From Paeniglutamicibacter kerguelensis (GTDB lineage Bacteria; Actinomycetota; Actinomycetes; Actinomycetales; Micrococcaceae), in the NCBI RefSeq assembly GCF_017876535.1, contig NZ_JAGIOF010000001.1:3658001-3722000 (forward strand): 64,000 bases of DNA, read 5' to 3'. Positions 1 to 64,000 of this stretch are shown piece by piece. The stretch's first letter is position 1; each line of letters begins with the position of its first letter. The notes beneath the pieces are model-generated. The model was not told where the DNA came from. It searched no databases and was given only the letters and a program-made list of their open reading frames with translations. Made by a program: the position numbers and the translations under genes.

Positions 1-33
1 ATCCCTATTCCCCCTCAACCCGATTGGTCACCC

Positions 34-999
34 ATGTCAGTCAACACCAGCCTCAGGTCAGCGCCGACGCGTAGGGAATCGCCGACCACACCACCCCAGC
101 CCACGCCCACGCCCACGCCCAAACGCAACCTGGCCCGCAGGCGCGAGGCCATTGCCGGCATCTTGTTTGTCCTTCCGACACTGGTGATTTTCGGGCTCTT
201 CAAGTTCCTCCCCATCTTCGGTGCCGGAGCCATGAGCCTGACCGAATACAGCCTCAACGGAGACGTTGAATTCCTTGGTGCCGACAACTACGCGCGCCTG
301 GCCAGGGATCCCAACTTCTGGCAGAGCCTGCGCGTCACGCTCCTGTACGTGGTGATCTTTGTTCCCTTCATCATTGCGGTTTCGTTGGCCGGCGCCGTGC
401 TGCTCGACAAGCTGGTCCGCTTCACCGGTACATTCCGGGCGCTGCTGTTCATCCCCTACCTGAGCTCGTTTGTCATGGCAGGCATCATCTGGACGTGGAT
501 CTTCTCCACCGACGGACCGCTGAACGCGGCCCTGGGTGCACTGGGGCTGGGCCCGGTCCCCTTCACCTCGGGTTCGCAGTGGCTCGTGCTTGCCTCCCTG
601 GCGCTCGTCTCTGTCTGGAAGGGCTTCGGCTACTCGATGCTGATCTTCCTGGCCGGGCTCAAGGCACAGCCAGCGGAGGTGCACGAGGCGGCAAGGATCG
701 ATGGAGCCGGGGCCTGGAAGTCGTTCTTGTACGTCACCCTGCCGCTACTCAAGCCCGTTGTCTTCTTTGTCTTGGTCATCGAAACCATCATCGGTTTCCA
801 GGTGTTCGACACCATCTACGTCATGACCGGCGGCGGCCCGGCCCGCGCCAGCCACAGCCTGATCTACTTCCTCTTCGACGAGGGCTTCAAGTTCTTCGAC
901 TTCGGTTACGCATCGGCCGTCGGCGTGGTGCTGTTTGTCATCGTGCTCATTCTTTCGCTCGTCCAGCAGCGCTTCTTTGAAGGTAAGGATTCCAAATGA
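34..999 (+). CDS. Sugar ABC transporter permease (MalF/UgpA type)
   Basis: One of two inner-membrane subunits of a carbohydrate ABC importer (CUT1 family). The 321-residue protein has a Pro/Thr-rich cytoplasmic N-terminus (a PTPTPTP run at about residue 24-30), then a first membrane helix near residues 39-60 and about five more. The EAA loop that contacts the ATPase is clear at about residues 218-238 (EAARIDGAGAWKSF). Its stop overlaps the start of the second permease in an ATGA, so the two are translationally coupled. The binding protein that normally precedes such a pair is not in the window and probably lies just upstream. No ATPase gene is present; actinobacterial CUT1 systems often share an MsiK-type ATPase encoded elsewhere. 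Location next to nagB and a ROK kinase suggests an amino-sugar substrate (inference). Confidence 0.92.
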   Translation: MSVNTSLRSAPTRRESPTTPPQPTPTPTPKRNLARRREAIAGILFVLPTLVIFGLFKFLPIFGAGAMSLTEYSLNGDVEFLGADNYARLARDPNFWQSLRVTLLYVVIFVPFIIAVSLAGAVLLDKLVRFTGTFRALLFIPYLSSFVMAGIIWTWIFSTDGPLNAALGALGLGPVPFTSGSQWLVLASLALVSVWKGFGYSMLIFLAGLKAQPAEVHEAARIDGAGAWKSFLYVTLPLLKPVVFFVLVIETIIGFQVFDTIYVMTGGGPARASHSLIYFLFDEGFKFFDFGYASAVGVVLFVIVLILSLVQQRFFEGKDSK

Positions 1000-1847
1000 C
1001 CGCCGTAGCCCCGGCTCCCGTCGTCCGCCGAAACGGCATGGAGAAACGACGTCAGCGCACGCTCACCATCGTCCTTGCCGTCATTTCCCTCTTCACCGTT
1101 GCCCCGCTGATTGCCGTGGTCGTGCTGGCGCTGTCCCCGGAGAACGCACCCACGCTCCCCTACGCGATACCCAAGGAACTCACGTTCGAGAACATCATCC
1201 GCGTGCTCAACGTGGGCGAGTTCCCGCTCTGGCTGTGGAACTCGTTCATCTACTCGGCAGTTTCGGTGGTGATCGTGCTGCTCACCGCCTCCATGGCGGC
1301 CTATGCGTTTGCCCGCAAGCGCTTCCCGGGCCGCAACGCCCTGCTCTGGGCAATCATCGCAACCCTCATGGTCCCGGTCCAGGCCACTCTGATCCCCACC
1401 TTCATCATGATTTCGAGGATGGGCGGCGTGGACACGCTTTGGGGCTTGATCCTGCCGACTCTGGCCAACGCTCAGGCCATCTTCCTGATCCACCAGTTCA
1501 TCCGGGACATGCCCGAGGAACTCTTCGACGCGGCCCGCATCGACGGTGCCGGGGAATGGCGCACCTTCTGGCAGATCGTCCTGCCGCTGATCCGCCCGGT
1601 CCTGGCCACGCTGGCGATCTTCGTCTTCCTCTGGCACTGGAACGACCTGCTGTGGCCGCTGGTCGTGGGCCAATCCGACGCCGCCAAAACGCTGACCGTT
1701 GGCTTGGCGACGCTGAACACGGAAACCGCATCCACCTCCAGCGTCATGGCGGCAACGCTGATCAGCTTCATCCCGTGCCTGGTGATCTTTGCCCTGCTGC
1801 AGAAGCACATCGTTGCCAGCATCACCCACAGCGGCGTGAAGGGATGA
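996..1847 (+). CDS. Sugar ABC transporter permease (MalG type)
   Basis: Second membrane subunit of the CUT1 sugar importer, 283 residues with about six membrane helices. The cytoplasmic EAA motif is visible at about residue 178 (DAARIDGAGEWRTFW), followed by LPLIRPVLATL as in MalG/UgpE proteins. It starts inside the stop of the upstream permease (ATGA at 996) and its own stop overlaps the next start at 1844. Order and coupling are those of a heterodimeric permease made in equal amounts. Substrate cannot be read from the sequence; the downstream kinase and deaminase point to N-acetylglucosamine or a related amino sugar. Confidence 0.93.
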   Translation: MTAVAPAPVVRRNGMEKRRQRTLTIVLAVISLFTVAPLIAVVVLALSPENAPTLPYAIPKELTFENIIRVLNVGEFPLWLWNSFIYSAVSVVIVLLTASMAAYAFARKRFPGRNALLWAIIATLMVPVQATLIPTFIMISRMGGVDTLWGLILPTLANAQAIFLIHQFIRDMPEELFDAARIDGAGEWRTFWQIVLPLIRPVLATLAIFVFLWHWNDLLWPLVVGQSDAAKTLTVGLATLNTETASTSSVMAATLISFIPCLVIFALLQKHIVASITHSGVKG

Positions 1848-2773
1848 GCGCGGGTAGTGCACCGATCCGGTTCGGCCTGATCGGCGTCGATTCGCCGCAC
1901 GCGCCCTCGTTCACTTCCCTGTTCGGGGACGGCATCGATGGCGCGGTGCCCGGCGGCACCGTGACACACGCGTGGAAAGGGGAAGCTGCGGCGGACTTTC
2001 CGCTCAGCTTCGAGCGCATCGACGGTTTTGAGCAGCAGGTCATCGACCTGGGGGTGAGCATGTGCGCTTCCCCCGAAGAGGTGGCCCAGGTGTGTGATGC
2101 CCTGCTGATCGTCGCCTCGGATACCCGCACGCACCGCGCGTACTTCGATCGTGTTGTGGGCTTCGGCAAGCCGATCTACGTGGACACGCGCTTTGCCACG
2201 ACGTTGGATGACGCGCGGTCGATGCTCGCCGCGGCGCAGGCCTCCGGCGCCCTGGTCCTTGCCGGTTCGCCCAAACGGTTCACCCCCGAGTTCGCATCCG
2301 CGGTGGCGGCGGGCCCGGCCGAGCGAATTTCACTCACCGGTCCGTTGCCGACCCAGCCGGGACACCCCGGCCTGGCCTGGTACGGCGTCCACCTGGTGGA
2401 TTTGGCCGTTACAGCACTGGGCGCCGACACCGATCTGGCCGGGGCCGTCATCGAGTCGAGTCGAGATGAGGCCGGCGGGCGCACTCGCGTCACCATCCGT
2501 TGTGTCGATGGCAGGGTGATAGACCTGGGCGGCGAAGATCAGTGGAGCGCCTTCACCGCAGGAGTCTTGGAACGGGCCGACAGCAACGCGGAGTTTTCGA
2601 TCGAAGCCGGGCCACCGATGCTCGTGGGCCTGCTTGAGGGCCTCGTCGCATCCTGCCTGGGCGGAACACCCAACGTCCCGCCGGCCGACATTCTCGGCAT
2701 CGTCGCCATCGTCCAGGCCGCAAACCAGAGCCTGGACACCGGGCGCCCCGTGTCCCTGGGGAGCCTGACATGA
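1844..2773 (+). CDS. Gfo/Idh/MocA-like oxidoreductase
   Basis: A 309-residue protein with an N-terminal Rossmann-like start (IRFGLIGVDSPHA, residues about 7-19) and the GKPIYVDTRFATT stretch at about residue 110, which matches the region where Gfo/Idh/MocA dehydrogenases have their EKP motif. The canonical Lys of EKP is replaced (YVDTR), so NAD(P)-dependent dehydrogenase activity is uncertain. The C-terminal half is only weakly reminiscent of the family. The chosen start (ATG in the ATGA overlap at 1844) gives tight coupling with the permease; the long open frame upstream of it is antisense-like shadow. It sits between transporter and kinase in an amino-sugar operon, so a role in processing the imported sugar or acting as a sugar-binding sensor is plausible but unproven. 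Confidence 0.7.
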   Translation: MSAGSAPIRFGLIGVDSPHAPSFTSLFGDGIDGAVPGGTVTHAWKGEAAADFPLSFERIDGFEQQVIDLGVSMCASPEEVAQVCDALLIVASDTRTHRAYFDRVVGFGKPIYVDTRFATTLDDARSMLAAAQASGALVLAGSPKRFTPEFASAVAAGPAERISLTGPLPTQPGHPGLAWYGVHLVDLAVTALGADTDLAGAVIESSRDEAGGRTRVTIRCVDGRVIDLGGEDQWSAFTAGVLERADSNAEFSIEAGPPMLVGLLEGLVASCLGGTPNVPPADILGIVAIVQAANQSLDTGRPVSLGSLT

Positions 2774-3744
2774 CGCAATCGGCCACAGCAACCCTGACGC
2801 GCACCATCAGGATCGGCGTGGACATCGGTGGCACGAAAACCGAAACCGTCGCCATCGATGCGGACAACAACGTCCTGCATACCCTGCGCCGTCCCACCGG
2901 TTTTGGTGCAGACGAGGTTCTTCGCAGCCTCCACACGGTGGTCAGCGAACTGCGCGGGACACCGGCCCTGGATGGGCTGCCCGTCACGAGCCTGGGAATC
3001 GGCATTCCCGGAACTGTCGATACGGCCACGGGCCTGGTGTCGAGTGCGGTCAACGTCGGCTTGGGCAGCCTGGAACTCGGGGCACTGGCCCAGGGCGAAC
3101 ACGGGCTTCCAGTCACCGTGGAAAACGACGTCAACGCCGCGGCCCTCGGCGCCCACCATGTCTTGGGCACCACGGAACAATCACGGTCCAGCGCGTACCT
3201 CAACCTCGGGACGGGCCTGGCCGCCGGATATGTCTCCTGCGGCCAGCTGGTCCGTGGAGCCTCGGGTGCTGCCGGGGAAATCGGGCACCTCACGCTCGGA
3301 TTGCTTGATGAACCCTGCCCGTGCGGGCAACGCGGATGCCTGGAACTCGTCGCCTCGGGATCGGGTATCGCCCGACAGTGGAGAGGCGGGGGCCGCTGGC
3401 CGGCAGTCTCGCTCTTCAACGATGCCGCGGCGGGAAACCCCGAGGCACGCTCCATCCAACAGCGGTTCTTCCACGGGACGGCAACGGCGATTCGCATTCT
3501 TGGACTGACATTCGATCCTGCTTCCATTTATGTGGGCGGCGGCCTGAATGCGTTGGGGCAACCACTGCTGACCGGAATCCGCGAGGAACTCAAGAAGGCC
3601 GATGCCCGATCCCCGTTCCTTGCCGGGCTGTCATTGGGTCAACGCGTCAGCCTGGTTCCTCCGGGACTGCCCATTGGATCAATAGGTGCCGCCATTGCCG
3701 GATCCACCCACGTACACACCCCGCAACCACAGCAGCAAAGGTAA
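2770..3744 (+). CDS. ROK family sugar kinase, probably N-acetylglucosamine kinase
   Basis: ATP-dependent sugar kinase of 324 residues. The N-terminal phosphate-binding motif is GVDIGGTKT (about residues 15-23). The catalytic Asp lies in ENDVNAAALG (about 118-127). The ROK signature with zinc ligands is intact: GEIGHLTL at about 170 and CPCGQRGCLE at about 183. There is no N-terminal HTH, so this is an enzyme rather than a ROK repressor. It overlaps the preceding gene by ATGA at 2770 and ends 4 nt before nagB. The pairing with glucosamine-6-phosphate deaminase suggests phosphorylation of imported GlcNAc or glucosamine. No nagA deacetylase is seen in the window, so either glucosamine is the substrate or NagA is elsewhere. 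Confidence 0.88.
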   Translation: MTQSATATLTRTIRIGVDIGGTKTETVAIDADNNVLHTLRRPTGFGADEVLRSLHTVVSELRGTPALDGLPVTSLGIGIPGTVDTATGLVSSAVNVGLGSLELGALAQGEHGLPVTVENDVNAAALGAHHVLGTTEQSRSSAYLNLGTGLAAGYVSCGQLVRGASGAAGEIGHLTLGLLDEPCPCGQRGCLELVASGSGIARQWRGGGRWPAVSLFNDAAAGNPEARSIQQRFFHGTATAIRILGLTFDPASIYVGGGLNALGQPLLTGIREELKKADARSPFLAGLSLGQRVSLVPPGLPIGSIGAAIAGSTHVHTPQPQQQR

Positions 3745-3748
3745 ATCA

Positions 3749-4546
3749 GTGGCTGAAATCATCATAGTTCGCGACAACATTGAGGCAGGAAACATCGCGG
3801 CCTCAATCCTTCTGAAACAAATCACCGCGGTCCCCGACACGGTACTCGGTCTGGCCACAGGCTCGACACCGTTGTCCACCTACGCGGCGTTGTCGCGCTC
3901 GTTGCGCCATGCCGACCTGGATCTCTCCTGCGTCAGGGGCTTCGCGCTCGACGAATACCTGGGCGTCCCGCCGCAACACCCGGAAAGCTATCGCTCGGTG
4001 ATTTCTCGCGAAGTCGTGGAACCAATGGGGCTCGACCCCAACCGTGTCTTCACGCCGCGGGGCACCGGGAGCAACATCGAGGAGGCCGGCAACGAATATG
4101 AGGAAATGATCACGGCAGCCGGCGGCATTGATGTCCAAATCCTCGGTATCGGCTCCAACGGCCACATTGCCTTCAACGAACCGGGATCCTCACTTGCATC
4201 CCGCACCCGGATCAAGGCCCTGACAGCTCAAACCCGCAGCGACAACGCCAGATTCTTCGACTCCCTCGATGAGGTCCCCACACACTGCATCACCCAGGGG
4301 CTTGGCACCATTCAAGAAGCCCGGCATCTGTTGTTGCTTGCCTTTGGTGCCAATAAGTCCCGGGCACTTGCCGCGGCCGTTGAAGGACCGGTTTCCGCAA
4401 CCATCCCCGGGTCGATCATCCAACTTCATCCCCACGTCACGGTCATCGTGGACGAAGAAGCGGCCGCGGAGCTTACAGGATCCGAGTACTACCGGCAGGC
4501 CAGCCAAGCTGCCGCCGGCATCGCCCTCTCGGGCGTACTCGCCTGA
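3749..4546 (+). CDS. nagB: Glucosamine-6-phosphate deaminase
   Basis: Converts glucosamine-6-phosphate to fructose-6-phosphate and ammonia, feeding amino sugars into glycolysis. The 265-residue length matches bacterial NagB. Visible motifs are LATGSTP (about residues 35-41, phosphate binding), FALDEYLG (about 65-72, catalytic Asp), GIGSNGHIAFNEPGSSL (about 133-149, catalytic His and Glu) and a C-terminal segment ending in HPHVTVIVDEEAA. The GTG start at 3749 was chosen because AAAGG lies 7 nt upstream and the length then fits the family; an in-frame upstream ATG at 3686 would overlap the kinase by 59 nt. It follows the kinase by 4 nt in the same operon. Confidence 0.95.
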   Translation: MAEIIIVRDNIEAGNIAASILLKQITAVPDTVLGLATGSTPLSTYAALSRSLRHADLDLSCVRGFALDEYLGVPPQHPESYRSVISREVVEPMGLDPNRVFTPRGTGSNIEEAGNEYEEMITAAGGIDVQILGIGSNGHIAFNEPGSSLASRTRIKALTAQTRSDNARFFDSLDEVPTHCITQGLGTIQEARHLLLLAFGANKSRALAAAVEGPVSATIPGSIIQLHPHVTVIVDEEAAAELTGSEYYRQASQAAAGIALSGVLA

Positions 4547-4657
4547 CAGGGAAAGTGTCACGGCAGTCTCGACGGCCGCGTGTCCCGTTTCCATCTGTGC
4601 ACTTGCCACTGAACACGCGGATATCCTGAGAACCACATCCAAGGAGGGACAGTCAAT

Positions 4658-5659
4658 TTGCTGCCGCTAAGTACTTCACCCCAACACCCCGAACCCAGCT
4701 GTTGCACGCCCTCACGCGCCGCTGAAACAGCAACTTCGGGCACAACGAGCGACTGTCAGGGCTCGCGAGGGGAGTCTCCCCTGGGTGTGCGCGATGAGGC
4801 ATTGGTGCCGGGCGGAACGTTCCTCATGGGCGATGCCTTCGGCGAGGGCTACCCGGCCGATGGCGAAACCCCAGTGCACAAGGTCCGGCTCGAGGCGTTT
4901 CGAATCGACGCGACGGCAGTAACCAATTCGATGTTCGCAGAATTCGTGGCGAGCACGGGTTACCGGACCGAAGCCCAGCAGTACGGTTCTTCGGCGGTGT
5001 TTCATTTGCTTTCCGCTGCAGCGCGACCCGATATTCTCGGGACGGCGGCCGGGGCTCCGTGGTGGTTGAACATTCGCGGTGCGGACTGGGCGCACCCGAC
5101 CGGGCCCGATTCCCACTGGCAAGACATTCCGGACCACCCCGTCATTCACGTCTCTCATCATGACGCACTGGCATACTGCGTCTGGGCCGGACGCCGTCTG
5201 CCGACCGAGGCCGAGTGGGAGTACGCCGCCCGCGGCGGTCTGGTGTCGCAGCGCTTTGCCTGGGGAAACGAACTAACACCCGGCGGCGAACACCGCTGCA
5301 ACATCTGGCAAGGAACCTTTCCGACCAGTAACACCCTCGATGACGGGCATCTCGGGACCGCCCCGGTGAAGTCTTTCCCGCCCAACGGATACGGACTCTT
5401 CGATATGGCGGGCAACGTCTGGGAATGGTGCGCAGACTGGTTCCTGCCCAAGTACTACCGGAACTCCCCCGTCGATGCCCCCCAAGGCCCGACCATCGGA
5501 TCCGGACGGGTCATGCGCGGAGGTTCATACCTCTGCCATGCCTCCTACTGCGAACGCTATCGAGTCGCCGCCCGAACATCCAACACCCCTGATTCATCCT
5601 CTGGCAACTGCGGTTTCCGGACCGTTGCGCGAACCGAATCCACTGTTGTCGACAACTGA
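4658..5659 (+). CDS. Formylglycine-generating enzyme (sulfatase activator)
   Basis: Oxidises a Cys in the CxPxR motif of type I sulfatases to formylglycine, activating them. The 333-residue protein has an FGE-sulfatase domain from about residue 45 to 325. The copper-binding/catalytic cysteine pair is present as Cys293 and Cys298 in GGSYLCHASYCERYR, followed by NTPDSSSGNCGFR, which closely matches genuine FGE rather than the wider family that lacks these cysteines. Other family marks are GRRLPTEAEWEYAARGG and DMAGNVWEWCADW. TTG at 4658 is taken as start because AAGGAGGG lies 9 nt upstream. It follows nagB by 111 nt on the same strand. No sulfatase gene is inside the window; the location suggests sulfated amino-sugar or glycosaminoglycan use. 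Confidence 0.93.
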   Translation: MLPLSTSPQHPEPSCCTPSRAAETATSGTTSDCQGSRGESPLGVRDEALVPGGTFLMGDAFGEGYPADGETPVHKVRLEAFRIDATAVTNSMFAEFVASTGYRTEAQQYGSSAVFHLLSAAARPDILGTAAGAPWWLNIRGADWAHPTGPDSHWQDIPDHPVIHVSHHDALAYCVWAGRRLPTEAEWEYAARGGLVSQRFAWGNELTPGGEHRCNIWQGTFPTSNTLDDGHLGTAPVKSFPPNGYGLFDMAGNVWEWCADWFLPKYYRNSPVDAPQGPTIGSGRVMRGGSYLCHASYCERYRVAARTSNTPDSSSGNCGFRTVARTESTVVDN

Positions 5660-5860
5660 AACAGTCGCACCGAAGAGCACGAGGATCCGAACCTCCGGGC
5701 GTTGGCCTGTTTTCTCATGCGCATTTATTTCCCTTAAGAAGAGCGCCGACAGCCGGCAAAAAACGTAACCGCTGGCTCAATCCCCGACGCCAGTGAACCC
5801 TGAGGCTTACACTCTAGGGATGCACCGCGCCGGTGTGCGCCCACTGAGAGGAAAACATCG
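5660..5860 (+). other. Intergenic gap before the IclR gene
   Basis: About 200 nt between the FGE gene and the iclR-type gene. It probably carries the iclR promoter: TACACT at about 5808-5813 could be a -10 element, and GAGAGGAAAAC precedes the ATG. No clear terminator hairpin with a T-tract follows the FGE gene. Nothing else recognisable. Confidence 0.3.
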
Positions 5861-6673
5861 ATGTCCGGAGGCAACCGAGAACCCGGACGCAGCGTCACCT
5901 CCAAGGTCCTGGCCATCATTGAGGTCTTTGAAGCCTCCCGTCGGTCACTGAGCCTGACCGAAATTTCCGAGTTGTCCGGAGTCCCGATGAGCACCGCACA
6001 CCGTCTGGTCACGGAACTGTTGGAGTGGGGCATGCTAAGTCGTGGCCCCAACGGCAAAATCCAATTGGGGCTGCGCATATGGGCAATCGCGCAGAACGCA
6101 GGACGCCCATTGCGTGATGCAGCCAAGCCTTACATCCAAGATCTCTTCTCACTCACGAGGGAAACCAGCCAGCTGGCCGTGCGCGACGGCGACATGGCGC
6201 TCTACGTCGAACGCGTCTACAGCAGCCAAAGAATTCCGCGCACCACGCGCGTGGGCGGTCGACTTCCACTGCACGCCACCGCGGTGGGCAAGGTGATGCT
6301 CGCCTACTCCGCGGACTGGGTGGCGGATGCCTATCTCCAACGCCCGCTGGCCGCGCTCACCGGTCACACCCACGTCAATTCCGCACGCCTGCGGGATGAA
6401 CTGGCCCAGGTCCGGGAGCAGGGATACGCAACGACCCAGGAGGAGGTTCGTATCGGCTCTTGCTCCATTGCGGTACCGGTATTCCACACGGGACGTTTCT
6501 CCTGCTCCATCGCGCTGGTGGTGCCCTCGACTCATGCCTCGGGCATGGCCCGCCGGCTTCCGGCCTTGCACGGGATTTCCAAGCGCATCGAAGCAGCCAC
6601 CGCGCATATTCCGCTGGGAACACTGCTGGGCACCGCCATCAATCCTGAGCCGGCACCGACGCCCTTCGAATAG
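5861..6673 (+). CDS. IclR family transcriptional regulator
   Basis: A 270-residue regulator with an N-terminal winged helix (about residues 12-70; SLTEISELSGVPMSTAHR is the recognition region) and a C-terminal IclR effector domain (about 85-250; GGRLPLHATAVGKVMLA and EEVRIGSCSIAVPVF are characteristic). It lies 201 nt downstream of the FGE/amino-sugar operon on the same strand, so it is a candidate regulator of that operon, though the promoter of the operon is outside the window. A GAGAGG ribosome site precedes the ATG. The effector cannot be predicted. Confidence 0.92.
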   Translation: MSGGNREPGRSVTSKVLAIIEVFEASRRSLSLTEISELSGVPMSTAHRLVTELLEWGMLSRGPNGKIQLGLRIWAIAQNAGRPLRDAAKPYIQDLFSLTRETSQLAVRDGDMALYVERVYSSQRIPRTTRVGGRLPLHATAVGKVMLAYSADWVADAYLQRPLAALTGHTHVNSARLRDELAQVREQGYATTQEEVRIGSCSIAVPVFHTGRFSCSIALVVPSTHASGMARRLPALHGISKRIEAATAHIPLGTLLGTAINPEPAPTPFE

Positions 6674-6829
6674 AACGTCGTCGGACGGGATGCGGCTTTC
6701 CGCTGAGTGGAAGTGATTCGTTTCCATCCGGCACGTCCAGGACAAGACTTGAGGCCATGATTATTGCCCGTCCACAGCATCGGGCCCACCCTATTTTTGG
6801 CCCATCCATGCAAGGAACCTCCGCGCGCC

Positions 6830-7534
6830 ATGACTACAGTTTCCGATTTCGACCCCGGCGCGACCTTCGCCGCCGATTACCCGCAGTTACCTATTCCAGC
6901 GCAGGGGCGGGTCGACACCAGCCCGATAGTGCTTACCGCGGCCCTGGATGAATCCCTGAACCCGGTCTGGGCAGCAGTTGTTCCGGAAACACGGGCCCGC
7001 CGAAACGACTTCCACCTGCCCATCTCCCTGGCATACGCCCGCCGCCTTTGTGATGCCCATCCGCAGGCGAATCGCGAGCTGGTGCTGGTTGCCACGCTGC
7101 TCCACGACACCGGATGGGCGCATGTGGATGAAAGCAAGATCATTTCCGATGGTTTCCGCGGGGATTGGCGCAAGGCCGAAATCCGCTTCGAACATGAGCG
7201 CCTGGGCTGTGCCGTGGCCCGTCGGGTTCTGCCGTCGCTGGGTTACAGCACCGAGTTCATCAATGGGGCCTGCAGGATCATCGACGGACACGACACCCGC
7301 CCTCTGGCCCACTCCATCGAAGACGCATTGATGCGCGACGCTGACAGGCTGTGGCGTTTCGACACCACCGGGATCGCGGTGGTCTCCGGCTGGTTAGACA
7401 TGACTCCCGCTGCCTACACGGACCGTCTGGAATCGGAAATCATTCCCGAGCTGATCACTTCCGCAGCCGTCGACATGGCCATGGCCGACTTGGGTCGCTC
7501 ACGTACCCTTCTGCAAACGGGGATTCTGAGATGA
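6830..7534 (+). CDS. HD-domain phosphohydrolase
   Basis: A 234-residue soluble protein with an HD metal-dependent phosphohydrolase core. Candidate metal ligands are the His of HLPISLAYARR (about residue 61), HD in LLHDTGW (about 90-95), HDTRP (about 154) and the Asp of DADRLWRFD (about 171). The tail matches small HD proteins annotated as metal-dependent hydrolases that act on nucleotides or phosphate esters. ATG at 6830 was preferred over an upstream in-frame TTG (6764), because homologous-looking sequence begins after it; AAGGA lies about 13 nt upstream. It stands alone between the IclR gene and a 309-nt gap. Substrate unknown. Confidence 0.75.
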   Translation: MTTVSDFDPGATFAADYPQLPIPAQGRVDTSPIVLTAALDESLNPVWAAVVPETRARRNDFHLPISLAYARRLCDAHPQANRELVLVATLLHDTGWAHVDESKIISDGFRGDWRKAEIRFEHERLGCAVARRVLPSLGYSTEFINGACRIIDGHDTRPLAHSIEDALMRDADRLWRFDTTGIAVVSGWLDMTPAAYTDRLESEIIPELITSAAVDMAMADLGRSRTLLQTGILR

Positions 7535-7691
7535 GTGCCGTCTCAGTGGTGGGGCCGCGTTGGCATTGGCCACCGGCCCGGGTGTAGGCCGCGAAAATTA
7601 CACGTTCACATGCAACGTGATGCCCTGACACATGGAATCCATAGGCTTGCCCCCTAGAGTCATAACTACCTCATGAAGGTGCGAGTGATGA

Positions 7692-7747
7692 GAGCACCGG
7701 CCGGATCCAAGATGCATTCCCCCGCATCGTGGACCCGGCCGGTGCTC
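7692..7747 (+). other. Large hairpin in the vsr leader
   Basis: A perfect 13-bp stem, GAGCACCGGCCGG at 7692-7704 and its complement at 7735-7747, encloses a second small stem (GATGC 7711-7715 / GCATC 7724-7728). It lies in the 309-nt gap between the HD gene and vsr, about 97 nt before the vsr start, and is followed by AAACCTTT with no long T-tract. It could be a terminator for the HD gene, an attenuator for vsr, or a small structured RNA. The rest of the 7535-7843 gap shows no gene. Confidence 0.6.
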
Positions 7748-7843
7748 AAACCTTTAAGGCCACTCCCCAGAGAATTTCCGTGCCGAGCCGGCAACCTCGA
7801 ATCGAGAATGCGCCACCGAGTGCAGCGGGTGCACAATCGAGGC

Positions 7844-8338
7844 ATGGACAGCATGTCCGCTCAGCAGCGTTCCCAACTCATGTCGAAGATCAGGGGCAAA
7901 AACACCAAGCCCGAGCTTTTCGTGCGCAGATTGCTGCACGCCGCTGGATACCGTTTTCGGCTGCAAGGGAGTATTCCGCGCTCAACGCTGGAAAATATTC
8001 TCAAGGAGCACCCGGATGCGCACTTGCCCGGCGGCAAGCTCCCGGGCCGACCCGACATCGTCTTTTCCGCACGCCACCAGGTGGTCTTTGTCAATGGTTG
8101 CTTCTGGCACCTCCACGACTGCCCCGATGGCCAGCACGCACCGCAGACAAATGCGGAGTTCTGGGAAGCCAAGCGCACCGCAACGCGCGGACGGGACCAA
8201 CGCACCATCGTTGCCCTGAGGGAGCTCGGCTGGGAGTCGATGGTCTTGTGGGAATGCGAACTCGGTGACCCGAAAGTCGTTCTTGACCGCCTCACCGGGT
8301 TCCTCGGACCAACGGACGGCTCCACCGTGGCAGTGTGA
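7844..8338 (+). CDS. vsr: Very short patch repair endonuclease
   Basis: Nicks next to T:G mismatches that arise by deamination of 5-methylcytosine. The 164-residue protein starts MDSMSAQQRSQLMSKIRGKN, typical of Vsr, and has the catalytic/zinc region PGRPDIVF (about residues 66-73), VNGCFWHLHDCP (about 83-94) and AEFWEAKRTATRGRDQ followed by ELGWESMVLWECEL. Between RFRLQG and PGRPD there is an insertion of roughly 20 residues (about 46-66) that shorter Vsr proteins lack. ATG at 7844 is chosen by family similarity; a second ATG lies at 7853. No cytosine-5 methylase is visible nearby, so it is an orphan here. Confidence 0.92.
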   Translation: MDSMSAQQRSQLMSKIRGKNTKPELFVRRLLHAAGYRFRLQGSIPRSTLENILKEHPDAHLPGGKLPGRPDIVFSARHQVVFVNGCFWHLHDCPDGQHAPQTNAEFWEAKRTATRGRDQRTIVALRELGWESMVLWECELGDPKVVLDRLTGFLGPTDGSTVAV

Positions 8339-8343
8339 AATCC

Positions 8344-8361
8344 GGCTAGAGGTCTCTAGCC
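8344..8361. promoter_or_regulatory. 18-bp palindrome between vsr and the reductase gene
   Basis: GGCTAGAGGTCTCTAGCC: two perfect 8-nt arms with a 2-nt centre, 6 nt after the vsr stop and 62 nt before the next ATG. Could be an operator for the downstream gene or a weak terminator of vsr; there is no T-tract. Confidence 0.45.
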
Positions 8362-8423
8362 AAGGGGTGAAGCTTCCACATAGCCTTGGGACGACCAAGT
8401 TGAAAAGGGGAGGACTACCCGAC

Positions 8424-9002
8424 ATGCGCCAATTGGTTTACTACGTTGCCCTGACCCTCGATGGATTCATCGCCGGTCCGCAGGATGAAGTCGATTTCTT
8501 CGAGGGTTCCGATGAATACACGCAGCACATGATTGGGAACTACTCCGATACATTGCCTCAGCACGGACGCGAGCAACTCGGCATCGGACAGGCACCGCTG
8601 ACCCGGTTCGACACTGTAGTGATGGGACGGCGCACCTACGATCCGGCGCTCCAGATGGGCATTGCGAGTCCCTACCCACACCTGCGCCAAATCGTTTTTT
8701 CGCGCAGTCTCTACTCAACGGATCCCGAGGTGTTGATCACCGATGCGGATCCACGTCGGGTCATCCGAGCGCTGAAGAACGAGGATTCACCGCTCGATAT
8801 CTACCTGGCCGGCGGTGGCCAGCTGGCCGCCTCCTTGCTGCCGGAAATCGATGAAATCATCATCAAGCGATACCCCGTGTTCATTGGTTCAGGCATTCGC
8901 CCGTTCGGCACGGACTTCGCCCCCAAACAGTTCACGATGACCAAGAGCATCGTCTTCGACCCCGGCAACTCGATCACGAGTTTCAGGCCGACGACGGTGT
9001 AG
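8424..9002 (+). CDS. RibD C-terminal / dihydrofolate reductase-like protein
   Basis: A 192-residue protein of the DHFR-like RibD C-terminal fold. It opens with RQLVYYVALTLDGFIAG (residues 2-18), contains FDTVVMGRRTYDPAL at about 62-76 and DIYLAGGGQLAASLLPEIDEI at about 129-150, the usual NADPH-binding and substrate-site elements. Such stand-alone proteins are common in actinobacteria and mostly uncharacterised. GGGGAGGA lies about 10 nt upstream of the ATG at 8424, which excludes the longer frame starting inside vsr. Probably transcribed alone. Confidence 0.82.
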   Translation: MRQLVYYVALTLDGFIAGPQDEVDFFEGSDEYTQHMIGNYSDTLPQHGREQLGIGQAPLTRFDTVVMGRRTYDPALQMGIASPYPHLRQIVFSRSLYSTDPEVLITDADPRRVIRALKNEDSPLDIYLAGGGQLAASLLPEIDEIIIKRYPVFIGSGIRPFGTDFAPKQFTMTKSIVFDPGNSITSFRPTTV

Positions 9003-9334
9003 GTCAGGTCTCGATTTTTGCAGTGCCGCGGGATCCAGCCGCTTCCCACAGGGCGATAAATTTCAAGTAACCAGTCCCATCCGGGGGCCACAAAACGTCT
9101 TAATGCGAGATGCATACGATTTGAAGTCGCCCCCAAATGGCACCCAAAACACGTTGATGACCTCATACAAAGCAGGGTGACACGGGGTTTCGGAATGCTC
9201 GAAATCCTACGCGTGCCATGCCTATATTGAAGCCGGTGGACGCCATAACGCGCGACCACGCAGCATGCACGCCTAGTCAACGAAGCAGGGCCACAGCGCT
9301 ACTCGGTCCCGTTCGTGACGGAAACGAGGAACCC
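9003..9334. other. 332-nt gap without recognisable gene
   Basis: Between the RibD-like gene and the DUF1684 gene. Base composition is less GC-rich than the flanks. Open frames here have no recognisable similarity. A promoter for the DUF1684 gene is expected but no convincing -35/-10 pair was identified. Confidence 0.3.
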
Positions 9335-10177
9335 ATGTCAGCACCGGCACCCGCAATCACCGCAGCAGAAGAAACCGACGCAGCAGGCTTCGCTGCCGAG
9401 TGGCAAGCCTGGCACCAGCAGCGGTTGCAGGTGCTCGCCTCACCCCACGGATTCCTCGCGGTGACCGACCTGCACTGGCTGACGCATGAGCCCACACGCT
9501 TCGACGGGATCCCCGGCCAGTGGTGGGTCTCGGATGATTGGCTCTACGTGGAACTCGCCACCGACGAGAGCCTGCTACTGAACGGCAAGGCGGTTTCCGG
9601 GGTCCAGAAGCTGGGCAGCATCGCCGAACGCGACGGGTTCGACCTTGGCCACGGGGAAACCATCATCGAAGCAGCCAAGCGCGGCGGCAAATACATCCTG
9701 CGCCCGCGCCACCCGCAAAACCCGTTGTTGCAGGACTTCAACGGCGTCCCGGCCTACACTCCGGACCTGCGCTGGCGCATCACCGGCAGCTACCGCCGCT
9801 TCGAGACACCCCGGCCCACCCTTGTCGGTGCGGCAGTGGAGGGCATCGAGCACATCTATGAGGCACCCGGCAAGGTGGTGTTCGAACTCGACGGGGAAAC
9901 CCACTCCCTCACGGCCTTCAACGGCCATGCCGAGGGAACCTTGAACTTCCTGTTCACCGACGCAACGTCGGGAAAGACCACCTATGCGGCCAACCGTTCG
10001 CTTGCCGTGGCCACGCCTACCGAGGACGGAATCGTCGTTTTGGACTTCAACAGGGCGGTGAACCTTCCGTGCGCCTTCACCGATCTGGCCACCTGCCCGT
10101 TGCCGCCGGCAGAGAACCGGCTGACCGTGGCCATCGAGGCCGGCGAGCAAACGCCGTTCGAACGCTCAGCCAACTGA
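9335..10177 (+). CDS. DUF1684 family protein
   Basis: A 280-residue soluble protein of the DUF1684 family. Features typical of the family are WQAWHQQRLQVLASPHGFLA near the N-terminus (about residues 23-42), LRPRHPQNP in the middle, and the conserved C-terminal block VVLDFNRAVNLPCAF followed by CPLPPAENRL (about 235-265). Structures of this family have been solved, but no enzymatic role is established as far as I know. ATG at 9335 is preceded by AACGAGGA. The gene converges on the MFS transporter. Function unknown. Confidence 0.85.
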   Translation: MSAPAPAITAAEETDAAGFAAEWQAWHQQRLQVLASPHGFLAVTDLHWLTHEPTRFDGIPGQWWVSDDWLYVELATDESLLLNGKAVSGVQKLGSIAERDGFDLGHGETIIEAAKRGGKYILRPRHPQNPLLQDFNGVPAYTPDLRWRITGSYRRFETPRPTLVGAAVEGIEHIYEAPGKVVFELDGETHSLTAFNGHAEGTLNFLFTDATSGKTTYAANRSLAVATPTEDGIVVLDFNRAVNLPCAFTDLATCPLPPAENRLTVAIEAGEQTPFERSAN

Positions 10178-10210
10178 TCCCCAGCCCGCAAAGGCAGCTC
10201 CCCTGGAGGT

Positions 10211-10230
10211 CGCGGCCCGCATAGGCCGCG
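10211..10230. terminator. Short inverted repeat between convergent genes
   Basis: CGCGGCC (10211-10217) pairs with GGCCGCG (10224-10230) around a 6-nt loop, in the 55-nt gap between the converging DUF1684 and MFS genes. Placement suits a bidirectional terminator, but there is no T-tract. Confidence 0.4.
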
Positions 10231-10232
10231 GG

Positions 10233-11621
10233 CTAGGTCGCGGAGCGGAAACGTGTGGCGAACCCGTTGATGATCAGCGCGAGGAACACCAGCATGCAGA
10301 GCACGGCTCCGATCTCAAACGTGAGGTTGATTCCGGTGGCTGTGGCGTGGTGGTCGGCCGAGGTGTGCGCGGCGATGACCGCACCCGAGATGGCTGTGCC
10401 AAAGGAGCTGCCGATGGTGCGCAGGACCTGGTTGAAACTCACCGAGCTGCCCAGTTCTTCGGTCGCCACGCTGCGTGCAATCAGCGCCGGCATGGCGGCA
10501 TAGGCGGCGCCCAGACCCAGCCCGAAGAGCAGCATTCCCAGCAGGATCTCCCAGAGTTCACTGTGGGCCAGCCACAGCACCGATCCGGCGACGGCCATGA
10601 GCGCGGCCCCGATGGGCAGCAGCGTTGCCAGGGAGAACCTGTGGCCCAGGCGATGCACCAGGCGGTTGGCCGCAAAGCTGCCCACCGACAGCGGGAACAT
10701 CACGAAGCCGGCCCAAATCACGGGCAGGGCCAAGCCGTATCCGGTGGATTCGGGGGCCTGGGCCACGAGGCTTGCCAGCGACAGTCCTATGTAGAGTGCG
10801 GCGCCAAGCCCGATCGCCGTGAGGTTGGCCAGCAGCACCTCCCCGTTCTTGAAGACATGCAGGTTGATCAGCGGGTGGTCGCTGCGCAGTTCCGTCCGGA
10901 TCCACAGGGACAGCAGCACCACTGCGAACAACAGGATGCCGAGGGTCCGGGGCGAGGTCCAGCCCCAGTGGGGACCTTCACTGATGCCCAGGAGCAGGCT
11001 GCCAAGCCCGAAGGCCAGCAGCGTTGCACCCAGGTAGTCGAAGGGAATCGCGGCCGCATGTTCATCGGGGCCGTTGGGAATGACGCGGATGACAACGATG
11101 ATGGCGCTAAGCACGAACAGCGCGGCGAACCAGAAGGCCCACCTGAATCCGGCGAGCCCGGCGATGATTCCCGTCAGCGGATAGCCAATGCCGATTCCGG
11201 TGGCCACGGTGACCGAGAGGCTGGAGATTGCTCCCCGAACCTTGGCGGGTTCCACGTAGCGGCGCGCCAGGGAGATGGTCACGGCGACGATTCCGTAGGT
11301 CAGGCCCTGGAGGGTGCGCCCGATCAGGAACACCGTGAAGTTCGGCGCAAGCGCAGCGATGACAGATCCGGCAAGGATGATCGCCAGGGAAACCAGCAAG
11401 AGCTTCTTTTTGTGCGGGCCATCGCTGAGCCTGCCCATCACCGGGGTGGCTATGGCACCGGCCAGGAGATTCAGCGTCAGCATCCACTGAGCGGTGCTGA
11501 CTGACACCCCCATTTCCTGAGAGATCGAGGGCACCAGCAACATGCCCAGTGAGCTGACGATTGCCGTGGATAGTGCCGCATAGACCAACGCGGGCACCAT
11601 GGGTGAACGGGTTTCAAGCAC
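10233..11621 (-). CDS. MFS drug-efflux transporter (DHA2 type)
   Basis: A 462-residue major facilitator with about 12-14 predicted membrane helices. The A motif between helices 2 and 3 is GRLSDGPHKKKLLLVS (about residues 63-78), and the C-motif-like region near helix 5 reads VATGIGIGYPLTGIIAG (about 140-156), both fitting drug:H+ antiporters of the EmrB/QacA group. It overlaps the upstream marR-type gene by 8 nt on the same strand, so the two form an operon. Likely exports a toxic organic compound that also binds the MarR repressor; the substrate cannot be named. Confidence 0.9.
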   Translation of the reverse strand: MLETRSPMVPALVYAALSTAIVSSLGMLLVPSISQEMGVSVSTAQWMLTLNLLAGAIATPVMGRLSDGPHKKKLLLVSLAIILAGSVIAALAPNFTVFLIGRTLQGLTYGIVAVTISLARRYVEPAKVRGAISSLSVTVATGIGIGYPLTGIIAGLAGFRWAFWFAALFVLSAIIVVIRVIPNGPDEHAAAIPFDYLGATLLAFGLGSLLLGISEGPHWGWTSPRTLGILLFAVVLLSLWIRTELRSDHPLINLHVFKNGEVLLANLTAIGLGAALYIGLSLASLVAQAPESTGYGLALPVIWAGFVMFPLSVGSFAANRLVHRLGHRFSLATLLPIGAALMAVAGSVLWLAHSELWEILLGMLLFGLGLGAAYAAMPALIARSVATEELGSSVSFNQVLRTIGSSFGTAISGAVIAAHTSADHHATATGINLTFEIGAVLCMLVFLALIINGFATRFRSAT

Positions 11622-12054
11622 GCGGCGCCTCCACGCCGATCTTTTTCAGGACCGGGATGGCCGCCAGAAGGATCCTGCGTTCGTCGCTGGTCAGCTGCTC
11701 GGTGATGGCCTGGCCAATCCAGCCCTCTCCGGCCCGAATCTCTTCCTCCAGTTTTGCCCGTCCGGCTTCGGCGAGCACAATCCAGGTCTTGCGGCGGTCA
11801 TCGGAATCGGGGACGCGTTCGATGAATCCCAGTTCCTCGAGTTCGGGCGTTGCCAACGATATGGCCTGGGGGCTGACCCGTATTGCTGCAGCCAGTTCCT
11901 TGCTGGTCGCCCGGCCGTGCTGCGAGAGGTGATGCAGGATTCCCACCTTGCCCGGGGAGAGTGACCGTTCGGCCCGCATTCTCCTCAGCAGGGGATGCAG
12001 CGCCTCGAGGAATTCCCTGACGAATACGGGGTCTGGTGTACTTTCGGAAGTCAT
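11614..12054 (-). CDS. MarR family transcriptional regulator
   Basis: A 146-residue winged-helix regulator. The HTH is around residues 46-80 (TSKELAAAIRVSPQAISLAT) with the wing at VPDSDDRRKTWIVL, the standard MarR D/R-rich wing. ATG at 12054 was chosen over a TTG at 12069, since the latter adds only five residues and lacks a better ribosome site. It overlaps the MFS pump gene by 8 nt. A perfect 16-bp palindrome sits 17 nt upstream of the start codon (12071-12086), so autorepression of the marR-pump operon is likely. Confidence 0.9.
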   Translation of the reverse strand: MTSESTPDPVFVREFLEALHPLLRRMRAERSLSPGKVGILHHLSQHGRATSKELAAAIRVSPQAISLATPELEELGFIERVPDSDDRRKTWIVLAEAGRAKLEEEIRAGEGWIGQAITEQLTSDERRILLAAIPVLKKIGVEAPRA

Positions 12055-12070
12055 CGTTAAATCATACAAC

Positions 12071-12086
12071 TAACTTGATCAAGTTA
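12071..12086. promoter_or_regulatory. Predicted MarR operator
   Basis: TAACTTGATCAAGTTA is a perfect 16-bp palindrome just upstream of the marR-MFS operon. A further half-site-like ACTTGATCA follows at about 12085-12093. AT-rich palindromes of this size next to their own gene are the usual MarR binding sites. Confidence 0.75.
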
Positions 12087-12192
12087 CTTGATCATTATTT
12101 CCCAGTGTTGCCAAGACCCGATGAGCCCGAACCCCACAAGGTCCGTCGCCCGGCTGGCCGGAACGGCAACGCCCGGGCAGGCCGGGCTCCCG

Positions 12193-15100
12193 CTACCCCG
12201 CCGGGCGGATCTTCCCGGCCACGGATTCCAGGCGTCCCTCACGCACCGCCAGCTCCAGGCCCTGCTGCAGGCACCGGGAAACCCCTTCGGTCATGCGCCC
12301 GTACCCCAGGGCGCCGAGGGCTGCCCGCTTGAGTTCGTCGACGCCGGATTCCTTGGCGGCGAAGGCAAGCGAACACATCAGGTTGGCGATCTCACGAGGA
12401 CTGATCTCGTGGACTTTCACGTCGTGCTTCGCGAACTCCGTGCGGTGATCGATCCAGCGGTCTTGCTGTTGCGTCGCCGGCCAGATGAACCCGTCGATAT
12501 CCGTGGTCCAGGTCTTTTGGTTGAGGGCTGCAAGCATTGCTTTCTCCCGGGCGGCCGAGACTCGTCCGAATTCATAGGTGTTGATGGCCAGCTTGGCCAG
12601 GCTTCGCTCGTGGATCGGCCATTCCGCCTCCACGATTTCGGCCAAGAGGGCTGCCGCCTTCTTCTTACCGGCGGCGCTCTTTAGTTGATCCAGCTCGCCG
12701 GTCTTGCCAACCAGGCGGAAGTCCCACTGCTTGTATGGGGCAGACTTTCCCGGATAAATGCGGGGTTGTTTTTTGGCTGTCGAGTCTTGGGCGTCCTCTG
12801 CCGCAGGAACCGAGGAATCTTCTCTCCCGCGCTTCGAGGCGCCATTGCCCGGCGCGGCTTCCCTGGCAGCTTGTTCCTCCCGCACCCGTTCGAGTTCGGA
12901 ATCAATCGAGTCCAGGACGGCTTCAGGATCCTCCAGCCAGGACGGCAGCCATATCCGCATCACCGATTCCCAGCCGAGCAGGTTGCGCAGGACATCCTGC
13001 GGCAGGCCGTCGCGGTCACCAACGGTCTTGCGCGCCGCCCACGGCCCGTTGTCCAGCAGGATGGCCATCAACGGTTCCCCGGGGCGGTCGGCGTCGGCCA
13101 CCGTCAGGTCGATCCTGAAGTCCGACAGTCCGACGTTAGTCGCCACGACATGGCCGCGCTCTTTCAAACGTGCGGCAACCTGCTCGCGGTGCCTGTCACG
13201 CGCGATGGCCGACAGCGACCCGTTGCCCAGCATGTAGGTTCCCTCGTCCGCCAAGTCCAGGTAGGCCCGCAGGTGCTTGATGCCGAGTGCCGAGGAGTCC
13301 TCGGCACGCAGGTCGGCGGGGGCGAAGCTCGAGAAGACCACGACCTGGCGGCGCGCACGGGTGATCGCAACGTTCAGGCGCCGCTCCCCGCCGACGTTGT
13401 TCAACGGGCCGAAGTTCAGTGGCAGCTTCCCGTGTTCGTTGGCGCTGAAGGCGGTGGAGAACAGGATCACGTCGCGCTCGTCGCCCTGCACGTTTTCGAG
13501 GTTCTTCACGAAAAGCCCATCGGCGTCCGTCTCAAGGGCGGCCCCCAGGCGTTCGTCCCCGTGGTCGCGCAGCAAGCCCTCGATCAGGTCGCGTTGCGGG
13601 GCGTTGAAGGTGACAACGCCGATGGACGGAATGGCCGAAGGCGAGGCATCGAAGCGGCACTTGATCTCCGCGACAATGCGCCCGGCCTCCACCGGGTTGG
13701 TGCGCAGCAGTGCGCCGGCACCCGTGCGGTGGAAGGTGCCGTCGACCCGCACCAGGGAAATCCCGTAGCCGTCCGCTCCTGCCTGCGCTGCACCGTTGGA
13801 CGCGGCCCCGTTGGTCACTGCACCGTTGCGCGGGGACGGGAAGGACGAGAGCTTGCCGTCGTAGTAGTGCCGGTTGCTGAAGGCGATTAGCGACTCGTCC
13901 TGGCTGCGGTAGTGCCAGGACAGCCAGCGCCGCTGGACCCGGGCCATGACACATTCGGTCAGGATCGATTCCTCGTCGGCAACAAGCATCTCCGACTCCG
14001 GGTCTTCGTCGGGATCCAGCGAGACTTCGGCGAAGGAACCGGGCGGCATCTGCTTGCTGTCGCCCACCACCACCGCCGACTTGGCGCGGCCCAGGGCGCC
14101 GATCGCGTCGGCCACCCGTATCTGCGAGGCCTCGTCAAAGACCACGATGTCGAATTCCCCGGCCCGCGGCGGGAAGAAACGTGCCGCGGAGTCCGGGCTG
14201 ACCAGCACGCACGGCAGGATGGTGGTGATCAGGTCCCCGTAGGAATCCATGAGCCGGCGCACGCTCATGCCGCCCCTGCGGCGTTCAAGCTGCCGGGCCA
14301 GCTCCCCCATGCGTTTCTCGGCGGCCTTCAGGCGATCGGTACGCTGCCGGGTGATGATTTCGGGCAATGATTTTGCCAGGTGCCGGCGCAGGGATCTGGC
14401 CGAGTCGGTGAACCGTTCGATGGCGCGCGCCTGGGTATCGCCGTTGAACTCGTCCAGGCCGTGGGCCGCGAGCCGTTCGGCAAGGGCCGCCTCCGCCATG
14501 CCGCGCATGAAACCACGCAGCGCGGCCTCTGCCGGGAATTCGCCGGTGGCAAGTTTCGACCAAGCTTCATCCAGCCCGTTTGCGCTCAGGATTTCCAGGG
14601 TGTCGACAAACCCGACCCAGCGTTCCAGCCCGCGTTGGGCCGTCCGCCCGGTGCCGCGCTCGTCCGAGGTTCGTTGGAACCCGTCCAGGAATCCCGGTGC
14701 ACCGGGCCATGCGGTGTGGGTGCCGGCATCCGGCGGGAGGAGCGCCACCAGCGAATCCCAGGCCCTCGCAATTTCACGGAGTTCCCCGGCGAGCGCCGTG
14801 GCAAGTGGCGAGTCATTCCCTAGGACCTTGCGCAGCTGACTGGTGTAGTCCCCATCTCGGCCTACCTTCCCGCTCGAGGGCAACAGCACGGCCAGGCACA
14901 GCAGCCTATCGCGCTGCTCGGCAACGCGCCGGATATCCCCGTCCGCGAACGGGTTCCAGTCCTCCAACAGGCTGATCCCCGCAAGGGAAGCCAGCCCCTT
15001 GGCCAGCCGTGAACGTTGCGCCCGCGCCTCGATCAGGTCCGCCACGATGGTCACGAGGTTCTTTGCATCAGTGTCGGCACCCCTCCAGTTTTCGCCGAAG

Positions 15101-18100
15101 TGTTCGGAGATGACCCGCAGCCGCCGTTTCTTGCGGCCGAATCCCAGGAACCCAAATTCGTCGGCAACCGTGGCAGCTTGGTGGGCCGGGGCAAGATCAG
15201 CCAAGAGCACCGACGGGTCAACGATGGCGGGCAGCCAGTTCATGCGCTGCACCAGCGCCGTGGCTTCACCCAGCAATCCGTCGCTCGTCGACTTCCATTC
15301 CGGGGTCGCGGCGGCATCAAGCACCGGGACGGGAACCCGTTCCTCCAGAAGTTCGGCGAGATGGCGCAGGTCTTCCGGTTCCGTCGCCAGCCGCAGCAGG
15401 GAAGCCACCCCGGCATCCACATGGACATGTGCCGCCCCTGCCAGTGCATGCGTCAGCCTGTCGGCCGCTTCCAGCACGGCTTCTTGCCGGTCCTCGGCGA
15501 TGGGCCCGCCGAGGAACCCCCACGGGTGGTCTTTTCGCGGGCGCGCGGGCTCCGCCGCTTCGGGCAGCCTGCTGAGCGCCTCGCGCACCACGTCGACCTC
15601 CGCCTCGCCGGCCCGTGCGGCGAATGCCTCGGTGACAGGCAGTGCCTCAATGGCGGGATGCATGGACAGGGCGATGTTCCGGGCACCGTAGGCGGAATAG
15701 CCCGACGGGCCCTCGTCATGGAGGTCGCGCGCATAGCCGGCCAACCTGCGGGTGGAAGCGGTCAGGTCGCTTGCGGTTAGGGACATCCCGGCCTCGTCGG
15801 CGAAGACCAAGTGGTCAAGCGAGGCCTTGATCTGCGCACGCACGGCGTTCGGGGACGAGCCCTTGTCATGGAGGTCCAGGGCGAATTCGCCCAGGCCCAC
15901 CTCGTTGAGGCGCTTGCTCACAACCTCCAGCGCGGCACGTTTTTCCGCCACGAAAAGCACCCGCTGCCCCGAGGCCATGGCGTGTGCCAACAAGTTGGTG
16001 ATGGTCTGGGACTTGCCCGTGCCCGGAGGGCCCTCGAGCACAAACGTGCGCCCGGCCTGTGCTGCAGCGACGGCCTCAAGCTGGGACGCGTCGGCGGGAA
16101 CCGGGCAGTCGGCTGCCAACCGATCCAGGTCAACGCTGGGCTCCGCGGAACCGGCACCCGCGGGGTCAACGAATTCGTTGGTCGGGGATTCGACCAGGTG
16201 CCTGACCAGCGGTGCGGCCATGAAGGTTTCCCAGTTTTCGTCCAGGTCCTTCCACATCCGGAACTTCGCGAATTGCAGGATCGCCAGGTCCGCGCTTCCC
16301 TCCACGTGGAAGGGAAGGTCCGCCTCGGCCAACGCGTTCCGCAATGCGCCAATCGCCGCTGCAAGGTCGATGCCCGATTCGTCGCGGACCGGGTCCTCGA
16401 ATCCCGGGATGCGCAGTCCGAATTGTTCGTGCAGCTTTTCGCTCAGGCAATAGTTCGGGGTGGAGGTTCCCGTCTCATCCATCTCGATGCGGAAGTGCTT
16501 TCCGCGCCCTGCTGGTTTCAGGTGGACGGGGATCAGGAACAACGGGGAGCGCAGGGCCCGCCCGTCCATTGACCAGTTCAGCGAGCCCAGGGCCAGGTAG
16601 AGGTTGTTGGCGCCGTTCTCGTCAATGATCCGCTTTGCCGCGCCGGCCATGCGGCGCATCTTTGAGAGGTAGGGAGCCGAATCCAGACGGGTGTAGGCCC
16701 TCCCCCGGGAAAGCAGCAACTCGGTCCGGCGTTCGACGGGCAGCAGCGGCCCGGTTTTGTACCGCTCTTTGTCCAATGCGCCGATCTCGTCGGCGGGCAG
16801 CAGTTCGATGGCTCTGCCGTTGTTGACCAGGTCTTCGAGGCCGTCCACGACGTTGTCCGGGACCGCCAGCGGAAGGCGGGAGCGGTCAGTGAAATTCAGC
16901 AGTCGGTTGCGCAGGGAAAGATCCAGCAGCCCGTTCTTCCAGGCGGCAATGCGCGGCGGTGCCGCCTTGCCCGTGGCGGCCGGAGCCTGTTGGCGGCGTT
17001 CGGATTTCTCCTTGAAAAAGCGTTCCAGGGTGTCCGACTGCGCCGCACGGTACTCAACCACGGATGGCTTGCCTGTCTCCGAGAGGCCCCGGGCCGGCAA
17101 GGGGGTGATTCCGCTGCGGCGTGCCTGCCGGATGTCGATGGCGAACGTCAGCTGCCCGGCGGCAACGGAATCCAGGGCAAACTCGCGCTTGGTCGCGGCC
17201 GAGGACTCGGCGATGGACATTCGTCGGTCGTTGGTGATGGCTGTGGTCTCCACGATGCGCAGGTGCTCGGCACCCACAAGGTTCACCAGCGCTCGGGCCC
17301 CCTCGGCATCGAGGCTGCTGCTGGGCAGTCCCCCGTCCGGGATGCGCCAGTACGCAAGGAATGCGTGTCCCCTCGCCAACCAGATCACCGAGTTGATGCC
17401 CACACGCTCGAGCAGCGCCGCCATGAGCAGAGTGGTGTCCAATGCGGTGCCGAGTTTTTCGCCCAGCACCTCCTCCGCTCCGCGGATGTACTGTCCGCCG
17501 GTCGCCGCCAGATCCCAATTCGCCGGCGGGTTACCGCGGCGGATGCCGAGCGTGCACAACACCTCAAAGATCGATTCGACGGACTGGTCCACCCGCTCGG
17601 AGCCACCCAGGCGTGAGGCGGCGTTCTCGCTGCCGGTACGCATGCGGAACAGGTCGTCGGCCTCGGAGAGGAGTTCGGCCAGCCGGGGATGCTGCGGTTG
17701 CACGAACGCGGCCAGCAGCTCGGCGTTGGCTTGGCTTCCCGCGCCCGGCCAATAGCTTGCCGGCAGCAGGTCGACTTCGACGGACTTCTCGGCCAGAAGC
17801 TTCCCGTTCTCTGCAACCCTGACAATGAGCTTTCCCGGACGACGGGAATCGATCAGGGCGAAGGCAGCAGGATCCAGCACCACGTCCAGGTCGTGGAGAG
17901 TCGTCACTCCGGAAGGCAGATCCATGCAGCGCTCTGCCACCGCGGAGACGGCCAGGTTGCCGCTCATCACGACGGCCGTCACCAGGACCTGGCGCCGCTC
18001 CCCACCTCGGTTATCGAGCACCACCCGTTCGAGGATGCGGGCATGCGTGTGCGCAGTGGCGTAATTGACTGTTCTACTATGTGCAATGTCTACCAGAACG

Positions 18101-18582
18101 GGTCTGTCGTTCAGGGTGCGGCCGGAAGCCGGTGACTGGTCGCCCGCGGCGAAAGCTTGAACCAGCTCCGCCATCTGGCCCGCCGAATAGTCCAGGTCCA
18201 GTTCGGCCAGGAAATCTTCGCAGGTTGCCAATGCGCGCCGCACGTCCGCTTCGGTGAATGCCGTGCCGTTCACCCAGATCTGGTGGATTTCCTGCAGCCG
18301 TCGGGTCCGTTGTTCCTGCTCCGCCGAAAGGCCGGGTTCACTGGAAAACGACAAGTGATCACGTAATTGTGCGGATAGGTCAACGATGCCCACGGACGGC
18401 GCCGGGCTTCCCAGCGCCTGGTCGAGCTGTCCCATCAGTCCCGCCCAGCCGGCGGCCGCGGTCCTTGCCGCCTGCTTCTCGGCCGCGAAAGTGTCCAGTG
18501 CCGTCGAGACGATTTCCAGTGCCGTTCCCACATAGTCACGGTGAATCATCAAGAAAGCCATCCTCAGTTCAAACGCTTGCAC
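12193..18582 (-). CDS. Giant DUF4011 / SF1 helicase / Vsr-like / DUF3320 protein
   Basis: A 2129-residue protein. In order I see an N-terminal region with a transglutaminase-like segment (GTALDTTLLMAALLERVG at about residue 376, then GHAFLAYW), a DUF4011 region (WKNGLLDLSLRNRLLNF at about 545), Walker A GPPGTGKS (about 849-856), a helicase DEASQIRVADAIG box (about 1479) followed by GDSKQMPPGSF, motif VI NVAITRARRQVVVFSSF (about 1735), a Vsr/DUF559-like fold (about 1800-1885) and DUF3320 (about 1950-2010). Proteins of this build occur in defence islands and are reported candidates for anti-phage function. Two sites look altered: the Cys expected before LD in the transglutaminase motif is Ala, and the acidic residue of the nuclease core (usually like AIECDG) reads AILLDNG. 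In-frame alternative starts lie at 18561 and 18549. Confidence 0.85.
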   Translation of the reverse strand: MQAFELRMAFLMIHRDYVGTALEIVSTALDTFAAEKQAARTAAAGWAGLMGQLDQALGSPAPSVGIVDLSAQLRDHLSFSSEPGLSAEQEQRTRRLQEIHQIWVNGTAFTEADVRRALATCEDFLAELDLDYSAGQMAELVQAFAAGDQSPASGRTLNDRPVLVDIAHSRTVNYATAHTHARILERVVLDNRGGERRQVLVTAVVMSGNLAVSAVAERCMDLPSGVTTLHDLDVVLDPAAFALIDSRRPGKLIVRVAENGKLLAEKSVEVDLLPASYWPGAGSQANAELLAAFVQPQHPRLAELLSEADDLFRMRTGSENAASRLGGSERVDQSVESIFEVLCTLGIRRGNPPANWDLAATGGQYIRGAEEVLGEKLGTALDTTLLMAALLERVGINSVIWLARGHAFLAYWRIPDGGLPSSSLDAEGARALVNLVGAEHLRIVETTAITNDRRMSIAESSAATKREFALDSVAAGQLTFAIDIRQARRSGITPLPARGLSETGKPSVVEYRAAQSDTLERFFKEKSERRQQAPAATGKAAPPRIAAWKNGLLDLSLRNRLLNFTDRSRLPLAVPDNVVDGLEDLVNNGRAIELLPADEIGALDKERYKTGPLLPVERRTELLLSRGRAYTRLDSAPYLSKMRRMAGAAKRIIDENGANNLYLALGSLNWSMDGRALRSPLFLIPVHLKPAGRGKHFRIEMDETGTSTPNYCLSEKLHEQFGLRIPGFEDPVRDESGIDLAAAIGALRNALAEADLPFHVEGSADLAILQFAKFRMWKDLDENWETFMAAPLVRHLVESPTNEFVDPAGAGSAEPSVDLDRLAADCPVPADASQLEAVAAAQAGRTFVLEGPPGTGKSQTITNLLAHAMASGQRVLFVAEKRAALEVVSKRLNEVGLGEFALDLHDKGSSPNAVRAQIKASLDHLVFADEAGMSLTASDLTASTRRLAGYARDLHDEGPSGYSAYGARNIALSMHPAIEALPVTEAFAARAGEAEVDVVREALSRLPEAAEPARPRKDHPWGFLGGPIAEDRQEAVLEAADRLTHALAGAAHVHVDAGVASLLRLATEPEDLRHLAELLEERVPVPVLDAAATPEWKSTSDGLLGEATALVQRMNWLPAIVDPSVLLADLAPAHQAATVADEFGFLGFGRKKRRLRVISEHFGENWRGADTDAKNLVTIVADLIEARAQRSRLAKGLASLAGISLLEDWNPFADGDIRRVAEQRDRLLCLAVLLPSSGKVGRDGDYTSQLRKVLGNDSPLATALAGELREIARAWDSLVALLPPDAGTHTAWPGAPGFLDGFQRTSDERGTGRTAQRGLERWVGFVDTLEILSANGLDEAWSKLATGEFPAEAALRGFMRGMAEAALAERLAAHGLDEFNGDTQARAIERFTDSARSLRRHLAKSLPEIITRQRTDRLKAAEKRMGELARQLERRRGGMSVRRLMDSYGDLITTILPCVLVSPDSAARFFPPRAGEFDIVVFDEASQIRVADAIGALGRAKSAVVVGDSKQMPPGSFAEVSLDPDEDPESEMLVADEESILTECVMARVQRRWLSWHYRSQDESLIAFSNRHYYDGKLSSFPSPRNGAVTNGAASNGAAQAGADGYGISLVRVDGTFHRTGAGALLRTNPVEAGRIVAEIKCRFDASPSAIPSIGVVTFNAPQRDLIEGLLRDHGDERLGAALETDADGLFVKNLENVQGDERDVILFSTAFSANEHGKLPLNFGPLNNVGGERRLNVAITRARRQVVVFSSFAPADLRAEDSSALGIKHLRAYLDLADEGTYMLGNGSLSAIARDRHREQVAARLKERGHVVATNVGLSDFRIDLTVADADRPGEPLMAILLDNGPWAARKTVGDRDGLPQDVLRNLLGWESVMRIWLPSWLEDPEAVLDSIDSELERVREEQAAREAAPGNGASKRGREDSSVPAAEDAQDSTAKKQPRIYPGKSAPYKQWDFRLVGKTGELDQLKSAAGKKKAAALLAEIVEAEWPIHERSLAKLAINTYEFGRVSAAREKAMLAALNQKTWTTDIDGFIWPATQQQDRWIDHRTEFAKHDVKVHEISPREIANLMCSLAFAAKESGVDELKRAALGALGYGRMTEGVSRCLQQGLELAVREGRLESVAGKIRPAG

Positions 18583-19018
18583 CGCCTGCCGCGGGACTCC
18601 GGATTTGTCCCTCCAAACCTATCCCACGCGGGAAAAGCCGCGGGCCACGGTGGTCTCGGGCCAGCCTCATCGGGCCGGCCGACAATACAACAACGACTCC
18701 CCGTCGCCGGCTGTCCAAACACGCCTTGACCAGACGATGTCGGGTTTCCAAAGTCAGTTTTCTCCATGGCACGAAGGCTGACGCGTTGATCCACTTCGAG
18801 TATCGTTGGCCGCACGCGGCAAGGCATCCGCGGAGAACTGAATAGTCTTCTGATCACACGCGGCTGGAGAATCCCGGACAGCACTCGGGCACCGACGGGC
18901 GTAAGCACCCGCAATCCACCAGATACCGAAAACGGCCGTGTGAGGAAACTCCGGAGAGCGACCCCGGGATGGGTGGCTCACCGCATTGAACCCTTCGATG
19001 AACGGTAGACCCCCCCAC
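18583..19018. other. 436-nt divergent gap
   Basis: Lies between the divergently transcribed giant protein and the DUF5058 gene, so both promoters should be here. No strong -35/-10 pair, palindrome or small gene was recognised; open frames on the plus strand (to about 18845) have no family resemblance. Confidence 0.3.
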
Positions 19019-19774
19019 ATGAGCATTCCCGCCGCATTGCCCGCCGCCGTTGCTGACAGCAATTCCACGGATATCCTCGCCATCGCCAACTCGCCGTTCC
19101 TCTGGGCCTGCGCCGTCGGCGTCTTCTTGGTCATCGTTCTCCAGAGCATCATCTACCTGAAGGCAGCCGATACCGCAGCGCCCCACGTCGGGATGACAAA
19201 GGACGAGCTCAAGACCAGCTTCCGCGCCGGCGCCATCTCCGCACTGGGGCCCTCGCTGGCAGTGGTCATGGTCGCCGTCGCGCTGCTCACGGTCTTCGGA
19301 ACCCCCGCCGTGCTGGTGCGCATCGGCCTGATCGGGTCGGTGTCCTATGAAACGGCGGCCGCGGCCATCGCCGCCAAGACCGCCGGCGCCGAACTCGGCG
19401 GCCCCACCTACACCCAGGCGGTCTTCGGCCTGGCCTTGGCCGCCATGAGCCTGGGCGGGGCCATGTGGATGATCGCCACCCTCATCCTGACCCCACTGCT
19501 CAAGCGCGGCGACTCGGCGCTGCGCAAGGTCAACCCCGCCATCATGCTGGTTGTTCCGGGCGCGGCGATGATCGCCGCATTCATGGTCCTTGGCCTCGGG
19601 GAACTGTCCAAGTCGTGGCTCCACGTGGTCGCGTTCGTGTCCTCGGCCGCGATCATGACGGTCCTGATGCTTATCGCCAAACGGGTCAACAAACCGTGGA
19701 TCAAGGAATGGGCGCTGGGCATCGCCATCATCCTGTCCCTGGCCATCACATACGCCGCCACCCGCCTCCCCTGA
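19019..19774 (+). CDS. DUF5058 family integral membrane protein
   Basis: A 251-residue membrane protein with roughly six or seven helices, recognised as DUF5058 from SPFLWACAVGVFLVIVLQS (about residues 27-45) and FRAGAISALGPSLAVVMVAV (about 69-88). No enzymatic motif. ATG at 19019 was picked because sequence before it does not resemble the family; in-frame TTG 18986 and ATG 18998 remain possible and no start has a strong ribosome site. It is followed after 25 nt by another membrane protein and then an M20 amidohydrolase, suggesting a transporter component supplying that enzyme (inference). Confidence 0.75.
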   Translation: MSIPAALPAAVADSNSTDILAIANSPFLWACAVGVFLVIVLQSIIYLKAADTAAPHVGMTKDELKTSFRAGAISALGPSLAVVMVAVALLTVFGTPAVLVRIGLIGSVSYETAAAAIAAKTAGAELGGPTYTQAVFGLALAAMSLGGAMWMIATLILTPLLKRGDSALRKVNPAIMLVVPGAAMIAAFMVLGLGELSKSWLHVVAFVSSAAIMTVLMLIAKRVNKPWIKEWALGIAIILSLAITYAATRLP

Positions 19775-19799
19775 CGCCAAGAAAGGCAAAGAGCACACC

Positions 19800-20549
19800 A
19801 TGAGCAACATGACGCAGGTGCACCAGGCGCTTGGCGCCTTCGACAAGACCACCTCCCGCTGGGGCCGGATCACCATGATCATGGGCCTGTTCTTCTCCCT
19901 GGCCGCCCCCGCATACCTGGTCTTCTTCGCTGGCCTGGACATCACGATCTCCGGCATCCTCACCGCCTTCGGGGCGCTCGCCGCGGTGTTCGGCGTAATC
20001 TGGATCGTCGAGCCGCTAACCTATTTCCCGATCCTCGGGGCCCCCTCCATGTACCAGGCGTTCATGATCGGCAACATTTCCAACAAGCTGCTGCCCGCCG
20101 CGATGATCGCCCAGTCGACCATCGGTGTGAAGGCCGGCACCCGCAAGGGCGAGCTGGCCACGATCGCCGCCATCTGCGGCGCGGCAACCGTCCACTTGCT
20201 CTCCCTGTTCATCTTCGTGGGCCTGCTGGGCACTTGGTTGGTCAGCGTCATCCCGGTCGACGTTGTCCACACCGTCCAGCTCTACATCCTGCCCACCGTC
20301 ATGGGCGCGGTGGTCGTGCAGGCGATCGTGAGCCAGAAGGCCCCGCGCTCGGCGGTGATCGCCCTGGTGGTCTCGCTGATCGTGGTGTTCGTGCTGGTCC
20401 CGCTGATCCCCGGATTCGCCCTCTACGCCACGGCCGTGGCGGTGATTTCCACCGCGGCGCTCGCCTGGCTGCTGCGCGACCGCTCCAAGCTGGGCGCCCC
20501 GGAGGACGTCACGGCGGAGACCGAGCTGCCGGAAGGCCCCGTGTACTAG
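19800..20549 (+). CDS. Integral membrane protein paired with DUF5058
   Basis: A 249-residue hydrophobic protein with about six helices and a cytoplasmic tail ending ETELPEGPVY. I do not recognise a named family. Conserved-looking features include EPLTYFPILGAPSMYQAFMIGN at about residues 71-92, unusual for a simple helix bundle and possibly a substrate-binding re-entrant loop, and a TRKGELATIAAICGAA segment. It starts 26 nt after the DUF5058 stop and precedes an M20 hydrolase by 112 nt. Two different membrane proteins side by side suggest a heteromeric carrier. Function unassigned. Confidence 0.7.
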   Translation: MSNMTQVHQALGAFDKTTSRWGRITMIMGLFFSLAAPAYLVFFAGLDITISGILTAFGALAAVFGVIWIVEPLTYFPILGAPSMYQAFMIGNISNKLLPAAMIAQSTIGVKAGTRKGELATIAAICGAATVHLLSLFIFVGLLGTWLVSVIPVDVVHTVQLYILPTVMGAVVVQAIVSQKAPRSAVIALVVSLIVVFVLVPLIPGFALYATAVAVISTAALAWLLRDRSKLGAPEDVTAETELPEGPVY

Positions 20550-20661
20550 GACACGGATTTGGCCATGGCCTGGCCTGCGATATTCACTGAAAACAAGATG
20601 TTGGCCGGCAGCAGCTCTTGGCCACGCCGCTGCCGCCCCGAGGCAAGGAAACAACACCCCC

Positions 20662-21894
20662 ATGGCAAACACCATCCCGCAGTCCCTGGCGCTGACCGAG
20701 GACTCCACAGCCGAACTGGTCGAAACCTACAAGTACCTGCACGCCAACCCCGAGCTGTCCATGCAGGAGCACCGGACCGCCGACTACCTGGCCAAGCGGT
20801 TGGAGGACCTTGGATTGGAGGTGTTCCGCTGCGGCGGCACCGGCGTGGTGGGCGTGCTACGCAACGGCGAGGGCCCGGTCATCGGCCTGCGCGCCGACAC
20901 AGACGGCCTGCCCGTGCTCGAGGACACCGGCCTCGACTACGCCAGCACCGCGACCGGAAACCTGGATGACGGCACCGAGGTCCCGCTCATGCACGCCTGC
21001 GGCCATGACACCCACATGGCCACCGCGCTGAAGACCGCCGAGCTCTATGCCAGGGCCAGGGACGCCTGGGCCGGGACAATCGCGTTTGTGCTGCAGCCCG
21101 GGGAGGAAACCGCAGCCGGCGCCCGCGCCATGGTCGATGACGGCCTGTGGGACAGGGCGCCGAAGCCGGAGATCATGTTCGGCCAGCACGTGATGAACGG
21201 GCCGGCCGGGACCGTCTCGCTGATGGGCGGAGCGGCCATGACCACCGCCGACTCGTTCAGGGTCACAGTCTTCGGGCAGGGCTCGCACGGGTCCATGCCC
21301 GAGCGCTCCATCGACCCCATCGTGCTGGGCGCGGCCATGGTGCTGCGCCTGCAGACCATCGTCTCGCGCCAGGTGGCCCCGCAGTCCGCCGCGGTGGTGA
21401 CCATCGGCTCATTCCATGCCGGGCTGAAGGAAAACGTCATCCCGGACAGCGCCGTGTTCACCCTCAACGTGCGCACCTTCGAGGCAGAGGTCCGGGACAT
21501 CGTGCTTTCCTCGATCCGGCGCATCATCGCCGGCGAGGCCCAGGCCTCCGGCGCCCCGGAACCGCTCATCGAGGACATCTCCCACTTCCCGCCGCTGTAC
21601 AACGACCCGGCGGAGACCGCCAAGCTTGCCGACGAGTTCCGTGCGGAGTTCGGGCAGGAGCGTGTCCTGCCGGGCACCCCGGCCATGGGCAGCGAGGACT
21701 TCGGCGCGCTGGCCGCCGCGATCGACGTCCCGTCCGTGTTCTGGTTCTTCGGCGGCAACGACGCCGAAACCCTGGCCGCGGGCCACCCGCCGGCAAACCA
21801 CTCGCCGTTCTTCGCCCCGGTCATCGACCCGACGCTGGCCACCGGCGTGCGGGCCGCGGTCCGCGCCCTGTTCTCCAAGGTCGGCAAGAAGTAG
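20662..21894 (+). CDS. M20 family amidohydrolase (hippurate hydrolase-like)
   Basis: A 410-residue di-metal hydrolase that cleaves N-acyl or N-aminoacyl amide bonds. Metal ligands and active-site residues are visible: HACGHDTHMA (about residues 111-120), the catalytic EE of PGEETAAGA (about 147-155), GQHV (about 174-177) and PANHSPFF near the C-terminus (about 377). The dimerisation lid lies around 185-300. It resembles amidohydrolases acting on N-acyl amino acids, hippurate or amidated auxin. GCAAGGAAAC upstream serves as ribosome site for the ATG at 20662. Clustered with two membrane proteins that may import its substrate. Confidence 0.9.
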   Translation: MANTIPQSLALTEDSTAELVETYKYLHANPELSMQEHRTADYLAKRLEDLGLEVFRCGGTGVVGVLRNGEGPVIGLRADTDGLPVLEDTGLDYASTATGNLDDGTEVPLMHACGHDTHMATALKTAELYARARDAWAGTIAFVLQPGEETAAGARAMVDDGLWDRAPKPEIMFGQHVMNGPAGTVSLMGGAAMTTADSFRVTVFGQGSHGSMPERSIDPIVLGAAMVLRLQTIVSRQVAPQSAAVVTIGSFHAGLKENVIPDSAVFTLNVRTFEAEVRDIVLSSIRRIIAGEAQASGAPEPLIEDISHFPPLYNDPAETAKLADEFRAEFGQERVLPGTPAMGSEDFGALAAAIDVPSVFWFFGGNDAETLAAGHPPANHSPFFAPVIDPTLATGVRAAVRALFSKVGKK

Positions 21895-21950
21895 CAGGTC
21901 CACACCCATCACACGAACGACCCGGCCCGGGTATCAACGCCCGGTCCGAG

Positions 21951-22613
21951 TCAGCGCGTCACCACTTCGACGTGCAGTGGCGTGCACATGTCGACGAGCC
22001 AATCCCTGTCCGTGGGATTGGAAAAGATCCTGGCATACCCCGGATCAAGCGAGAGGTCCCCGGATCTTACGCGGTCCCCGAAGAGCACGATGGCCTGGTC
22101 GGTATTGCACCGGTGGCTCATCCAAATCAGGCCGTCGAAGCCGGCACGGTGTGCGGCCCTGGCCCACTGGACGGTGATGCCGTGGTGCCTGGAATCGGTG
22201 GATGTCAGTTGGCCGTGTTCCAGCCGCAACCGGCGCAGACCGGTACCCATGAAATTTGCCAAAGTCAGCGGCCGCCTTGTCGTAAAAGCACCTATCGCCG
22301 CCCTTATGTAGCTGGCATGTTGGACGTTTCCCCCGGATGCGGGCACGTCATGCAGGATGGACTCGCAAACCGCCGAAACCTCGGTTTGGGCGGCATACAG
22401 CACGGGAACGTTCACGCTCTTGTCGTCTTCAAAAAATGCAAACCTCGTGGGTTTGGCGCTTGCGCTGCCGGGATTGAAGTCCACGGCAGAGCGCCCCGAC
22501 GCGATGGAATACACCCTGTACCACCGCGTCGAGGACGGCACCTCATAAGCGATCGGGTCGATCTCGCCAATCGGTGGGACCGGCACCGGTGCAGGTTCGG
22601 GCACCGTTACCAC
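21951..22613 (-). CDS. RES domain toxin
   Basis: A 220-residue RES-domain protein. Characterised RES toxins deplete NAD+ by NAD phosphorylase activity. Family signs are RWYRVYS at about residues 30-36, FNPGSASAKPTRFAFFED (about 46-63) and LYAAQTEVSAVCESILHD (about 72-89), giving the R, Y/F and E residues of the active-site pocket. The start is GTG at 22613, which overlaps the end of the upstream gene by 7 nt, the usual antitoxin-first coupling. It converges on the M20 gene. Toxicity is inferred from family and arrangement. Confidence 0.85.
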   Translation of the reverse strand: MVTVPEPAPVPVPPIGEIDPIAYEVPSSTRWYRVYSIASGRSAVDFNPGSASAKPTRFAFFEDDKSVNVPVLYAAQTEVSAVCESILHDVPASGGNVQHASYIRAAIGAFTTRRPLTLANFMGTGLRRLRLEHGQLTSTDSRHHGITVQWARAAHRAGFDGLIWMSHRCNTDQAIVLFGDRVRSGDLSLDPGYARIFSNPTDRDWLVDMCTPLHVEVVTR

Positions 22614-23191
22614 TCCATTTCGAAGGCCGCCCCGAATGCCATGGCAACCTCGTCGGTAGCATTGAGTCGGTCCACCGGCCGTTGTCCATCCAGTGTGGCG
22701 CTGGGGCTGAGCAGCCAGAGCGCCACTTCATTCTGGGTCAGTTCCTGGTCACGGGCCTTGCGCAGCACCAACAGAATCGTTTCGTGGACCTTGCCTTCAC
22801 GCGTGAACTGGAACTTGGGAAAGAGGATCTTGTTTCCACGCTCGATACCCAGCGCCCGGTTCTCGCGTCGCCAGGACCGGGCCCGCCCGGCTCCCGGTTT
22901 CGATCCAATCTCCGCATCGGCTTCCCCACTGGAGAGCATGACGAATTCTTGCTCCGCGCTGCGGAAAACGTTCTCCGTTGCCTGCACGGATCTGGCGCTT
23001 TGGGGGCTGGCGGTTGTCGCAAGTGCACTGACGGCCGCACCAAGACTGGCGGATGCCTCGGCAGCCTCGATTGCGTCGGCCACGATCCGCGCGATCCGTT
23101 CGGTTGCGCCAACAGAGGCAACCTTGCTGGGTTCATATGCGATGGTGCCGCCGCCACGCAACTTCCAGGTTCGTCCGGTTTCTTGCGCCAT
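22607..23191 (-). CDS. MbcA/ParS-like antitoxin of the RES toxin
   Basis: A 194-residue protein immediately upstream of, and overlapping, the RES toxin gene. Its C-terminus (about residues 120-194) resembles the Xre/MbcA/ParS toxin-binding region: FPKFQFTREGKVHETILLVL, then ELTQNEVALWLLSP. A short helix-turn-helix-like part with EQEFVMLSSGEADAEIG lies at about 82-98. The first 75 residues, rich in Ala and without the usual full Xre HTH, are not recognised. As in other RES-Xre modules it should neutralise the toxin and autoregulate. Function is inferred from neighbourhood and C-terminal similarity. Confidence 0.72.
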   Translation of the reverse strand: MAQETGRTWKLRGGGTIAYEPSKVASVGATERIARIVADAIEAAEASASLGAAVSALATTASPQSARSVQATENVFRSAEQEFVMLSSGEADAEIGSKPGAGRARSWRRENRALGIERGNKILFPKFQFTREGKVHETILLVLRKARDQELTQNEVALWLLSPSATLDGQRPVDRLNATDEVAMAFGAAFEMEW

Positions 23192-23348
23192 TAGACCCGC
23201 CTCTTCCCACGAAACCTACAGCTCAAGTTTAGTTGTGGATTCCGTGGAAGCCTAGGGGCGTCGCGACATCAACGGCATGGAGCCCGACGCCGAAAACCGC
23301 GGGCCCTTCCACCGTGAGGTGGGCGCGTCCCCGTGCGCCTACGCCTCC

Positions 23349-24239
23349 TCAGACCCGGCGCGCGTAGTCTTCCTTCAGCACTTCCAAGTGCGACCACGAC
23401 GCCGTGCGCTTGATCCCGGGCAGCGCTCGCAGCTCCTCGAGCGAATCAAGGAGTGCGGCCGGCGACCGGCCCACCAGCGTCGCCACGGCATCGAACCTGC
23501 CCACGGTCTCGGCGGCAAACTCAACGTCCTTTGAGTTCCGCAACTGTTCTAGCACCTCGCCGTGGCCGCCGTTGAGATTCAGCCCGACCCCCATGGAGAG
23601 TTGCCGCCCGTGTGCGCCGCGCGCCTCCACCGCGCTGATCTTGATGATGCGCAAATCCAGCAGCCTTTGCACGCGCACCCGCACCGCGGTGGCCGAGAGG
23701 CCCACCTCTGCGGCCATCTGCCGGTAGCTGGCCCGGCCGTCGGCCTGCAGCAGCGCGATCAGCCGGGTGTCCATGGCATCGATCGACGCGTCCCCGGTGT
23801 ACTTGGAGATGAAGAAGCCCTTGAGCACCGAGGTGTAAACCAGGGTGTCGATCTTGGCCACGCCCGGCAGCCGGCGCACGTTCGCCAGGGTCCGGTGCAG
23901 CTCCTCGTGGCTCGTCACCCGGACCTCGGCAATCAGGTCGTGGTCGCCGCCCACCGCCGAGACCAACACCGTGTCCGAGTCCCGGACAAGGTGTTGGGCT
24001 ATGACGCGGACCGGTCCCTCGGCCACGACCGACACATGGGCGATCACCCGCTGGCCCAGGAACGACGGGTCCACCGCCGCGAGCACCCGTACGGTACCCG
24101 AATCCAGCAGCTGCTGCACTCGGGTGGCAATCGTCGCCCGGGGCGCACCCAGCTCCCGGGAAATGTCCAGGAAGCTGGCGCGCCCATCGACCTGCAGGGC
24201 CCGGATGATCGCCGTGTCAAAGTTTTGCGGGTCTTTCAT
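23349..24239 (-). CDS. Lrp/AsnC family regulator with duplicated module
   Basis: A 296-residue protein holding two Lrp-like halves: an N-terminal HTH (DTAIIRALQVDGRASFLDIS, about residues 8-27) with a RAM-like domain, then a second HTH (DTRLIALLQADGRASYRQMA, about 156-175) with another RAM-like domain. Such double-Lrp proteins are frequent in actinobacteria. ATG at 24239 is chosen for the GAAGGTG ribosome site 5 nt upstream; the longer frame to 24371 is unlike the family. It is divergent from the symporter operon starting at 24462 and is its probable regulator. Confidence 0.88.
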   Translation of the reverse strand: MKDPQNFDTAIIRALQVDGRASFLDISRELGAPRATIATRVQQLLDSGTVRVLAAVDPSFLGQRVIAHVSVVAEGPVRVIAQHLVRDSDTVLVSAVGGDHDLIAEVRVTSHEELHRTLANVRRLPGVAKIDTLVYTSVLKGFFISKYTGDASIDAMDTRLIALLQADGRASYRQMAAEVGLSATAVRVRVQRLLDLRIIKISAVEARGAHGRQLSMGVGLNLNGGHGEVLEQLRNSKDVEFAAETVGRFDAVATLVGRSPAALLDSLEELRALPGIKRTASWSHLEVLKEDYARRV

Positions 24240-24357
24240 GGCACCTTCATATCTCAGGTTTGTTTCGACTCTGGAACAAAAACTGCGTCTGACCGCGTGA
24301 ATCTTTTTCGCCTTGCGAGCAAACATCGAAAGATCCAAACAATAGTGAAGATTACCG

Positions 24358-24379
24358 CACAAATGACGCATTTATTGTG
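24358..24379. promoter_or_regulatory. Imperfect palindrome, possible Lrp-type site
   Basis: CACAAATGACGC facing CATTTATTGTG forms an imperfect AT-rich dyad directly upstream of the predicted -35 of the symporter operon and 119 nt from the divergent Lrp-type gene. Position fits an operator for the divergent regulator. Only moderate symmetry. Confidence 0.4.
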
Positions 24380-24380
24380 T

Positions 24381-24409
24381 TTGCCGTCACGCTTTTCCGT
24401 GGCTACAGT
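24381..24409 (+). promoter_or_regulatory. Predicted promoter of the symporter-amidohydrolase operon
   Basis: TTGCCG at 24381-24386 and TACAGT at 24404-24409 with a 17-nt spacer, 53 nt before the start codon at 24462. It abuts the imperfect palindrome upstream. Confidence 0.5.
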
Positions 24410-24461
24410 TGTGCGAATCACAGACAAGTTCTGGCTAGAGCTGGAAAAGGTGGAATCTCCC

Positions 24462-25808
24462 ATGGAACAAAACAGGGCCGCAGTGAAAGAATTCAGTCAC
24501 GCCCGTGCAAGGCGAGCCGGCATGGCTGCCTTTGTCGGCACCGCCATCGAGTGGTACGACTTCTACATCTACGCAACGGCGGCGGCGCTCGTCTTCGGCC
24601 CGTTGTTCTTCCCCGAGGCAGACCGGGCGGTCGGCGTTGCCGCCGCCTTCGCAACCTACGCCGTGGGCTTCGTGGTCCGCCCGCTCGGTGGCATCATCTT
24701 CGGGCACATCGGCGACAAGTTCGGTCGCCGCCCGTCCCTAGTCATCACGTTGCTGGTCATGGGAATTTCCACCGCCCTGGTGGGCTTGCTGCCCACCTAT
24801 GCCAGCATCGGCGTCTGGGCACCGGCGCTCCTCATCGTCCTGCGCGCACTGCAGGGCCTGGCCGTCGGCGGCGAATGGGGCGGCGCGGTCCTGATGGCCG
24901 TGGAACACGCACCGGAAAAGCACAAGTCCTTCTATGGCGGCTTTGCCCAGCTGGGCAACCCCGCCGGCGCCCTGCTGGCGACACTGATGTTCAGTGCCCT
25001 GAGCTCCCAGGGTGATGACTTCTTGCTCAACGGCGGTTGGCGCATCCCGTTCCTGGTCTCCTTCGTGCTGATCCTGGTGGGCTTCTGGGTCCGCAACCGG
25101 GTCGAGGAATCCCCGGTCTTCGAGGCAAAGGTCGAGGGCACCGTTCAGTCCCTGCCGCTCAAGACCGCCATCGTCGGCAACTGGAAGGCGCTGCTGATCG
25201 GCGTCGGCCTGCTGCCGCTTTCCACCGGCGGCTACCAGCTGACCACCACCTTCGCCACCGCCTACGGCACCGATCCGTCGGTGGGCCTGGACGAAACCCT
25301 GATCCTGAACGCACTGGCAATGGCCGCGTTCGTGGAACTCGTGGCAACCCTGGGCGTTGCCTGGCTGGGCGACAAGTGGGGCCGCAAGCGCGTCATGTTC
25401 ATCGGCCTGCTCGGCTCCATGATCCTGGTCATCCCGCAGTTCCTGGTCATGTCGACCGGACCCGAGTGGCTGCTCTTCGTGGCCTTCTGCGCCATGCGCC
25501 TGCTGATGACCGCAACCTACGCCCCGATGGCCGCGATCATGTCCCAGCTCTTCCCGCCGCAGGCCCGCTACACCAGCATCTCGCTGTCCAACGGCGTTGC
25601 CGCAGCCTTCTGGGGCGGCATCTCCCCGCTGGCGGCCACGCTGCTCTACGCGGCAACCGGCAACGTCTGGCCGGTCCTCTTCCTCTTCCTGGCCATGGGC
25701 GCCCTGAGCATCTTCTGCCTGTCCATCGCCCCGCAGCACCGTGACGAAGAACCAAAGCACGCAGCCACACCGAACACCATGAACGACCCGATTGGGGCCT
25801 CAAAATGA
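24462..25808 (+). CDS. MFS metabolite:H+ symporter (MHS family)
   Basis: A 448-residue major facilitator with twelve predicted helices, of the metabolite:H+ symporter group (ShiA/ProP/KgtP-like). Characteristic are GTAIEWYDFYIYATAAALVF (about residues 24-43), GHIGDKFGRRPSL (A motif, about 81-93), ALQGLAVGGEWGGAV (about 129-143) and a repeated A motif GDKWGRKRVMF (about 304-314). The start at 24462 has AAAAGGTGG about 9 nt upstream; the much longer open frame running back through the lrp-type gene is shadow. Its stop overlaps the next start (ATGA at 25805). It likely imports the substrate of the operon, probably a small organic acid. Confidence 0.9.
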   Translation: MEQNRAAVKEFSHARARRAGMAAFVGTAIEWYDFYIYATAAALVFGPLFFPEADRAVGVAAAFATYAVGFVVRPLGGIIFGHIGDKFGRRPSLVITLLVMGISTALVGLLPTYASIGVWAPALLIVLRALQGLAVGGEWGGAVLMAVEHAPEKHKSFYGGFAQLGNPAGALLATLMFSALSSQGDDFLLNGGWRIPFLVSFVLILVGFWVRNRVEESPVFEAKVEGTVQSLPLKTAIVGNWKALLIGVGLLPLSTGGYQLTTTFATAYGTDPSVGLDETLILNALAMAAFVELVATLGVAWLGDKWGRKRVMFIGLLGSMILVIPQFLVMSTGPEWLLFVAFCAMRLLMTATYAPMAAIMSQLFPPQARYTSISLSNGVAAAFWGGISPLAATLLYAATGNVWPVLFLFLAMGALSIFCLSIAPQHRDEEPKHAATPNTMNDPIGASK

Positions 25809-27541
25809 GAAAACTGCAGACCTTCGACGCCCCGGCACGCACCTTCGTGCCGCAGTTGGTCATCGCCTCCGGCATCCACACCATGGACCCGGAGAACCCT
25901 TCCGCAACCGCCATGCTGTTGCACGACGGCTACCTGCTGGCCGTCGGTTCCGAGGCCGAGTGCCGTGCCGCAGCCACCTCCTTGGGCCTGCCCGAACCGC
26001 GCGTGCAGGACTTCGGCGACGCCACCCTGGTTCCCGGCTTCATCGACGCCCACGCCCACCCGCTGATGTACGGGCAGCTGAAGACCTGGGTCGACTGCGG
26101 GCCGGACAAGGCCAAGAGCATCCCGGAGATCGTGGCGCTGCTGAAGGAACGCGCGGCGGCAACCCCCAACGGCCTGCCGGTGCGCGGCTACGGCTACGAG
26201 CAGACCAACCTCATCGAGCAGCGCCACCCCACCGCCAAGGAACTCGACGAGGTCGCCTCCGACCGCGAGGTCTATCTGATGAACGCCTCCGGCCACGGCG
26301 GCGTCGTCAACAACTACACCTTCGAGCTGCACGGCGTGGACAAGGACACCCCCAACCCGGCGGGCGGCGAGTTCTTCCGCGACGCCGACGGCGAGCTCAC
26401 CGGCGAACTCTCGGACGCTGCCTGCAACATCCTCACCGGCCTGGAGGGCGTGAAGATCGGGCACCACGGCCCCAACTTCCACCTTGCCGACGCCCCCGAG
26501 GAGCATCTGCGCCAGCTGCAGATCGCCCAGGAGGGCTTCCTGGCCGGCGGCGTCACCACCGTGGGCGACGCCCAGGTCTCCCGCCGCGAGTTCGACATGT
26601 ACCTGCGCATGGCCGAGGCCAACCAGCTCAAGATCCGCGTCAACATGTACCTGCTCTCCCACCTGCTGGACGAGGCAGCGGACATGGGCATGCACGGGGC
26701 CTTCGGCAACGCGCAGCTGAGCTTCGCGGGCTTCAAGTTCTACGCCGACGGCACGCTGGGCGGCTGGACCGCCTACTTCCCCGACGGCTACGTGGGCGAC
26801 CCCTGCCGCACCGGCCAGCTCTACCACGAGCCCGCCGCGTACACCGAGCTGATCGCCAAGGCCCACCGTCTGGGCCTGCAGACCGCCACCCACGCGCAGT
26901 CCCCCACCGCGCTGGAGATGGTCATTTCCGCCATCGAGGCGGCCCAGGCCGAGCGCCCGGACACGGATGCCCGCCACCGGATCGAGCACTGCGGCCTCCC
27001 AACCGCGGAACAGATCACCCGCATGGCCGCGGCCGGCATCCACCCGGTCAACCAGCCGCAGCACTACTACAACTGGGGCGAGGGCGTCACCGAGGCGATC
27101 GGCACCCCCGGCGAGCGCTTCAACCCGCTGGGCGAATTCATCGCCGCCGGCGTGAAGGTGACCATCAGCTCCGACGCCCCGGTCGCCGAGCCGCTGCCGT
27201 TGGAGGCCATCCAGGCCGCCGCGACCCGCGTGACCCGCCAGGGTCACAAGCTGGGCAGCGACGACCTGCTCATCACCCCGGCGCAGGCCCTGGCCGCCCA
27301 CACCATCAATGCAGCCCACGCGCTGGGCCGCGAGGACGACCTGGGCTCGTTGGTTGCCGGCAAGCGCGCGGACTTCGCCGTGCTGGCCGTAGACCCGCTG
27401 TCCGTGGAGGCCGGCGAGATCGCCGGGATCCGCGTCCTGGAAACCTGGGTGGACGGCGTCTGCCACTTCACCGCCGACCGAAATGACGACCGCGACACCG
27501 ATCGCACCGCCAACGCACCCAAGGAGCCGGCACATGTCTAA
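25805..27541 (+). CDS. YtcJ-like amidohydrolase
   Basis: A 578-residue metal-dependent hydrolase of the amidohydrolase_3 / YtcJ group. The first metal-binding motif is FIDAHAHP (about residues 79-86); later metal-site candidates are THAQSP (about 362) and RIEHCG (about 391-396), and VTISSDAPVAEPL (about 454-466) holds the catalytic Asp. A composite beta-domain is formed by the N-terminal IASGIHTMDPENP and the C-terminal GKRADFAVLA segments. It overlaps the transporter stop (ATGA) and the next gene start by 8 nt, so the genes are co-translated. Members hydrolyse N-formyl, N-acyl or cyclic amides; the substrate is unknown. Confidence 0.85.
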   Translation: MRKLQTFDAPARTFVPQLVIASGIHTMDPENPSATAMLLHDGYLLAVGSEAECRAAATSLGLPEPRVQDFGDATLVPGFIDAHAHPLMYGQLKTWVDCGPDKAKSIPEIVALLKERAAATPNGLPVRGYGYEQTNLIEQRHPTAKELDEVASDREVYLMNASGHGGVVNNYTFELHGVDKDTPNPAGGEFFRDADGELTGELSDAACNILTGLEGVKIGHHGPNFHLADAPEEHLRQLQIAQEGFLAGGVTTVGDAQVSRREFDMYLRMAEANQLKIRVNMYLLSHLLDEAADMGMHGAFGNAQLSFAGFKFYADGTLGGWTAYFPDGYVGDPCRTGQLYHEPAAYTELIAKAHRLGLQTATHAQSPTALEMVISAIEAAQAERPDTDARHRIEHCGLPTAEQITRMAAAGIHPVNQPQHYYNWGEGVTEAIGTPGERFNPLGEFIAAGVKVTISSDAPVAEPLPLEAIQAAATRVTRQGHKLGSDDLLITPAQALAAHTINAAHALGREDDLGSLVAGKRADFAVLAVDPLSVEAGEIAGIRVLETWVDGVCHFTADRNDDRDTDRTANAPKEPAHV

Positions 27542-29174
27542 CCCGAATCCCGCCGCCACCATCGAGCTGCCCGAGGGCGTCGTGGCCAACAACGCCGGCC
27601 TGGACGTCATGACGGTGCTGCGCAACTACGGCATCGACACCATCTTCGGCATCCCCGGAACCCACAACCTGGAGTTCTACAGGCACCTGGCCCCGCTGGG
27701 CATCCGCCCGGTCACCTCCCGCCACGAGCAGGGTGCCGGCTACGGCGCCGACGGCTGGGCCCAGCAGACCGGCCTACCGGGCGTGGTCATCACCACTTCC
27801 GGCCCCGGCCTGCTCAACGCGCTCTCCGCCGCGGGCACCGCCTACTGCGAATCCCGCCCGCTGATCATCCTCTCCCCCGGTGTGCCGGTGGGCGAGGAGT
27901 TCGCGGACGTCGGGTCCCTGCATGAGACCAAGGACGCCACCGGCGCCGTGGGCGCGATCGTCGAATGGTCCCGACGCGTGCATTCGGGCGCCGAGGCCGT
28001 GCAGGCCATCCACGACGCCTTCGAGCTGTTCCGCTATTCCCGTCCGCGCCCGATCCACATCGAGATTCCGCTGAACATCCTCGAGGGGCCCTCGGACGCG
28101 CCTTTGGAGCTGCTGGAAGCCGTCGCCCCGCGCACCCCGCAGGCGGCCAACCTGGATGAGATCGCCCAGGCCGCGGCAGCACTGCGCGCCGCCACCAACC
28201 CGGTCATCCTGGCCGGCGGCGGTTCGCTGCGCGCCGGCAAGGACGTACTCGCCCTGGCCGAGGCCCTGCAGGCACCGGTCGTCACCACGCTGAACGGCAA
28301 GGGCGCGATCCCCGAATCGCACCCGCTCTCGCTCGGCTCGGACATCCGGCTGGATGTCGCCCAGAAGTTCTGCGAGCGGGCCGACGTGCTGCTGGTGATC
28401 GGTTCCAAGGTCGGCGAGGCCGAGCTCTGGTTCAACGAGCTCAAGCCCGCCGGCACCGTGGTGCGCGTGGACATCCTGGAGACCCAGCTGGATAAGAACC
28501 TGAAGGCCGGCATCGGCCTGGTGGGCGACAGCGCCGCGGTGATCCCGCAGCTGATTGCCGCCTTGGGCGACCACCGGGCACCCGCCGCCCCGGAGCTGGT
28601 CGCATTGCGCGGCCAGATGCGCGACGACGCCCGGGCCCTCTCCCCCGCCTTCGCCGCGCTGGCGGAGCAGGTCGCCTCGGCGGTCCCGGCCAACACCATC
28701 ATCGGCGGCGACTCCTCGCAGGCCACCTACATGGGCACGGCAAGCTTCGTCCCGCAGGACACGCCGCACTCGCTGCTGTACACCCCCGCCTACGCGACGC
28801 TCGGCTACGGCCTGCCGGCCTCCATCGGCGCCCGCATCGGCGCACCGGAACGCCCGGTGGTCTGCGTGATCGGCGACGGCGCCCTGATGTTTGCCATCCA
28901 GGAACTCGCCACGGCCGTGGAACAGCGCCTCGACCTCGTGGTGGTCTGCGCGGACAACGGCGGCTACGGCGAGATCAAGCAGAACGAGCTGGACCGCGCC
29001 ATCACCCCGGTGGGCGTGGACCTGGTGCAGCCCGACTGGGCGGCGCTCGCCACGGCCTTCGGCGGAAACGGCACCAAGCTCGCCGACGCCGAGGAACTGG
29101 CCCCGGCCATCCGGGCCGCGCTTGCCGCCGGCGGCGTGCAGCTCATCCACGTGCCCATGGCACTGTTCAACTAA
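27534..29174 (+). CDS. Thiamine-diphosphate-dependent enzyme (AHAS/benzoylformate decarboxylase group)
   Basis: A 546-residue ThDP enzyme with the three usual domains. The catalytic Glu is in SRHEQGAGYGADG (about residues 63-75), the central FAD/nucleotide-like domain runs about 190-330, and the ThDP-Mg2+ motif is GDGALMFAIQELA followed by ADNGGYGEIK (about 447-485). It lacks clear features assigning it to acetolactate synthase, and no small subunit is nearby. AAGGAG lies 7 nt before the ATG at 27534, which overlaps the amidohydrolase stop. In this operon it probably decarboxylates or carboligates a 2-oxoacid released downstream of the amidohydrolase (inference). Confidence 0.85.
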   Translation: MSNPNPAATIELPEGVVANNAGLDVMTVLRNYGIDTIFGIPGTHNLEFYRHLAPLGIRPVTSRHEQGAGYGADGWAQQTGLPGVVITTSGPGLLNALSAAGTAYCESRPLIILSPGVPVGEEFADVGSLHETKDATGAVGAIVEWSRRVHSGAEAVQAIHDAFELFRYSRPRPIHIEIPLNILEGPSDAPLELLEAVAPRTPQAANLDEIAQAAAALRAATNPVILAGGGSLRAGKDVLALAEALQAPVVTTLNGKGAIPESHPLSLGSDIRLDVAQKFCERADVLLVIGSKVGEAELWFNELKPAGTVVRVDILETQLDKNLKAGIGLVGDSAAVIPQLIAALGDHRAPAAPELVALRGQMRDDARALSPAFAALAEQVASAVPANTIIGGDSSQATYMGTASFVPQDTPHSLLYTPAYATLGYGLPASIGARIGAPERPVVCVIGDGALMFAIQELATAVEQRLDLVVVCADNGGYGEIKQNELDRAITPVGVDLVQPDWAALATAFGGNGTKLADAEELAPAIRAALAAGGVQLIHVPMALFN

Positions 29175-29184
29175 GCGCCGACCC

Positions 29185-29232
29185 GAATGGGGGCTGCGGG
29201 GAAGCCTTTGCGCTTCCCCGCAGCCCTCATTC
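29185..29232 (+). terminator. Strong hairpin after the ThDP gene
   Basis: A 21-bp stem with a single mismatch: arm 29185-29205, loop CTTTGC, arm 29212-29232. It starts 11 nt after the stop codon and separates the ThDP gene from the 2-hydroxyacid dehydrogenase gene at 29277. No T-tract follows, so readthrough or an RNA-stability role is possible. Confidence 0.7.
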
Positions 29233-29276
29233 GTCTATCCCCGTCTTTCGCTTCCCCCTAGATTCAGGAGTTTCCC

Positions 29277-30263
29277 TTGTCAGCCACACCGCTTTCCACG
29301 CCTCAGGTCCTGATCACCGACGCCGCCGACCTTGACCACACCATCGCCCTGGACCTGCTCTCCGCCGCAGGCCTTGAGGCCGAGTACTTGAACTCCCGCG
29401 ACCGCGGGGAAATCCTTGCCGCGGCACGGGGCTGCTCGGGCATCATCCTGGGTTACGCCTCGCTGGATGCCGGAATGATCGCCGAGCTTCCGGAGCTCAA
29501 AGTCATCGCCACCATGTCCGCTGGCTTCGACATGGTCGACGTCCGGGCCGCTGCCGACGCCGGAATCACCGTGTGTACGGTTCCCTCGGCGGCAACCCAG
29601 GACGTGGCAACCCACGCGTTCGCCGGAATGCTCGCGCTGGTCCGGCAGATCCCGCGCTCCCAGGCCCTCACGCGGGCCGGGGACTGGACAGGCACCGGGC
29701 TCCCGGTGCCGCCGCGCCCCGGCAACCTGACCCTGGGCCTGGTCGGGTTCGGCCGGATCGCCCAGTACCTTGCCGAGCTCGCCGCACCGGCGTTCAAGGA
29801 AATCATTGCGTACGATCCGTTCACCCCGGCGGAGTTCTGGCCCGGCAATGTGCGCCAGGCCGGGCTGGACGAGGTGCTGGCCGCGGCCGACGTGCTGAGC
29901 CTGCACACCCCGTTGACGGCGGAAACCGAAAACCTGATCGACGCCCGGGCGCTGGAGTCCATGCCGGACGGCTCCTACCTGGTGAACGCTTCCCGAGGCG
30001 GGCTGGTCGACGAGGCCGCACTGCTTGAAGCCCTGGATTCCGGGAAGCTGGCCGGGGCCATGCTGGACGTGCTGGCGGAGGAACCCGCACCGGCGGACCA
30101 CCCGCTCGTCAACCACCCCTCGGCGATCGTCACCCCGCACACCGCCTACCGGAGCGACGCGTCGTTGCGCGAGTACATTGCTCTGCCCGCCCGCAACGTC
30201 ATTGCCGTCCTGCGGGGCACCGAACCGGAAACGTCGCTCCGGGTTCCCGCCGCAGCGAACTAG
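29277..30263 (+). CDS. D-2-hydroxyacid dehydrogenase
   Basis: A 328-residue NAD(P)-dependent 2-hydroxyacid dehydrogenase. The dinucleotide motif is GLVGFGRIAQ (about residues 155-164). Catalytic residues are visible as Arg in NASRGGLVDE (about 239-248), Glu in DVLAEEPAP (about 263-271) and His in TPHTAY (about 286-291). The TTG start at 29277 is supported by CAGGAG 7 nt upstream. It follows the ThDP gene but a strong hairpin intervenes, so co-transcription is uncertain. It may interconvert a 2-oxoacid and 2-hydroxyacid of the same pathway. Confidence 0.88.
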   Translation: MSATPLSTPQVLITDAADLDHTIALDLLSAAGLEAEYLNSRDRGEILAAARGCSGIILGYASLDAGMIAELPELKVIATMSAGFDMVDVRAAADAGITVCTVPSAATQDVATHAFAGMLALVRQIPRSQALTRAGDWTGTGLPVPPRPGNLTLGLVGFGRIAQYLAELAAPAFKEIIAYDPFTPAEFWPGNVRQAGLDEVLAAADVLSLHTPLTAETENLIDARALESMPDGSYLVNASRGGLVDEAALLEALDSGKLAGAMLDVLAEEPAPADHPLVNHPSAIVTPHTAYRSDASLREYIALPARNVIAVLRGTEPETSLRVPAAAN

Positions 30264-30276
30264 GACGGCGACCCGC

Positions 30277-30327
30277 GTCGCTACCGGCCTTGCGCGATCA
30301 ATGCCCACGCGCAAGGCTGGTAGTGAC
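30277..30327 (+). terminator. Hairpin after the 2-hydroxyacid dehydrogenase gene
   Basis: A 20-bp stem (arms 30277-30296 and 30308-30327, with two positions that pair only as G-U in one strand) and an 11-nt loop, starting 14 nt after the stop codon and ending 29 nt before the UPF0158 gene. Likely terminator without a T-tract. Confidence 0.65.
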
Positions 30328-30356
30328 ACTGCACCGACCCGCGGCGAGGAATCACC

Positions 30357-30803
30357 ATGCTGAAACTTGAAGACCTCGACCTGGAGCGGATCGGCTGGGC
30401 CATGCAGGACGATCACTCCTTGGGTGCCGAGTTCTACCTGAACCTGGACACCGGCGAAATCGTGATTCCCGGCTTCGAGGAAGACCTTGCCATGGAGGAC
30501 ATCGAGGCGGGCAATTACGCCTATATCGACCGCATCGAACCCTACGAGTCATACCAACACATGGAGGACTTCGCGGTCTCGCTGCCGGACGGCCGGGCCC
30601 GCACCGAACTCGAGCAGACACTGATCCGCAGCCACCCCTTCCGGCATTTCAAGGACGTACTCGGCTCCTTCCCCGACGAACGCGAGGCCTGGTTCGAGTT
30701 CAAGGACCGGGCCATGCGCGTGGTCATCATCCGGTGGCTGGTCGGCATCAAGGCCATCGAGGACCCCGACCATGGTTTCGGCAACGAGGACAGGACTGAC
30801 TAG
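30357..30803 (+). CDS. UPF0158 family protein
   Basis: A 148-residue acidic protein of the UPF0158 family. The N-terminal half has EFYLNLDTGEIV (about residues 25-36), the middle YIDRIEPYESYQHMEDFA (about 56-73), and the C-terminal half FRHFKDVLGSFPDEREAWFEF (about 93-113), which is the conserved core. No catalytic motif and no known function. It stands alone between a hairpin and a converging gene. Start ATG 30357 follows GCGAGGAATC. Confidence 0.85.
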   Translation: MLKLEDLDLERIGWAMQDDHSLGAEFYLNLDTGEIVIPGFEEDLAMEDIEAGNYAYIDRIEPYESYQHMEDFAVSLPDGRARTELEQTLIRSHPFRHFKDVLGSFPDEREAWFEFKDRAMRVVIIRWLVGIKAIEDPDHGFGNEDRTD

Positions 30804-30841
30804 GGACCCCGTCGGAACGTGAAGGCGTCAACGCCGGAAGG

Positions 30842-31615
30842 CTATGCGCCCGCCGGATACCGCACGCAATAGCGGTCCAGGTCGCCAGTGGTCGCCACGT
30901 AGTGCGCCGCGTGGGCGTGGAGCACGGTGCTGTCCAGCAACGGCAGCGGGGACAACGTGAACTGCTCGGCCAGCAGCGTCATGTCGGTGCACCCAAGGAT
31001 CACCGAATCCGCTCCCTGGCTTTTGAACCACGACACAGCATCCAGGATGGTTTTCGCGTCCTGCTCGATGCAGATGCCGCGGATCAGCCGCTGGAAGATG
31101 GCCTCATCGACGGCCTCGGCAATCCCGGCCGGCGGGGTGATGACCGAGCATCCAAATTCCGCCGCGCCGTCCTGGTAGATGCCCGACTTTGCGGTTTGCG
31201 AGGTGCTGAGCAGGCCCTGCCGGGACAGTCCTTGCTCCCGTGCAGCGCTAAAGACCGCCTTGGTGATGTCCAGCACCGGCACAGACACCGCGTCGGCCAT
31301 GTCATCAAGCATGGCGCTGACGGTGTTCGCGGTGACCACCAGGAAGTCGGCCCCGGCCCGCTGGACGGCCGCCAGCGCCTGCCGGATCGACACCTCGGCC
31401 TCATCCCGGCGGCCGGTCTTCAGGTCCGCGATCAGTTGGCCGAAATCGATGGCTTGCAGGACCATCCTGATGCTGCTGACTTGCGGCTCCACGGTGTTCA
31501 GCGGATTCGCGCGGTTGATCTCCTGCAGATACACGCAATCCGTGTGCACCGACATCCCAATGAGGCCCGGCACCAATTGTTGACGGCGTTTCGCATTGAC
31601 CGGATATTCAGACAA
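30842..31615 (-). CDS. Aspartate/glutamate racemase family protein
   Basis: A 257-residue protein of the Asp/Glu racemase superfamily. The two half-domains carry VVTANTVSAML (about residues 89-99) and VILGCTDMTLL (about 206-216). The second retains the catalytic Cys; in the first, the residue before NT, usually Cys or Thr, is Ala, so classical two-base racemisation may be lost. The TTG start at 31615 is backed by AGAAAGGA 7 nt upstream, and longer frames lack a ribosome site. It lies 155 nt downstream of the dpp-type ABC operon on the same strand and could process an imported amino-acid derivative. Confidence 0.75.
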   Translation of the reverse strand: MSEYPVNAKRRQQLVPGLIGMSVHTDCVYLQEINRANPLNTVEPQVSSIRMVLQAIDFGQLIADLKTGRRDEAEVSIRQALAAVQRAGADFLVVTANTVSAMLDDMADAVSVPVLDITKAVFSAAREQGLSRQGLLSTSQTAKSGIYQDGAAEFGCSVITPPAGIAEAVDEAIFQRLIRGICIEQDAKTILDAVSWFKSQGADSVILGCTDMTLLAEQFTLSPLPLLDSTVLHAHAAHYVATTGDLDRYCVRYPAGA

Positions 31616-31770
31616 GGGGGAATCCTTTCTGCGTGGCCGGTGAAGGTGTTCCAACCGGCTGACGGGTTCAGCCTAACGCCACCAGCCGCAGGAGCTGGCT
31701 GTACTACCGGCCAGGTTCTTGTACGCACGCGCGGCACCGGCTTTCAGGTGCGGGTCCACCCCGCAGCCCG

Positions 31771-32850
31771 CTACCCGACCGGAACCAACCCGGCCTCGGC
31801 GGCGCTGGACACCGGGAAGTGGCATTCGGCCATGTGCATCTCGTCGCGCGGTCCGACCGTGGGAATGCCTAGGGAAATCGTTCCCTCGGCCACACTGGTG
31901 GTTTCTTCCGGCCGCAGCGAGGCGCAGATGTCCTCGGCCTTCCAGCACCGGGTCCGGAAACGGCACCCGCTGGGCGGATCCAACGGCGAGGGAAGCTCGC
32001 CCTGCAACACGATCCGCCGGGCCGGGCGCATGGCCGGGTCGAGTTTCGGCGAGGCCGACATCAGCGCCGCGGTGTACGGGTGCAGCGGCCGGTCAAAGAC
32101 ATCCTCCGTGGAACCCGTTTCGATGATCCGCCCCAGGTACATCACCGCCACCCGGTCGGTCACGTGGCGGACCACGGACAGGTCGTGGGAGATGAAGATG
32201 TAGCTGACTCCCAGCTGCTGCTGCAGTTCGTTGAGCAGGTTCAGCACCTGGGCCTGCACCGAGAGGTCCAGGGCGGAGACCGGCTCATCGAGGATGATCA
32301 GGTCAGGGTCCAGCGCCAGGGCGCGGGCAATGCCGATGCGTTGGCGCTGGCCGCCGGAGAACTCCTGCGGGGTCTTGTAGGCATCGGTGGCACGCAGCCC
32401 CACCAAATCCAGCAGCTCGTTCAACCTCTTCGTTCGGGCAGCGGATCCGCGGTACAAATCCCGGTGCGTGGCGAATGGTTCGGAGATGATCTGGCCGGCG
32501 GTCATCCGCGCGTTGAGGGAGGCAAAGGGATCCTGGAACACCATCTGCACGCGCCGACGCCAGGCCAGAAGCGCCTTGCCCCTGAACGCAAACGGATCCT
32601 GCCCGTCGAAGCGGACGGTGCCGGAATCCGGCTGTTCCAGCATCATCAGCGTGCGGGCCAGCGTGGACTTTCCGCAGCCCGATTCCCCCACGAGGCCCAG
32701 GGTTTCGCCCTTGCGGACCGAGAGGTTGATCCCGTCGAGCGCCTTCAGCTTCCTGGATCCGGACGATCCCGCCGAGACGGTGAACGACTTGCTCAGGTTC
32801 TCCACCTCAAGGACGTTCGGCTTCCGGGTATCGATGTCGTTGACGCTCAT
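31771..32850 (-). CDS. Oligopeptide-type ABC transporter ATPase (DppF/OppF type)
   Basis: A 359-residue ATPase of a dipeptide/oligopeptide-family ABC importer. Walker A is GESGCGKST (about residues 54-62), the signature FSGGQRQRIGIARAL (about 164-178), Walker B DLIILDEPVSALD (about 184-196), and the C-terminal oligo_HPY extension ends with CRFRTRCWKAEDIC. It starts in an ATGA overlap with the first ATPase gene at 32850; an upstream extension is excluded. Last gene of the five-gene operon. It drives uptake together with its DppD-like partner. Confidence 0.93.
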   Translation of the reverse strand: MSVNDIDTRKPNVLEVENLSKSFTVSAGSSGSRKLKALDGINLSVRKGETLGLVGESGCGKSTLARTLMMLEQPDSGTVRFDGQDPFAFRGKALLAWRRRVQMVFQDPFASLNARMTAGQIISEPFATHRDLYRGSAARTKRLNELLDLVGLRATDAYKTPQEFSGGQRQRIGIARALALDPDLIILDEPVSALDLSVQAQVLNLLNELQQQLGVSYIFISHDLSVVRHVTDRVAVMYLGRIIETGSTEDVFDRPLHPYTAALMSASPKLDPAMRPARRIVLQGELPSPLDPPSGCRFRTRCWKAEDICASLRPEETTSVAEGTISLGIPTVGPRDEMHMAECHFPVSSAAEAGLVPVG

Positions 32851-33938
32851 GCGTTTTCCCCTTGCGGTGTTGGAGCGGATTGCGGCGAGGCAACTGGTTC
32901 GGCGGCGCGCTTCGGCGCCGCGCCCGCGGACAACGTTTCCGAAAAGTGGCAGGCGGAGAACTGGTTCTCTCCGCTGGGGCGCAGTTCGGGGCGCTTCTCG
33001 CGGCATACCTGCGCCGCGATCGGGCAACGGTCCTGGTACACGCACCCGGCGGGGATCAGCTGCAGTTCGGGCGGGCTTCCGGGAATCGAGGACAGGTCGT
33101 CCCCGCGCTGCGCGTGCGTGGGAACGGACTCGAGCAGGCCCTTGGTGTAGGGGTGGGTGGGCGCGGAAAACACCGTCGCGACCGGGCCGCGCTCGACCAC
33201 GTTGCCCGCATACATGATGCAGACGTCGTCGGCCTCCTCGGCCACCACCGCCAGGTCGTGGGTGATCAGGACGACCGCCATGTCCTCCTCCTCGCGCAGG
33301 CGCCGCAGCAATTGCATGATCTGCGCCTGCACCGTCACATCGAGGGCCGTGGTGGGCTCGTCGGCGATCAGCAACCGCGGGCTCAAGGCAACCGCCATGG
33401 CAATCAGGATGCGTTGGCGCATGCCGCCGGAGAATTGGTGCGGGTAGGCGAAGACGCGCAGCTCGGGCTCGGGGATGCCGACGCGGCGCATCAGTTCGAC
33501 GGCCTCGACCAAGGCCTGCTTCTTGTTCATCCCGCGGTGGATCCGGAAGGCCTCGCCCAGTTGCGTTCCCACCGTGTAGACGGGGTTCAGCGCGGTGAGC
33601 GCATCCTGGAAGACAATGCCCAGGCCCGGTCCCGCGACTTCACGGCGTTGCCGCGGGCTCATCGCGTTCAGGTCCGCGCCTTCCAATTCAACGCTTCCCC
33701 CGGCCACGGACGCCACCGGGTCCAGCAGACCCGCGATGGCCTTGGCGGTCACGGACTTGCCGCAGCCCGATTCGCCCAGCAGCGCCAGGGTTTGTCCCTT
33801 GTACGCCGTGAAGCTGACGTTGCCCACGACCCGGACGGTGCCCTTGGGGGTGCGGATGTCGACGTCGAGTCCCTCCACCTCCAGGACCTTTTCGGCGGTG
33901 GTTTGCTTGTGGGTGCGGGATTCAAGAACTTCCATCAT
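32847..33938 (-). CDS. Oligopeptide-type ABC transporter ATPase (DppD/OppD type)
   Basis: A 363-residue ATPase. Walker [14 protein letters not shown] (about residues 51-63), signature [16 protein letters not shown] (about 158-173), Walker [14 protein letters not shown] (about 177-189), and a C-terminal oligo_HPY domain with [21 protein letters not shown] lies 7 nt before the ATG at 33938, which shares one base with the stop of the upstream permease (TGATG). It overlaps the second ATPase by ATGA. A typical peptide-family two-ATPase arrangement. Confidence 0.93.
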
Positions 33939-34927
33939 CACTTTGCCTCCTTGGCTGCGGGCTTTGGGGATGCGGGCTTCAGGGCCTTGCGTGCCGGCTT
34001 GTCGAGCGTCAGGCGCCAGCGCTGGGCCGGATCCGTGGCGATGCGCAGCCACGCGGCGAGCATGTTTGCGGCAATGGCCGTGATCACGATCGCCAGGCCC
34101 GGCAGGATCGAGAGCCACCAGGCGGTCTGCAGGTACTGGCGCCCCTGGGCCACCATCAGCCCCCAGCTCACGTCCGGCGGCTGGATTCCGATGCCCAGGA
34201 AGGAGAGCGAGGACTCGGCCAGCATCACGTAGCAGAATTCCAGCGTCGCCAGGGTCAGCAGCGTCGGGGTGACCACCGGGATCACGTGCATGGCGATGAT
34301 GGAGTTGGGCCTGGTGCCGAAGGTGCGCGCAGCATCGACGAAGGTGCGCGATTGCAGCTCGGCGGATTCGGCACGGGCGGTGCGCATGTAGATCGGGATG
34401 CGGGTGACGGCCAGGATCAGCACGATGTTGGCGACCGACGGGCTGAAGACGTAGAGCACCACCACGGCCAGCAGCAGCGACGGGAAGGACATGATGATGT
34501 CCGCGATGCGCATCGAGAGGCTCTCGCGCCGGCCCCGGTGGTAGCCGGCCCAGACGCCCCAGAGCGACCCGACGACCAGTGCCACCATGACGGCGGGAAC
34601 CGCCACCATGAGGGTGGTGCGCGTGGCCACGACCAGCCGGGCGAGCACGGAGCGGCCCAGCGAGTCCGACCCCAGGATGTAGGCCCACCCGTTGGCCGGG
34701 TTGAAGGGCGCCTTGTTCATGAACATCAGGTTCTGCTTGGTGGCCAGCTCGCCCATGAGCGCGGGGCCGAAGAACGCAACCAGGACCACGAAGGCCAGGA
34801 TGACGGCGCCCGCGGTGGCGAACTTGTCGCGCAGCAGCATCCGGAACATGCTCGGTCCGCCGAGGTTCGGTTTCCTGGCCGGGCCGGTGCGTTGGTCCCG
34901 GCGGGGCGCAGTGAGTGTCTGTGTCAT
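33938..34927 (-). CDS. Oligopeptide-type ABC transporter permease (DppC type)
   Basis: A 329-residue permease with an N-terminal cytoplasmic Pro/Arg-rich leader, six predicted helices and the N-terminal extension typical of DppC (LLRDKFATAGAVILAFVVL, about residues 30-48). The inner-membrane component motif is EFVDAART-like: SRTFVDAARTFGTRPNSI at about 193-210. The C-terminus is a Lys/Ala-rich tail. It follows the DppB-type permease by 12 nt and overlaps the downstream ATPase gene by one base. Confidence 0.92.
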   Translation of the reverse strand: MTQTLTAPRRDQRTGPARKPNLGGPSMFRMLLRDKFATAGAVILAFVVLVAFFGPALMGELATKQNLMFMNKAPFNPANGWAYILGSDSLGRSVLARLVVATRTTLMVAVPAVMVALVVGSLWGVWAGYHRGRRESLSMRIADIIMSFPSLLLAVVVLYVFSPSVANIVLILAVTRIPIYMRTARAESAELQSRTFVDAARTFGTRPNSIIAMHVIPVVTPTLLTLATLEFCYVMLAESSLSFLGIGIQPPDVSWGLMVAQGRQYLQTAWWLSILPGLAIVITAIAANMLAAWLRIATDPAQRWRLTLDKPARKALKPASPKPAAKEAK

Positions 34928-34939
34928 GGTGGTATCCCC

Positions 34940-35959
34940 CTAGACGCTCGCCGAAGCGGCGGTCGGTACGTTGGGTTCGATCGGTTCGCTCGGTTCGTTC
35001 TCGATCGTGACGGCCCGGGTCTTGCGCCGCGCCCTGGCCCCGGCGGCGGGGCGGACCCGCGGGTCAAGCAGTGCGTAGCCGAGGTCGATCAGGATGTTCA
35101 GGACGAAGATGGCCAGCGCCGTGAGCAGCACGCAGGCCTGGAGCACCGCGAAGTCCCGTTGCAGGATCGAGTCGATCATCAGCTTGCCGATGCCGGGCCA
35201 GCCGAAGATCGTTTCCACGACGACGGCGCCGTTGATCAGGCCCACGGTGAGGTCGCCGGCAACGGTCAGCGCCGGGGCCGCCGCGTTGCGCAGGGCATGG
35301 CCCGTCACCACGCGGTACTCGGTGGCACCCTTGGACCGGGCGAGCTTGATGTAGGGCTCGGACAGCGAGGTGACCATGGCGCCGCGGATCACCTGGACCA
35401 GCGCCCCGAAGGGACGCATCACCAGCGTTGCCACCGGCAGCACCCAGGCCGCGGCACCCATCACGCCGGAGGTGGGCAGCCACCCCAGGTAGATCGCAAA
35501 GACCCAGATGCCCACGATGGCCAACCAGAAGTCGGGAATCGAGGCAGCCGCCATGGAAACGAAACTGGCGAACCTGTCCAGCACCCCGTTTGGCTTCAGT
35601 GCCGCCGCGGAGCCCACGATGATGGCCAAGACAATGGCTATCACCATGGTCATCGCGGCGAGTTGCAGCGTGGCCGGGAAGGCGCGCAGCGCCATGGCTG
35701 CGGCGTCCTCCCCGGTACGCAGTGAGGTTCCAAAATCCAATCGCAAGAGACCACCGAAGTAGTCGAACATCTGGACCAAAACGGGCTGATCCAAACCGTT
35801 TTTGGCAATGAAGTCCGCCCGCATGGCGTCGGTGGCGTTCAGTGGCAGATAGAGGCTTGCCGGGCTTCCCGTCATCCGGGCCAGGGCAAACACGCCCACC
35901 ACCACAACCACCAGCGGCAGCGCGGAGGAGACAATCCGTTTACGCAAATAAGTGAGCAT
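34940..35959 (-). CDS. Oligopeptide-type ABC transporter permease (DppB type)
   Basis: A 339-residue permease opening with YLRKRIVSSALPLVVVVVG (about residues 4-22), the standard DppB first helix, followed by a periplasmic region and five more helices. The coupling loop contains YIKLARSKGATEYRVVTGHA (about 206-225), matching the family. The basic C-terminal tail ends with repeated EP residues. It lies 59 nt downstream of the binding-protein gene and 12 nt upstream of dppC-type permease. Confidence 0.92.
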   Translation of the reverse strand: MLTYLRKRIVSSALPLVVVVVGVFALARMTGSPASLYLPLNATDAMRADFIAKNGLDQPVLVQMFDYFGGLLRLDFGTSLRTGEDAAAMALRAFPATLQLAAMTMVIAIVLAIIVGSAAALKPNGVLDRFASFVSMAAASIPDFWLAIVGIWVFAIYLGWLPTSGVMGAAAWVLPVATLVMRPFGALVQVIRGAMVTSLSEPYIKLARSKGATEYRVVTGHALRNAAAPALTVAGDLTVGLINGAVVVETIFGWPGIGKLMIDSILQRDFAVLQACVLLTALAIFVLNILIDLGYALLDPRVRPAAGARARRKTRAVTIENEPSEPIEPNVPTAASASV

Positions 35960-36018
35960 TGTTCTGATTGCTTTCCGTCGAGTTCTTTATTGCCTGTCGC
36001 TTGCGAAGGCTGGTGGAA

Positions 36019-37617
36019 CTATTTGGCCGGGGTGACTTCGGCCAAACGCAGTTCGTCCGAGGTGGACGAGTTCGGTGCGTAGTTCACGGTCTTGGCGAGA
36101 CCGAGCATGCCGGTCTGGTGCGCAATGTGGGCGAACTGGACCACGTTGTCGTTTTGGTAGGAGAACACCTTCTCGAATGCCGACTGGCGGTCGGCGCCGG
36201 TTGCGGCATCGGCCGTAGCGATCAGCTTGTCGAGTTCCGGGGTACCGAAGGCGGACTGGGCGCCCTTGGTGGTCATGTACTGGTCCACCGTGAAGGCCGC
36301 GTCGCCGGCCTGGTTGCCGTGCTGGGTCATCAACATGATGGCCCCCTCGTCATCGGTGGGGAACGGGCGGACCTGGTAGGTCAGGTGCTGGCTGGTTTCG
36401 AGCATCTTCAGCTTCACGTTCAGCCCGGCCTGGGTCAGCTGTTCCTGAAGGACCTGGCCCAGTTCCTCGATCTTCGGGAACTGCGCGGTGCGCACCACCA
36501 GGCTGATCTGGGCCGAGGTATCAACGCCGGCTGCTTTGGCTTCCGCAACCAAGGACTTGGCCTTCTCCGGATCGTAGGGCCAGACCGGAAGCGATTCGCT
36601 GTGGCCCACCACGCCGCCCGGAACCAACTGGGCGGCAGCCTTGTCGCGCCCGCCGTAGAGGGAAGCGACAATGGCTTCCTTGTCGATGGCGTAGTTCACG
36701 GCCTGGCGGACCCGGATATCGGTGAACGGTGCCGTGTCGCCATGCATGCGCAGCGCGACGGTTTCGTTGTTCGGGAAGGTGACTCCCAGATCGCCGATGT
36801 TGTCTTCGGGGCTCAAGCCGGTGGCGATGTCTGCCTCGCCGGAGGTGATCATGGCCGCGCGGACGCTGCCTTCGGAACGCCACTGGTAGTTGGCCTTCGG
36901 GAAGGCCGGGGCCTCGCCCCAATAGTCGGCGAATGCCGAGGCGTTGATGCTCTGGCCGGCTTCCCACTTGTCGAGCTTGTAGGGCCCGGTGCCAATCGGC
37001 TCGCGTACCTTTTCGGTGCTCGAGGTTTCGGCCGGCACCACTTCCAGGAAGGAGAGGCGCAGCGGCAGGATGGGGTCGGCCTTCGGGGCGGTGACCTCAA
37101 GGGTGCCGGCATCGACGACGTTGAGCTTCAGGTCGTCATCCCCGAAAACATAGCCCTCGACATTGCATCCCAGTTTTGAGTTCACTGCCCGGTCGATGGT
37201 TGCAGCGGCATCCTCGGCGGTGAAGTCGCTGCCGTCGTGGAACTTCACTCCTTCGCGCAGCTTCAGCGTCCACTTGGTGTCGTCCTTGCTGGTCCATTCG
37301 GTGGCGAGCTTCGGCTCGAGATCACCGGTGGTGGGGTTGCGTTCGATCAGTGGTTCGGTGATGGTGGAGCGCACCACGACGCCGGTGCTGGTGAGGTTGG
37401 ATTCGCAGGCTTCGAGCGTCGGCGGCTCTTGCTGCAGGACGACGCGCAGGGTGTCTCCGGCCGCTGCCCCTGCCGCTCCCGAGGAATTGGATGCTGAGGA
37501 GTTGGCGACCGAACAACCCGACAACACCGTGGTGCCCAGTAGCGCACCGGCAGCCACTGCCATGGAGAGTCGACGGGTACGGGTCACTGGAGCACCTGGT
37601 TTGCTGGCAAAAAACAT
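36019..37617 (-). CDS. Oligopeptide-type ABC transporter substrate-binding lipoprotein
   Basis: A 532-residue extracytoplasmic solute-binding protein (SBP_bac_5). The signal peptide has an RTRR n-region and the lipobox VLSGC, with Cys35 as lipidation site, followed by a Ser/Ala/Gly-rich linker. Family marks are LREGVKFHDGSDFTAEDAA (about residues 120-138) and IGTGPYKLDKWEAGQ (about 202-216). GAGGAAACAACG precedes the ATG at 37617. First gene of the five-gene importer operon. The substrate may be a peptide, but such systems also carry opines, glycosides or nickel; the neighbouring racemase-like and dehydrogenase genes do not settle it. Confidence 0.92.
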   Translation of the reverse strand: MFFASKPGAPVTRTRRLSMAVAAGALLGTTVLSGCSVANSSASNSSGAAGAAAGDTLRVVLQQEPPTLEACESNLTSTGVVVRSTITEPLIERNPTTGDLEPKLATEWTSKDDTKWTLKLREGVKFHDGSDFTAEDAAATIDRAVNSKLGCNVEGYVFGDDDLKLNVVDAGTLEVTAPKADPILPLRLSFLEVVPAETSSTEKVREPIGTGPYKLDKWEAGQSINASAFADYWGEAPAFPKANYQWRSEGSVRAAMITSGEADIATGLSPEDNIGDLGVTFPNNETVALRMHGDTAPFTDIRVRQAVNYAIDKEAIVASLYGGRDKAAAQLVPGGVVGHSESLPVWPYDPEKAKSLVAEAKAAGVDTSAQISLVVRTAQFPKIEELGQVLQEQLTQAGLNVKLKMLETSQHLTYQVRPFPTDDEGAIMLMTQHGNQAGDAAFTVDQYMTTKGAQSAFGTPELDKLIATADAATGADRQSAFEKVFSYQNDNVVQFAHIAHQTGMLGLAKTVNYAPNSSTSDELRLAEVTPAK

Positions 37618-37825
37618 CGTTGTTTCCTCTGCGTTGGAAGAATGGAGCGAGTGGGGAACGACCGGGATGAACGGTGGTTGTTGGTCGTGTATCCAAAAGC
37701 TTCGGCGGCAACTCCAAAGCACGTCAAGGCATTACTTCCGCATGAACACGCGGTTTTGGGGCGGTGTGAGCAACGAGTGTCGGTTTGATGAATGTGACTT
37801 CCGCTACATTTGGCGGCAATCGGGC

Positions 37826-37850
37826 GATCAATACCTCAACGGTATTGATC
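37826..37850 (+). promoter_or_regulatory. LysR-type box upstream of the 37903 dehydrogenase
   Basis: Perfect inverted repeat GATCAATACC-TCAAC-GGTATTGATC containing the LysR-box form ATAC-N7-GTAT. The arm end GGTAT (to 37845) is exactly 20 nt from TTGGAC at 37866, the same spacing as at 47401, 46446 (minus strand) and 53553. It lies between the divergent binding-protein and dehydrogenase genes. Confidence 0.8.
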
Positions 37851-37865
37851 CATGCAATCTACGTG

Positions 37866-37896
37866 TTGGACGCGCATCCTTGGCCGTTCCTAGGAT
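37866..37896 (+). promoter_or_regulatory. Predicted LysR-controlled promoter for the dehydrogenase
   Basis: TTGGAC (37866-37871), 19-nt spacer beginning with nnGCATC, TAGGAT (37891-37896), ending 6 nt before the ATG at 37903. Near-identical to the kdgD promoter at 47426-47456. The very short distance to the ATG suggests a leaderless or almost leaderless transcript. Confidence 0.7.
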
Positions 37897-37902
37897 GCAG
37901 GT

Positions 37903-38895
37903 ATGTCAACAGAAACGAGCGCCCTTACCCGGCGCGATCCAAGCCCCATCACCGGGAATGCAATAGTGCGCGTCGGCCCGGTCAACCCGACGGTCGCCCA
38001 GGCGCTCATTGACGACTACGACGCACTGATCCTTCCCGCAGGGGGTCCGGAGCGCGAGGCCTTCCTGGACAATCACGCCGAATCGATTCGCGTGGCGGTC
38101 TGCTCCGGAAAGATCGGCGTTGACACCGAACTCATGAGACACCTGCCAAACCTGGAAGCCATCGTGAACTTCGGCGTCGGCTACGACGCCAGCGATGTCG
38201 CCCAGGCGGCCGAACGCAATATCCCGATCAGCAACACCCCGGATGTGCTCACCGATTGCGTCGCGGACACCGCGCTGGGCCTCTACCTCGAAACCCTGCG
38301 CTCGCTCGGTGCCGCCGAGCGCTTCGTGCGCAACGGCACCTGGGCAACGGGCGTGAACTTCCCGCTGGCCACCCGCGCCAGCGGCAAGCGCGTGGGCATC
38401 CTGGGCTTGGGTCGCATCGGCGCGGCAATCGCCAAGCGGCTCGAGGGCTTCGGGTGCGAAATCCACTATCACAACCGCTCGGAAATCGCGGGCAGTTCAT
38501 ACGCCTACCACTCTTCCGCCGCGGAGCTGGCGGAAGCCACCGATGTGCTGGTCGTCGCCGCAGCGGGCGGTCCGGCGTCGGCCGGGCTGGTCAGCGCCGA
38601 GGTGCTGGAAAAGATCGGCCCGAAGGGCTTCCTGATCAACATTGCCCGCGGCAGCGTCGTTGACGAGCCAGCACTGGTCTCGGCCCTGCAAAACGGCGAA
38701 ATCGCCGGCGCCGGACTGGATGTCTTCACCAACGAGCCTCATGTACCGACCGAACTCCTCGAGCTGGACAACGTGGTCCTGTTGCCGCACCTGGGCAGCG
38801 GCACGCACGAGACTCGCGCCGATATGGCGGCACTCGTGCTGGAAAACCTGCGGAGCTACGTGAACTCGGGCGAGCTCATCACCCCCGTTTCCTAG
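37903..38895 (+). CDS. 2-hydroxyacid dehydrogenase (glyoxylate/hydroxypyruvate reductase-like)
   Basis: A 330-residue NAD(P)-dependent dehydrogenase. Nucleotide-binding motif VGILGLGRIGAAIAK (about residues 165-179), catalytic Arg in NIARGSVVDE (about 246-255), Glu in LDVFTNEPHVP (about 269-279) and His in LLPHLGSGTHE (about 289-299). The pattern resembles GhrB-type hydroxypyruvate/glyoxylate reductases. Its promoter carries the same inverted repeat and core as the aldarate operons about 10 kb downstream, so it should respond to the same LysR regulator. It is followed by a strong intrinsic terminator. Possible role: reducing a 2-oxo or semialdehyde by-product of sugar-acid catabolism. Confidence 0.88.
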   Translation: MSTETSALTRRDPSPITGNAIVRVGPVNPTVAQALIDDYDALILPAGGPEREAFLDNHAESIRVAVCSGKIGVDTELMRHLPNLEAIVNFGVGYDASDVAQAAERNIPISNTPDVLTDCVADTALGLYLETLRSLGAAERFVRNGTWATGVNFPLATRASGKRVGILGLGRIGAAIAKRLEGFGCEIHYHNRSEIAGSSYAYHSSAAELAEATDVLVVAAAGGPASAGLVSAEVLEKIGPKGFLINIARGSVVDEPALVSALQNGEIAGAGLDVFTNEPHVPTELLELDNVVLLPHLGSGTHETRADMAALVLENLRSYVNSGELITPVS

Positions 38896-38980
38896 CCGCC
38901 CAAGGATTCACTCCCAGCACGCCAATGTGGCGACCCGTGGCTACGCGGACGCCCCGCTGGAAGCTTGGCATGCGCGTATT

Positions 38981-39014
38981 CGGCCCACCCGGTTTTCCGG
39001 GTGGGCCGATTTTG
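38981..39014 (+). terminator. Intrinsic terminator of the dehydrogenase gene
   Basis: Perfect 12-bp GC-rich stem (38981-38992 / 38997-39008) with a TTTT loop, followed by ATTTTGC. The best canonical rho-independent terminator in the window, about 85 nt after the stop codon. Confidence 0.85.
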
Positions 39015-39072
39015 CATGCTCCCCCAACGGGAAATACGGCGAATCATCTATCCAAAAGTTCTCCGCCGAACT

Positions 39073-39087
39073 ACTTGTGTTACAAGT
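39073..39087 (+). promoter_or_regulatory. Predicted GntR/FadR-type operator 1
   Basis: ACTTGT-GTT-ACAAGT, a perfect dyad whose core TTGTGTTACAA fits the FadR-subfamily consensus TNGTNNNACNA. Located 69 nt upstream of the galactarate dehydratase gene whose operon encodes a GntR regulator. Confidence 0.65.
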
Positions 39088-39090
39088 TTT

Positions 39091-39109
39091 CAACTTATAC
39101 GATAAGTTG
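39091..39109 (+). promoter_or_regulatory. Predicted GntR-type operator 2
   Basis: CAACTTATACGATAAGTTG, a perfect 19-bp palindrome (8-nt arms, ACG centre), starting 4 nt after operator 1 and 46 nt before the start codon. It contains TATACGAT, which may also serve as the -10, so binding would block transcription. Confidence 0.7.
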
Positions 39110-39155
39110 TGTTCCCCCACACATCCCACCCTCCCCCTAGGAGCAAAGAGTCGCC

Positions 39156-40289
39156 ATGAGCTACACCCCCGACGCCATCCGCCACGTTAAGCTGTCGACC
39201 GCCCGCCTGCCCTTGGCCACTCCCATCTCGGACGCCAAGGTCTTCACCGGGCGCCAGAAGCCGATGACCGAGGTTGTCTTCCTCTTTGCCGAGATCAAGA
39301 CCGAACAGGGCCACGAGGGCCTGGGATTCTCCTACTCGAAGCGCGCCGGCGGGCCGGCACAGTTCGCCCACGCCAAGGAAGTCGCCGAAACCATGATCGG
39401 CGAGGATCCCAATGACATCGCCAAGCTCTACACCAAGCTCCTGTGGGCCGGCGCCTCGGTGGGGCGCTCCGGTGTCGCCACCCAGGCCCTCGCGGCCCTC
39501 GACATTGCCCTCTACGATCTCAAGTCCAAGCGTGCAGGCCTGCCCCTGGCCAAGTTCCTCGGCTCGCACCGCGACTCGGTACGCACCTACAACACCTCCG
39601 GTGGCTTCCTCAACGCGTCGATCTCCGAGGTCAAGGAACGCGCCAGCCAGTCGATCGAAGAGGGAATCGGCGGCATCAAGATCAAGGTTGGACTGCCCGA
39701 TTCCGCCGAGGACCTTCGCCGCGTCGCCGCGGTTCGCGAACACATCGGCCCGGACGTTCCGATGATGGTGGATGCAAACCAGCAATGGGACCGCGCCACC
39801 GCGTTGCGCATGGGCCGCAAGCTCGAGGAATTCGACCTGGTCTGGATCGAGGAGCCTCTCGACGCCTATGACGCCGAGGGCCATGCCGCACTCGCTGCCG
39901 CCCTGGACACTCCGATTGCCACCGGCGAGATGCTCGCCTCCGTGGCCGAGCACGAACGCCTGATTGCCACCCGCGCCTGCGACATCATCCAGCCCGATGC
40001 CCCGCGCATCGGCGGCATCACGCAGTTCCTGCGCCTGTCCACACTGGCCGACCAGGCCGGCCTGGACCTGGCCCCGCACTTCGCCATGGAAATCCACCTG
40101 CACCTCGCCGCCGCATACCCGCGCGAGCCGTGGGTGGAGCACTTCGACTGGCTGGACCCGTTGTTCAATGAGCGCCTCGAGACCAAGGACGGTCGCATGC
40201 TGGTCCCGAACCGCCCGGGACTCGGCTTCACCTTCAGCGACCAGGTCCGCGCCTGGACCACGGACACCGTCGAGTTCGGCCGAGCCTAA
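39156..40289 (+). CDS. Galactarate/L-talarate dehydratase (enolase superfamily)
   Basis: Dehydrates galactarate or L-talarate to 5-dehydro-4-deoxyglucarate. The 377-residue protein closely resembles the Salmonella L-talarate/galactarate dehydratase in pattern. The acid/base KxK is GIKIKVG (Lys at about residues 175 and 177), metal ligands are Asp in DANQQWD (about 205), Glu in IEEPLD (about 232) and Glu in ATGEM (about 258), and the second acid/base His is in LAPHFAMEIHLH (about 307). The YNTSGGFL motif is also present. First gene of an operon with gntR (36-nt gap) and mqo. The product feeds the dehydratase encoded at 47536. Two palindromic operators precede it. Confidence 0.88.
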   Translation: MSYTPDAIRHVKLSTARLPLATPISDAKVFTGRQKPMTEVVFLFAEIKTEQGHEGLGFSYSKRAGGPAQFAHAKEVAETMIGEDPNDIAKLYTKLLWAGASVGRSGVATQALAALDIALYDLKSKRAGLPLAKFLGSHRDSVRTYNTSGGFLNASISEVKERASQSIEEGIGGIKIKVGLPDSAEDLRRVAAVREHIGPDVPMMVDANQQWDRATALRMGRKLEEFDLVWIEEPLDAYDAEGHAALAAALDTPIATGEMLASVAEHERLIATRACDIIQPDAPRIGGITQFLRLSTLADQAGLDLAPHFAMEIHLHLAAAYPREPWVEHFDWLDPLFNERLETKDGRMLVPNRPGLGFTFSDQVRAWTTDTVEFGRA

Positions 40290-40325
40290 GCATCAGACCG
40301 TGGCGCGCGTGAAACGATTCTTCTT

Positions 40326-41030
40326 ATGAAAGCCAACCTGACGACCGAACTGGTCAAGCATCTGCGTGAGCAGATCAGTAGCGGACTCATTGCCCCGGGA
40401 GACAAACTTCCGAGCGAAAATGCACTGATCGCGGAGCACGACGTGTCGCGCACCGTGGTGCGCGAGGCACTGACCAGGCTTCAGGCAGAAGGGTTGGTTC
40501 ATACGCGCCGCGGTGCCGGCAGCTTTGCGCTGACTCCCCCGGCACCCGAGACAGCTGCGCAGGCGCGGGTTCCCCGGACCCTGGCCGAACGCAGGCAACT
40601 GCTCGAGTTCAGGATGGGTTTTGAATCCGAGGCCGCGGCTGCAGCGGCTGGCACGGCAAATACCGAAACACTGCGGAACCTCGATGCGGCCCTGGCGGCA
40701 TTTACCAAGGCAGGAACCAACGCCTCGCTGTCCATGAATTGCGACTTCGAGTTCCACGCCGCCGTTGCCTCGGCGAGCGGCAACCCCTATTTCCTGGATG
40801 CGGTGCAACATTTTGGCCCGGCCATGATTGCCATGCCGCGCCAGCGCCTCGAGTCCCAGGATTCCATCCCCGCCCCGCGTTTGGAGCAAGTGGCGGGCGA
40901 ACACCTCAGCATTCGCAACGCCATCGCCTCGGGCAATGCCATGGCCGCCGCCGCTGCCATGCGCGTGCACCTGGCCAATTCGCTACACCGACTCGAGATC
41001 GAAGCCGGAGTCGCATCCGCCGACGACTGA
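40326..41030 (+). CDS. GntR family regulator (FadR subfamily)
   Basis: A 234-residue regulator. The N-terminal winged helix covers about residues 5-68 (GDKLPSENALIAEHDVSRTV and VREALTRLQAEGLVHTRRG are textbook GntR), followed by an all-helical FCD ligand-binding domain (about 90-220) with likely metal ligands in DFEFHAAVA (about 140) and His residues near EHLSIRNAI and MRVHLANS. It lies 36 nt after the galactarate dehydratase gene and 36 nt before mqo. The tandem palindromes at 39073-39109 are its likely operators, with galactarate or a derivative as inducer (inference). Confidence 0.9.
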   Translation: MKANLTTELVKHLREQISSGLIAPGDKLPSENALIAEHDVSRTVVREALTRLQAEGLVHTRRGAGSFALTPPAPETAAQARVPRTLAERRQLLEFRMGFESEAAAAAAGTANTETLRNLDAALAAFTKAGTNASLSMNCDFEFHAAVASASGNPYFLDAVQHFGPAMIAMPRQRLESQDSIPAPRLEQVAGEHLSIRNAIASGNAMAAAAAMRVHLANSLHRLEIEAGVASADD

Positions 41031-41066
41031 GCGAGCCGGTCTCGCCCCCAAGGTAAGGAATCCTTC

Positions 41067-42548
41067 GTGAAGCAGTCCGGAACCACCGAGCATTTCGACG
41101 TGATCATCATCGGGGCGGGGATCATGGGATCCACCGCGGCCGGATTGCTCGCCACACTGGAACCCGGCTGGCGTATCGGCGTGTTGGAAGCCCTGGATGC
41201 CGTCGGCCTGGAAAGTTCGCACGGGTGGAACAACGCCGGAACCGGCCATGCCGGGCTCTGCGAGTTCAACTACACCTCTGCCGCCGCAGACGGAAGCATC
41301 GATCCGACCGATGCCCTGCGCATCCACGAACAGTTCCTCGTCTCGACGCAATACTGGGCACATCTGGTTCAACAGGGGCGTATCGACGCCCCGGCGGACT
41401 TCATCCGCAGCGTCCCCCACTGCAGCTTTGCCCGCGGCAAGTGGACCGAATTCCTGCGGATCCGTCATGCGGCGCTCAGCGCCCACCCGCTCTTTGCCTC
41501 CATGGAGTTCACCGATGACCCCGCGACGATGCGCCGGTGGTTGCCGCTGATGCTTCGGGGGCGCAGGCCCATCGAAGATATTGCAGCCACGCGCAGCGCC
41601 CTGGGAACCGACGTGGACTACGGCTCCTTGACCTCCAAGCTCATGTCGGACGCGAGCGCGGCCGGTGTCGAAGTGGCATTGGGAACCCGCGTGCGTGGCA
41701 TCGCGAGGGTCCCCAAGACCGGACACTGGTCCATCCGTGCCAGGAACGCCCAGGGCGATCGGGTTCTCGAGGCCAAATTCGTCTTTGTCGCTGCAGGCGG
41801 GGGCACGCTGCCGCTGCTTCAGTCGGCGCGCATGCCCGAGGTCAAGACGATGGGCGGCTTCCCCATCAGCGGACTGTTTCTGCGCACCTCAAACAAGGAA
41901 CTCATTGAGCAGCACCGGGCCAAGGTCTACGGGCACCCGAGCGACGGTGCACCGGCCATTTCGGTGCCGCACCTTGATCTCCGGGTTCTCGATGGACGGG
42001 AATACCTGATGTTCGGTCCCTTCGGCGCGTTCTCGCCGCGATTCCTGAAACGTGGGAAGCTGCGGGACCTGGCAGCGTCGGTGACCCCGGGAAACCTCGG
42101 CACCCTGCTCTCCGCCGCGCGCACCAGCGCGGATCTGGTGCGGTACTTGGTTTCCCAGATTCTCACCACCCCAACCCAACGCCTCGACGCCTTGCGGGCG
42201 TTTGTTCCCAACGCGCGTACCGAAGACTGGGAACTGGTGCGGGCCGGGCAACGGGTGCAGGTCATCAAACACGTTGATGGTGCCGGGGCCATTGCCGGGT
42301 TCGGCACCGAAGTCGTGCTCAACGATGACCGCTCCCTGGCGGCGTTGCTGGGCGCCTCCCCCGGCGCATCCGCCTCGGTGGGGGTCGTCCTGGACCTGCT
42401 TAAGCGCAGCTTCCCCGAGCGCTACCCGGAGTGGCTGTCGGCGCTGCGAAAGGACATGCCGCATCTGGGCACTGAACTGAATACCGATGCCGCGGCGCTC
42501 GCCCGCGTGCGGGAGCAGGTCGGCACACACCTCTCGCTGGATTGGTGA
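41067..42548 (+). CDS. mqo: Malate:quinone oxidoreductase
   Basis: Membrane-associated FAD enzyme oxidising malate to oxaloacetate with electrons to quinone. The 493-residue protein has the FAD-binding motif DVIIIGAGIMGSTAAGLL (about residues 11-28), the Mqo signature ESSHGWNNAGTGHAGLCEFN (about 50-69) and later KHVDGAGAIAGFGTEVV (about 401-417). GTG start at 41067 is preceded by AAGGTAAGGAA. It is the last gene of the galactarate dehydratase-gntR operon, an uncommon setting for mqo; it may boost oxidation of C4 acids when aldarates feed the TCA cycle at 2-oxoglutarate. The usual extreme C-terminal GLN-type motif reads differently (LGTELN), so substrate divergence is possible. Confidence 0.88.
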   Translation: MKQSGTTEHFDVIIIGAGIMGSTAAGLLATLEPGWRIGVLEALDAVGLESSHGWNNAGTGHAGLCEFNYTSAAADGSIDPTDALRIHEQFLVSTQYWAHLVQQGRIDAPADFIRSVPHCSFARGKWTEFLRIRHAALSAHPLFASMEFTDDPATMRRWLPLMLRGRRPIEDIAATRSALGTDVDYGSLTSKLMSDASAAGVEVALGTRVRGIARVPKTGHWSIRARNAQGDRVLEAKFVFVAAGGGTLPLLQSARMPEVKTMGGFPISGLFLRTSNKELIEQHRAKVYGHPSDGAPAISVPHLDLRVLDGREYLMFGPFGAFSPRFLKRGKLRDLAASVTPGNLGTLLSAARTSADLVRYLVSQILTTPTQRLDALRAFVPNARTEDWELVRAGQRVQVIKHVDGAGAIAGFGTEVVLNDDRSLAALLGASPGASASVGVVLDLLKRSFPERYPEWLSALRKDMPHLGTELNTDAAALARVREQVGTHLSLDW

Positions 42549-42676
42549 TTCGGGATTTGTAGGTTTCGGTCGGCGAATCTGTTTCAATCCAGTAAGCCCG
42601 TGAGGCTTTGGACGGGAAACCCATAGCCAAGCACCCCAACAACATCCATACGGGCCCCGCCGCCACACAAGACAAA

Positions 42677-42723
42677 GGCCGGGCCGGTCAACACGCCCCC
42701 ATCGGCGGTTGACCGGCCCGGCC
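42677..42723. terminator. Bidirectional terminator between mqo and uspA
   Basis: Perfect 16-bp GC-rich stem, arms 42677-42692 and 42708-42723, loop 15 nt, between two converging transcription units. On the minus strand it is followed by CTTTGTCTTG. The preceding stretch 42549-42676 holds nothing recognised. Confidence 0.8.
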
Positions 42724-42746
42724 TGGACTTTGGGCCCGAAGCGCTT

Positions 42747-43145
42747 CTAGACCTGGTCGGCCTTGACGGCCAGAACCGGGTGTTCGGCCTGCAACAGGAT
42801 GCGCTGGGCATGTGATCCCATGATGAACTTACCAACTTGCGAGCGCTGGCGCAGCCCGATGACAATCAATGAGACGTCATGTTTCTCAGCCAAGTCCAGG
42901 ATCTCCGCGGCGAGGTCGTCGCGGTGGATGGAGTCCAGGACCTTGGCCTTGATGCCGGCGGCCGCGGTGGACTGCTTGATGCGTTCGATGTCCTCCGGGC
43001 TTGCCACCGACTTGTCCACCAGTGCGCCTTCGCGCACCGAATTCACGATCAGCAGTTCCTCGTCGCGAAGCTTGGCTTCGCCAATGGCCGCCCGCACGGC
43101 GGCCTCGCCGACCTTGGTCGGAACGTATCCAACTAGGATGCTCAT
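42747..43145 (-). CDS. Universal stress protein (UspA family)
   Basis: A 132-residue single-domain Usp. It begins MSILVGYVPTKVGEAAVRAA and has the ATP-binding-type motif IGLRQRSQVGKFIMGSHAQR (about residues 97-116), followed by HPVLAVKA. It overlaps the tctA-type gene by 4 nt (ATGA), so it is expressed with the transporter. Small Usp proteins joined to TRAP or tripartite transporters are known and may modulate transport through ATP binding (family knowledge; not shown here). Confidence 0.9.
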   Translation of the reverse strand: MSILVGYVPTKVGEAAVRAAIGEAKLRDEELLIVNSVREGALVDKSVASPEDIERIKQSTAAAGIKAKVLDSIHRDDLAAEILDLAEKHDVSLIVIGLRQRSQVGKFIMGSHAQRILLQAEHPVLAVKADQV

Positions 43146-44671
43146 ACTTTTTCCTCAACCTTGGTGTCGGACAAGAGGGTGTTTGCCGTCTTGCGCTTGC
43201 TGACCACTGTCTTGATCATTGGCCATACCGCAACGATCACAAAAACAACCAGCAACGTGCCGGAGATCGGCCGGGTCAAGAACCCTGTCGGATCGCCTTC
43301 GAGCACCAGCAACGAGCGACGCAGGCTTGATTCGAGCAGGCTACCCAGCACGAAGGCCAGCACCAGCGGGCCGGGTTCGAAACCGAACTTCTTCATCAGG
43401 TAGCCCAGAGCGCCGAAGAGCACCACGAGCATGACATCGAACATCGAGTTGCGGATGGTGTAGGCACCGAGCATGGTGATCAGCGCGGTGATCGGAGCCA
43501 GGATGGCGGCACGGATTCGCAGGATCTTCACGAACAGGCCAACCAGCGGGATGGACATGATCAGCAGCAGGATGTTGCCGATGTACATCGAGTTCACCAC
43601 GCCCCAGAAGAGCTCGGGTTCCTCGGTGATCAGCTGCGGACCCGGGGTCACACCCTGGATGAGCAGCGCACCGAAGATGATGGCCATCGTCGCATTTGCC
43701 GGGATGCCCAGCGTCAGCAGCGGGATGAAGGAGCTGGTGGCCGCCGCGTTATTTGCGGTTTCCGGTCCTGCGACACCTTCGATGGCGCCCTTGCCGAACC
43801 GTGAGGGATCCTTGGCACGCTTCTTCTCCACGGCGTAGGAGGCCAGCGATGAAATCGTTGCGCCACCACCAGGCAGGATGCCCAGGAAGAAGCCGAGCAC
43901 GGAGCCGCGGCCGATGGCGCCGGAAGCCTGCTTCAGGTCCTTGCGTGAGGGCCAGACGTTGGCCACGGCCATGGGAGCCGATGCGGCGCGGTGACGTTCC
44001 TCCAGGTTGTAGAGGATCTCGCCGACACCGAACAGGCCCATGGCGATCGGCACGAAGTCGATGCCGTCGGCCAGTGACAGGTTGCCGAACGTGAAGCGCT
44101 CGGCACCGGTGAACACGTCGCGGCCGATCGTGGCCAGGAACAGGCCGATGGCCGCGGCGATCAGCGCCTTGATCTTGGAGCCGCCGGAGATGGTGGCAAC
44201 CAGCAAGATGCCCAGCAGCGCCAGTGCCGTGTATTCGGGCGGACCGAAGTCCAGGGCGAAGCCCGCCACCACCGGGGCCAGGAAGGTCAGGCCGACGATG
44301 GCGATGGTGCCACCAATGAAGGAACCAATGGCGGCGATGCCCAAGGCGGTTCCCGCCTTGCCCTGCTTGGCCAACACATAACCGTCAAAAACCGTCACCA
44401 CGGAACTCGCTTCACCCGGGATGCGCAGCAGCACCGAGGTAATGGTTCCGCCGTATTGGGCACCGTAGAAGATGCCGGCGAGCATGATGATCGCGGTGAC
44501 GGGTTCCACGTTGTAGGTCAGGGGCAGCAAGATGGCGATGGTGGCCGCCGGGCCCAGGCCCGGAAGTACGCCGATCAACATGCCAATCAGCACGCCGAAC
44601 AGGCAGTACAGGAGATTTGTGGGGTCAAGAACTACGCCGAAGCCGTCCATGACCGGCTGAAAGAAATCCAT
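43142..44671 (-). CDS. tctA: Tripartite tricarboxylate transporter, large permease (TctA)
   Basis: A 509-residue integral membrane protein with about 11-12 helices. TctA marks are GVLIGMLIGVLPGLGPAATI (about residues 23-42), YGAQYGGTITSVLLRIPGEA (about 69-88) and, in the second half, GFFLGILPGGGATISSLASY-like sequence around residue 260. The operon order tctC-tctB-tctA-usp is standard. Characterised members move citrate or other carboxylates with Na+ or H+. Co-regulation with aldarate catabolic genes by a shared promoter type makes glucarate or galactarate a good candidate substrate here. Confidence 0.93.
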   Translation of the reverse strand: MDFFQPVMDGFGVVLDPTNLLYCLFGVLIGMLIGVLPGLGPAATIAILLPLTYNVEPVTAIIMLAGIFYGAQYGGTITSVLLRIPGEASSVVTVFDGYVLAKQGKAGTALGIAAIGSFIGGTIAIVGLTFLAPVVAGFALDFGPPEYTALALLGILLVATISGGSKIKALIAAAIGLFLATIGRDVFTGAERFTFGNLSLADGIDFVPIAMGLFGVGEILYNLEERHRAASAPMAVANVWPSRKDLKQASGAIGRGSVLGFFLGILPGGGATISSLASYAVEKKRAKDPSRFGKGAIEGVAGPETANNAAATSSFIPLLTLGIPANATMAIIFGALLIQGVTPGPQLITEEPELFWGVVNSMYIGNILLLIMSIPLVGLFVKILRIRAAILAPITALITMLGAYTIRNSMFDVMLVVLFGALGYLMKKFGFEPGPLVLAFVLGSLLESSLRRSLLVLEGDPTGFLTRPISGTLLVVFVIVAVWPMIKTVVSKRKTANTLLSDTKVEEKV

Positions 44672-44695
44672 GCCGTTTACCTTTGGATCTGCGAC

Positions 44696-45241
44696 TTAGA
44701 AGAGTCGGGGGATGGTGGTGCCGAGTGCGGCGATGAAGATTCCGTAGAACGCCGCGACGATCACGACCGAATAGACGGCGGCGGAGCGCCACCGTTCACC
44801 GCCGAGCCACCGCATCCAGATGAAGCACAGCAGGATCGAGGGAATCTCGAAACCGATCACCGGCATCAACAGCACCATGCCGACGAGCGTTGCGAACCCG
44901 ATGGCCGCGTACCAGGAGTTGTTCGAGAACTTTTCGCCGTCCGTGCCACCGGTGCGTCCGATCACGGCTTGGACGCCGGACAGCACGGCAACGATGAGGC
45001 TGACGATGAACGGCCACATGCCCGGCTTCGGTTCGGCCGGCGTTCCCAATCCCAATTGAAGGGAAAGCAATACCCCTGCAAGGCCAAGGCCCAGCACCAC
45101 CAGGGACGAGACGAGGTTGGCCACCGGCCCTGCGGCCTCGGGCGCCTCGGCGGCCCACTGGGCTGCCAGCTGCTCGGGAGTGAGGATCTCTTCCTCGTCG
45201 ACCAGGATCGATTCCGGGTGCGGCTCTTGTTTGGCTCGCAT
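44696..45241 (-). CDS. tctB: Tripartite tricarboxylate transporter, small permease (TctB)
   Basis: A 181-residue membrane protein with four predicted helices: about residues 41-62, 72-90, 112-130 and 150-178. The acidic N-terminus (HPESILVDEEEILTPEQLAA) is cytoplasmic. ATG at 45241 is chosen for GAAGGAAG 6 nt upstream; the nine-residue extension upstream has no ribosome site. It lies 66 nt downstream of tctC and 24 nt upstream of tctA. Confidence 0.88.
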   Translation of the reverse strand: MRAKQEPHPESILVDEEEILTPEQLAAQWAAEAPEAAGPVANLVSSLVVLGLGLAGVLLSLQLGLGTPAEPKPGMWPFIVSLIVAVLSGVQAVIGRTGGTDGEKFSNNSWYAAIGFATLVGMVLLMPVIGFEIPSILLCFIWMRWLGGERWRSAAVYSVVIVAAFYGIFIAALGTTIPRLF

Positions 45242-45307
45242 GGCGTGCTTCCTTCGTGACTCGCGCACACCTGTGGATGGCGCTTGGGGATTGGGAACGG
45301 GCTGAGA

Positions 45308-46309
45308 CTACTTGGAGGCCAGCGAGATGTTGTGTTCGGCGGTCAGCGCCTTGTACTTGGCGGCCAACGCGTTCCACTCGGTGACAACTTCCTCGCCCGA
45401 GATTTCCTTCGGGGTCAGCAGGTTCTGCTTGTTGAAGGCCTTGTAGGAATCGCTCGCCACGGCCGCCTTGATCGAGTCAACCAGTGCGGACTTGGCTTCG
45501 GCGCTCAGGCCCTTCGGGGCCGCAATCACACGGTACTGCGAAACGGGGACGTCGTATCCGGCCTCGACAGCGGTTGGAACATCCGGAAGGAATTCATTGC
45601 GCTCGGAAGAGAAGACAACCACCGGAACCACGGTGCCGGCATCGATCTGCGGTTTGGCCTCACCCAACTGGATGGTGGAAACCTGAACCTGGTTGCCCAT
45701 GACCGCGGTCAAGGCAGGAGAACCGGAGTCGAACGGAACGGTGGTGCCCTTGATGCCGGCCTGGGCCAGCAGCAATTCCTGGGCGAGCTGTGAACCCGTG
45801 CCAACACCCGTGGTGCCAAAGGTCAGCTTGGATGCGCTGGCCTTCAAGTCGTCAACCGACTTGATGCCGGACTTCGTGCTGGCGACCATCACGTAGTCAT
45901 CCTGGGACAGGCCCATGAGGACATCGAGCTTGTCCAGGCTCACTGCTTCGGCTTCCGAGACGGCCAGCGGGGTGATGGTGATCAGGGAGGCGTTGAGCAG
46001 GACTAGGTTCTGCCCATCCGCCTTCATGCCCGCGACTTCCTGGGTGGCCAGAGCGCCGTTGGCACCGGGCTTGTTGACGACAGGGAGCGCCACGCCAAGC
46101 TTTTCCGCCATGCCTTCGGCCGCTGCGCGGGCGATCAGGTCGGTAGACCCACCCGGGGCCTGACCCACGGTGAGGGTCACCGGCCCGCTGGGGAAGGCTC
46201 CGTCAGCGGCAGCTCCGGCGCCAACATTTCCTCCGCAGGCCGTCAGCGAAAGGGCAGCGGTGGCGGCGGCAAGCGACAGCATGGCACGTCGTGTGAAACG
46301 GTTCTTCAT
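45308..46309 (-). CDS. tctC: Tripartite tricarboxylate transporter, binding lipoprotein (TctC)
   Basis: A 333-residue solute-binding protein. Signal peptide MKNRFTRRAMLSLAAATAAL with lipobox LTAC places the lipidated Cys at residue 25. Family marks: FPSGPVTLTVGQAPGGSTDL (about 38-57), NKPGANGALATQEVAG (about 79-94) and FGTTGVGTGSQLAQELLL (about 164-181). First gene of the tctCBA-usp operon. Its promoter region on the minus strand has the conserved box-20 nt-TTGGAC architecture, shared with the divergent lysR gene. Confidence 0.92.
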   Translation of the reverse strand: MKNRFTRRAMLSLAAATAALSLTACGGNVGAGAAADGAFPSGPVTLTVGQAPGGSTDLIARAAAEGMAEKLGVALPVVNKPGANGALATQEVAGMKADGQNLVLLNASLITITPLAVSEAEAVSLDKLDVLMGLSQDDYVMVASTKSGIKSVDDLKASASKLTFGTTGVGTGSQLAQELLLAQAGIKGTTVPFDSGSPALTAVMGNQVQVSTIQLGEAKPQIDAGTVVPVVVFSSERNEFLPDVPTAVEAGYDVPVSQYRVIAAPKGLSAEAKSALVDSIKAAVASDSYKAFNKQNLLTPKEISGEEVVTEWNALAAKYKALTAEHNISLASK

Positions 46310-46391
46310 TGCTAGTTCTCCTTGTTGGCGATACGTGCTGGCCGGGGAGTCCCCTGCGAGTGAGTCACAACACGTTTTTTACTTCTGCTTG

Positions 46392-46421
46392 AGCCTAGAA
46401 ATAGTTATGATGCTTGTCCAA
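46392..46421 (-). promoter_or_regulatory. Predicted LysR-controlled promoter of tctCBA
   Basis: Read on the minus strand: TTGGAC (complement of 46416-46421), 18-nt spacer starting AAGCATC, TAGGCT (complement of 46392-46397). Matches the core of the promoters at 37866, 47426 and 53574. Confidence 0.7.
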
Positions 46422-46440
46422 CCCCATAAATGCATGGAAT

Positions 46441-46457
46441 GATTCCCGAAAGGTATC
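46441..46457. promoter_or_regulatory. LysR-type box between tctC and lysR
   Basis: GATTCC-CGAAA-GGTATC, an imperfect version (one mismatch) of the GATACC-N5-GGTATC repeat seen at 47390. On the minus strand the arm GGAAT ends exactly 20 nt before TTGGAC of the tctC promoter. It overlaps the ribosome site of the lysR gene, so it could also mediate autorepression. Confidence 0.7.
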
Positions 46458-46459
46458 AA

Positions 46460-47347
46460 TTGTTCACCTTGGATCAAGCCCGAAGTTTTGTAGCCGTCGC
46501 CGAAGAGCTGCACTTCGGCCGCGCCGCCGAACGCCTGAACATGACCCAGCCCCCGCTGAGCCGGCAAATCCAGAAGCTCGAGCGCAGCGTCGGGGTTGAG
46601 CTGCTCGAACGCGACAACCGCAAGGTCAGCCTCACCGCCGCCGGGCACGCTTTTCTCATCGATGCCAGGCGGCTGGTGATTTCGGCCGAACGCGCCCCGC
46701 TGAACGCGCGACGCATTGCCTCGGGGCAGTTCGGGGAACTGCGCATCGGGTTCACCGCGGCTTCGGGCTTCAGCCTGCTCGGTCCCCTGCTGTCCGAAAT
46801 TTCGACGCAGCTGCCCAATGTGCATCTGGAACTCTTTGAAATGGTGACCGGGGAACAGATCACGGCGTTGCAGGACGGGGACATAGATCTGGGGCTGGCC
46901 AGGCCGCCTTTCGATGAAAATATCCTTGAATCACAACTGCTCTTCTCCGAATCCCTGTACATTGCGGTGCCCACCGGGCACCGTCTGGATCTGCTCCCCC
47001 GCGAGATCGTTGTCGAAGATCTGGCAGGTGAATCATTAATCATGCACTCACCAACCAAGGCCCGCTATTTCTATGACTTGGTGGTACGGCAGATCGATAT
47101 CGAGCACCAGAACGTTGTCCATTCGGTAAGCCAGATCCTGACGATGATTGCGCTGGTCGCGGCCGGGCGCGGCATCGCCTTTGTGCCCGAAAGCGCCAAA
47201 CTGCTCGGGGTCGAGGGCGTGCGTTACCTGCGGCTTGATGACATTGCGGAGGACGCCGTGGAGTTGCACGCGATCTGGAACCGGGACACCCGGAATCCTG
47301 CGCTGGCCAAACTCGCCCAGATCGTGCGCGGGGCCATGCAGGCCTAG
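46460..47347 (+). CDS. LysR family regulator of the aldarate/tct region
   Basis: A 295-residue LysR-type regulator: winged helix at about residues 1-60 (FVAVAEELHFGRAAERLNMT, QPPLSRQIQKLE), effector-binding domain from about 85. TTG at 46460 is preferred: GAAAGG lies 5-6 nt upstream and the resulting FTLDQARSFVAVAEELHFG start aligns with the paralogue that begins FSLIQLESFVAVAEELHFG at 53536. ATG codons at 46430 and 46439 are alternatives. Divergent from tctCBA and followed by the kdgD operon; boxes flank it on both sides, and a third lies at 37826. Confidence 0.88.
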   Translation: MFTLDQARSFVAVAEELHFGRAAERLNMTQPPLSRQIQKLERSVGVELLERDNRKVSLTAAGHAFLIDARRLVISAERAPLNARRIASGQFGELRIGFTAASGFSLLGPLLSEISTQLPNVHLELFEMVTGEQITALQDGDIDLGLARPPFDENILESQLLFSESLYIAVPTGHRLDLLPREIVVEDLAGESLIMHSPTKARYFYDLVVRQIDIEHQNVVHSVSQILTMIALVAAGRGIAFVPESAKLLGVEGVRYLRLDDIAEDAVELHAIWNRDTRNPALAKLAQIVRGAMQA

Positions 47348-47389
47348 ATCTTGGCCATCCGGGCCGTTGCCGTGTTTCCCGAAACTGGC

Positions 47390-47406
47390 GATACCCGACG
47401 GGTATC
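47390..47406 (+). promoter_or_regulatory. LysR-type box upstream of kdgD
   Basis: GATACCCGACGGGTATC, a perfect 17-bp palindrome with the ATAC-N7-GTAT LysR box. The GGTAT arm ends 20 nt before TTGGAC at 47426. Confidence 0.8.
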
Positions 47407-47425
47407 AAACAATACAAATATGGGC

Positions 47426-47456
47426 TTGGACAGGCATCGTTGGTCGTCCCTAGGCT
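47426..47456 (+). promoter_or_regulatory. Predicted LysR-controlled promoter of the kdgD operon
   Basis: TTGGAC (47426-47431), 19-nt spacer starting AGGCATC, TAGGCT (47451-47456). From TTGGAC onward it matches the 37866 promoter at most positions. About 80 nt of leader follow before the ATG at 47536. Confidence 0.7.
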
Positions 47457-47535
47457 GAAGCCAACGAACAACTTCATCGTCCACTGCCACATATCCACCT
47501 TGTCGTGGAGGCGCCCCAGCTTTAGGAGTATCCCC

Positions 47536-48474
47536 ATGGCCACCTACACCCCAGCCGAACTTGCCGCCAAGCTCAAGGACGGACTGCTCTCCTTCCCGGT
47601 GACGGCATTCGATGCAAACCTGGAAATCGACGAAGCCGCATACCGCAGCCACCTGGACTGGCAGTCAAGCTTCGGCGTCGCGGGCCTCTTCGCCGCCGGC
47701 GGCACCGGCGAGGGCTTCACCCTCACCCCCGAGGAAGCCTCCCGCGTGGTGCGTATGGCAGTCGAGGAAGCGGGCTCGCGCGTTCCGGTGCTCGGTTCGG
47801 CCGGCGGCTCCACCAAGCAGGCCATCCAGAACGCCCAGGATTCGGAGGCCGCGGGCGCCGAGGGCATCCTGCTGCTGCCGCCGTACCTGACCGAATGCGA
47901 CCAGGAGGGCCTGTTCCAGCACGTCTCGGCCGTCTGCGCTTCAACCTCCACCGGCGTCATCGTCTACAACCGCGCCAATGCCATCTACTCGGCCGACACC
48001 GTGGCCCGCCTGGCCGACACCCACGAAAACTTCATTGGATTCAAGGACGCCACCGGCGACATCGAGCACCTGACCAAGGTCTACACGAAGAACGGCGACC
48101 GCCTCTTCTACCTCGGCGGCCTGCCCACCGCCGAGACCTTCGCCCTGCCGCTGCTGCAGCTGGGCATGAGCACCTACTCCTCGGCCATGTACAACTTCGT
48201 TCCGGAGTTTGCCCTGGACTTCTACAAGGACGTGCGCAACCAGGACCACGCAGCCGTCACCGAGAAGCTCAAGCGCTTCGTCCTGCCGTACCTGGACATC
48301 CGCGACCGCGTCAGCGGCTACGGCGTCTCCATCGTCAAGGGCGGCCTGAAGGCCATCGGCCGCGACGCCGGCTCGGTACGCCCGCCGCTGCAGAACCTCA
48401 CCGAGGCGGACCTGGCCGACCTGGGCGCACTGATCCAGAAGGCCGGACTGATGCCGGCCCCCGCCACCGTCTAA
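47536..48474 (+). CDS. kdgD: 5-dehydro-4-deoxyglucarate dehydratase
   Basis: Decarboxylating dehydratase of the DHDPS/NAL aldolase superfamily that converts 5-dehydro-4-deoxyglucarate to 2-oxoglutarate semialdehyde. The 312-residue protein has the substrate loop GGTGEGFTLTPEE (about residues 55-67), the catalytic Tyr in VIVYNRANA (about 145) and the Schiff-base Lys in FIGFKDATG (about 170). AGGAG precedes the ATG at 47536. It starts the operon kdgD-aldehyde dehydrogenase-glucarate dehydratase, which supports this assignment over other DHDPS-like aldolases. Confidence 0.9.
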   Translation: MATYTPAELAAKLKDGLLSFPVTAFDANLEIDEAAYRSHLDWQSSFGVAGLFAAGGTGEGFTLTPEEASRVVRMAVEEAGSRVPVLGSAGGSTKQAIQNAQDSEAAGAEGILLLPPYLTECDQEGLFQHVSAVCASTSTGVIVYNRANAIYSADTVARLADTHENFIGFKDATGDIEHLTKVYTKNGDRLFYLGGLPTAETFALPLLQLGMSTYSSAMYNFVPEFALDFYKDVRNQDHAAVTEKLKRFVLPYLDIRDRVSGYGVSIVKGGLKAIGRDAGSVRPPLQNLTEADLADLGALIQKAGLMPAPATV

Positions 48475-48537
48475 GGAACGCAGCAGGGACGCACCAACAT
48501 CACGACCGATACACCCACCCGCGACGCAGGAGCAGCA

Positions 48538-50145
48538 ATGTCCACGGATACCCAGCAACTCACCGGCCAGTCCATCCTGGCCGGGATCACCACCCCAGGC
48601 AACGGGGGCGAGGTCCGGGGTTTCAACCCCGCCACCAACCAGGCGCTCGACCCGGCGTACAGCCTGATCGACACCGATCAGCTGCAGCTGGCAACGGCCG
48701 CCGCCGAGGACGCCTTCGAGTCCTTCCGTTCCCTTGACCCGGAAACCCACGCCGCCTTCCTCGAGGCAATTGCCGAGAACATCGAGGCCGTGGGAACCGA
48801 GCTGGTTGCCCGGGCCATGGCAGAGACCGGGCTTCCCGAGGCACGGCTCACCGGCGAGCGCGGGCGCACCTGCAACCAGCTGCGGCTCTTTGCCCAGGTG
48901 GTTCGGGCGGGCGACCACCACGGGGTGCGGATCGATCCGGCCTTGCCGGAACGCACTCCGATGCCACGGGTGGACATCCGCCAGCGCAAGATCCCGGTGG
49001 GTCCGGTCGCGGTGTTCGGTGCGTCCAACTTCCCCCTCGCCTTCTCCACCGCCGGCGGCGACACCGCCTCGGCACTGGCCGCCGGCTGCCCGGTGGTCTT
49101 CAAGGCCCACAACGCCCACCCGGGCACCAGCGAGATCGTCGGCCGGGCCATCACCCAGGCCATCACGGATGCGAACCTGCACCCGGGCATCTTCTCCCTC
49201 CTCTACGGACCCGGCGCAAGCATCGGCCAGGCACTGGTGGCCGACCCGCGCATCAAGGCCGTGGGCTTCACCGGTTCCCGTTCCGGCGGCACCGCGCTGA
49301 TGGCTTCCGCGGCGGCCCGCCCGGAGCCGATCCCGGTCTACGCGGAAATGAGCTCCATCAACCCGGTCATCTTCTTCGCCGGGGCACTGGCCGAGGACGC
49401 CGCCGGCCACGCCAAGGCGTACCTTGGCTCGGTCACCGGTTCCAGCGGCCAGCTGTGCACCGCCCCGGGATTGGTCTTCGTCCCGGCAGGGGAATCCGGC
49501 GACGCCTTCGCCGCCGCGCTTCGCGCCGAGACCGGCAACGCCTCCGGGCAGACCATGCTCACCGAGGGCATCTACAACTCCTGGGTCCAGGGTGTCCACA
49601 ACCTTGGCGCCCAGCCCGGAGTCGAGCTCCTGGGCCGCGGCACCAAGGGTGCAGGCGAAAACGCCCCGGCCCCGTCCATCTTCTCCACCGGTGTCGAGCA
49701 GCTGCTGGAGAACCCGGTGTTGCACGAGGAAATCTTCGGCGCCGCCTCGCTGGTCATCCGCTACGAGGACGTCGCCGACCTTGCAACCGCCCTGTCCAAG
49801 CTGGAGGGCCAGCTCACCGCGACCCTGCAGCTGAACGACTCCGACCACGAAGCCGTCGCCGCGGTGCTGCCCATCCTGGAACGCAAGGCCGGACGCATCT
49901 TGGTCAACGGCTGGCCCACCGGCGTCGAGGTCGGCCACGCCATGGTGCACGGCGGACCGTTCCCGGCAACCTCTGACACCCGCACCACCTCGGTGGGCAC
50001 GCTGGCCATCGAACGGTTCCTGCGCCCGGTGGCCTACCAAAACATCCCCGACGGTTTGCTGCCGGCCCCGCTGCAGCGGGCCAACCCCTGGAAGCTGACC
50101 CGCCGCATCGACGGCACCCTGAAGAACGCCGGAGACCAAGCATGA
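48538..50145 (+). CDS. 2-oxoglutarate semialdehyde dehydrogenase
   Basis: A 535-residue aldehyde dehydrogenase that probably oxidises 2-oxoglutarate semialdehyde to 2-oxoglutarate using NADP+. The long form and sequences such as [19 protein letters not shown] (about residues 152-170) and [13 protein letters not shown] (about 243-255) match the KGSADH type III branch. The catalytic Cys is in [11 protein letters not shown] (about residue 307); the general-base Glu is in [10 protein letters not shown] (about 268). It lies 63 nt after kdgD and its stop overlaps the glucarate dehydratase start (ATGA at 50142). Confidence 0.9.
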
Positions 50146-51473
50146 GCGCAACACAGCCAACCATCGCAGCCATCGAGGTCGTCCCGGTTGCCGGGCACGA
50201 CTCGATGCTGCTGAACCTCTCCGGGGCCCACGGCCCGTTCTTCACCCGCAACATCACCATCATCACCGACTCCGAGGGCCGCACCGGCCTCGGCGAGGTG
50301 CCCGGCGGGGAGCCCATCCGCCGCACCATCGAGGAAGCCGGCGAGCTGCTCATCGGTGCGCCGGTGGCACGGTTCCGCTCGCTGCTGCGTGCCGTGGCAA
50401 CCCGGTTCGCGGACCGGGATGCCGGCGGCCGCGGCGCCCAGACCTTCGACCTGCGCACCACGGTGCACGCGGTCACCGCCATCGAATCGGCACTGCTGGA
50501 TTTGCACGGCCAGTTCCTCGGTGTTCCCGTCGCGGAACTGCTGGGCGAGGGCCAGCAGCGCGATGCGGTTCCGATGCTCGGTTACCTCTTCTACGTGGGC
50601 AACCCCGATGACACCGACCTGCCCTACCTGCGCGAGCCAAACGGTCGGGACGACTGGGAACGCGTCCGTCGCGAAGAGGCCATGACCCCGGAGGCCATCG
50701 TCAGGCTGGCCGAGGCCGCCCAGGCACGCTACGGGTTCAAGGATTTCAAGCTCAAGGGCGGCGTGCAGTCCGGGGACCTGGAAGTCGATGCCGTCATCGC
50801 CCTGAAGCAGCGCTTCCCCGAGGCACGCATCACCCTGGATCCCAACGGCGGCTGGCTGCTGAAGGACGCGATCCGTCTGGGTAAGCGCATGGCCGGAATC
50901 GTGGCCTACGCGGAGGACCCGTGCGGCGCCGAGGGCAAGTTCTCCGGGCGCGAGGTCGTGGCCGAGTTCCGTCGGGCCACCGGCCTGCAGACGGCCACCA
51001 ACATGATCGCCACCGACTGGCGCGAAATGTCCCACGCGGTGCGCACCAATGCCGTGGACATCCCTCTGGCGGACCCGCACTTCTGGACCATGGCCGGTTC
51101 AGTGCGCGTGGCACAGCTCTGTGACGAGTTCGGACTCACTTGGGGGTCGCACTCGAACAACCACTTCGACATCTCTCTGGCCATGTTCACGCAGGTCGGT
51201 GCCGCGGCTCCGGGCGAGATCACGGCGCTGGACACGCACTGGATCTGGCAGGACGGCCAGGGGCTGACCGAAGAGCCGCTGCTGATCCGCGACGGCGAAA
51301 TCAAGGTTCCCGCACGTGCCGGCCTGGGTGTCAGTCTGAACCGCGAACGCCTCCAGGAGGCCCACGAGCTCTACCTGGAGCACGGACTGGGCTCGCGCGA
51401 CGACGCGGCATCCATGCAGTACCTGATTCCGGGCTGGGAATTCAACGCCAAGAGCCCGGCTCTGGTGCGCTAG
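50142..51473 (+). CDS. gudD: Glucarate dehydratase
   Basis: Dehydrates D-glucarate (and L-idarate) to 5-dehydro-4-deoxyglucarate. The 443-residue protein has the GlucD N-terminus [20 protein letters not shown] (about residues 18-37), acid/base Lys in DFKLKGG (about 202), metal ligands in DPNGGW (about 233) and AEDPC (about 260), TNM (about 287) and the His/Asp pair region HSNNHFDIS (about 338). Length and motifs match E. coli GudD. It is the last gene of the kdgD operon, coupled by ATGA. Confidence 0.92.
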
Positions 51474-51506
51474 CGGTGCCATTGGAAAGCGCCGCCTAAA
51501 TACCGG

Positions 51507-51544
51507 GGACGGTGGAGGTATTGAACGGAACACCCCCACCGTCC
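51507..51544 (+). terminator. Possible terminator after gudD
   Basis: GGACGGTGG (51507-51515) pairs with CCACCGTCC (51536-51544) around a 20-nt loop; weakly T-rich sequence follows. It lies 33 nt after the gudD stop and before the AEC permease gene. Confidence 0.5.
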
Positions 51545-51615
51545 TCTTCCATGCTATGCCTCTCCGCGGACACCGTTCGCCATGGCGGTACTCAAGAGCA
51601 ATACGGGAAGGCCAC

Positions 51616-52557
51616 ATGCAGGGAGTGCTCCAGGGATTCACGATAGTCCTGATACTGATCGGCATCGGATTGGCCACCGCGCGCTTCCTGCCGCGCAAGC
51701 GCGAGAGCATTGCCACCGGGTTGACCCCGCTGATCTACTACATCACCAATCCGGCCCTGATGTTCACGCTGCTGGCGGATACGGACCTGCGCTCCGTGAT
51801 CGGCGTGTACACGCCGATAGCACTCATCACCGCGGCATTGACGGGATCGCTTTATGCGGTGTCCGCCAAGCTGTTGTTCAAGGTGCCCACGGCCCGGCTT
51901 CCGGGTGCGGCCATGGCCACCAGCTACGTCAATGCCGGCAACATCGGCGTGCCGTTGGCGCTTTACGCCGTGGGCAACACCAACCCCGTGGTGTCCGTAC
52001 TCATTGCCCAGCTCTTGGTGATCGCACCGATCTACCTGTGTTTCTTCGCGTTGGCGGCCCGGGCTACGGGCAGCGGGCAAAAAGATGCCCCGTTGGGCAA
52101 GACGATCCTTCGCTCGATCGCCAATCCGGTCACCATCGCCACGTTTGTGGGCGCCGTCTTCGCGGGCTTGGACATCCACCTGCCGGAGGTCATCCACATA
52201 CCGATTGAGATGCTGGGCCAGGCGTCGATCCCGCTGCTGTTGATGGCGTTCGGAATGTCCCTCTTTGGGCAGCGCCCCCTGGCCGAGAAATCGCTGCGCG
52301 GCGAGGTGTTGCTGGCTTCCGCCTTCAAGATGCTCTTCATGCCGCTGGTGGCCTGGGTGTTCGCGGCCTTCGTCTTCGGTTTGCAGGGGACGGCCCTTCT
52401 CGGAGTGGTGATCATGGCGGCTCTTCCCACGGCACAGAACGTGCTCCTCTTTTCACAGCAATTCCGGCTGGAAACGGCCGTGCCCCGTGAAGTGATCCTG
52501 TCCAGCACCCTACTGGCGATCCCCGTGACGCTTTTGATTACATTTTTCCTGGGCTGA
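51616..52557 (+). CDS. AEC family permease (auxin efflux carrier type)
   Basis: A 313-residue membrane protein with about ten helices in two inverted halves. Typical AEC features are the early IGIGLATARFLPRKRE (about residues 15-30), SYVNAGNIGVPLAL (about 104-117) with the conserved Asn-Gly pair, and MAALPTAQNVLLFSQQF (about 274-290) near the C-terminus. AEC proteins transport malate, malonate, auxin and similar acids. Start at 51616 has GGGAAGG upstream; the frame to 51556 is an extension. It sits between the gud operon and a LysR gene and may export or import an acid of the pathway. Confidence 0.88.
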   Translation: MQGVLQGFTIVLILIGIGLATARFLPRKRESIATGLTPLIYYITNPALMFTLLADTDLRSVIGVYTPIALITAALTGSLYAVSAKLLFKVPTARLPGAAMATSYVNAGNIGVPLALYAVGNTNPVVSVLIAQLLVIAPIYLCFFALAARATGSGQKDAPLGKTILRSIANPVTIATFVGAVFAGLDIHLPEVIHIPIEMLGQASIPLLLMAFGMSLFGQRPLAEKSLRGEVLLASAFKMLFMPLVAWVFAAFVFGLQGTALLGVVIMAALPTAQNVLLFSQQFRLETAVPREVILSSTLLAIPVTLLITFFLG

Positions 52558-52597
52558 GCCGCGGCCAAACGCGAAGATGGGGCCGATGTCCCACTCG

Positions 52598-53536
52598 CTA
52601 CTTCCGGGAAGAAACCGGCTGGTGGTCCTCGGTGTCCAGGTCGATCGACTCAAGGAAGATCTTCCGCAGCATCTCGGCAGCGGGATTCGCGGACGCCTCG
52701 TCCCAGGCCAGGTACATGTCCGAGTGGTTCAGGTCCGATAGCCCGGTGGGCCCGGTGATTTCCTCGAAGACCACGCCGCGCGGGGCAAATTCCATGGCTG
52801 TTGCCGGAACCAGGGTAACCCCGAGGCCGGCGGCAACGAGCGCCAGGAGCGCAGGAATCTGGCTGGCTATCTGGGCGATCTCGGGCCTGGCACCCACCGA
52901 GTCGAAGAGCCGCAGCACGAGGTCGTAGAAGTACCGGGCCTCCCCCGTCGAATACATCATCAGTGGCAAGCCGGCAATTTCCTTGATGAAAACTCCCTTG
53001 CCCGTGGCCAAGTCGTGGCCCTGCGGAAGCCCGACAATCAAACGGTCCTTCTTGATGAGCTGGGTCTGCACTCCGGCACGCGTGACGATGGGGCGCAGCA
53101 GCCCCATGTCGATCGAGCCCTTGCTCAGCGCGTCCAGCTGCTCAACCGAAACCGCCTCTCGCAGCACCAGGGTGACGTGCGGCAGGTGCTTTGAGGCCTG
53201 GGCCAGCAGTTGCGGCAGCACGGCCTGCCCGGCGACCGCAGTATAGCCGATCACCACGGTTCCGGCGTCCCCCGTGGCCACCCGGGAAACCTCGAGGCTT
53301 GTCTTGGCGCTCAGGTCCAGGATGCGGCGTGCACTGGGCAACAGGACCTGGCCGGCAGCGGTAAGTTCCACCCGCCGGGAATTGCGCACGAACAGCTGCG
53401 CCTGGAGCTCGCGTTCCAAAAGCTGGATCTGCCGACTCAACGGGGGCTGGGTCATGTTCAACCGTTCCGCGGCCGCCCCGAAGTGCAGCTCCTCGGCCAC
53501 GGCAACAAAGGATTCGAGCTGGATCAGCGAAAACAT
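52598..53536 (-). CDS. LysR family regulator (second)
   Basis: A 312-residue LysR-type regulator, paralogous in its HTH to the one at 46460 (FVAVAEELHFGAAAERLNMT, QPPLSRQIQLLE). The effector domain spans about residues 88-295. ATG at 53536 has AAGGAGTG upstream. It is divergent from the glucarate-dehydratase-like gene at 53639; the repeat ATTCA-N5-TGAAT right at its start codon and the shared promoter core show that it probably controls that operon and itself. The changed box bases imply a different specificity from its paralogue. Confidence 0.9.
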   Translation of the reverse strand: MFSLIQLESFVAVAEELHFGAAAERLNMTQPPLSRQIQLLERELQAQLFVRNSRRVELTAAGQVLLPSARRILDLSAKTSLEVSRVATGDAGTVVIGYTAVAGQAVLPQLLAQASKHLPHVTLVLREAVSVEQLDALSKGSIDMGLLRPIVTRAGVQTQLIKKDRLIVGLPQGHDLATGKGVFIKEIAGLPLMMYSTGEARYFYDLVLRLFDSVGARPEIAQIASQIPALLALVAAGLGVTLVPATAMEFAPRGVVFEEITGPTGLSDLNHSDMYLAWDEASANPAAEMLRKIFLESIDLDTEDHQPVSSRK

Positions 53537-53538
53537 CA

Positions 53539-53553
53539 ATTCACTCCTTGAAT
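53539..53553 (+). promoter_or_regulatory. LysR-type box, variant sequence
   Basis: ATTCA-CTCCT-TGAAT, perfect inverted repeat with the T-N11-A LysR form, ending exactly 20 nt before TTGGAC at 53574. Same position as the ATACC-N5-GGTAT boxes but with different arm bases. It overlaps the leader and ribosome site of the divergent lysR gene. Confidence 0.65.
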
Positions 53554-53573
53554 GATTGGTTGCCTTTTTTGGC

Positions 53574-53604
53574 TTGGACATGCATCAATGCAGCCTCTTA
53601 GGGT
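53574..53604 (+). promoter_or_regulatory. Predicted LysR-controlled promoter of the second dehydratase operon
   Basis: TTGGAC (53574-53579), 19-nt spacer starting ATGCATC, TAGGGT (53599-53604), 34 nt before the ATG at 53639. Confidence 0.65.
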
Positions 53605-53638
53605 GAGTCTAACCACGCAACTGATACGGAGTCCCTTC

Positions 53639-54967
53639 ATGTCGGAACTTGAACTAGACCTCTTGCCCACCGTCTCAAACGACCCGGCAACGGCAACGAA
53701 TCGATGCCTCATTACCGAGGTGAGCATTACGCCGGTGGCCTTCGCGGATCCTCCGTTGCTGAATTCCGTGGGGGTGCACGAGCCCTTCGCCTTGCGGGCA
53801 ATCGTGGTGGTCCGTACCGAGGACGGCCTATACGGACTGGGGGAAACCTACGGCGATGAGGCGCACCTGGTCCGGCTGAATCGCGCCGGCGCCCTGCTCG
53901 TGGGGGCCGACGCCTTCAACCTCAACCAAGTTTCCTCCCTCGTAGCCGCGTCGCTGGCCGACGACGCCGGCGTCGGCGGGCACGGCACCGGCGGCATGGT
54001 CACCACCACCTCATTGGAGGACCGCGTCCTGTCCGCCTTCGATGTTGCCTGCCTCGACATCCAGGGCAAGGCCCTCGGCGTGCCGGTCAGCACCCTGCTC
54101 GGCGGCGCGGTCCGCGATGAGGTGGCCTTCAGCGGATACCTGTTCTACAAGTGGGCGGGGCACCCGGGCCATGCAGACGACTCCTGGGGAGCTGCCCTGG
54201 ATCCCGCGGGAATCGTGGCCCAGGCCCGCAAGATAGTCGACGAGTACGGCTTCACCGCGCTGAAGCTCAAGGGCGGGGTCTTCGAACCGGAGATCGAAGC
54301 CGCCACGATCGAAGCCCTGCGCGAGGCATTCCCCGACATGCCGTTGCGCATAGACCCCAACGGCGTGTGGACAGTGGACACCGCTATCAAGGTCGGCCAG
54401 CGACTGGAGCCGGTGTTGGAGTACCTCGAGGACCCATGCCTGTCCATTGAAGACAACGCCGCGGTGCGCGCCGCCGTCAAGCTGCCCATCGCCACCAACA
54501 TGTGCGTCGTGTCCTTCAACGACGTACCGCCGGCCATCGCGGCGGGCGCCGTGGACGTCGTCCTGTCGGACCACCACTTTTGGGGCGGGCTCAGGCGCTC
54601 GCAAACCCTGGCCGGCATCGCGGAGACCTTCAAGCTCGGCCTGTCCATGCACTCGAATTCGCACCTTGGCATCAGTTTCGCCGCGATGATCCAGTTGGCC
54701 GCGGCCACCAAGAACATCGACTACGCCTGCGACACCCACTGGCCCTGGAAGCTGGCTAGCGATGATGTCATCGTTCCCAGTGCATTGGAAATCCGCGGGG
54801 GCTCCGTCAAGGTCCCGACGGCACCGGGCCTGGGAATCGAACTCGACGAAGAGGCCCTGGCCCGGATGCACCAGCAGTATCTAGATTGCGGGCTGACAAA
54901 GCGCGACGACACCGGATATATGCAGAGCATCCACCCGGAATTCCGGCTCGCAACCCCGCGCTGGTGA
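53639..54967 (+). CDS. Glucarate dehydratase-like enolase superfamily protein
   Basis: A 442-residue enolase-superfamily enzyme of the glucarate dehydratase subgroup. Active-site pattern: ALKLKGG (about residues 210-216, KxK), DPNGVW (about 240), EDPCL (about 265), TNMCVV (about 289) and HSNSHLGIS (about 340). It differs clearly from the gudD product at 50142 in the N-terminal capping domain that sets specificity (FADPPLLNSVGVHEPFALRA instead of the [13 protein letters not shown] type), so the substrate may not be glucarate. ATG 53639 has ACGGAG upstream; the extension to 53552 overlaps the promoter. Transcribed with the dehydrogenase at 54973. Confidence 0.85.
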   Translation: MSELELDLLPTVSNDPATATNRCLITEVSITPVAFADPPLLNSVGVHEPFALRAIVVVRTEDGLYGLGETYGDEAHLVRLNRAGALLVGADAFNLNQVSSLVAASLADDAGVGGHGTGGMVTTTSLEDRVLSAFDVACLDIQGKALGVPVSTLLGGAVRDEVAFSGYLFYKWAGHPGHADDSWGAALDPAGIVAQARKIVDEYGFTALKLKGGVFEPEIEAATIEALREAFPDMPLRIDPNGVWTVDTAIKVGQRLEPVLEYLEDPCLSIEDNAAVRAAVKLPIATNMCVVSFNDVPPAIAAGAVDVVLSDHHFWGGLRRSQTLAGIAETFKLGLSMHSNSHLGISFAAMIQLAAATKNIDYACDTHWPWKLASDDVIVPSALEIRGGSVKVPTAPGLGIELDEEALARMHQQYLDCGLTKRDDTGYMQSIHPEFRLATPRW

Positions 54968-54972
54968 CGGCA

Positions 54973-55944
54973 ATGCGCATTGTTGTCACCGACCCCATCA
55001 TCTCCGAGTTCGCGGACCTGCTGCGGAAAAAGGCCCCCGGCAACGACTGGGATTTCGTTGCTGGCATTTCCCCGGAAGCCCAATCCGGGGCTATTGCCCG
55101 TGCCGATGTCTTGCTGTGCGCGAAGCTCGCCTCCCGGGACGCCGCCGCATGCACCGCCAGGTTCGTGCACATCACCGGATCCGGCACCGACAGGGTTGCT
55201 GTGGATGACCTGCCCGCCGAGACAGTCGTTTCGCGGACCGCGCACCATGAGCGCTCGATCGCCGAACACATCCTGATGGCGGTGTTGGCACACCAGCGGC
55301 GACTGCCGGCCGTGAGCGAGCAGATGCGCTCAGGAGTGTGGCGCTCGGTGGCCACCGAAGCATCGACGCCCCTTCATCGCACGCTCGATGAACTCACGAT
55401 TGGGTTCGTGGGGCTCGGCGGCATCGGCACCGAAGCGGTTCGCCTGTGCACAAGCCTTGGCATGAAGGCCGTTGCCGTGCGCAGGAGCCCGGTGGCAGCG
55501 GAAGCACTGGGATCCAGCCTTGAGTGGGTGAAGTCCATGGACGCCTTGCCCGAATTTCTGGCGGTCAGCGACGTGGTGGTGCTTTGCCTGCCGCTCACCG
55601 AGGAAACCCGCGGCTTGATGGGAGCCATCCAATTCAGGCAGATGCGCAGCGACGCCCTGCTGGTCAACGTGTCCCGCGGCCCGATCATCGATGAAGACGC
55701 GCTTTATGCGGCACTCAAGGATGGACTCATTGGGGGCGCGGCCCTCGACGTGTGGTGGGATGCGCCGACCGGAACCGATGCACCGGAATCGGTGTCTCGT
55801 TTCGCAGCCATGCCAAACGTCATTGCCACCCCGCATCATTCCGGCCATGCCCGCCAGACATTCGTGCGTCGCGCCACGGAAATCGCGGAGAATATCAATG
55901 CGTTCAATGAGGGCGGCAGACTAAGCAATAGCATTCCGCGTTGA
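54973..55944 (+). CDS. 2-hydroxyacid dehydrogenase
   Basis: A 323-residue dehydrogenase: nucleotide-binding GFVGLGGIGTEAV (about residues 143-155), catalytic Arg in NVSRGPIIDEDALY (about 233-246), and His in TPHHSGHARQ (about 285-294). The usual Glu region reads DVWWDAPTGTDAP (about 258-270), where the Glu of the normal EP motif is not obvious; activity should be tested. Start at ATG 54973, 5 nt after the dehydratase stop; a GTG at 54964 forming a GTGA overlap is an equally plausible start. Co-transcribed with the dehydratase-like gene. Confidence 0.82.
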   Translation: MRIVVTDPIISEFADLLRKKAPGNDWDFVAGISPEAQSGAIARADVLLCAKLASRDAAACTARFVHITGSGTDRVAVDDLPAETVVSRTAHHERSIAEHILMAVLAHQRRLPAVSEQMRSGVWRSVATEASTPLHRTLDELTIGFVGLGGIGTEAVRLCTSLGMKAVAVRRSPVAAEALGSSLEWVKSMDALPEFLAVSDVVVLCLPLTEETRGLMGAIQFRQMRSDALLVNVSRGPIIDEDALYAALKDGLIGGAALDVWWDAPTGTDAPESVSRFAAMPNVIATPHHSGHARQTFVRRATEIAENINAFNEGGRLSNSIPR

Positions 55945-56082
55945 CGTGGCGGAAGTCCTTCGAATCGCGGAGTGTTTCCACGCGTAAAGACCTATTGACA
56001 ACCCTCGCGGCAGCAAAGCATCCTCAGGTTAGGTTCGACTCTCAAACCTGCCAATAGATTTTGATTCTTGGGGTGATTACAA

Positions 56083-56472
56083 GTGAATTTGGATTCTGAG
56101 ACCGCAAAAACACTCACAAATTTGCAATCAAAGCCGCAAAAACTCGACGCTAGTGGTTCTGCCAACGCGATTCGCTGGAGCCCCTACTACGAGACAAGAA
56201 AGCGACAATACGATGATTTATGCCGACAAATATGTCGTCTTCGCGTTGAATTGAACGGTTCGGGAGCCCCAGCTCAAGGAGATCCGCTTTTCAAAGAATT
56301 TGCCGCATTGACGCTACATGCCCGAGATTTTCTGGGGCACTACCGCGAAGTGCGCCCGAAATGGGCCAAAATAATCGTTGATGAAATGCAGGACTTACGC
56401 GTGAAGAAGACCTTGAAAAGACGACCGGAGGGAGGAAGCGCCTGGATGAGGCCTTCCGGGTTCCATAATTAG
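56083..56472 (+). CDS. Hypothetical protein in a low-GC segment
   Basis: A 129-residue protein that I do not recognise. It is rich in Lys/Arg, with a helical middle part (YETRKRQYDDLCRQICRLRV, about residues 36-55) and FAALTLHARDFLGHYREVR (about 73-91). Codon use is much poorer in G/C at third positions than in any neighbour (many AAA, AAT, TTT codons), and the flanks are also AT-rich, which suggests acquired DNA. GTG start with a GGGGTGA site about 7 nt upstream. It is isolated between a dehydrogenase and an FMN reductase. Could be a fragment of a longer mobile-element gene. Confidence 0.5.
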   Translation: MNLDSETAKTLTNLQSKPQKLDASGSANAIRWSPYYETRKRQYDDLCRQICRLRVELNGSGAPAQGDPLFKEFAALTLHARDFLGHYREVRPKWAKIIVDEMQDLRVKKTLKRRPEGGSAWMRPSGFHN

Positions 56473-56706
56473 CCGGAACTTCAAGGACGGACATAGCCGA
56501 TTTGGGTCGCCGCATAATGGGCCCATTATGACGGATCAGGGCATACAGGCGTCGGCGGTTTCAGGTTTGGTCATCACCTGGTTCAGAGTCATGGATTAGG
56601 CCCCGAAAATTAGACCATGCTGGGCGAAATACCAGAAAGATCAAGCAAGCACGAAGATTCATCAAAAACTCTGGACTGCGGCGTTCCGGAGTGCTGGACT
56701 GGCCCC
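56473..56706. other. AT-richer gap before the FMN reductase
   Basis: This 234-nt stretch has lower GC than the flanking operons, no credible gene, and one striking 18-bp palindrome at 56513-56530. It probably holds the promoter of the FMN reductase gene. Confidence 0.35.
56513..56530. promoter_or_regulatory. Perfect 18-bp palindrome
   Basis: CATAATGGGCCCATTATG, fully symmetric, in the gap between the orphan ORF and the FMN reductase gene (177 nt before its ATG). Its size suits an operator of a dimeric repressor, or a leftover of mobile DNA; no matching regulator gene is adjacent. Confidence 0.5.
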
Positions 56707-57315
56707 ATGTCTACCTACAACATCGGCTACTTCGTCGGTTCCTTGGCCACCGGCTCCATCAACCGCATCCTGTCCAAGGCGCTGATCAAGTTGGCGCCCG
56801 AATGCCTGCAATTCACCGAGATCCCCATCAAGGACCTCCCGTTGTACAGCTACGACTACGACGCCGACTTCCCGCCCGCGGGCCTGGCCCTCAAGAAGTC
56901 GATCGCCGAGTCCGACGGCCTGCTGTTCATCTCCCCCGAATACAACCGCTCCATTCCAGGCGCGCTGAAGAACGCCATCGACTGGGGTTCCCGCCCCTGG
57001 GGCACCAACTCCTTCGCCCGCAAGCCCACCGGAATCATCGGGGCCTCCGTGGGCGCCATCGGCACCGCGGTCATGCAATCCTCCATGCGCAGCGTGCTCA
57101 GCTTCCTGGACGCCCCGCAGCTGAACTCCCCCGAGGCCTACATCAACTTCAAACCGTCGGCCTTTGCGGAAGACGGCACCGTCAAAGACGAGTCGACCGC
57201 CGATTTCCTCACCCACTACATGTGCGAGTACGCGGCGTTCGTTCAGCGCGTCCTGGACGCCAACGCCGAGGGACACATCGGCGACCCGGATCCCGTGGCG
57301 AAGGTCGAAAAGTAA
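56707..57315 (+). CDS. NADPH-dependent FMN reductase
   Basis: A 202-residue flavodoxin-like reductase. FMN-phosphate loop GSLATGSINRILSKAL (about residues 11-26) and the isoalloxazine-contact motif SPEYNRSIPGALKNAIDW (about 78-95) are intact, matching the chromate/quinone reductase-like NAD(P)H:FMN group. The C-terminus is AAFVQRVLDANAEGHIGDPD plus ten residues. ATG at 56707 fits the family start STYNIGYFVGS; the frame back to 56617 is an extension. A degraded copy of its last 30 or so codons is found at 58599-58679. Confidence 0.9.
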   Translation: MSTYNIGYFVGSLATGSINRILSKALIKLAPECLQFTEIPIKDLPLYSYDYDADFPPAGLALKKSIAESDGLLFISPEYNRSIPGALKNAIDWGSRPWGTNSFARKPTGIIGASVGAIGTAVMQSSMRSVLSFLDAPQLNSPEAYINFKPSAFAEDGTVKDESTADFLTHYMCEYAAFVQRVLDANAEGHIGDPDPVAKVEK

Positions 57316-57374
57316 CTGCTGACCTTACGTATCGGATGCCGTAGTTCCTATTGTGAGCGGCAGTCGTAAATTGA

Positions 57375-57410
57375 CGTGGTGCCACGAATGCACTTTTTCG
57401 TGACACCACG
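57375..57410. terminator. Hairpin after the FMN reductase
   Basis: 14-bp stem with one mismatch (57375-57388 / 57397-57410) and an 8-nt loop, 60 nt after the reductase stop. No T-tract. Possible terminator. Confidence 0.5.
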
Positions 57411-57447
57411 GCCAACGTCCGGAAGCCGCAAGCCTGTACGTGGCTAG

Positions 57448-58398
<951 letters not shown>

Positions 58399-58598
58399 AT
58401 CAAGGGTTCTTCGGGGCACTGAGATCCGCAGGTGGCCATGAACGATCGTCACATCGCGGCCCACCACCGGATATCGTCACTGCGGAACTGATCGCGGACG
58501 TCTTTGGGCTGCGCTGCGCTTTCCGATCCAGTGACCGGAAGCCCAATGGTGGTGAGCCTGGCGAGCGGGGTCGGCCATATGGTCCATTGGGACAGGGT

Positions 58599-58679
58599 GG
58601 CGTTGGCGTCCATGACGCGTTGGACGAACGCCGAGGCGCACATCGGCGACCCGGACCCCGTCGTGAAGGACGGGAAGTA
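58599..58679 (+). pseudogene. Remnant of an FMN reductase 3' end with an internal inversion
   Basis: Bases 58627-58679 match the 3' end of the intact reductase gene (57262-57314) with only scattered mismatches, encoding NAEAHIGDPDPVVKDGK in place of NAEGHIGDPDPVAKVEK. The preceding 34 bp (58599-58632) match the corresponding 34 bp (57234-57267) only after reverse-complementing, with three mismatches in the 22-bp interior; on the minus strand it reads AFVQRVMDANA. The segment is bounded by GGCGTT/AACGCC in both copies. No homology is seen upstream of 58599, so this is a short relic. Confidence 0.75.
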
Positions 58680-58694
58680 TGCGCCCACACGACA

Positions 58695-58736
58695 GTGGCA
58701 CCGGTCCTGCAGATTTCACTGCAGAACCGGTGCCAC
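58695..58736. terminator. Strong hairpin between convergent units
   Basis: 18-bp stem with one mismatch (58695-58712 / 58719-58736) and a 6-nt loop ATTTCA, 23 nt beyond the end of the cupin gene on the minus strand. Likely terminator of the cupin-oxidase unit; no T-tract on either side. Confidence 0.7.
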
Positions 58737-58758
58737 CGTTCGTATGGGTCAGGCGAAA

Positions 58759-59178
58759 TTACGCGCCGGGAGCACTCGGGGTGACATAGACCTTGCGCAG
58801 GGTTTCGGTCACTGTCCAGATGGTTTTCATTCCCTCACTCAGTCGCATGAGCGTTCCGGGGAGCAGCTCAACGCTCTGCGCCGGCCGACCCTCAAAGGGC
58901 CCGATGATCACGGTTCCGCGGCCGGCCGTGACGACGAAGATTTCCTCGGCCTCGACATCGAACATGTTTCCGGTGCTCATTTCCCAAACGCCGAAGTCGA
59001 CCCCGGCCAGGGCGCCGAAACCGACCGACCCCGTGGTGGGAGCGTCGCCGCCGTCCTGCTCGGGCGCCACCGCCTCGTGCTCAAGTTCCAGCGCCGGGAC
59101 GTCGACCTTGCTGCCGCCGTGTAGGGCCTGCTGCTCGTCGTTGGCTGCTGTTTCCGTGGTTTCTGCTGTGTTGCTCAT
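58759..59178 (-). CDS. Cupin domain protein
   Basis: A 139-residue protein with an acidic N-terminus and one cupin fold (about residues 48-132). Core motifs are GVWEMSTGNMFDVEAEEIF (about 63-81) and GRGTVIIGPFEGRP (about 86-99), followed by LLPGTLMRL. The motif-1 histidines of metal-dependent cupins are not evident, so a binding or auxiliary role is as likely as catalysis; it resembles the DUF861/EutQ type. It overlaps the oxidase gene by 4 nt (ATGA) and probably acts with it. Confidence 0.8.
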   Translation of the reverse strand: MSNTAETTETAANDEQQALHGGSKVDVPALELEHEAVAPEQDGGDAPTTGSVGFGALAGVDFGVWEMSTGNMFDVEAEEIFVVTAGRGTVIIGPFEGRPAQSVELLPGTLMRLSEGMKTIWTVTETLRKVYVTPSAPGA

Positions 59179-60608
59179 GAATCGAATCCCATTCCCAGTG
59201 CGTCCATTGTTTTCAAGAAGAGCCCGCGTTTGCCTTGGTTGCGGTCTGCCCTGGCCAGTTCGCCGGTCATCATCTTGACGCCGACAAAGGCCACCGGTTC
59301 CGGAGGGAACGGGATCGGCTTTTTCTTCACCATCTGCAATTCGGTGCGCTGGGTCTTTTCCCCGGAGAGCAGGTCCAGCATCACGTTGGCGGCGAAGCGG
59401 GTTGCCCCGACGCCCAGCCCGGTGAACCCGGCGGTGTAGGCGACCCGTCCGTTGTGCGAGGTGTCGAAGAAGGCGAAGAACCTGCTGCAGGAGTCGATCG
59501 CCCCGCCCCAGGCATGGGTGAACTTCAGGCCCTCCAGCTGCGGGAAGGTGAAGTAGAAGTGCGTGACCAGCTTCCGGAAGGTCTCATGGTTCTGGTCGTA
59601 TTCCGGCTTCACCTTGCCGCCGAAGTAGTACTCCGCGTCGTAGCCGCCGAAGAGGATGCGGACGGCCCCGTTGGCGTCCCGGGTCTTGCGGTAGTAGTGG
59701 AAGCGGTTGTTCAGGTCGGCCAGGCCCTGCTTGTCTTCCCAGCCCAGGGTCGCGAACTGCTCATCGGTGAGCGGTTCGGTCATGATCGCGTAGTCGTAGA
59801 CCGGGATGGTGTGCAGCCGGTGGCGCTTGAGCAACGACGGGAAGACATTGGTGGCAAGTGCCACGCGCTGGGCCTTCACGCTGCCGGCGGTGGTGCTGAC
59901 CATGATGGTGTCCGGGGTGTCGTCGATGCCGGTGGCGTGGGTGTTCTCGAAGATCCGCACGCCCTTTTCCAGGCAGACCCGGCGCAGTCCCCACGCCAAC
60001 TTGGCGGGGTTGATCATCGCGGTGCCTTCCTTGTCCCAGAGTCCCGCGCGGTACACCGGCGACTTCACGCTTGCCTGCACCTCTTGGCGGTCCAGGAACT
60101 CCAGCTCGGGGTAGCGCTTTGCCTCGTCACGCAGCCACTGGACTTGATGGTCCTCGGTGGCAAGCTTAAGGACACCGGAGAAGGTGAACTCGCAGTCGAT
60201 GCCGTAGCGCTCGACGGCGTCGGCCAGTTCCCGCAGGTTTTCCAACCCGAGTTCGCGCAGCAGGTCGTTCTCCTCCGGCAGGTGCTGCCGGCCGTTGGAG
60301 TCGCCGTGCACCAGCGAGGCCTCGCAGAAACCGCCGTTGCGCCCGGAGGCCGCCCATCCCACGCGGTGGCTTTCGATCAACACCACCGAGCGTTCCGGGT
60401 CGCGTTCCTTGGCCATCAGCGCCGTCCACAGGCCGGAGTATCCGCCGCCGACCACCAGCAGGTCGGCTTCCGTCGAGCCTTCCAGGGCGGGTAGCGCCGC
60501 GGGACGGTCGGGATCGTCCAACCAATAGGGAACATGGCTGACGGCCCGCAGGGCGGCATCGATCAGCACATCGTCGTAGGCTTCGGCCACGTTTTCGTAG
60601 ATACTCAA
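59175..60608 (-). CDS. FAD-dependent amine oxidase (gamma-glutamylputrescine oxidase-like)
   Basis: A 477-residue flavoenzyme of the DAO family. The FAD-binding motif is ADLLVVGGGYSGLWTALMA (about residues 47-65), with ESHRVGWAASGRNGGFCEAS (about 78-97) as the second FAD contact, and a C-terminal FAD motif AYTAGFTGLGVGATRFAANV (about 392-411). The sequence resembles PuuB-type oxidases that convert gamma-glutamylputrescine to the aldehyde. TTG at 60608 is proposed as start (family-like length); the upstream frame to 60743 crosses a hairpin. With the permease and aldehyde dehydrogenase it forms an amine-catabolic set. Confidence 0.85.
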   Translation of the reverse strand: MSIYENVAEAYDDVLIDAALRAVSHVPYWLDDPDRPAALPALEGSTEADLLVVGGGYSGLWTALMAKERDPERSVVLIESHRVGWAASGRNGGFCEASLVHGDSNGRQHLPEENDLLRELGLENLRELADAVERYGIDCEFTFSGVLKLATEDHQVQWLRDEAKRYPELEFLDRQEVQASVKSPVYRAGLWDKEGTAMINPAKLAWGLRRVCLEKGVRIFENTHATGIDDTPDTIMVSTTAGSVKAQRVALATNVFPSLLKRHRLHTIPVYDYAIMTEPLTDEQFATLGWEDKQGLADLNNRFHYYRKTRDANGAVRILFGGYDAEYYFGGKVKPEYDQNHETFRKLVTHFYFTFPQLEGLKFTHAWGGAIDSCSRFFAFFDTSHNGRVAYTAGFTGLGVGATRFAANVMLDLLSGEKTQRTELQMVKKKPIPFPPEPVAFVGVKMMTGELARADRNQGKRGLFLKTMDALGMGFDS

Positions 60609-60633
60609 TTGTTTTCTTTCGTTTTCGATAACG

Positions 60634-60669
60634 CGTGGTGGTGGCCTTGTTTGCAATGCCACCACCACG
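60634..60669. terminator. Perfect hairpin between the SMR and oxidase genes
   Basis: CGTGGTGGTGGC (60634-60645) and its exact complement (60658-60669) with a 12-nt loop. On the minus strand it starts 28 nt after the SMR stop and ends 25 nt before the oxidase TTG, so it may terminate or attenuate transcription entering the oxidase gene. Confidence 0.6.
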
Positions 60670-60696
60670 CCCGTTTCGGAGTCAGTTGGACTGTTG

Positions 60697-61050
60697 TTAA
60701 AGCCCAGCGGTCCCCACGGGTGCCGCAACCACTTGTGCCGCACCCAGGTTGATCATTGCCACTCCCACCACGGCGAGCAGGATTCCGGCAATCTGCCAGA
60801 GGGTGAGTTTCTCGGAGAACCACACCACGCCGATCAGCGCGATGGCCACGGTTCCCCCGGCGGACCAGATGGCATAGGCCATGCTCAGCGGCACATGCCT
60901 GAGCACCAGGCTCAGCGTGTAGAAGGCCACCCCGTAGCAAAGCACCGTGCCGATGGTGGCCAGCGGCTTGGTGAATCCGGCGGACATCTTCAGTAGCGTG
61001 GTTGCAACGATCTCGGCCGCGATGGCAATCGCAAGCAGGAACCAGTGCAT
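60697..61050 (-). CDS. SMR family small multidrug exporter
   Basis: A 117-residue four-helix transporter. The essential membrane Glu is in AIAAEIVATTLLKMSAGFT (Glu13), and helix 3-4 reads AYAIWSAGGTVAIALIGVVW followed by FSEKLTLWQIAG, as in EmrE/QacC rather than the guanidinium exporters. It probably functions as an antiparallel homodimer exchanging cations for protons. It lies 19 nt downstream of the APC permease gene, so it is in the same unit; export of a polyamine or quaternary amine would fit. Confidence 0.9.
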   Translation of the reverse strand: MHWFLLAIAIAAEIVATTLLKMSAGFTKPLATIGTVLCYGVAFYTLSLVLRHVPLSMAYAIWSAGGTVAIALIGVVWFSEKLTLWQIAGILLAVVGVAMINLGAAQVVAAPVGTAGL

Positions 61051-61069
61051 GGCGTGTTGGTCCCCCTCT

Positions 61070-62503
61070 TTATTTCTGTTCGGAGAGGTCCTGCGGCTGC
61101 CGCTCGGCTTCCTTGCGCGCGTCGCTCCTCTGCACGAAGATCCAGATCACCACGCCGCTGGCGAGCACGCCCAAGGCGATGGCCAATTCCCTGAAGCCGC
61201 CGTAGCCGGTGACGGAGAAGCCCGTGGCGCCGACGACCAGGATCACGATCATGAAGACCGTCAGGACCAGCGACAGCGGAACGAACCACGGGGCAAGCTT
61301 GATCGGACGGACGGCGTTCGGGCGGTCCTTGCGCAGGATGTAGAAGCCGGAGACGGCAAAGATGTGGGTGAGGATGTAACCCAGGTTGCCGGTGACAATG
61401 ATGGCCAACGGCGACTGCAGCACCACCAGGACCACGATGTTCAGCACGACCATGACGTTCAGCGCCCGCACCGGCACGCCGCGCTTGTTCAGCTTGCCCA
61501 CGGCGCGGACGGTGATGCCGGACTTGCCCATGTTGAACAGCACGCGGGAGGCGTCGGCCACGGAGGTGGTCATGATCAGCAGCAGCGAGGCGATCAGGCA
61601 CAGGACCATGACATCCGAGGCGCCGCCGACCAGGGAGCCGAAACTGTCAACGAAGAAGGTCGCCGGGTTGGCCTTGATGGCCTCCTCGCCGGCGTAGCCG
61701 CCGAGGGTGATCGGGATGAGGAAGAAGACGCCCAAGCAGAAGAGCACGGCGGCCTTGATGGCCTTGGTGGTGTCCTTGACGGAGTCGCGGTACTCGGGGG
61801 CGAACGTCGCGCAAACCTCGATGCCGAAGGTGGTCCAGGCCATGATGTAGAGCCAGACGAGCGCTTTGTGGAAGCCCTCCATGCCGTGCAGGTTCCAGGT
61901 CAGCTCGGCCGGGGCCCACTGGCCGCTGAAGAGCGGCAGGACGATGAACGCGAAGAGCGGGATCATCAGGATGCCGGCGGTGATGTAGACGAACGCCATG
62001 GTCATGCGGACGCCGACGATGTTGATCAGGTACATGAAGAGGATGACGCCGATGCCGATCACGATGGGAAGGTTCAGCTCAATGGGCCCGAGATTCACCA
62101 CCCAGGTCGATTCGGGGAACCACTGCGCCTGGATCAGTGCGCCGGTGATGGCGCCGTAGGTTGCCAGGTTGGTGCCCCACGGGAACCAGTAGCCGACGCT
62201 TGCAAGCGGCGCGACCCAGGGTGCGCGCTTCTTCCAGGCCTCGGCCGCGTAGTGGGTGATGCCGCCCGAGGACTCGGGGAACATCGTGGCAAGTTCGGTG
62301 TAGATCCAGTTCACGCCCATGGCGATGATCATCGACACCGCCCAGAGGAACGCGGCGCCCCAGCCGCCGAGGTCGGCAATCGAGGCTCCCAGGGTGGCAA
62401 TCAGCGCCGCAGGCATGGTCATGGACATTGCGAATCCGTCGAACCATCGCATCTTCTTGGGTAATTGCTCTTCGCTCTCCGGGAGCGTCAACTGCTCGGA
62501 CAT
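61070..62503 (-). CDS. APC family amino acid/polyamine permease
   Basis: A 477-residue permease with twelve predicted helices. The first helix carries GFAMSMTMPAALIATLGASI (about residues 23-42) in place of the common GIG motif, helix 2-3 region ELATMFPESSGGITHYAAEA (about 70-89) and helix 6 WTTFGIEVCATFAPEYRD (about 224-241). The overall pattern is of PuuP/GABA-permease-like transporters. It heads the unit APC-SMR-oxidase-cupin and is divergent from an aldehyde dehydrogenase gene. Likely substrate: putrescine or another amine. Confidence 0.88.
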   Translation of the reverse strand: MSEQLTLPESEEQLPKKMRWFDGFAMSMTMPAALIATLGASIADLGGWGAAFLWAVSMIIAMGVNWIYTELATMFPESSGGITHYAAEAWKKRAPWVAPLASVGYWFPWGTNLATYGAITGALIQAQWFPESTWVVNLGPIELNLPIVIGIGVILFMYLINIVGVRMTMAFVYITAGILMIPLFAFIVLPLFSGQWAPAELTWNLHGMEGFHKALVWLYIMAWTTFGIEVCATFAPEYRDSVKDTTKAIKAAVLFCLGVFFLIPITLGGYAGEEAIKANPATFFVDSFGSLVGGASDVMVLCLIASLLLIMTTSVADASRVLFNMGKSGITVRAVGKLNKRGVPVRALNVMVVLNIVVLVVLQSPLAIIVTGNLGYILTHIFAVSGFYILRKDRPNAVRPIKLAPWFVPLSLVLTVFMIVILVVGATGFSVTGYGGFRELAIALGVLASGVVIWIFVQRSDARKEAERQPQDLSEQK

Positions 62504-62622
62504 TCGTGCCTTCCAATTCGATCACCGTCATTAGGACAAATAGAAGCCTGCCAAAATTGTCGCGAAAGTCAATAGATTGGCTACTCATTGTTTTTTCAGC
62601 AAGAAACATTGAGATTTTACTC

Positions 62623-62650
62623 TTGACGCCAATCGCGACCGGGCTATAGT
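62623..62650 (+). promoter_or_regulatory. Predicted promoter of the aldehyde dehydrogenase gene
   Basis: TTGACG (62623-62628), 16-nt spacer, TATAGT (62645-62650), close to the vegetative consensus, 48 nt before the ATG. The 196-nt divergent region is AT-rich compared with the genes. Confidence 0.7.
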
Positions 62651-62698
62651 GATCTACATCATCAACAACGGATTCCTCTTGAAAGGGCTTTTGATTCC

Positions 62699-64000
62699 AT
62701 GACCGCTGTATCCGTGCCGACCCGCACACAGCTATTTATCGCCGGAGAGTACTCAGATGGAAGCGGCCAGGAGCGCTACGACGTCATCAGCCCATCCACC
62801 GGTGAATTCATCGCCTCGATCCCGGTTCCCACCGAAGAAGACCTGAACCGCGCTGTGGCCAAGGCCCACGAGGCCAAGGGAGCCTGGCAGAAGCTCGGCG
62901 TCTTCAAGCGCGCCGAAATCTGCCACAAGATCGGCGACGCCATGGAGCGCCGCATCGACGAGCTCGCCCACCTGCAGTCGCAGGAGCAGGGCAAGCCGCT
63001 GGCCGAGTCCATCGCCGACGTCACCGAAGCCGCACAGCTCTTCCACCTGCATGCAGAAGACGCAATCCGCCTCAACGGCGAAACCATTCCGTCCTCCGAC
63101 ACCGACAAGCGCATGTTCACCTTCCGCGCGGCCGTCGGCGTCTGGGGCATCATCACCCCGTGGAACTTCCCGCTGCTCATGTTCGCGGAGTTCGTTGCCC
63201 CGGGCCTTGCCACCGGCAACGCACACGTCGTGAAGCCGCCGGCAAACACCGCACTGACGGTTCTGGCCGCCATGGAATGCCTCATCGAGGCGGGCGTTCC
63301 CGAGGGACTCGTCTCCATCCTTCCGGGCGAGGGCGACTTCGGCGCCAAGCTGGTCTCCCACGACGGCATCGACGCCATCGGCTTCATCGGCTCCTCGGCC
63401 ACCGCCGCGAAGATCCAGAAGACCGCGGGCCTCAAGCGCTCCATCATGGAATGCTCCGGCAACGGCCCGGTGGTTGTCCTCGCCGATGCCGACGTCAAGC
63501 GTGCGGCCAAGGCCGCCGTCGACGGTGCATTCTTCTGCGCCGGCCAGGTCTGCTGCGCCACCGAGCGTGTCATCGTCCACAAGGACATCCACGAGGCATT
63601 CGTCAAGGAAGTCCTGGAATACGCCAAGGCAACCGTGAAGCTCGGCGATCCGTTCGCCGAGGGCACCAACCTGGGCCCGCTGAACAACGAGCTCGTTGCC
63701 GTGAAGATGGATACGCACATGGCCGACGCCCGCGAGCGCGGCCTGGACATCCTCCTGGGCGGCCGCCGCAGCCCGGATTTCGCCACCGACCTCTACTACG
63801 AATTCACCGTGGTGGACAACGTGACCGAGGACAGCCTGCTGAGCCGCGAAGAATCATTCGGCCCGGTCCTGCCGATCATCGTGGGCCAGGATGACGACGA
63901 CATCCTGCGCATCGCCAACGGCGACGCGCTGGGCCTGCAGTCCGCCGTCTTCACCCAGAGCATGAAGAGCGCCTTCCGCTTCATGGAGGAGCTCCAGACC
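62699..64000 (+). CDS. Aldehyde dehydrogenase, cut by the window end
   Basis: NAD(P)-dependent aldehyde dehydrogenase; 434 codons are visible and the frame is open at the edge, so roughly the last 50-60 residues are missing. It begins MTAVSVPTRTQLFIAGEY. Visible motifs: WGIITPWNFPLLMFAEF (about residues 149-165), the general-base Glu in IMECSGNGPV (about 250; most ALDHs have ELGG here), and the catalytic Cys in FFCAGQVCCATERV (about 281-294). Start at ATG 62699 with GAAAGGG upstream. Divergent from the amine permease unit, it should oxidise the aldehyde made by the amine oxidase. Confidence 0.9.
   Translation, partial: MTAVSVPTRTQLFIAGEYSDGSGQERYDVISPSTGEFIASIPVPTEEDLNRAVAKAHEAKGAWQKLGVFKRAEICHKIGDAMERRIDELAHLQSQEQGKPLAESIADVTEAAQLFHLHAEDAIRLNGETIPSSDTDKRMFTFRAAVGVWGIITPWNFPLLMFAEFVAPGLATGNAHVVKPPANTALTVLAAMECLIEAGVPEGLVSILPGEGDFGAKLVSHDGIDAIGFIGSSATAAKIQKTAGLKRSIMECSGNGPVVVLADADVKRAAKAAVDGAFFCAGQVCCATERVIVHKDIHEAFVKEVLEYAKATVKLGDPFAEGTNLGPLNNELVAVKMDTHMADARERGLDILLGGRRSPDFATDLYYEFTVVDNVTEDSLLSREESFGPVLPIIVGQDDDDILRIANGDALGLQSAVFTQSMKSAFRFMEELQT

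Follow-up and report, generated by a model that had tools for sequence, protein, structure and literature searches.

LysR-type regulators (LTTRs) form the largest family of prokaryotic regulators, and the sliding-dimer scheme described for them (RBS, ABS' and ABS'') has its dyad near -65, followed downstream by two sites that serve as alternatives; as of 2016, according to the same source, a conserved ABS'' motif had still to be deduced (PMC4730206). For BenM and CatM, an ATAC-N7-GTAT site 1 and two weaker sites have been described, the occupancy changing from sites 1 and 3 to sites 1 and 2 on induction, and residue 38 is given there as distinguishing classes (PMC6628147). By sequence, these two proteins are the best solved relatives of LysR1, one of the regulators considered below. 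In Halomonas, the GntR-family regulator GguR is described with a galactarate/glucarate regulon that contains a TctABC transporter (PMC5507952). The regulon proposed here would be new, its kind of control being already known; no description of it was found in the open-licence PMC literature searched.

The DNA stems from Paeniglutamicibacter kerguelensis (Micrococcaceae, Actinomycetota; NCBI RefSeq GCF_017876535.1, contig NZ_JAGIOF010000001.1; whole genome 4.8 Mb). The window, i.e. the whole stretch of 64,000 nt that was analysed, covers contig positions 3,658,001 to 3,722,000 of the forward strand. Judged from the DNA alone, it is likely that four of its promoters are LysR-controlled and of sigma-70 type, and that they form one aldarate (glucarate/galactarate) regulon with a putative sliding switch. 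The genes concerned are:

37903..38895, plus strand: D-2-hydroxyacid dehydrogenase gene, predicted regulon member
43142..46309, minus strand: tctC-tctB-tctA, tripartite tricarboxylate-type transporter genes (Pfam PF03401, PF07331, PF01970), presumably an operon
46460..47347, plus strand: lysR1, LysR-type regulator (Pfam HTH_1 and LysR_substrate), TTG start (listed ORF start 46430)
47536..52557, plus strand: kdgD, aldehyde dehydrogenase, glucarate dehydratase and Mem_trans permease genes, one operon to judge by spacing
52598..53536, minus strand: lysR2, LysR-type regulator (Pfam HTH_1 and LysR_substrate)
53639..55944, plus strand: glucD2 (label of this analysis; glucarate dehydratase-like, enolase superfamily) and a second 2-hydroxyacid dehydrogenase gene

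LysR1 and LysR2 both pass the Pfam cut-offs for PF00126 and PF03466 (N-terminal HTH_1 and substrate-binding domain). The most likely start of lysR1 is TTG 46460 rather than ATG 46430, because orthologs start there, which would place the tctC box directly before the start codon.

An earlier note on this DNA had proposed that four intergenic sites share one promoter architecture, and this holds: each contains, in the same order, a T-N11-A dyad (4/4), a distance of exactly 20 nt (4/4), TTGGAC, GCATC and TAGGNT, the spacer between TTGGAC and TAGGNT being 19, 18, 19 and 19 nt by order of position (18-19 nt in 4/4). Several details had to be revised. The range 46392-46446 proposed for the tctCBA site truncates its box, which occupies 46442-46456; of three boxes assigned to the ATACC/GGTAT type, those of the dehydrogenase and kdgD promoters conform to it and that of tctC has imperfect arms (ATACC/GGAAT, 4/5 pairs). 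The shared core, previously taken as one unit, consists of two elements, the putative -35 hexamer TTGGAC and a half-site resembling the dyad arms, and a further conserved half-site, ATRC, present 21 bp past the left arm in all three promoters of LysR1 type, had been overlooked. The elements, with the -35 and -10 hexamers as predicted, read as follows:

37831..37845, plus strand: candidate LysR dyad ATACC-N5-GGTAT, dehydrogenase promoter (sequence, profile search)
37852..37855, plus strand: ATGC half-site 21 bp past the left arm, dehydrogenase promoter, retained in orthologs L149-L154
37866..37871, plus strand: TTGGAC, predicted -35 hexamer, dehydrogenase promoter
37874..37878, plus strand: GCATC, LysR-like half-site directly after the -35, dehydrogenase promoter
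37891..37896, plus strand: -10 hexamer TAGGAT, dehydrogenase promoter, start codon 6 nt on, leaderless mRNA predicted
46392..46397, minus strand: -10 hexamer TAGGCT, tctCBA promoter, 18-nt spacer
46409..46413, minus strand: GCATC half-site, tctC promoter
46416..46421, minus strand: -35 hexamer TTGGAC, tctC promoter
46432..46435, minus strand: ATGC half-site, tctC promoter
46442..46456, minus strand: candidate LysR dyad ATACC-N5-GGAAT, tctC promoter, 3 nt ahead of the start codon of lysR1
47391..47405, plus strand: candidate LysR dyad ATACC-N5-GGTAT, kdgD promoter (sequence, profile search)
47412..47415, plus strand: ATAC half-site, kdgD promoter
47426..47431, plus strand: -35 hexamer TTGGAC, kdgD promoter
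47434..47438, plus strand: GCATC half-site, kdgD promoter
47451..47456, plus strand: -10 hexamer TAGGCT, kdgD promoter
53539..53553, plus strand: candidate LysR dyad ATTCA-N5-TGAAT, glucD2 promoter, holding the lysR2 Shine-Dalgarno sequence on the opposite strand
53574..53579, plus strand: -35 hexamer TTGGAC, glucD2 promoter
53582..53586, plus strand: GCATC half-site, glucD2 promoter
53599..53604, plus strand: -10 hexamer TAGGGT, glucD2 promoter

The tctC site is thus divergent to lysR1 and the glucD2 site to lysR2, and the kdgD site directly follows lysR1. Exact copies of the 13-mer TTGGACNNGCATC occur four times in the window, at 37866 (plus), 46421 (minus), 47426 (plus) and 53574 (plus), compared to about 0.026 expected from base composition. 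Genome-wide there are six copies, and neither dyad nor TAGGNT was found at the additional two (3922650 and 4064365). By itself the 13-mer is barely enriched in the genome (6 vs 4 for a reversed control pattern), and its count in the window with two mismatches is uninformative (26 vs 23 expected); what makes the four sites significant is that they cluster and that each combines the dyad with a fixed spacing. A search of the whole genome with the 68-nt profile R1 returned exactly these four sites at E 2.5e-10 or better and a fifth match only at E 0.615. Chance origin is accordingly unlikely, as had been supposed, and the pattern does not recur at random across the genome. All four strong matches lie at pathway genes of this locus; their placement and genome-wide uniqueness support the proposed LysR-type regulon of aldarate genes.

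The layout recurs in many related soil actinobacteria, namely in 81/295 genomes of the family and 34/248 genomes of the order, and is kept across eight of the order's families, that of this genome among them; its base-resolved form is drawn from 141 distinct promoters. Among the 295 family genomes, 77 have both LysR1/LysR2 homologs and the promoter, 4 the LysR only, 4 the promoter only and 210 neither. When the profile was trained on gene classes other than that scored, the best dyad distance was 20 nt in 152/152 scorable promoters (165 examined). Of 51 inspected matches elsewhere, 43 precede homologs of KdgD, TctC, GlucD2 or TGalD, another 2 stand before distant dehydrogenase homologs and 6 before other or no recognised genes. 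Sites were present at kdgD in 75/78 cases, tctC in 48/51 (in another two the arm's first base is altered), glucD2 in 22/32 (the other 10 having none by the rule used) and HADH2 genes of these loci in 2/29, counts that are not independent events because the sequences are related, and that leave out edge artefacts with a start distance >345 (L090 (GlucD2), L131 (KGSADH), five TGalD and two MQO rows) as well as 11 rows that were too short. No site was detected upstream of the other genes of the same loci, namely GlucD1 (0/57), KGSADH (0/74), permease (0/49), TGalD (0/23) and GntR genes like that at 40326 (0/24), nor upstream of the window's own talarate/galactarate dehydratase gene.

The suggestion that a gene far from lysR1 joins the regulon is supported for the 2-hydroxyacid dehydrogenase gene, which lies about 8 kb off, its site about 8.5 kb away. 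It is counted as a member because 12 of 15 orthologs, the window's own among them, carry the site at the same distance from the gene. The start codon follows the -10 by 6 nt in 11 of these 12, and the assigned -10 therefore fits.

Within the promoter, GCATC resembles the dyad arms in inverted orientation, and 32 bp, or three turns, separate it from the right arm. When only the dyad arms were used to train a half-site profile, this re-found GCATC at offset 46 and ATRC at offset 21. Across the 71 kdgD-class sites (including four LysR2-adjacent paralog sites; 67 on a recount without them), the score at offset 46 exceeds 2 bits in 99% and averages 8.35 bits, compared to 8.8 and 9.8 bits for the arms, and was matched by 0/200 column permutations. 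Since resemblance to TTGGACNNGCATC was in part the basis on which promoters were selected, finding GCATC in them is to some extent predetermined; this does not apply to its resemblance to the arms. The signal is fainter in LysR2-type promoters (8/200 permutations reach it). ATRC is weaker, its score being reached in 6/200 permutations for kdgD and 24/200 for tctC, with AT at offsets 21-22 in 45/45 distinct tctC sites; it is absent from LysR2-type promoters, which have [GT]TGC or similar at this position. Set against a three-site promoter of BenM/CatM type (site 1 dyad ATAC-N7-GTAT and two lower-affinity sites near the -35), the dyad is present, and LysR1-type promoters contain one candidate half of each downstream site, LysR2-type promoters only that after the -35.

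Different explanations can be envisaged for this pattern. All four window sites lie within 16 kb, and those of tctC and kdgD agree at 18/35 non-motif positions, as would be expected if their likeness were a leftover of recent duplication under no functional constraint. Pairwise identity of 19-22 of 23 at motif positions vs 7-18 of 35 elsewhere, together with retention of the layout over the eight families, makes this extremely improbable. It is rather improbable, too, that GCATC is part of an extended -35 or of a sigma-specific element, the core representing a promoter type and the dyad alone the operator. Although almost every aligned site has GCATC 2 nt behind the -35 hexamer, the near-background genomic frequency of the 13-mer, with two of six copies devoid of a dyad, is unlike a general sigma element, and in kdgD and tctC sites GCATC fits the arm profile nearly as closely as the arms themselves, with the inverted orientation and 32-bp distance given above.

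A stronger contender, albeit still an unlikely one, is that there is no second specificity, either because LysR1 controls all four promoters or because both LysR proteins share one. The earlier note had postulated that the paralogs use the same geometry with different arm specificity. The geometry is indeed the same, the distance from dyad to TTGGAC being exactly 20 nt beside both lysR1 and lysR2. Different arm specificity is supported only in part, because the LysR2 box overlaps the lysR2 ribosome-binding site: the Shine-Dalgarno sequence AAGGAG, read on the opposite strand, fills box offsets 5-10 of ATTCA/TGAAT and thereby partly fixes and shapes the box, for which reason a deduction of paralog specificity from the arms alone was dropped. 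Among the distinct lysR2-adjacent sites, 26 in number, 9 have T at arm base 3, 10 have G, 6 have A and 1 has C (purine in 65/67 kdgD sites), and arm base 5 is A in 15, G in 6, T in 3 and C in 2 (C in 40/67 kdgD sites), which is a tendency, not a rule. A single specificity would also agree with the ATNC-N7-GNAT common to both box types, with an A at the third right-arm position in 12/45 LysR1-type tctC boxes, like most lysR2-adjacent boxes, and with four lysR2-adjacent sites in which arm base 3 is a LysR1-like G and offset 12 a T. The recognition-helix stretches of the window's pair are identical save one position, K vs L/M, as in most relatives. At residue 38, LysR1-type proteins (outlier L140 apart) have K or R and LysR2 has L or M; a rule linking this residue to arm base 5, after the BenM/CatM precedent, is not claimed, since base 5 varies in both classes. 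Against a single specificity, the stretch between dyad and -35 splits the classes more sharply (A at offset 21 in 67/67 kdgD vs 0/26 lysR2-adjacent sites; T at offset 31 in 4/67 vs 26/26), and in the tree a branch separates LysR1 from LysR2.

In the preferred reading, LysR1 would most likely control kdgD, tctCBA and the hydroxyacid dehydrogenase gene, and LysR2 the divergent glucD2 operon. Each promoter would offer a high-affinity dyad, ATNC-N7-GNAT, centred near -65, and a GNAT half-site directly past the -35, three helical turns from the right arm, to which LysR1-type promoters would add ATRC, two turns from the left arm. The dyad lies on the translation start region of both lysR genes, and autoregulation is therefore implied. 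It is conceivable, though somewhat short of an even chance, that a LysR sliding-dimer switch is written in these sequences, the two half-sites flanking the -35 in such a way that it is blocked from one position and freed from the other; they would then represent one good half each of two overlapping 15-bp dyads with a common centre, one helical turn apart. Without inducer, the second dimer of the LysR tetramer would occupy the downstream half-site (span about 32-46) and cover the -35; with inducer, presumably an aldarate or pathway intermediate, it would slide one turn upstream to ATRC (span about 21-35), freeing the -35 for activation. If true, the register held over an order of actinobacteria would be a sequence-level activation-site motif for LTTRs.

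LysR-type activation sites are usually hard to read, whereas the present layout is base-resolved across several gene classes and two paralogous regulators. It defines a predicted glucarate/galactarate regulon in Arthrobacter-like bacteria and beyond, for whose annotation the profile can serve, makes the sliding-dimer idea testable by simple single-site changes and supplies natural promoters from which aldarate biosensors could be built. DNA sequence may here reveal a switch mechanism that is known but can rarely be read.

Compared to the GguR regulon as described, the same substrates and transporter family stand under one local regulator, but the candidate regulators here belong to the LysR and not to the GntR family (PMC5507952). 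With its dyad near -65 and two candidate sites downstream as alternatives, the layout corresponds to the LTTR scheme (PMC4730206); unlike in the scheme of 2016, a conserved pair of half-sites can be read from the sequence, and their placement suggests that sliding may occur. Likewise, LysR1-type promoters resemble those of benA and catB in Acinetobacter, as described for BenM and CatM, with an ATAC-N7-GTAT-type dyad and two putative downstream sites (PMC6628147), but differ in the genes and probably the inducer, and their downstream sites keep one good half-site each, in a register kept over an actinobacterial order.

The 13-mer core of the predicted LysR-type promoters, TTGGACNNGCATC, which holds the -35 hexamer TTGGAC and GCATC, occurs in four exact copies in the window, compared to about 0.03 predicted from composition.

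Exact matches of TTGGACNNGCATC in the window
37866, plus strand, exact match
46421, minus strand, exact match
47426, plus strand, exact match
53574, plus strand, exact match

As the earlier note had described, an inverted repeat precedes the core by 20 nt: a 15-bp T-N11-A dyad lies exactly at this distance at all four sites, and TAGGNT follows TTGGAC at a spacing of 18-19 nt in each. The home genome (4.8 Mb) contains six copies of TTGGACNNGCATC in total, the window's four included, versus four of a reversed control pattern, so that the 13-mer alone is hardly enriched; dyad and -10 are absent at the remaining two copies. The significance of the four-site finding therefore derives from clustering, dyad and spacing and not from the 13-mer by itself. 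A 68-position sequence-only model was built from 141 distinct sites, and a genome-wide scan with it recovered the four sites (E 1.7e-17, 1.9e-14, 1.1e-11 and 2.5e-10), with one further match only at E 0.6. The -10 element is TANNNT in all 141 sites, as required by selection, most commonly TAGGCT (38), and the -35/-10 spacer measures 19 nt in 115 of them, with 18 nt in the other 26.

Genes of the locus
D-2-hydroxyacid dehydrogenase gene, 37903
tctCBA, transporter genes
lysR1, LysR-type regulator gene, directly before kdgD
kdgD, 5-dehydro-4-deoxyglucarate dehydratase, 382 bits versus a cut-off of 374
Aldehyde dehydrogenase gene between kdgD and the glucarate dehydratase gene, Pfam Aldedh ('KGSADH' is our label)
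Glucarate dehydratase gene (GlucD1), 780 bits, slightly below the curated 828.7
Permease gene, before lysR2
lysR2, LysR-type regulator gene
Glucarate dehydratase-like gene, labelled 'glucD2', 266 bits, far below the cut-off
Second hydroxyacid dehydrogenase gene (HADH2), after glucD2

An aldarate pathway is clearly encoded at the locus. The start of lysR1 is probably TTG 46460, and ATG 46430 falls in the divergent promoter. At 39156-41027, an L-talarate/galactarate dehydratase gene (TGalD; 689 bits, NF047820) is followed by a GntR/FCD regulator gene, and no LysR site is present at these two genes. TGalD homologs elsewhere sit behind a LysR site (locus L213, and a distant homolog in L209).

Homologs of LysR1 at E 1e-55 or better, a level that LysR2 also passes, were found in 81 of 295 family genomes and 16 of 32 genera; where LysR1 is 91-93% identical, the named relatives are Paeniglutamicibacter. 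The stretches around these homologs were fetched for an upstream scan in which core and -10 were chosen blind to the dyad before an AT...AT dyad was looked for, edge artefacts being left out. Dyad and core precede 75 of 78 kdgD genes (including four KdgD paralogs, 38-39% identical, that adjoin LysR2 homologs), 48 of 51 tctC genes, with two others changed in the first arm base, and 22 of 32 glucD2 genes. Among the remaining genes at these loci they were found before 2 of 29 HADH2 genes and before none of the GlucD1 (0/57), KGSADH (0/74), permease (0/49), GntR (0/24) and TGalD (0/23) genes. Distances of 4 to 59 nt were also scored with a dyad profile trained on the other gene classes. TTRGAC was readable in 152 of the 165 promoters examined, and in every one of these 152 the best dyad lay 20 nt from the core.

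Matches to the model, which training sites fit by construction and which outside the family come from beyond the training set, occur in 81 of 295 family genomes; 77 genomes have both a match and a LysR1/LysR2 homolog (E 1e-55), four have only the one, four only the other, and 210 neither. At least one match is present in each of the 58 named loci that were retrieved through their similarity to LysR1 (from Glutamicibacter, Arthrobacter, Kocuria, Pseudarthrobacter, Brachybacterium, Promicromonospora, Brevibacterium and Kribbella, among others). Across the order, 34 of 248 genomes from eight families, the own family included, contain matches, and a phylum-wide draw gave 7 of 396, four of the seven outside the order. 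Matches outside the order (L283-L286 and L289, families f21 and f22) score E 1.8e-8 to 8.7e-4. Among 51 matches inspected, in 40 regions hand-picked from listings, 43 precede KdgD, TctC, GlucD2 or TGalD homologs, two precede genes distantly homologous to hydroxyacid dehydrogenase (29-30% identity), and the remaining six precede other genes or no recognised gene. Sites before other transporter-like genes, judged by eye from translations (L218:3180-3237, L221:3742-3787, L198:11248-11300, L201:3332-3385), suggest alternative uptake systems in the regulon. An orphan full-length site was seen at L193:3511-3578 in genome G020; none of the aldarate genes used as queries has a homolog near it, and no LysR1 homolog was found in this genome at E 1e-55.

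The distant dehydrogenase gene, which the earlier note had placed in the regulon, holds its place there. Orthologs at E 1e-90 or better occur in 13 of 59 relatives searched, home genome included, with the site at the same distance in 10; together with two further site-bearing orthologs in fetched loci (L060, L071), 12 of 15 have the site. In five of the 12 (L060, L071, L156, L157, L158), which belong to other genera, the core or the arms are looser. Most of the 12 sites are of the LysR1 type, with arms ATRCC/GGTAT and ATGC at offset 21 (counted from the dyad start). The start codon lies 6 nt past the -10 in 11 of the 12 and 7 nt in L156; in the two orthologs with an 18-nt spacer it shifts with the -10 in L071 and not in L156. 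This distance fits the -10 assignment, and the dehydrogenase mRNA (37903) is predicted to be leaderless.

A half-site profile trained on the dyad arms only was slid over the remaining promoter, with 200 column permutations as control. In the kdgD class (71 sites) it picked out two half-sites. One is strong and inverted; it ends at offset 46 and is the core's GCATC (8.35 bits on average versus 8.8 and 9.8 for the arms; 0/200 permutations as good). The other is a direct half-site, ATRC, at offset 21 (1.64 bits; 6/200). Both were recovered in the tctC class (0/200 for GCATC, 24/200 for ATRC), and in the glucD2 class GCATC only, less clearly (8/200). Raw base counts over 67 kdgD sites, the four paralogs left out, gave A 67, T 66 and C 60 at offsets 21, 22 and 24, and G 66, A 67 and T 66 at offsets 43, 45 and 46. 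Left arm and ATRC are 21 bp apart (two helical turns), right arm and GCAT 32 bp (three turns), and the 15-bp span 32-46, with GCAT as right half, encloses the -35 hexamer (35-40).

In a tree built from 132 proteins (quick method; long branches flagged), the two regulators, 43% identical, lie on opposite sides of a branch. With few exceptions, the recognition-helix stretch reads TQPPLSRQIQ-K-LE in LysR1 and TQPPLSRQIQ-L/M-LE in LysR2; the differing position aligns with BenM residue 38, treated as base-contacting in a passage of PMC6628147. The earlier note had proposed that the paralogs differ in arm specificity. Two promoter classes are supported by sequence, separating more cleanly in the stretch before TTGGAC than in the arms: offset 21 is A in 67/67 kdgD sites versus 0/26 lysR2-adjacent sites, and offset 31 is T in 4/67 versus 26/26. 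Since the arms show no more than tendencies and the lysR2 Shine-Dalgarno lies within the LysR2 box, a second arm specificity is only plausible. In L072, L076, L108, L111, L113 and L117, the gene behind the LysR2-type site is not glucD2 but a homolog of hydroxyacid dehydrogenase or a paralog of KdgD (38-39% identity).

In the preferred model, a LysR tetramer is fixed to the dyad. Its second dimer would occupy the GCAT half-site, across the -35, as long as inducer is absent; once inducer is present, it would move to the ATRC half-site one turn upstream. The inducer and the LysR that serves each promoter are what we infer; dyads adjoin both start codons, which suggests autoregulation of lysR1 and lysR2. 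The entries listed for the open-licence literature searched yielded no description of the regulon, which is real, well conserved and of an already known mechanistic kind, with an unusually legible promoter grammar. A passage of a 2016 DntR paper states that a conserved ABS'' motif had not yet been deduced for LTTRs (PMC4730206); the promoter set may provide one for a single LTTR subfamily. The solved proteins closest to LysR1 by sequence are BenM and CatM, and the half-site arrangement is of the kind described for their promoters in part of PMC6628147, according to which sites 1 and 3 are occupied without effector and sites 1 and 2 with effector.
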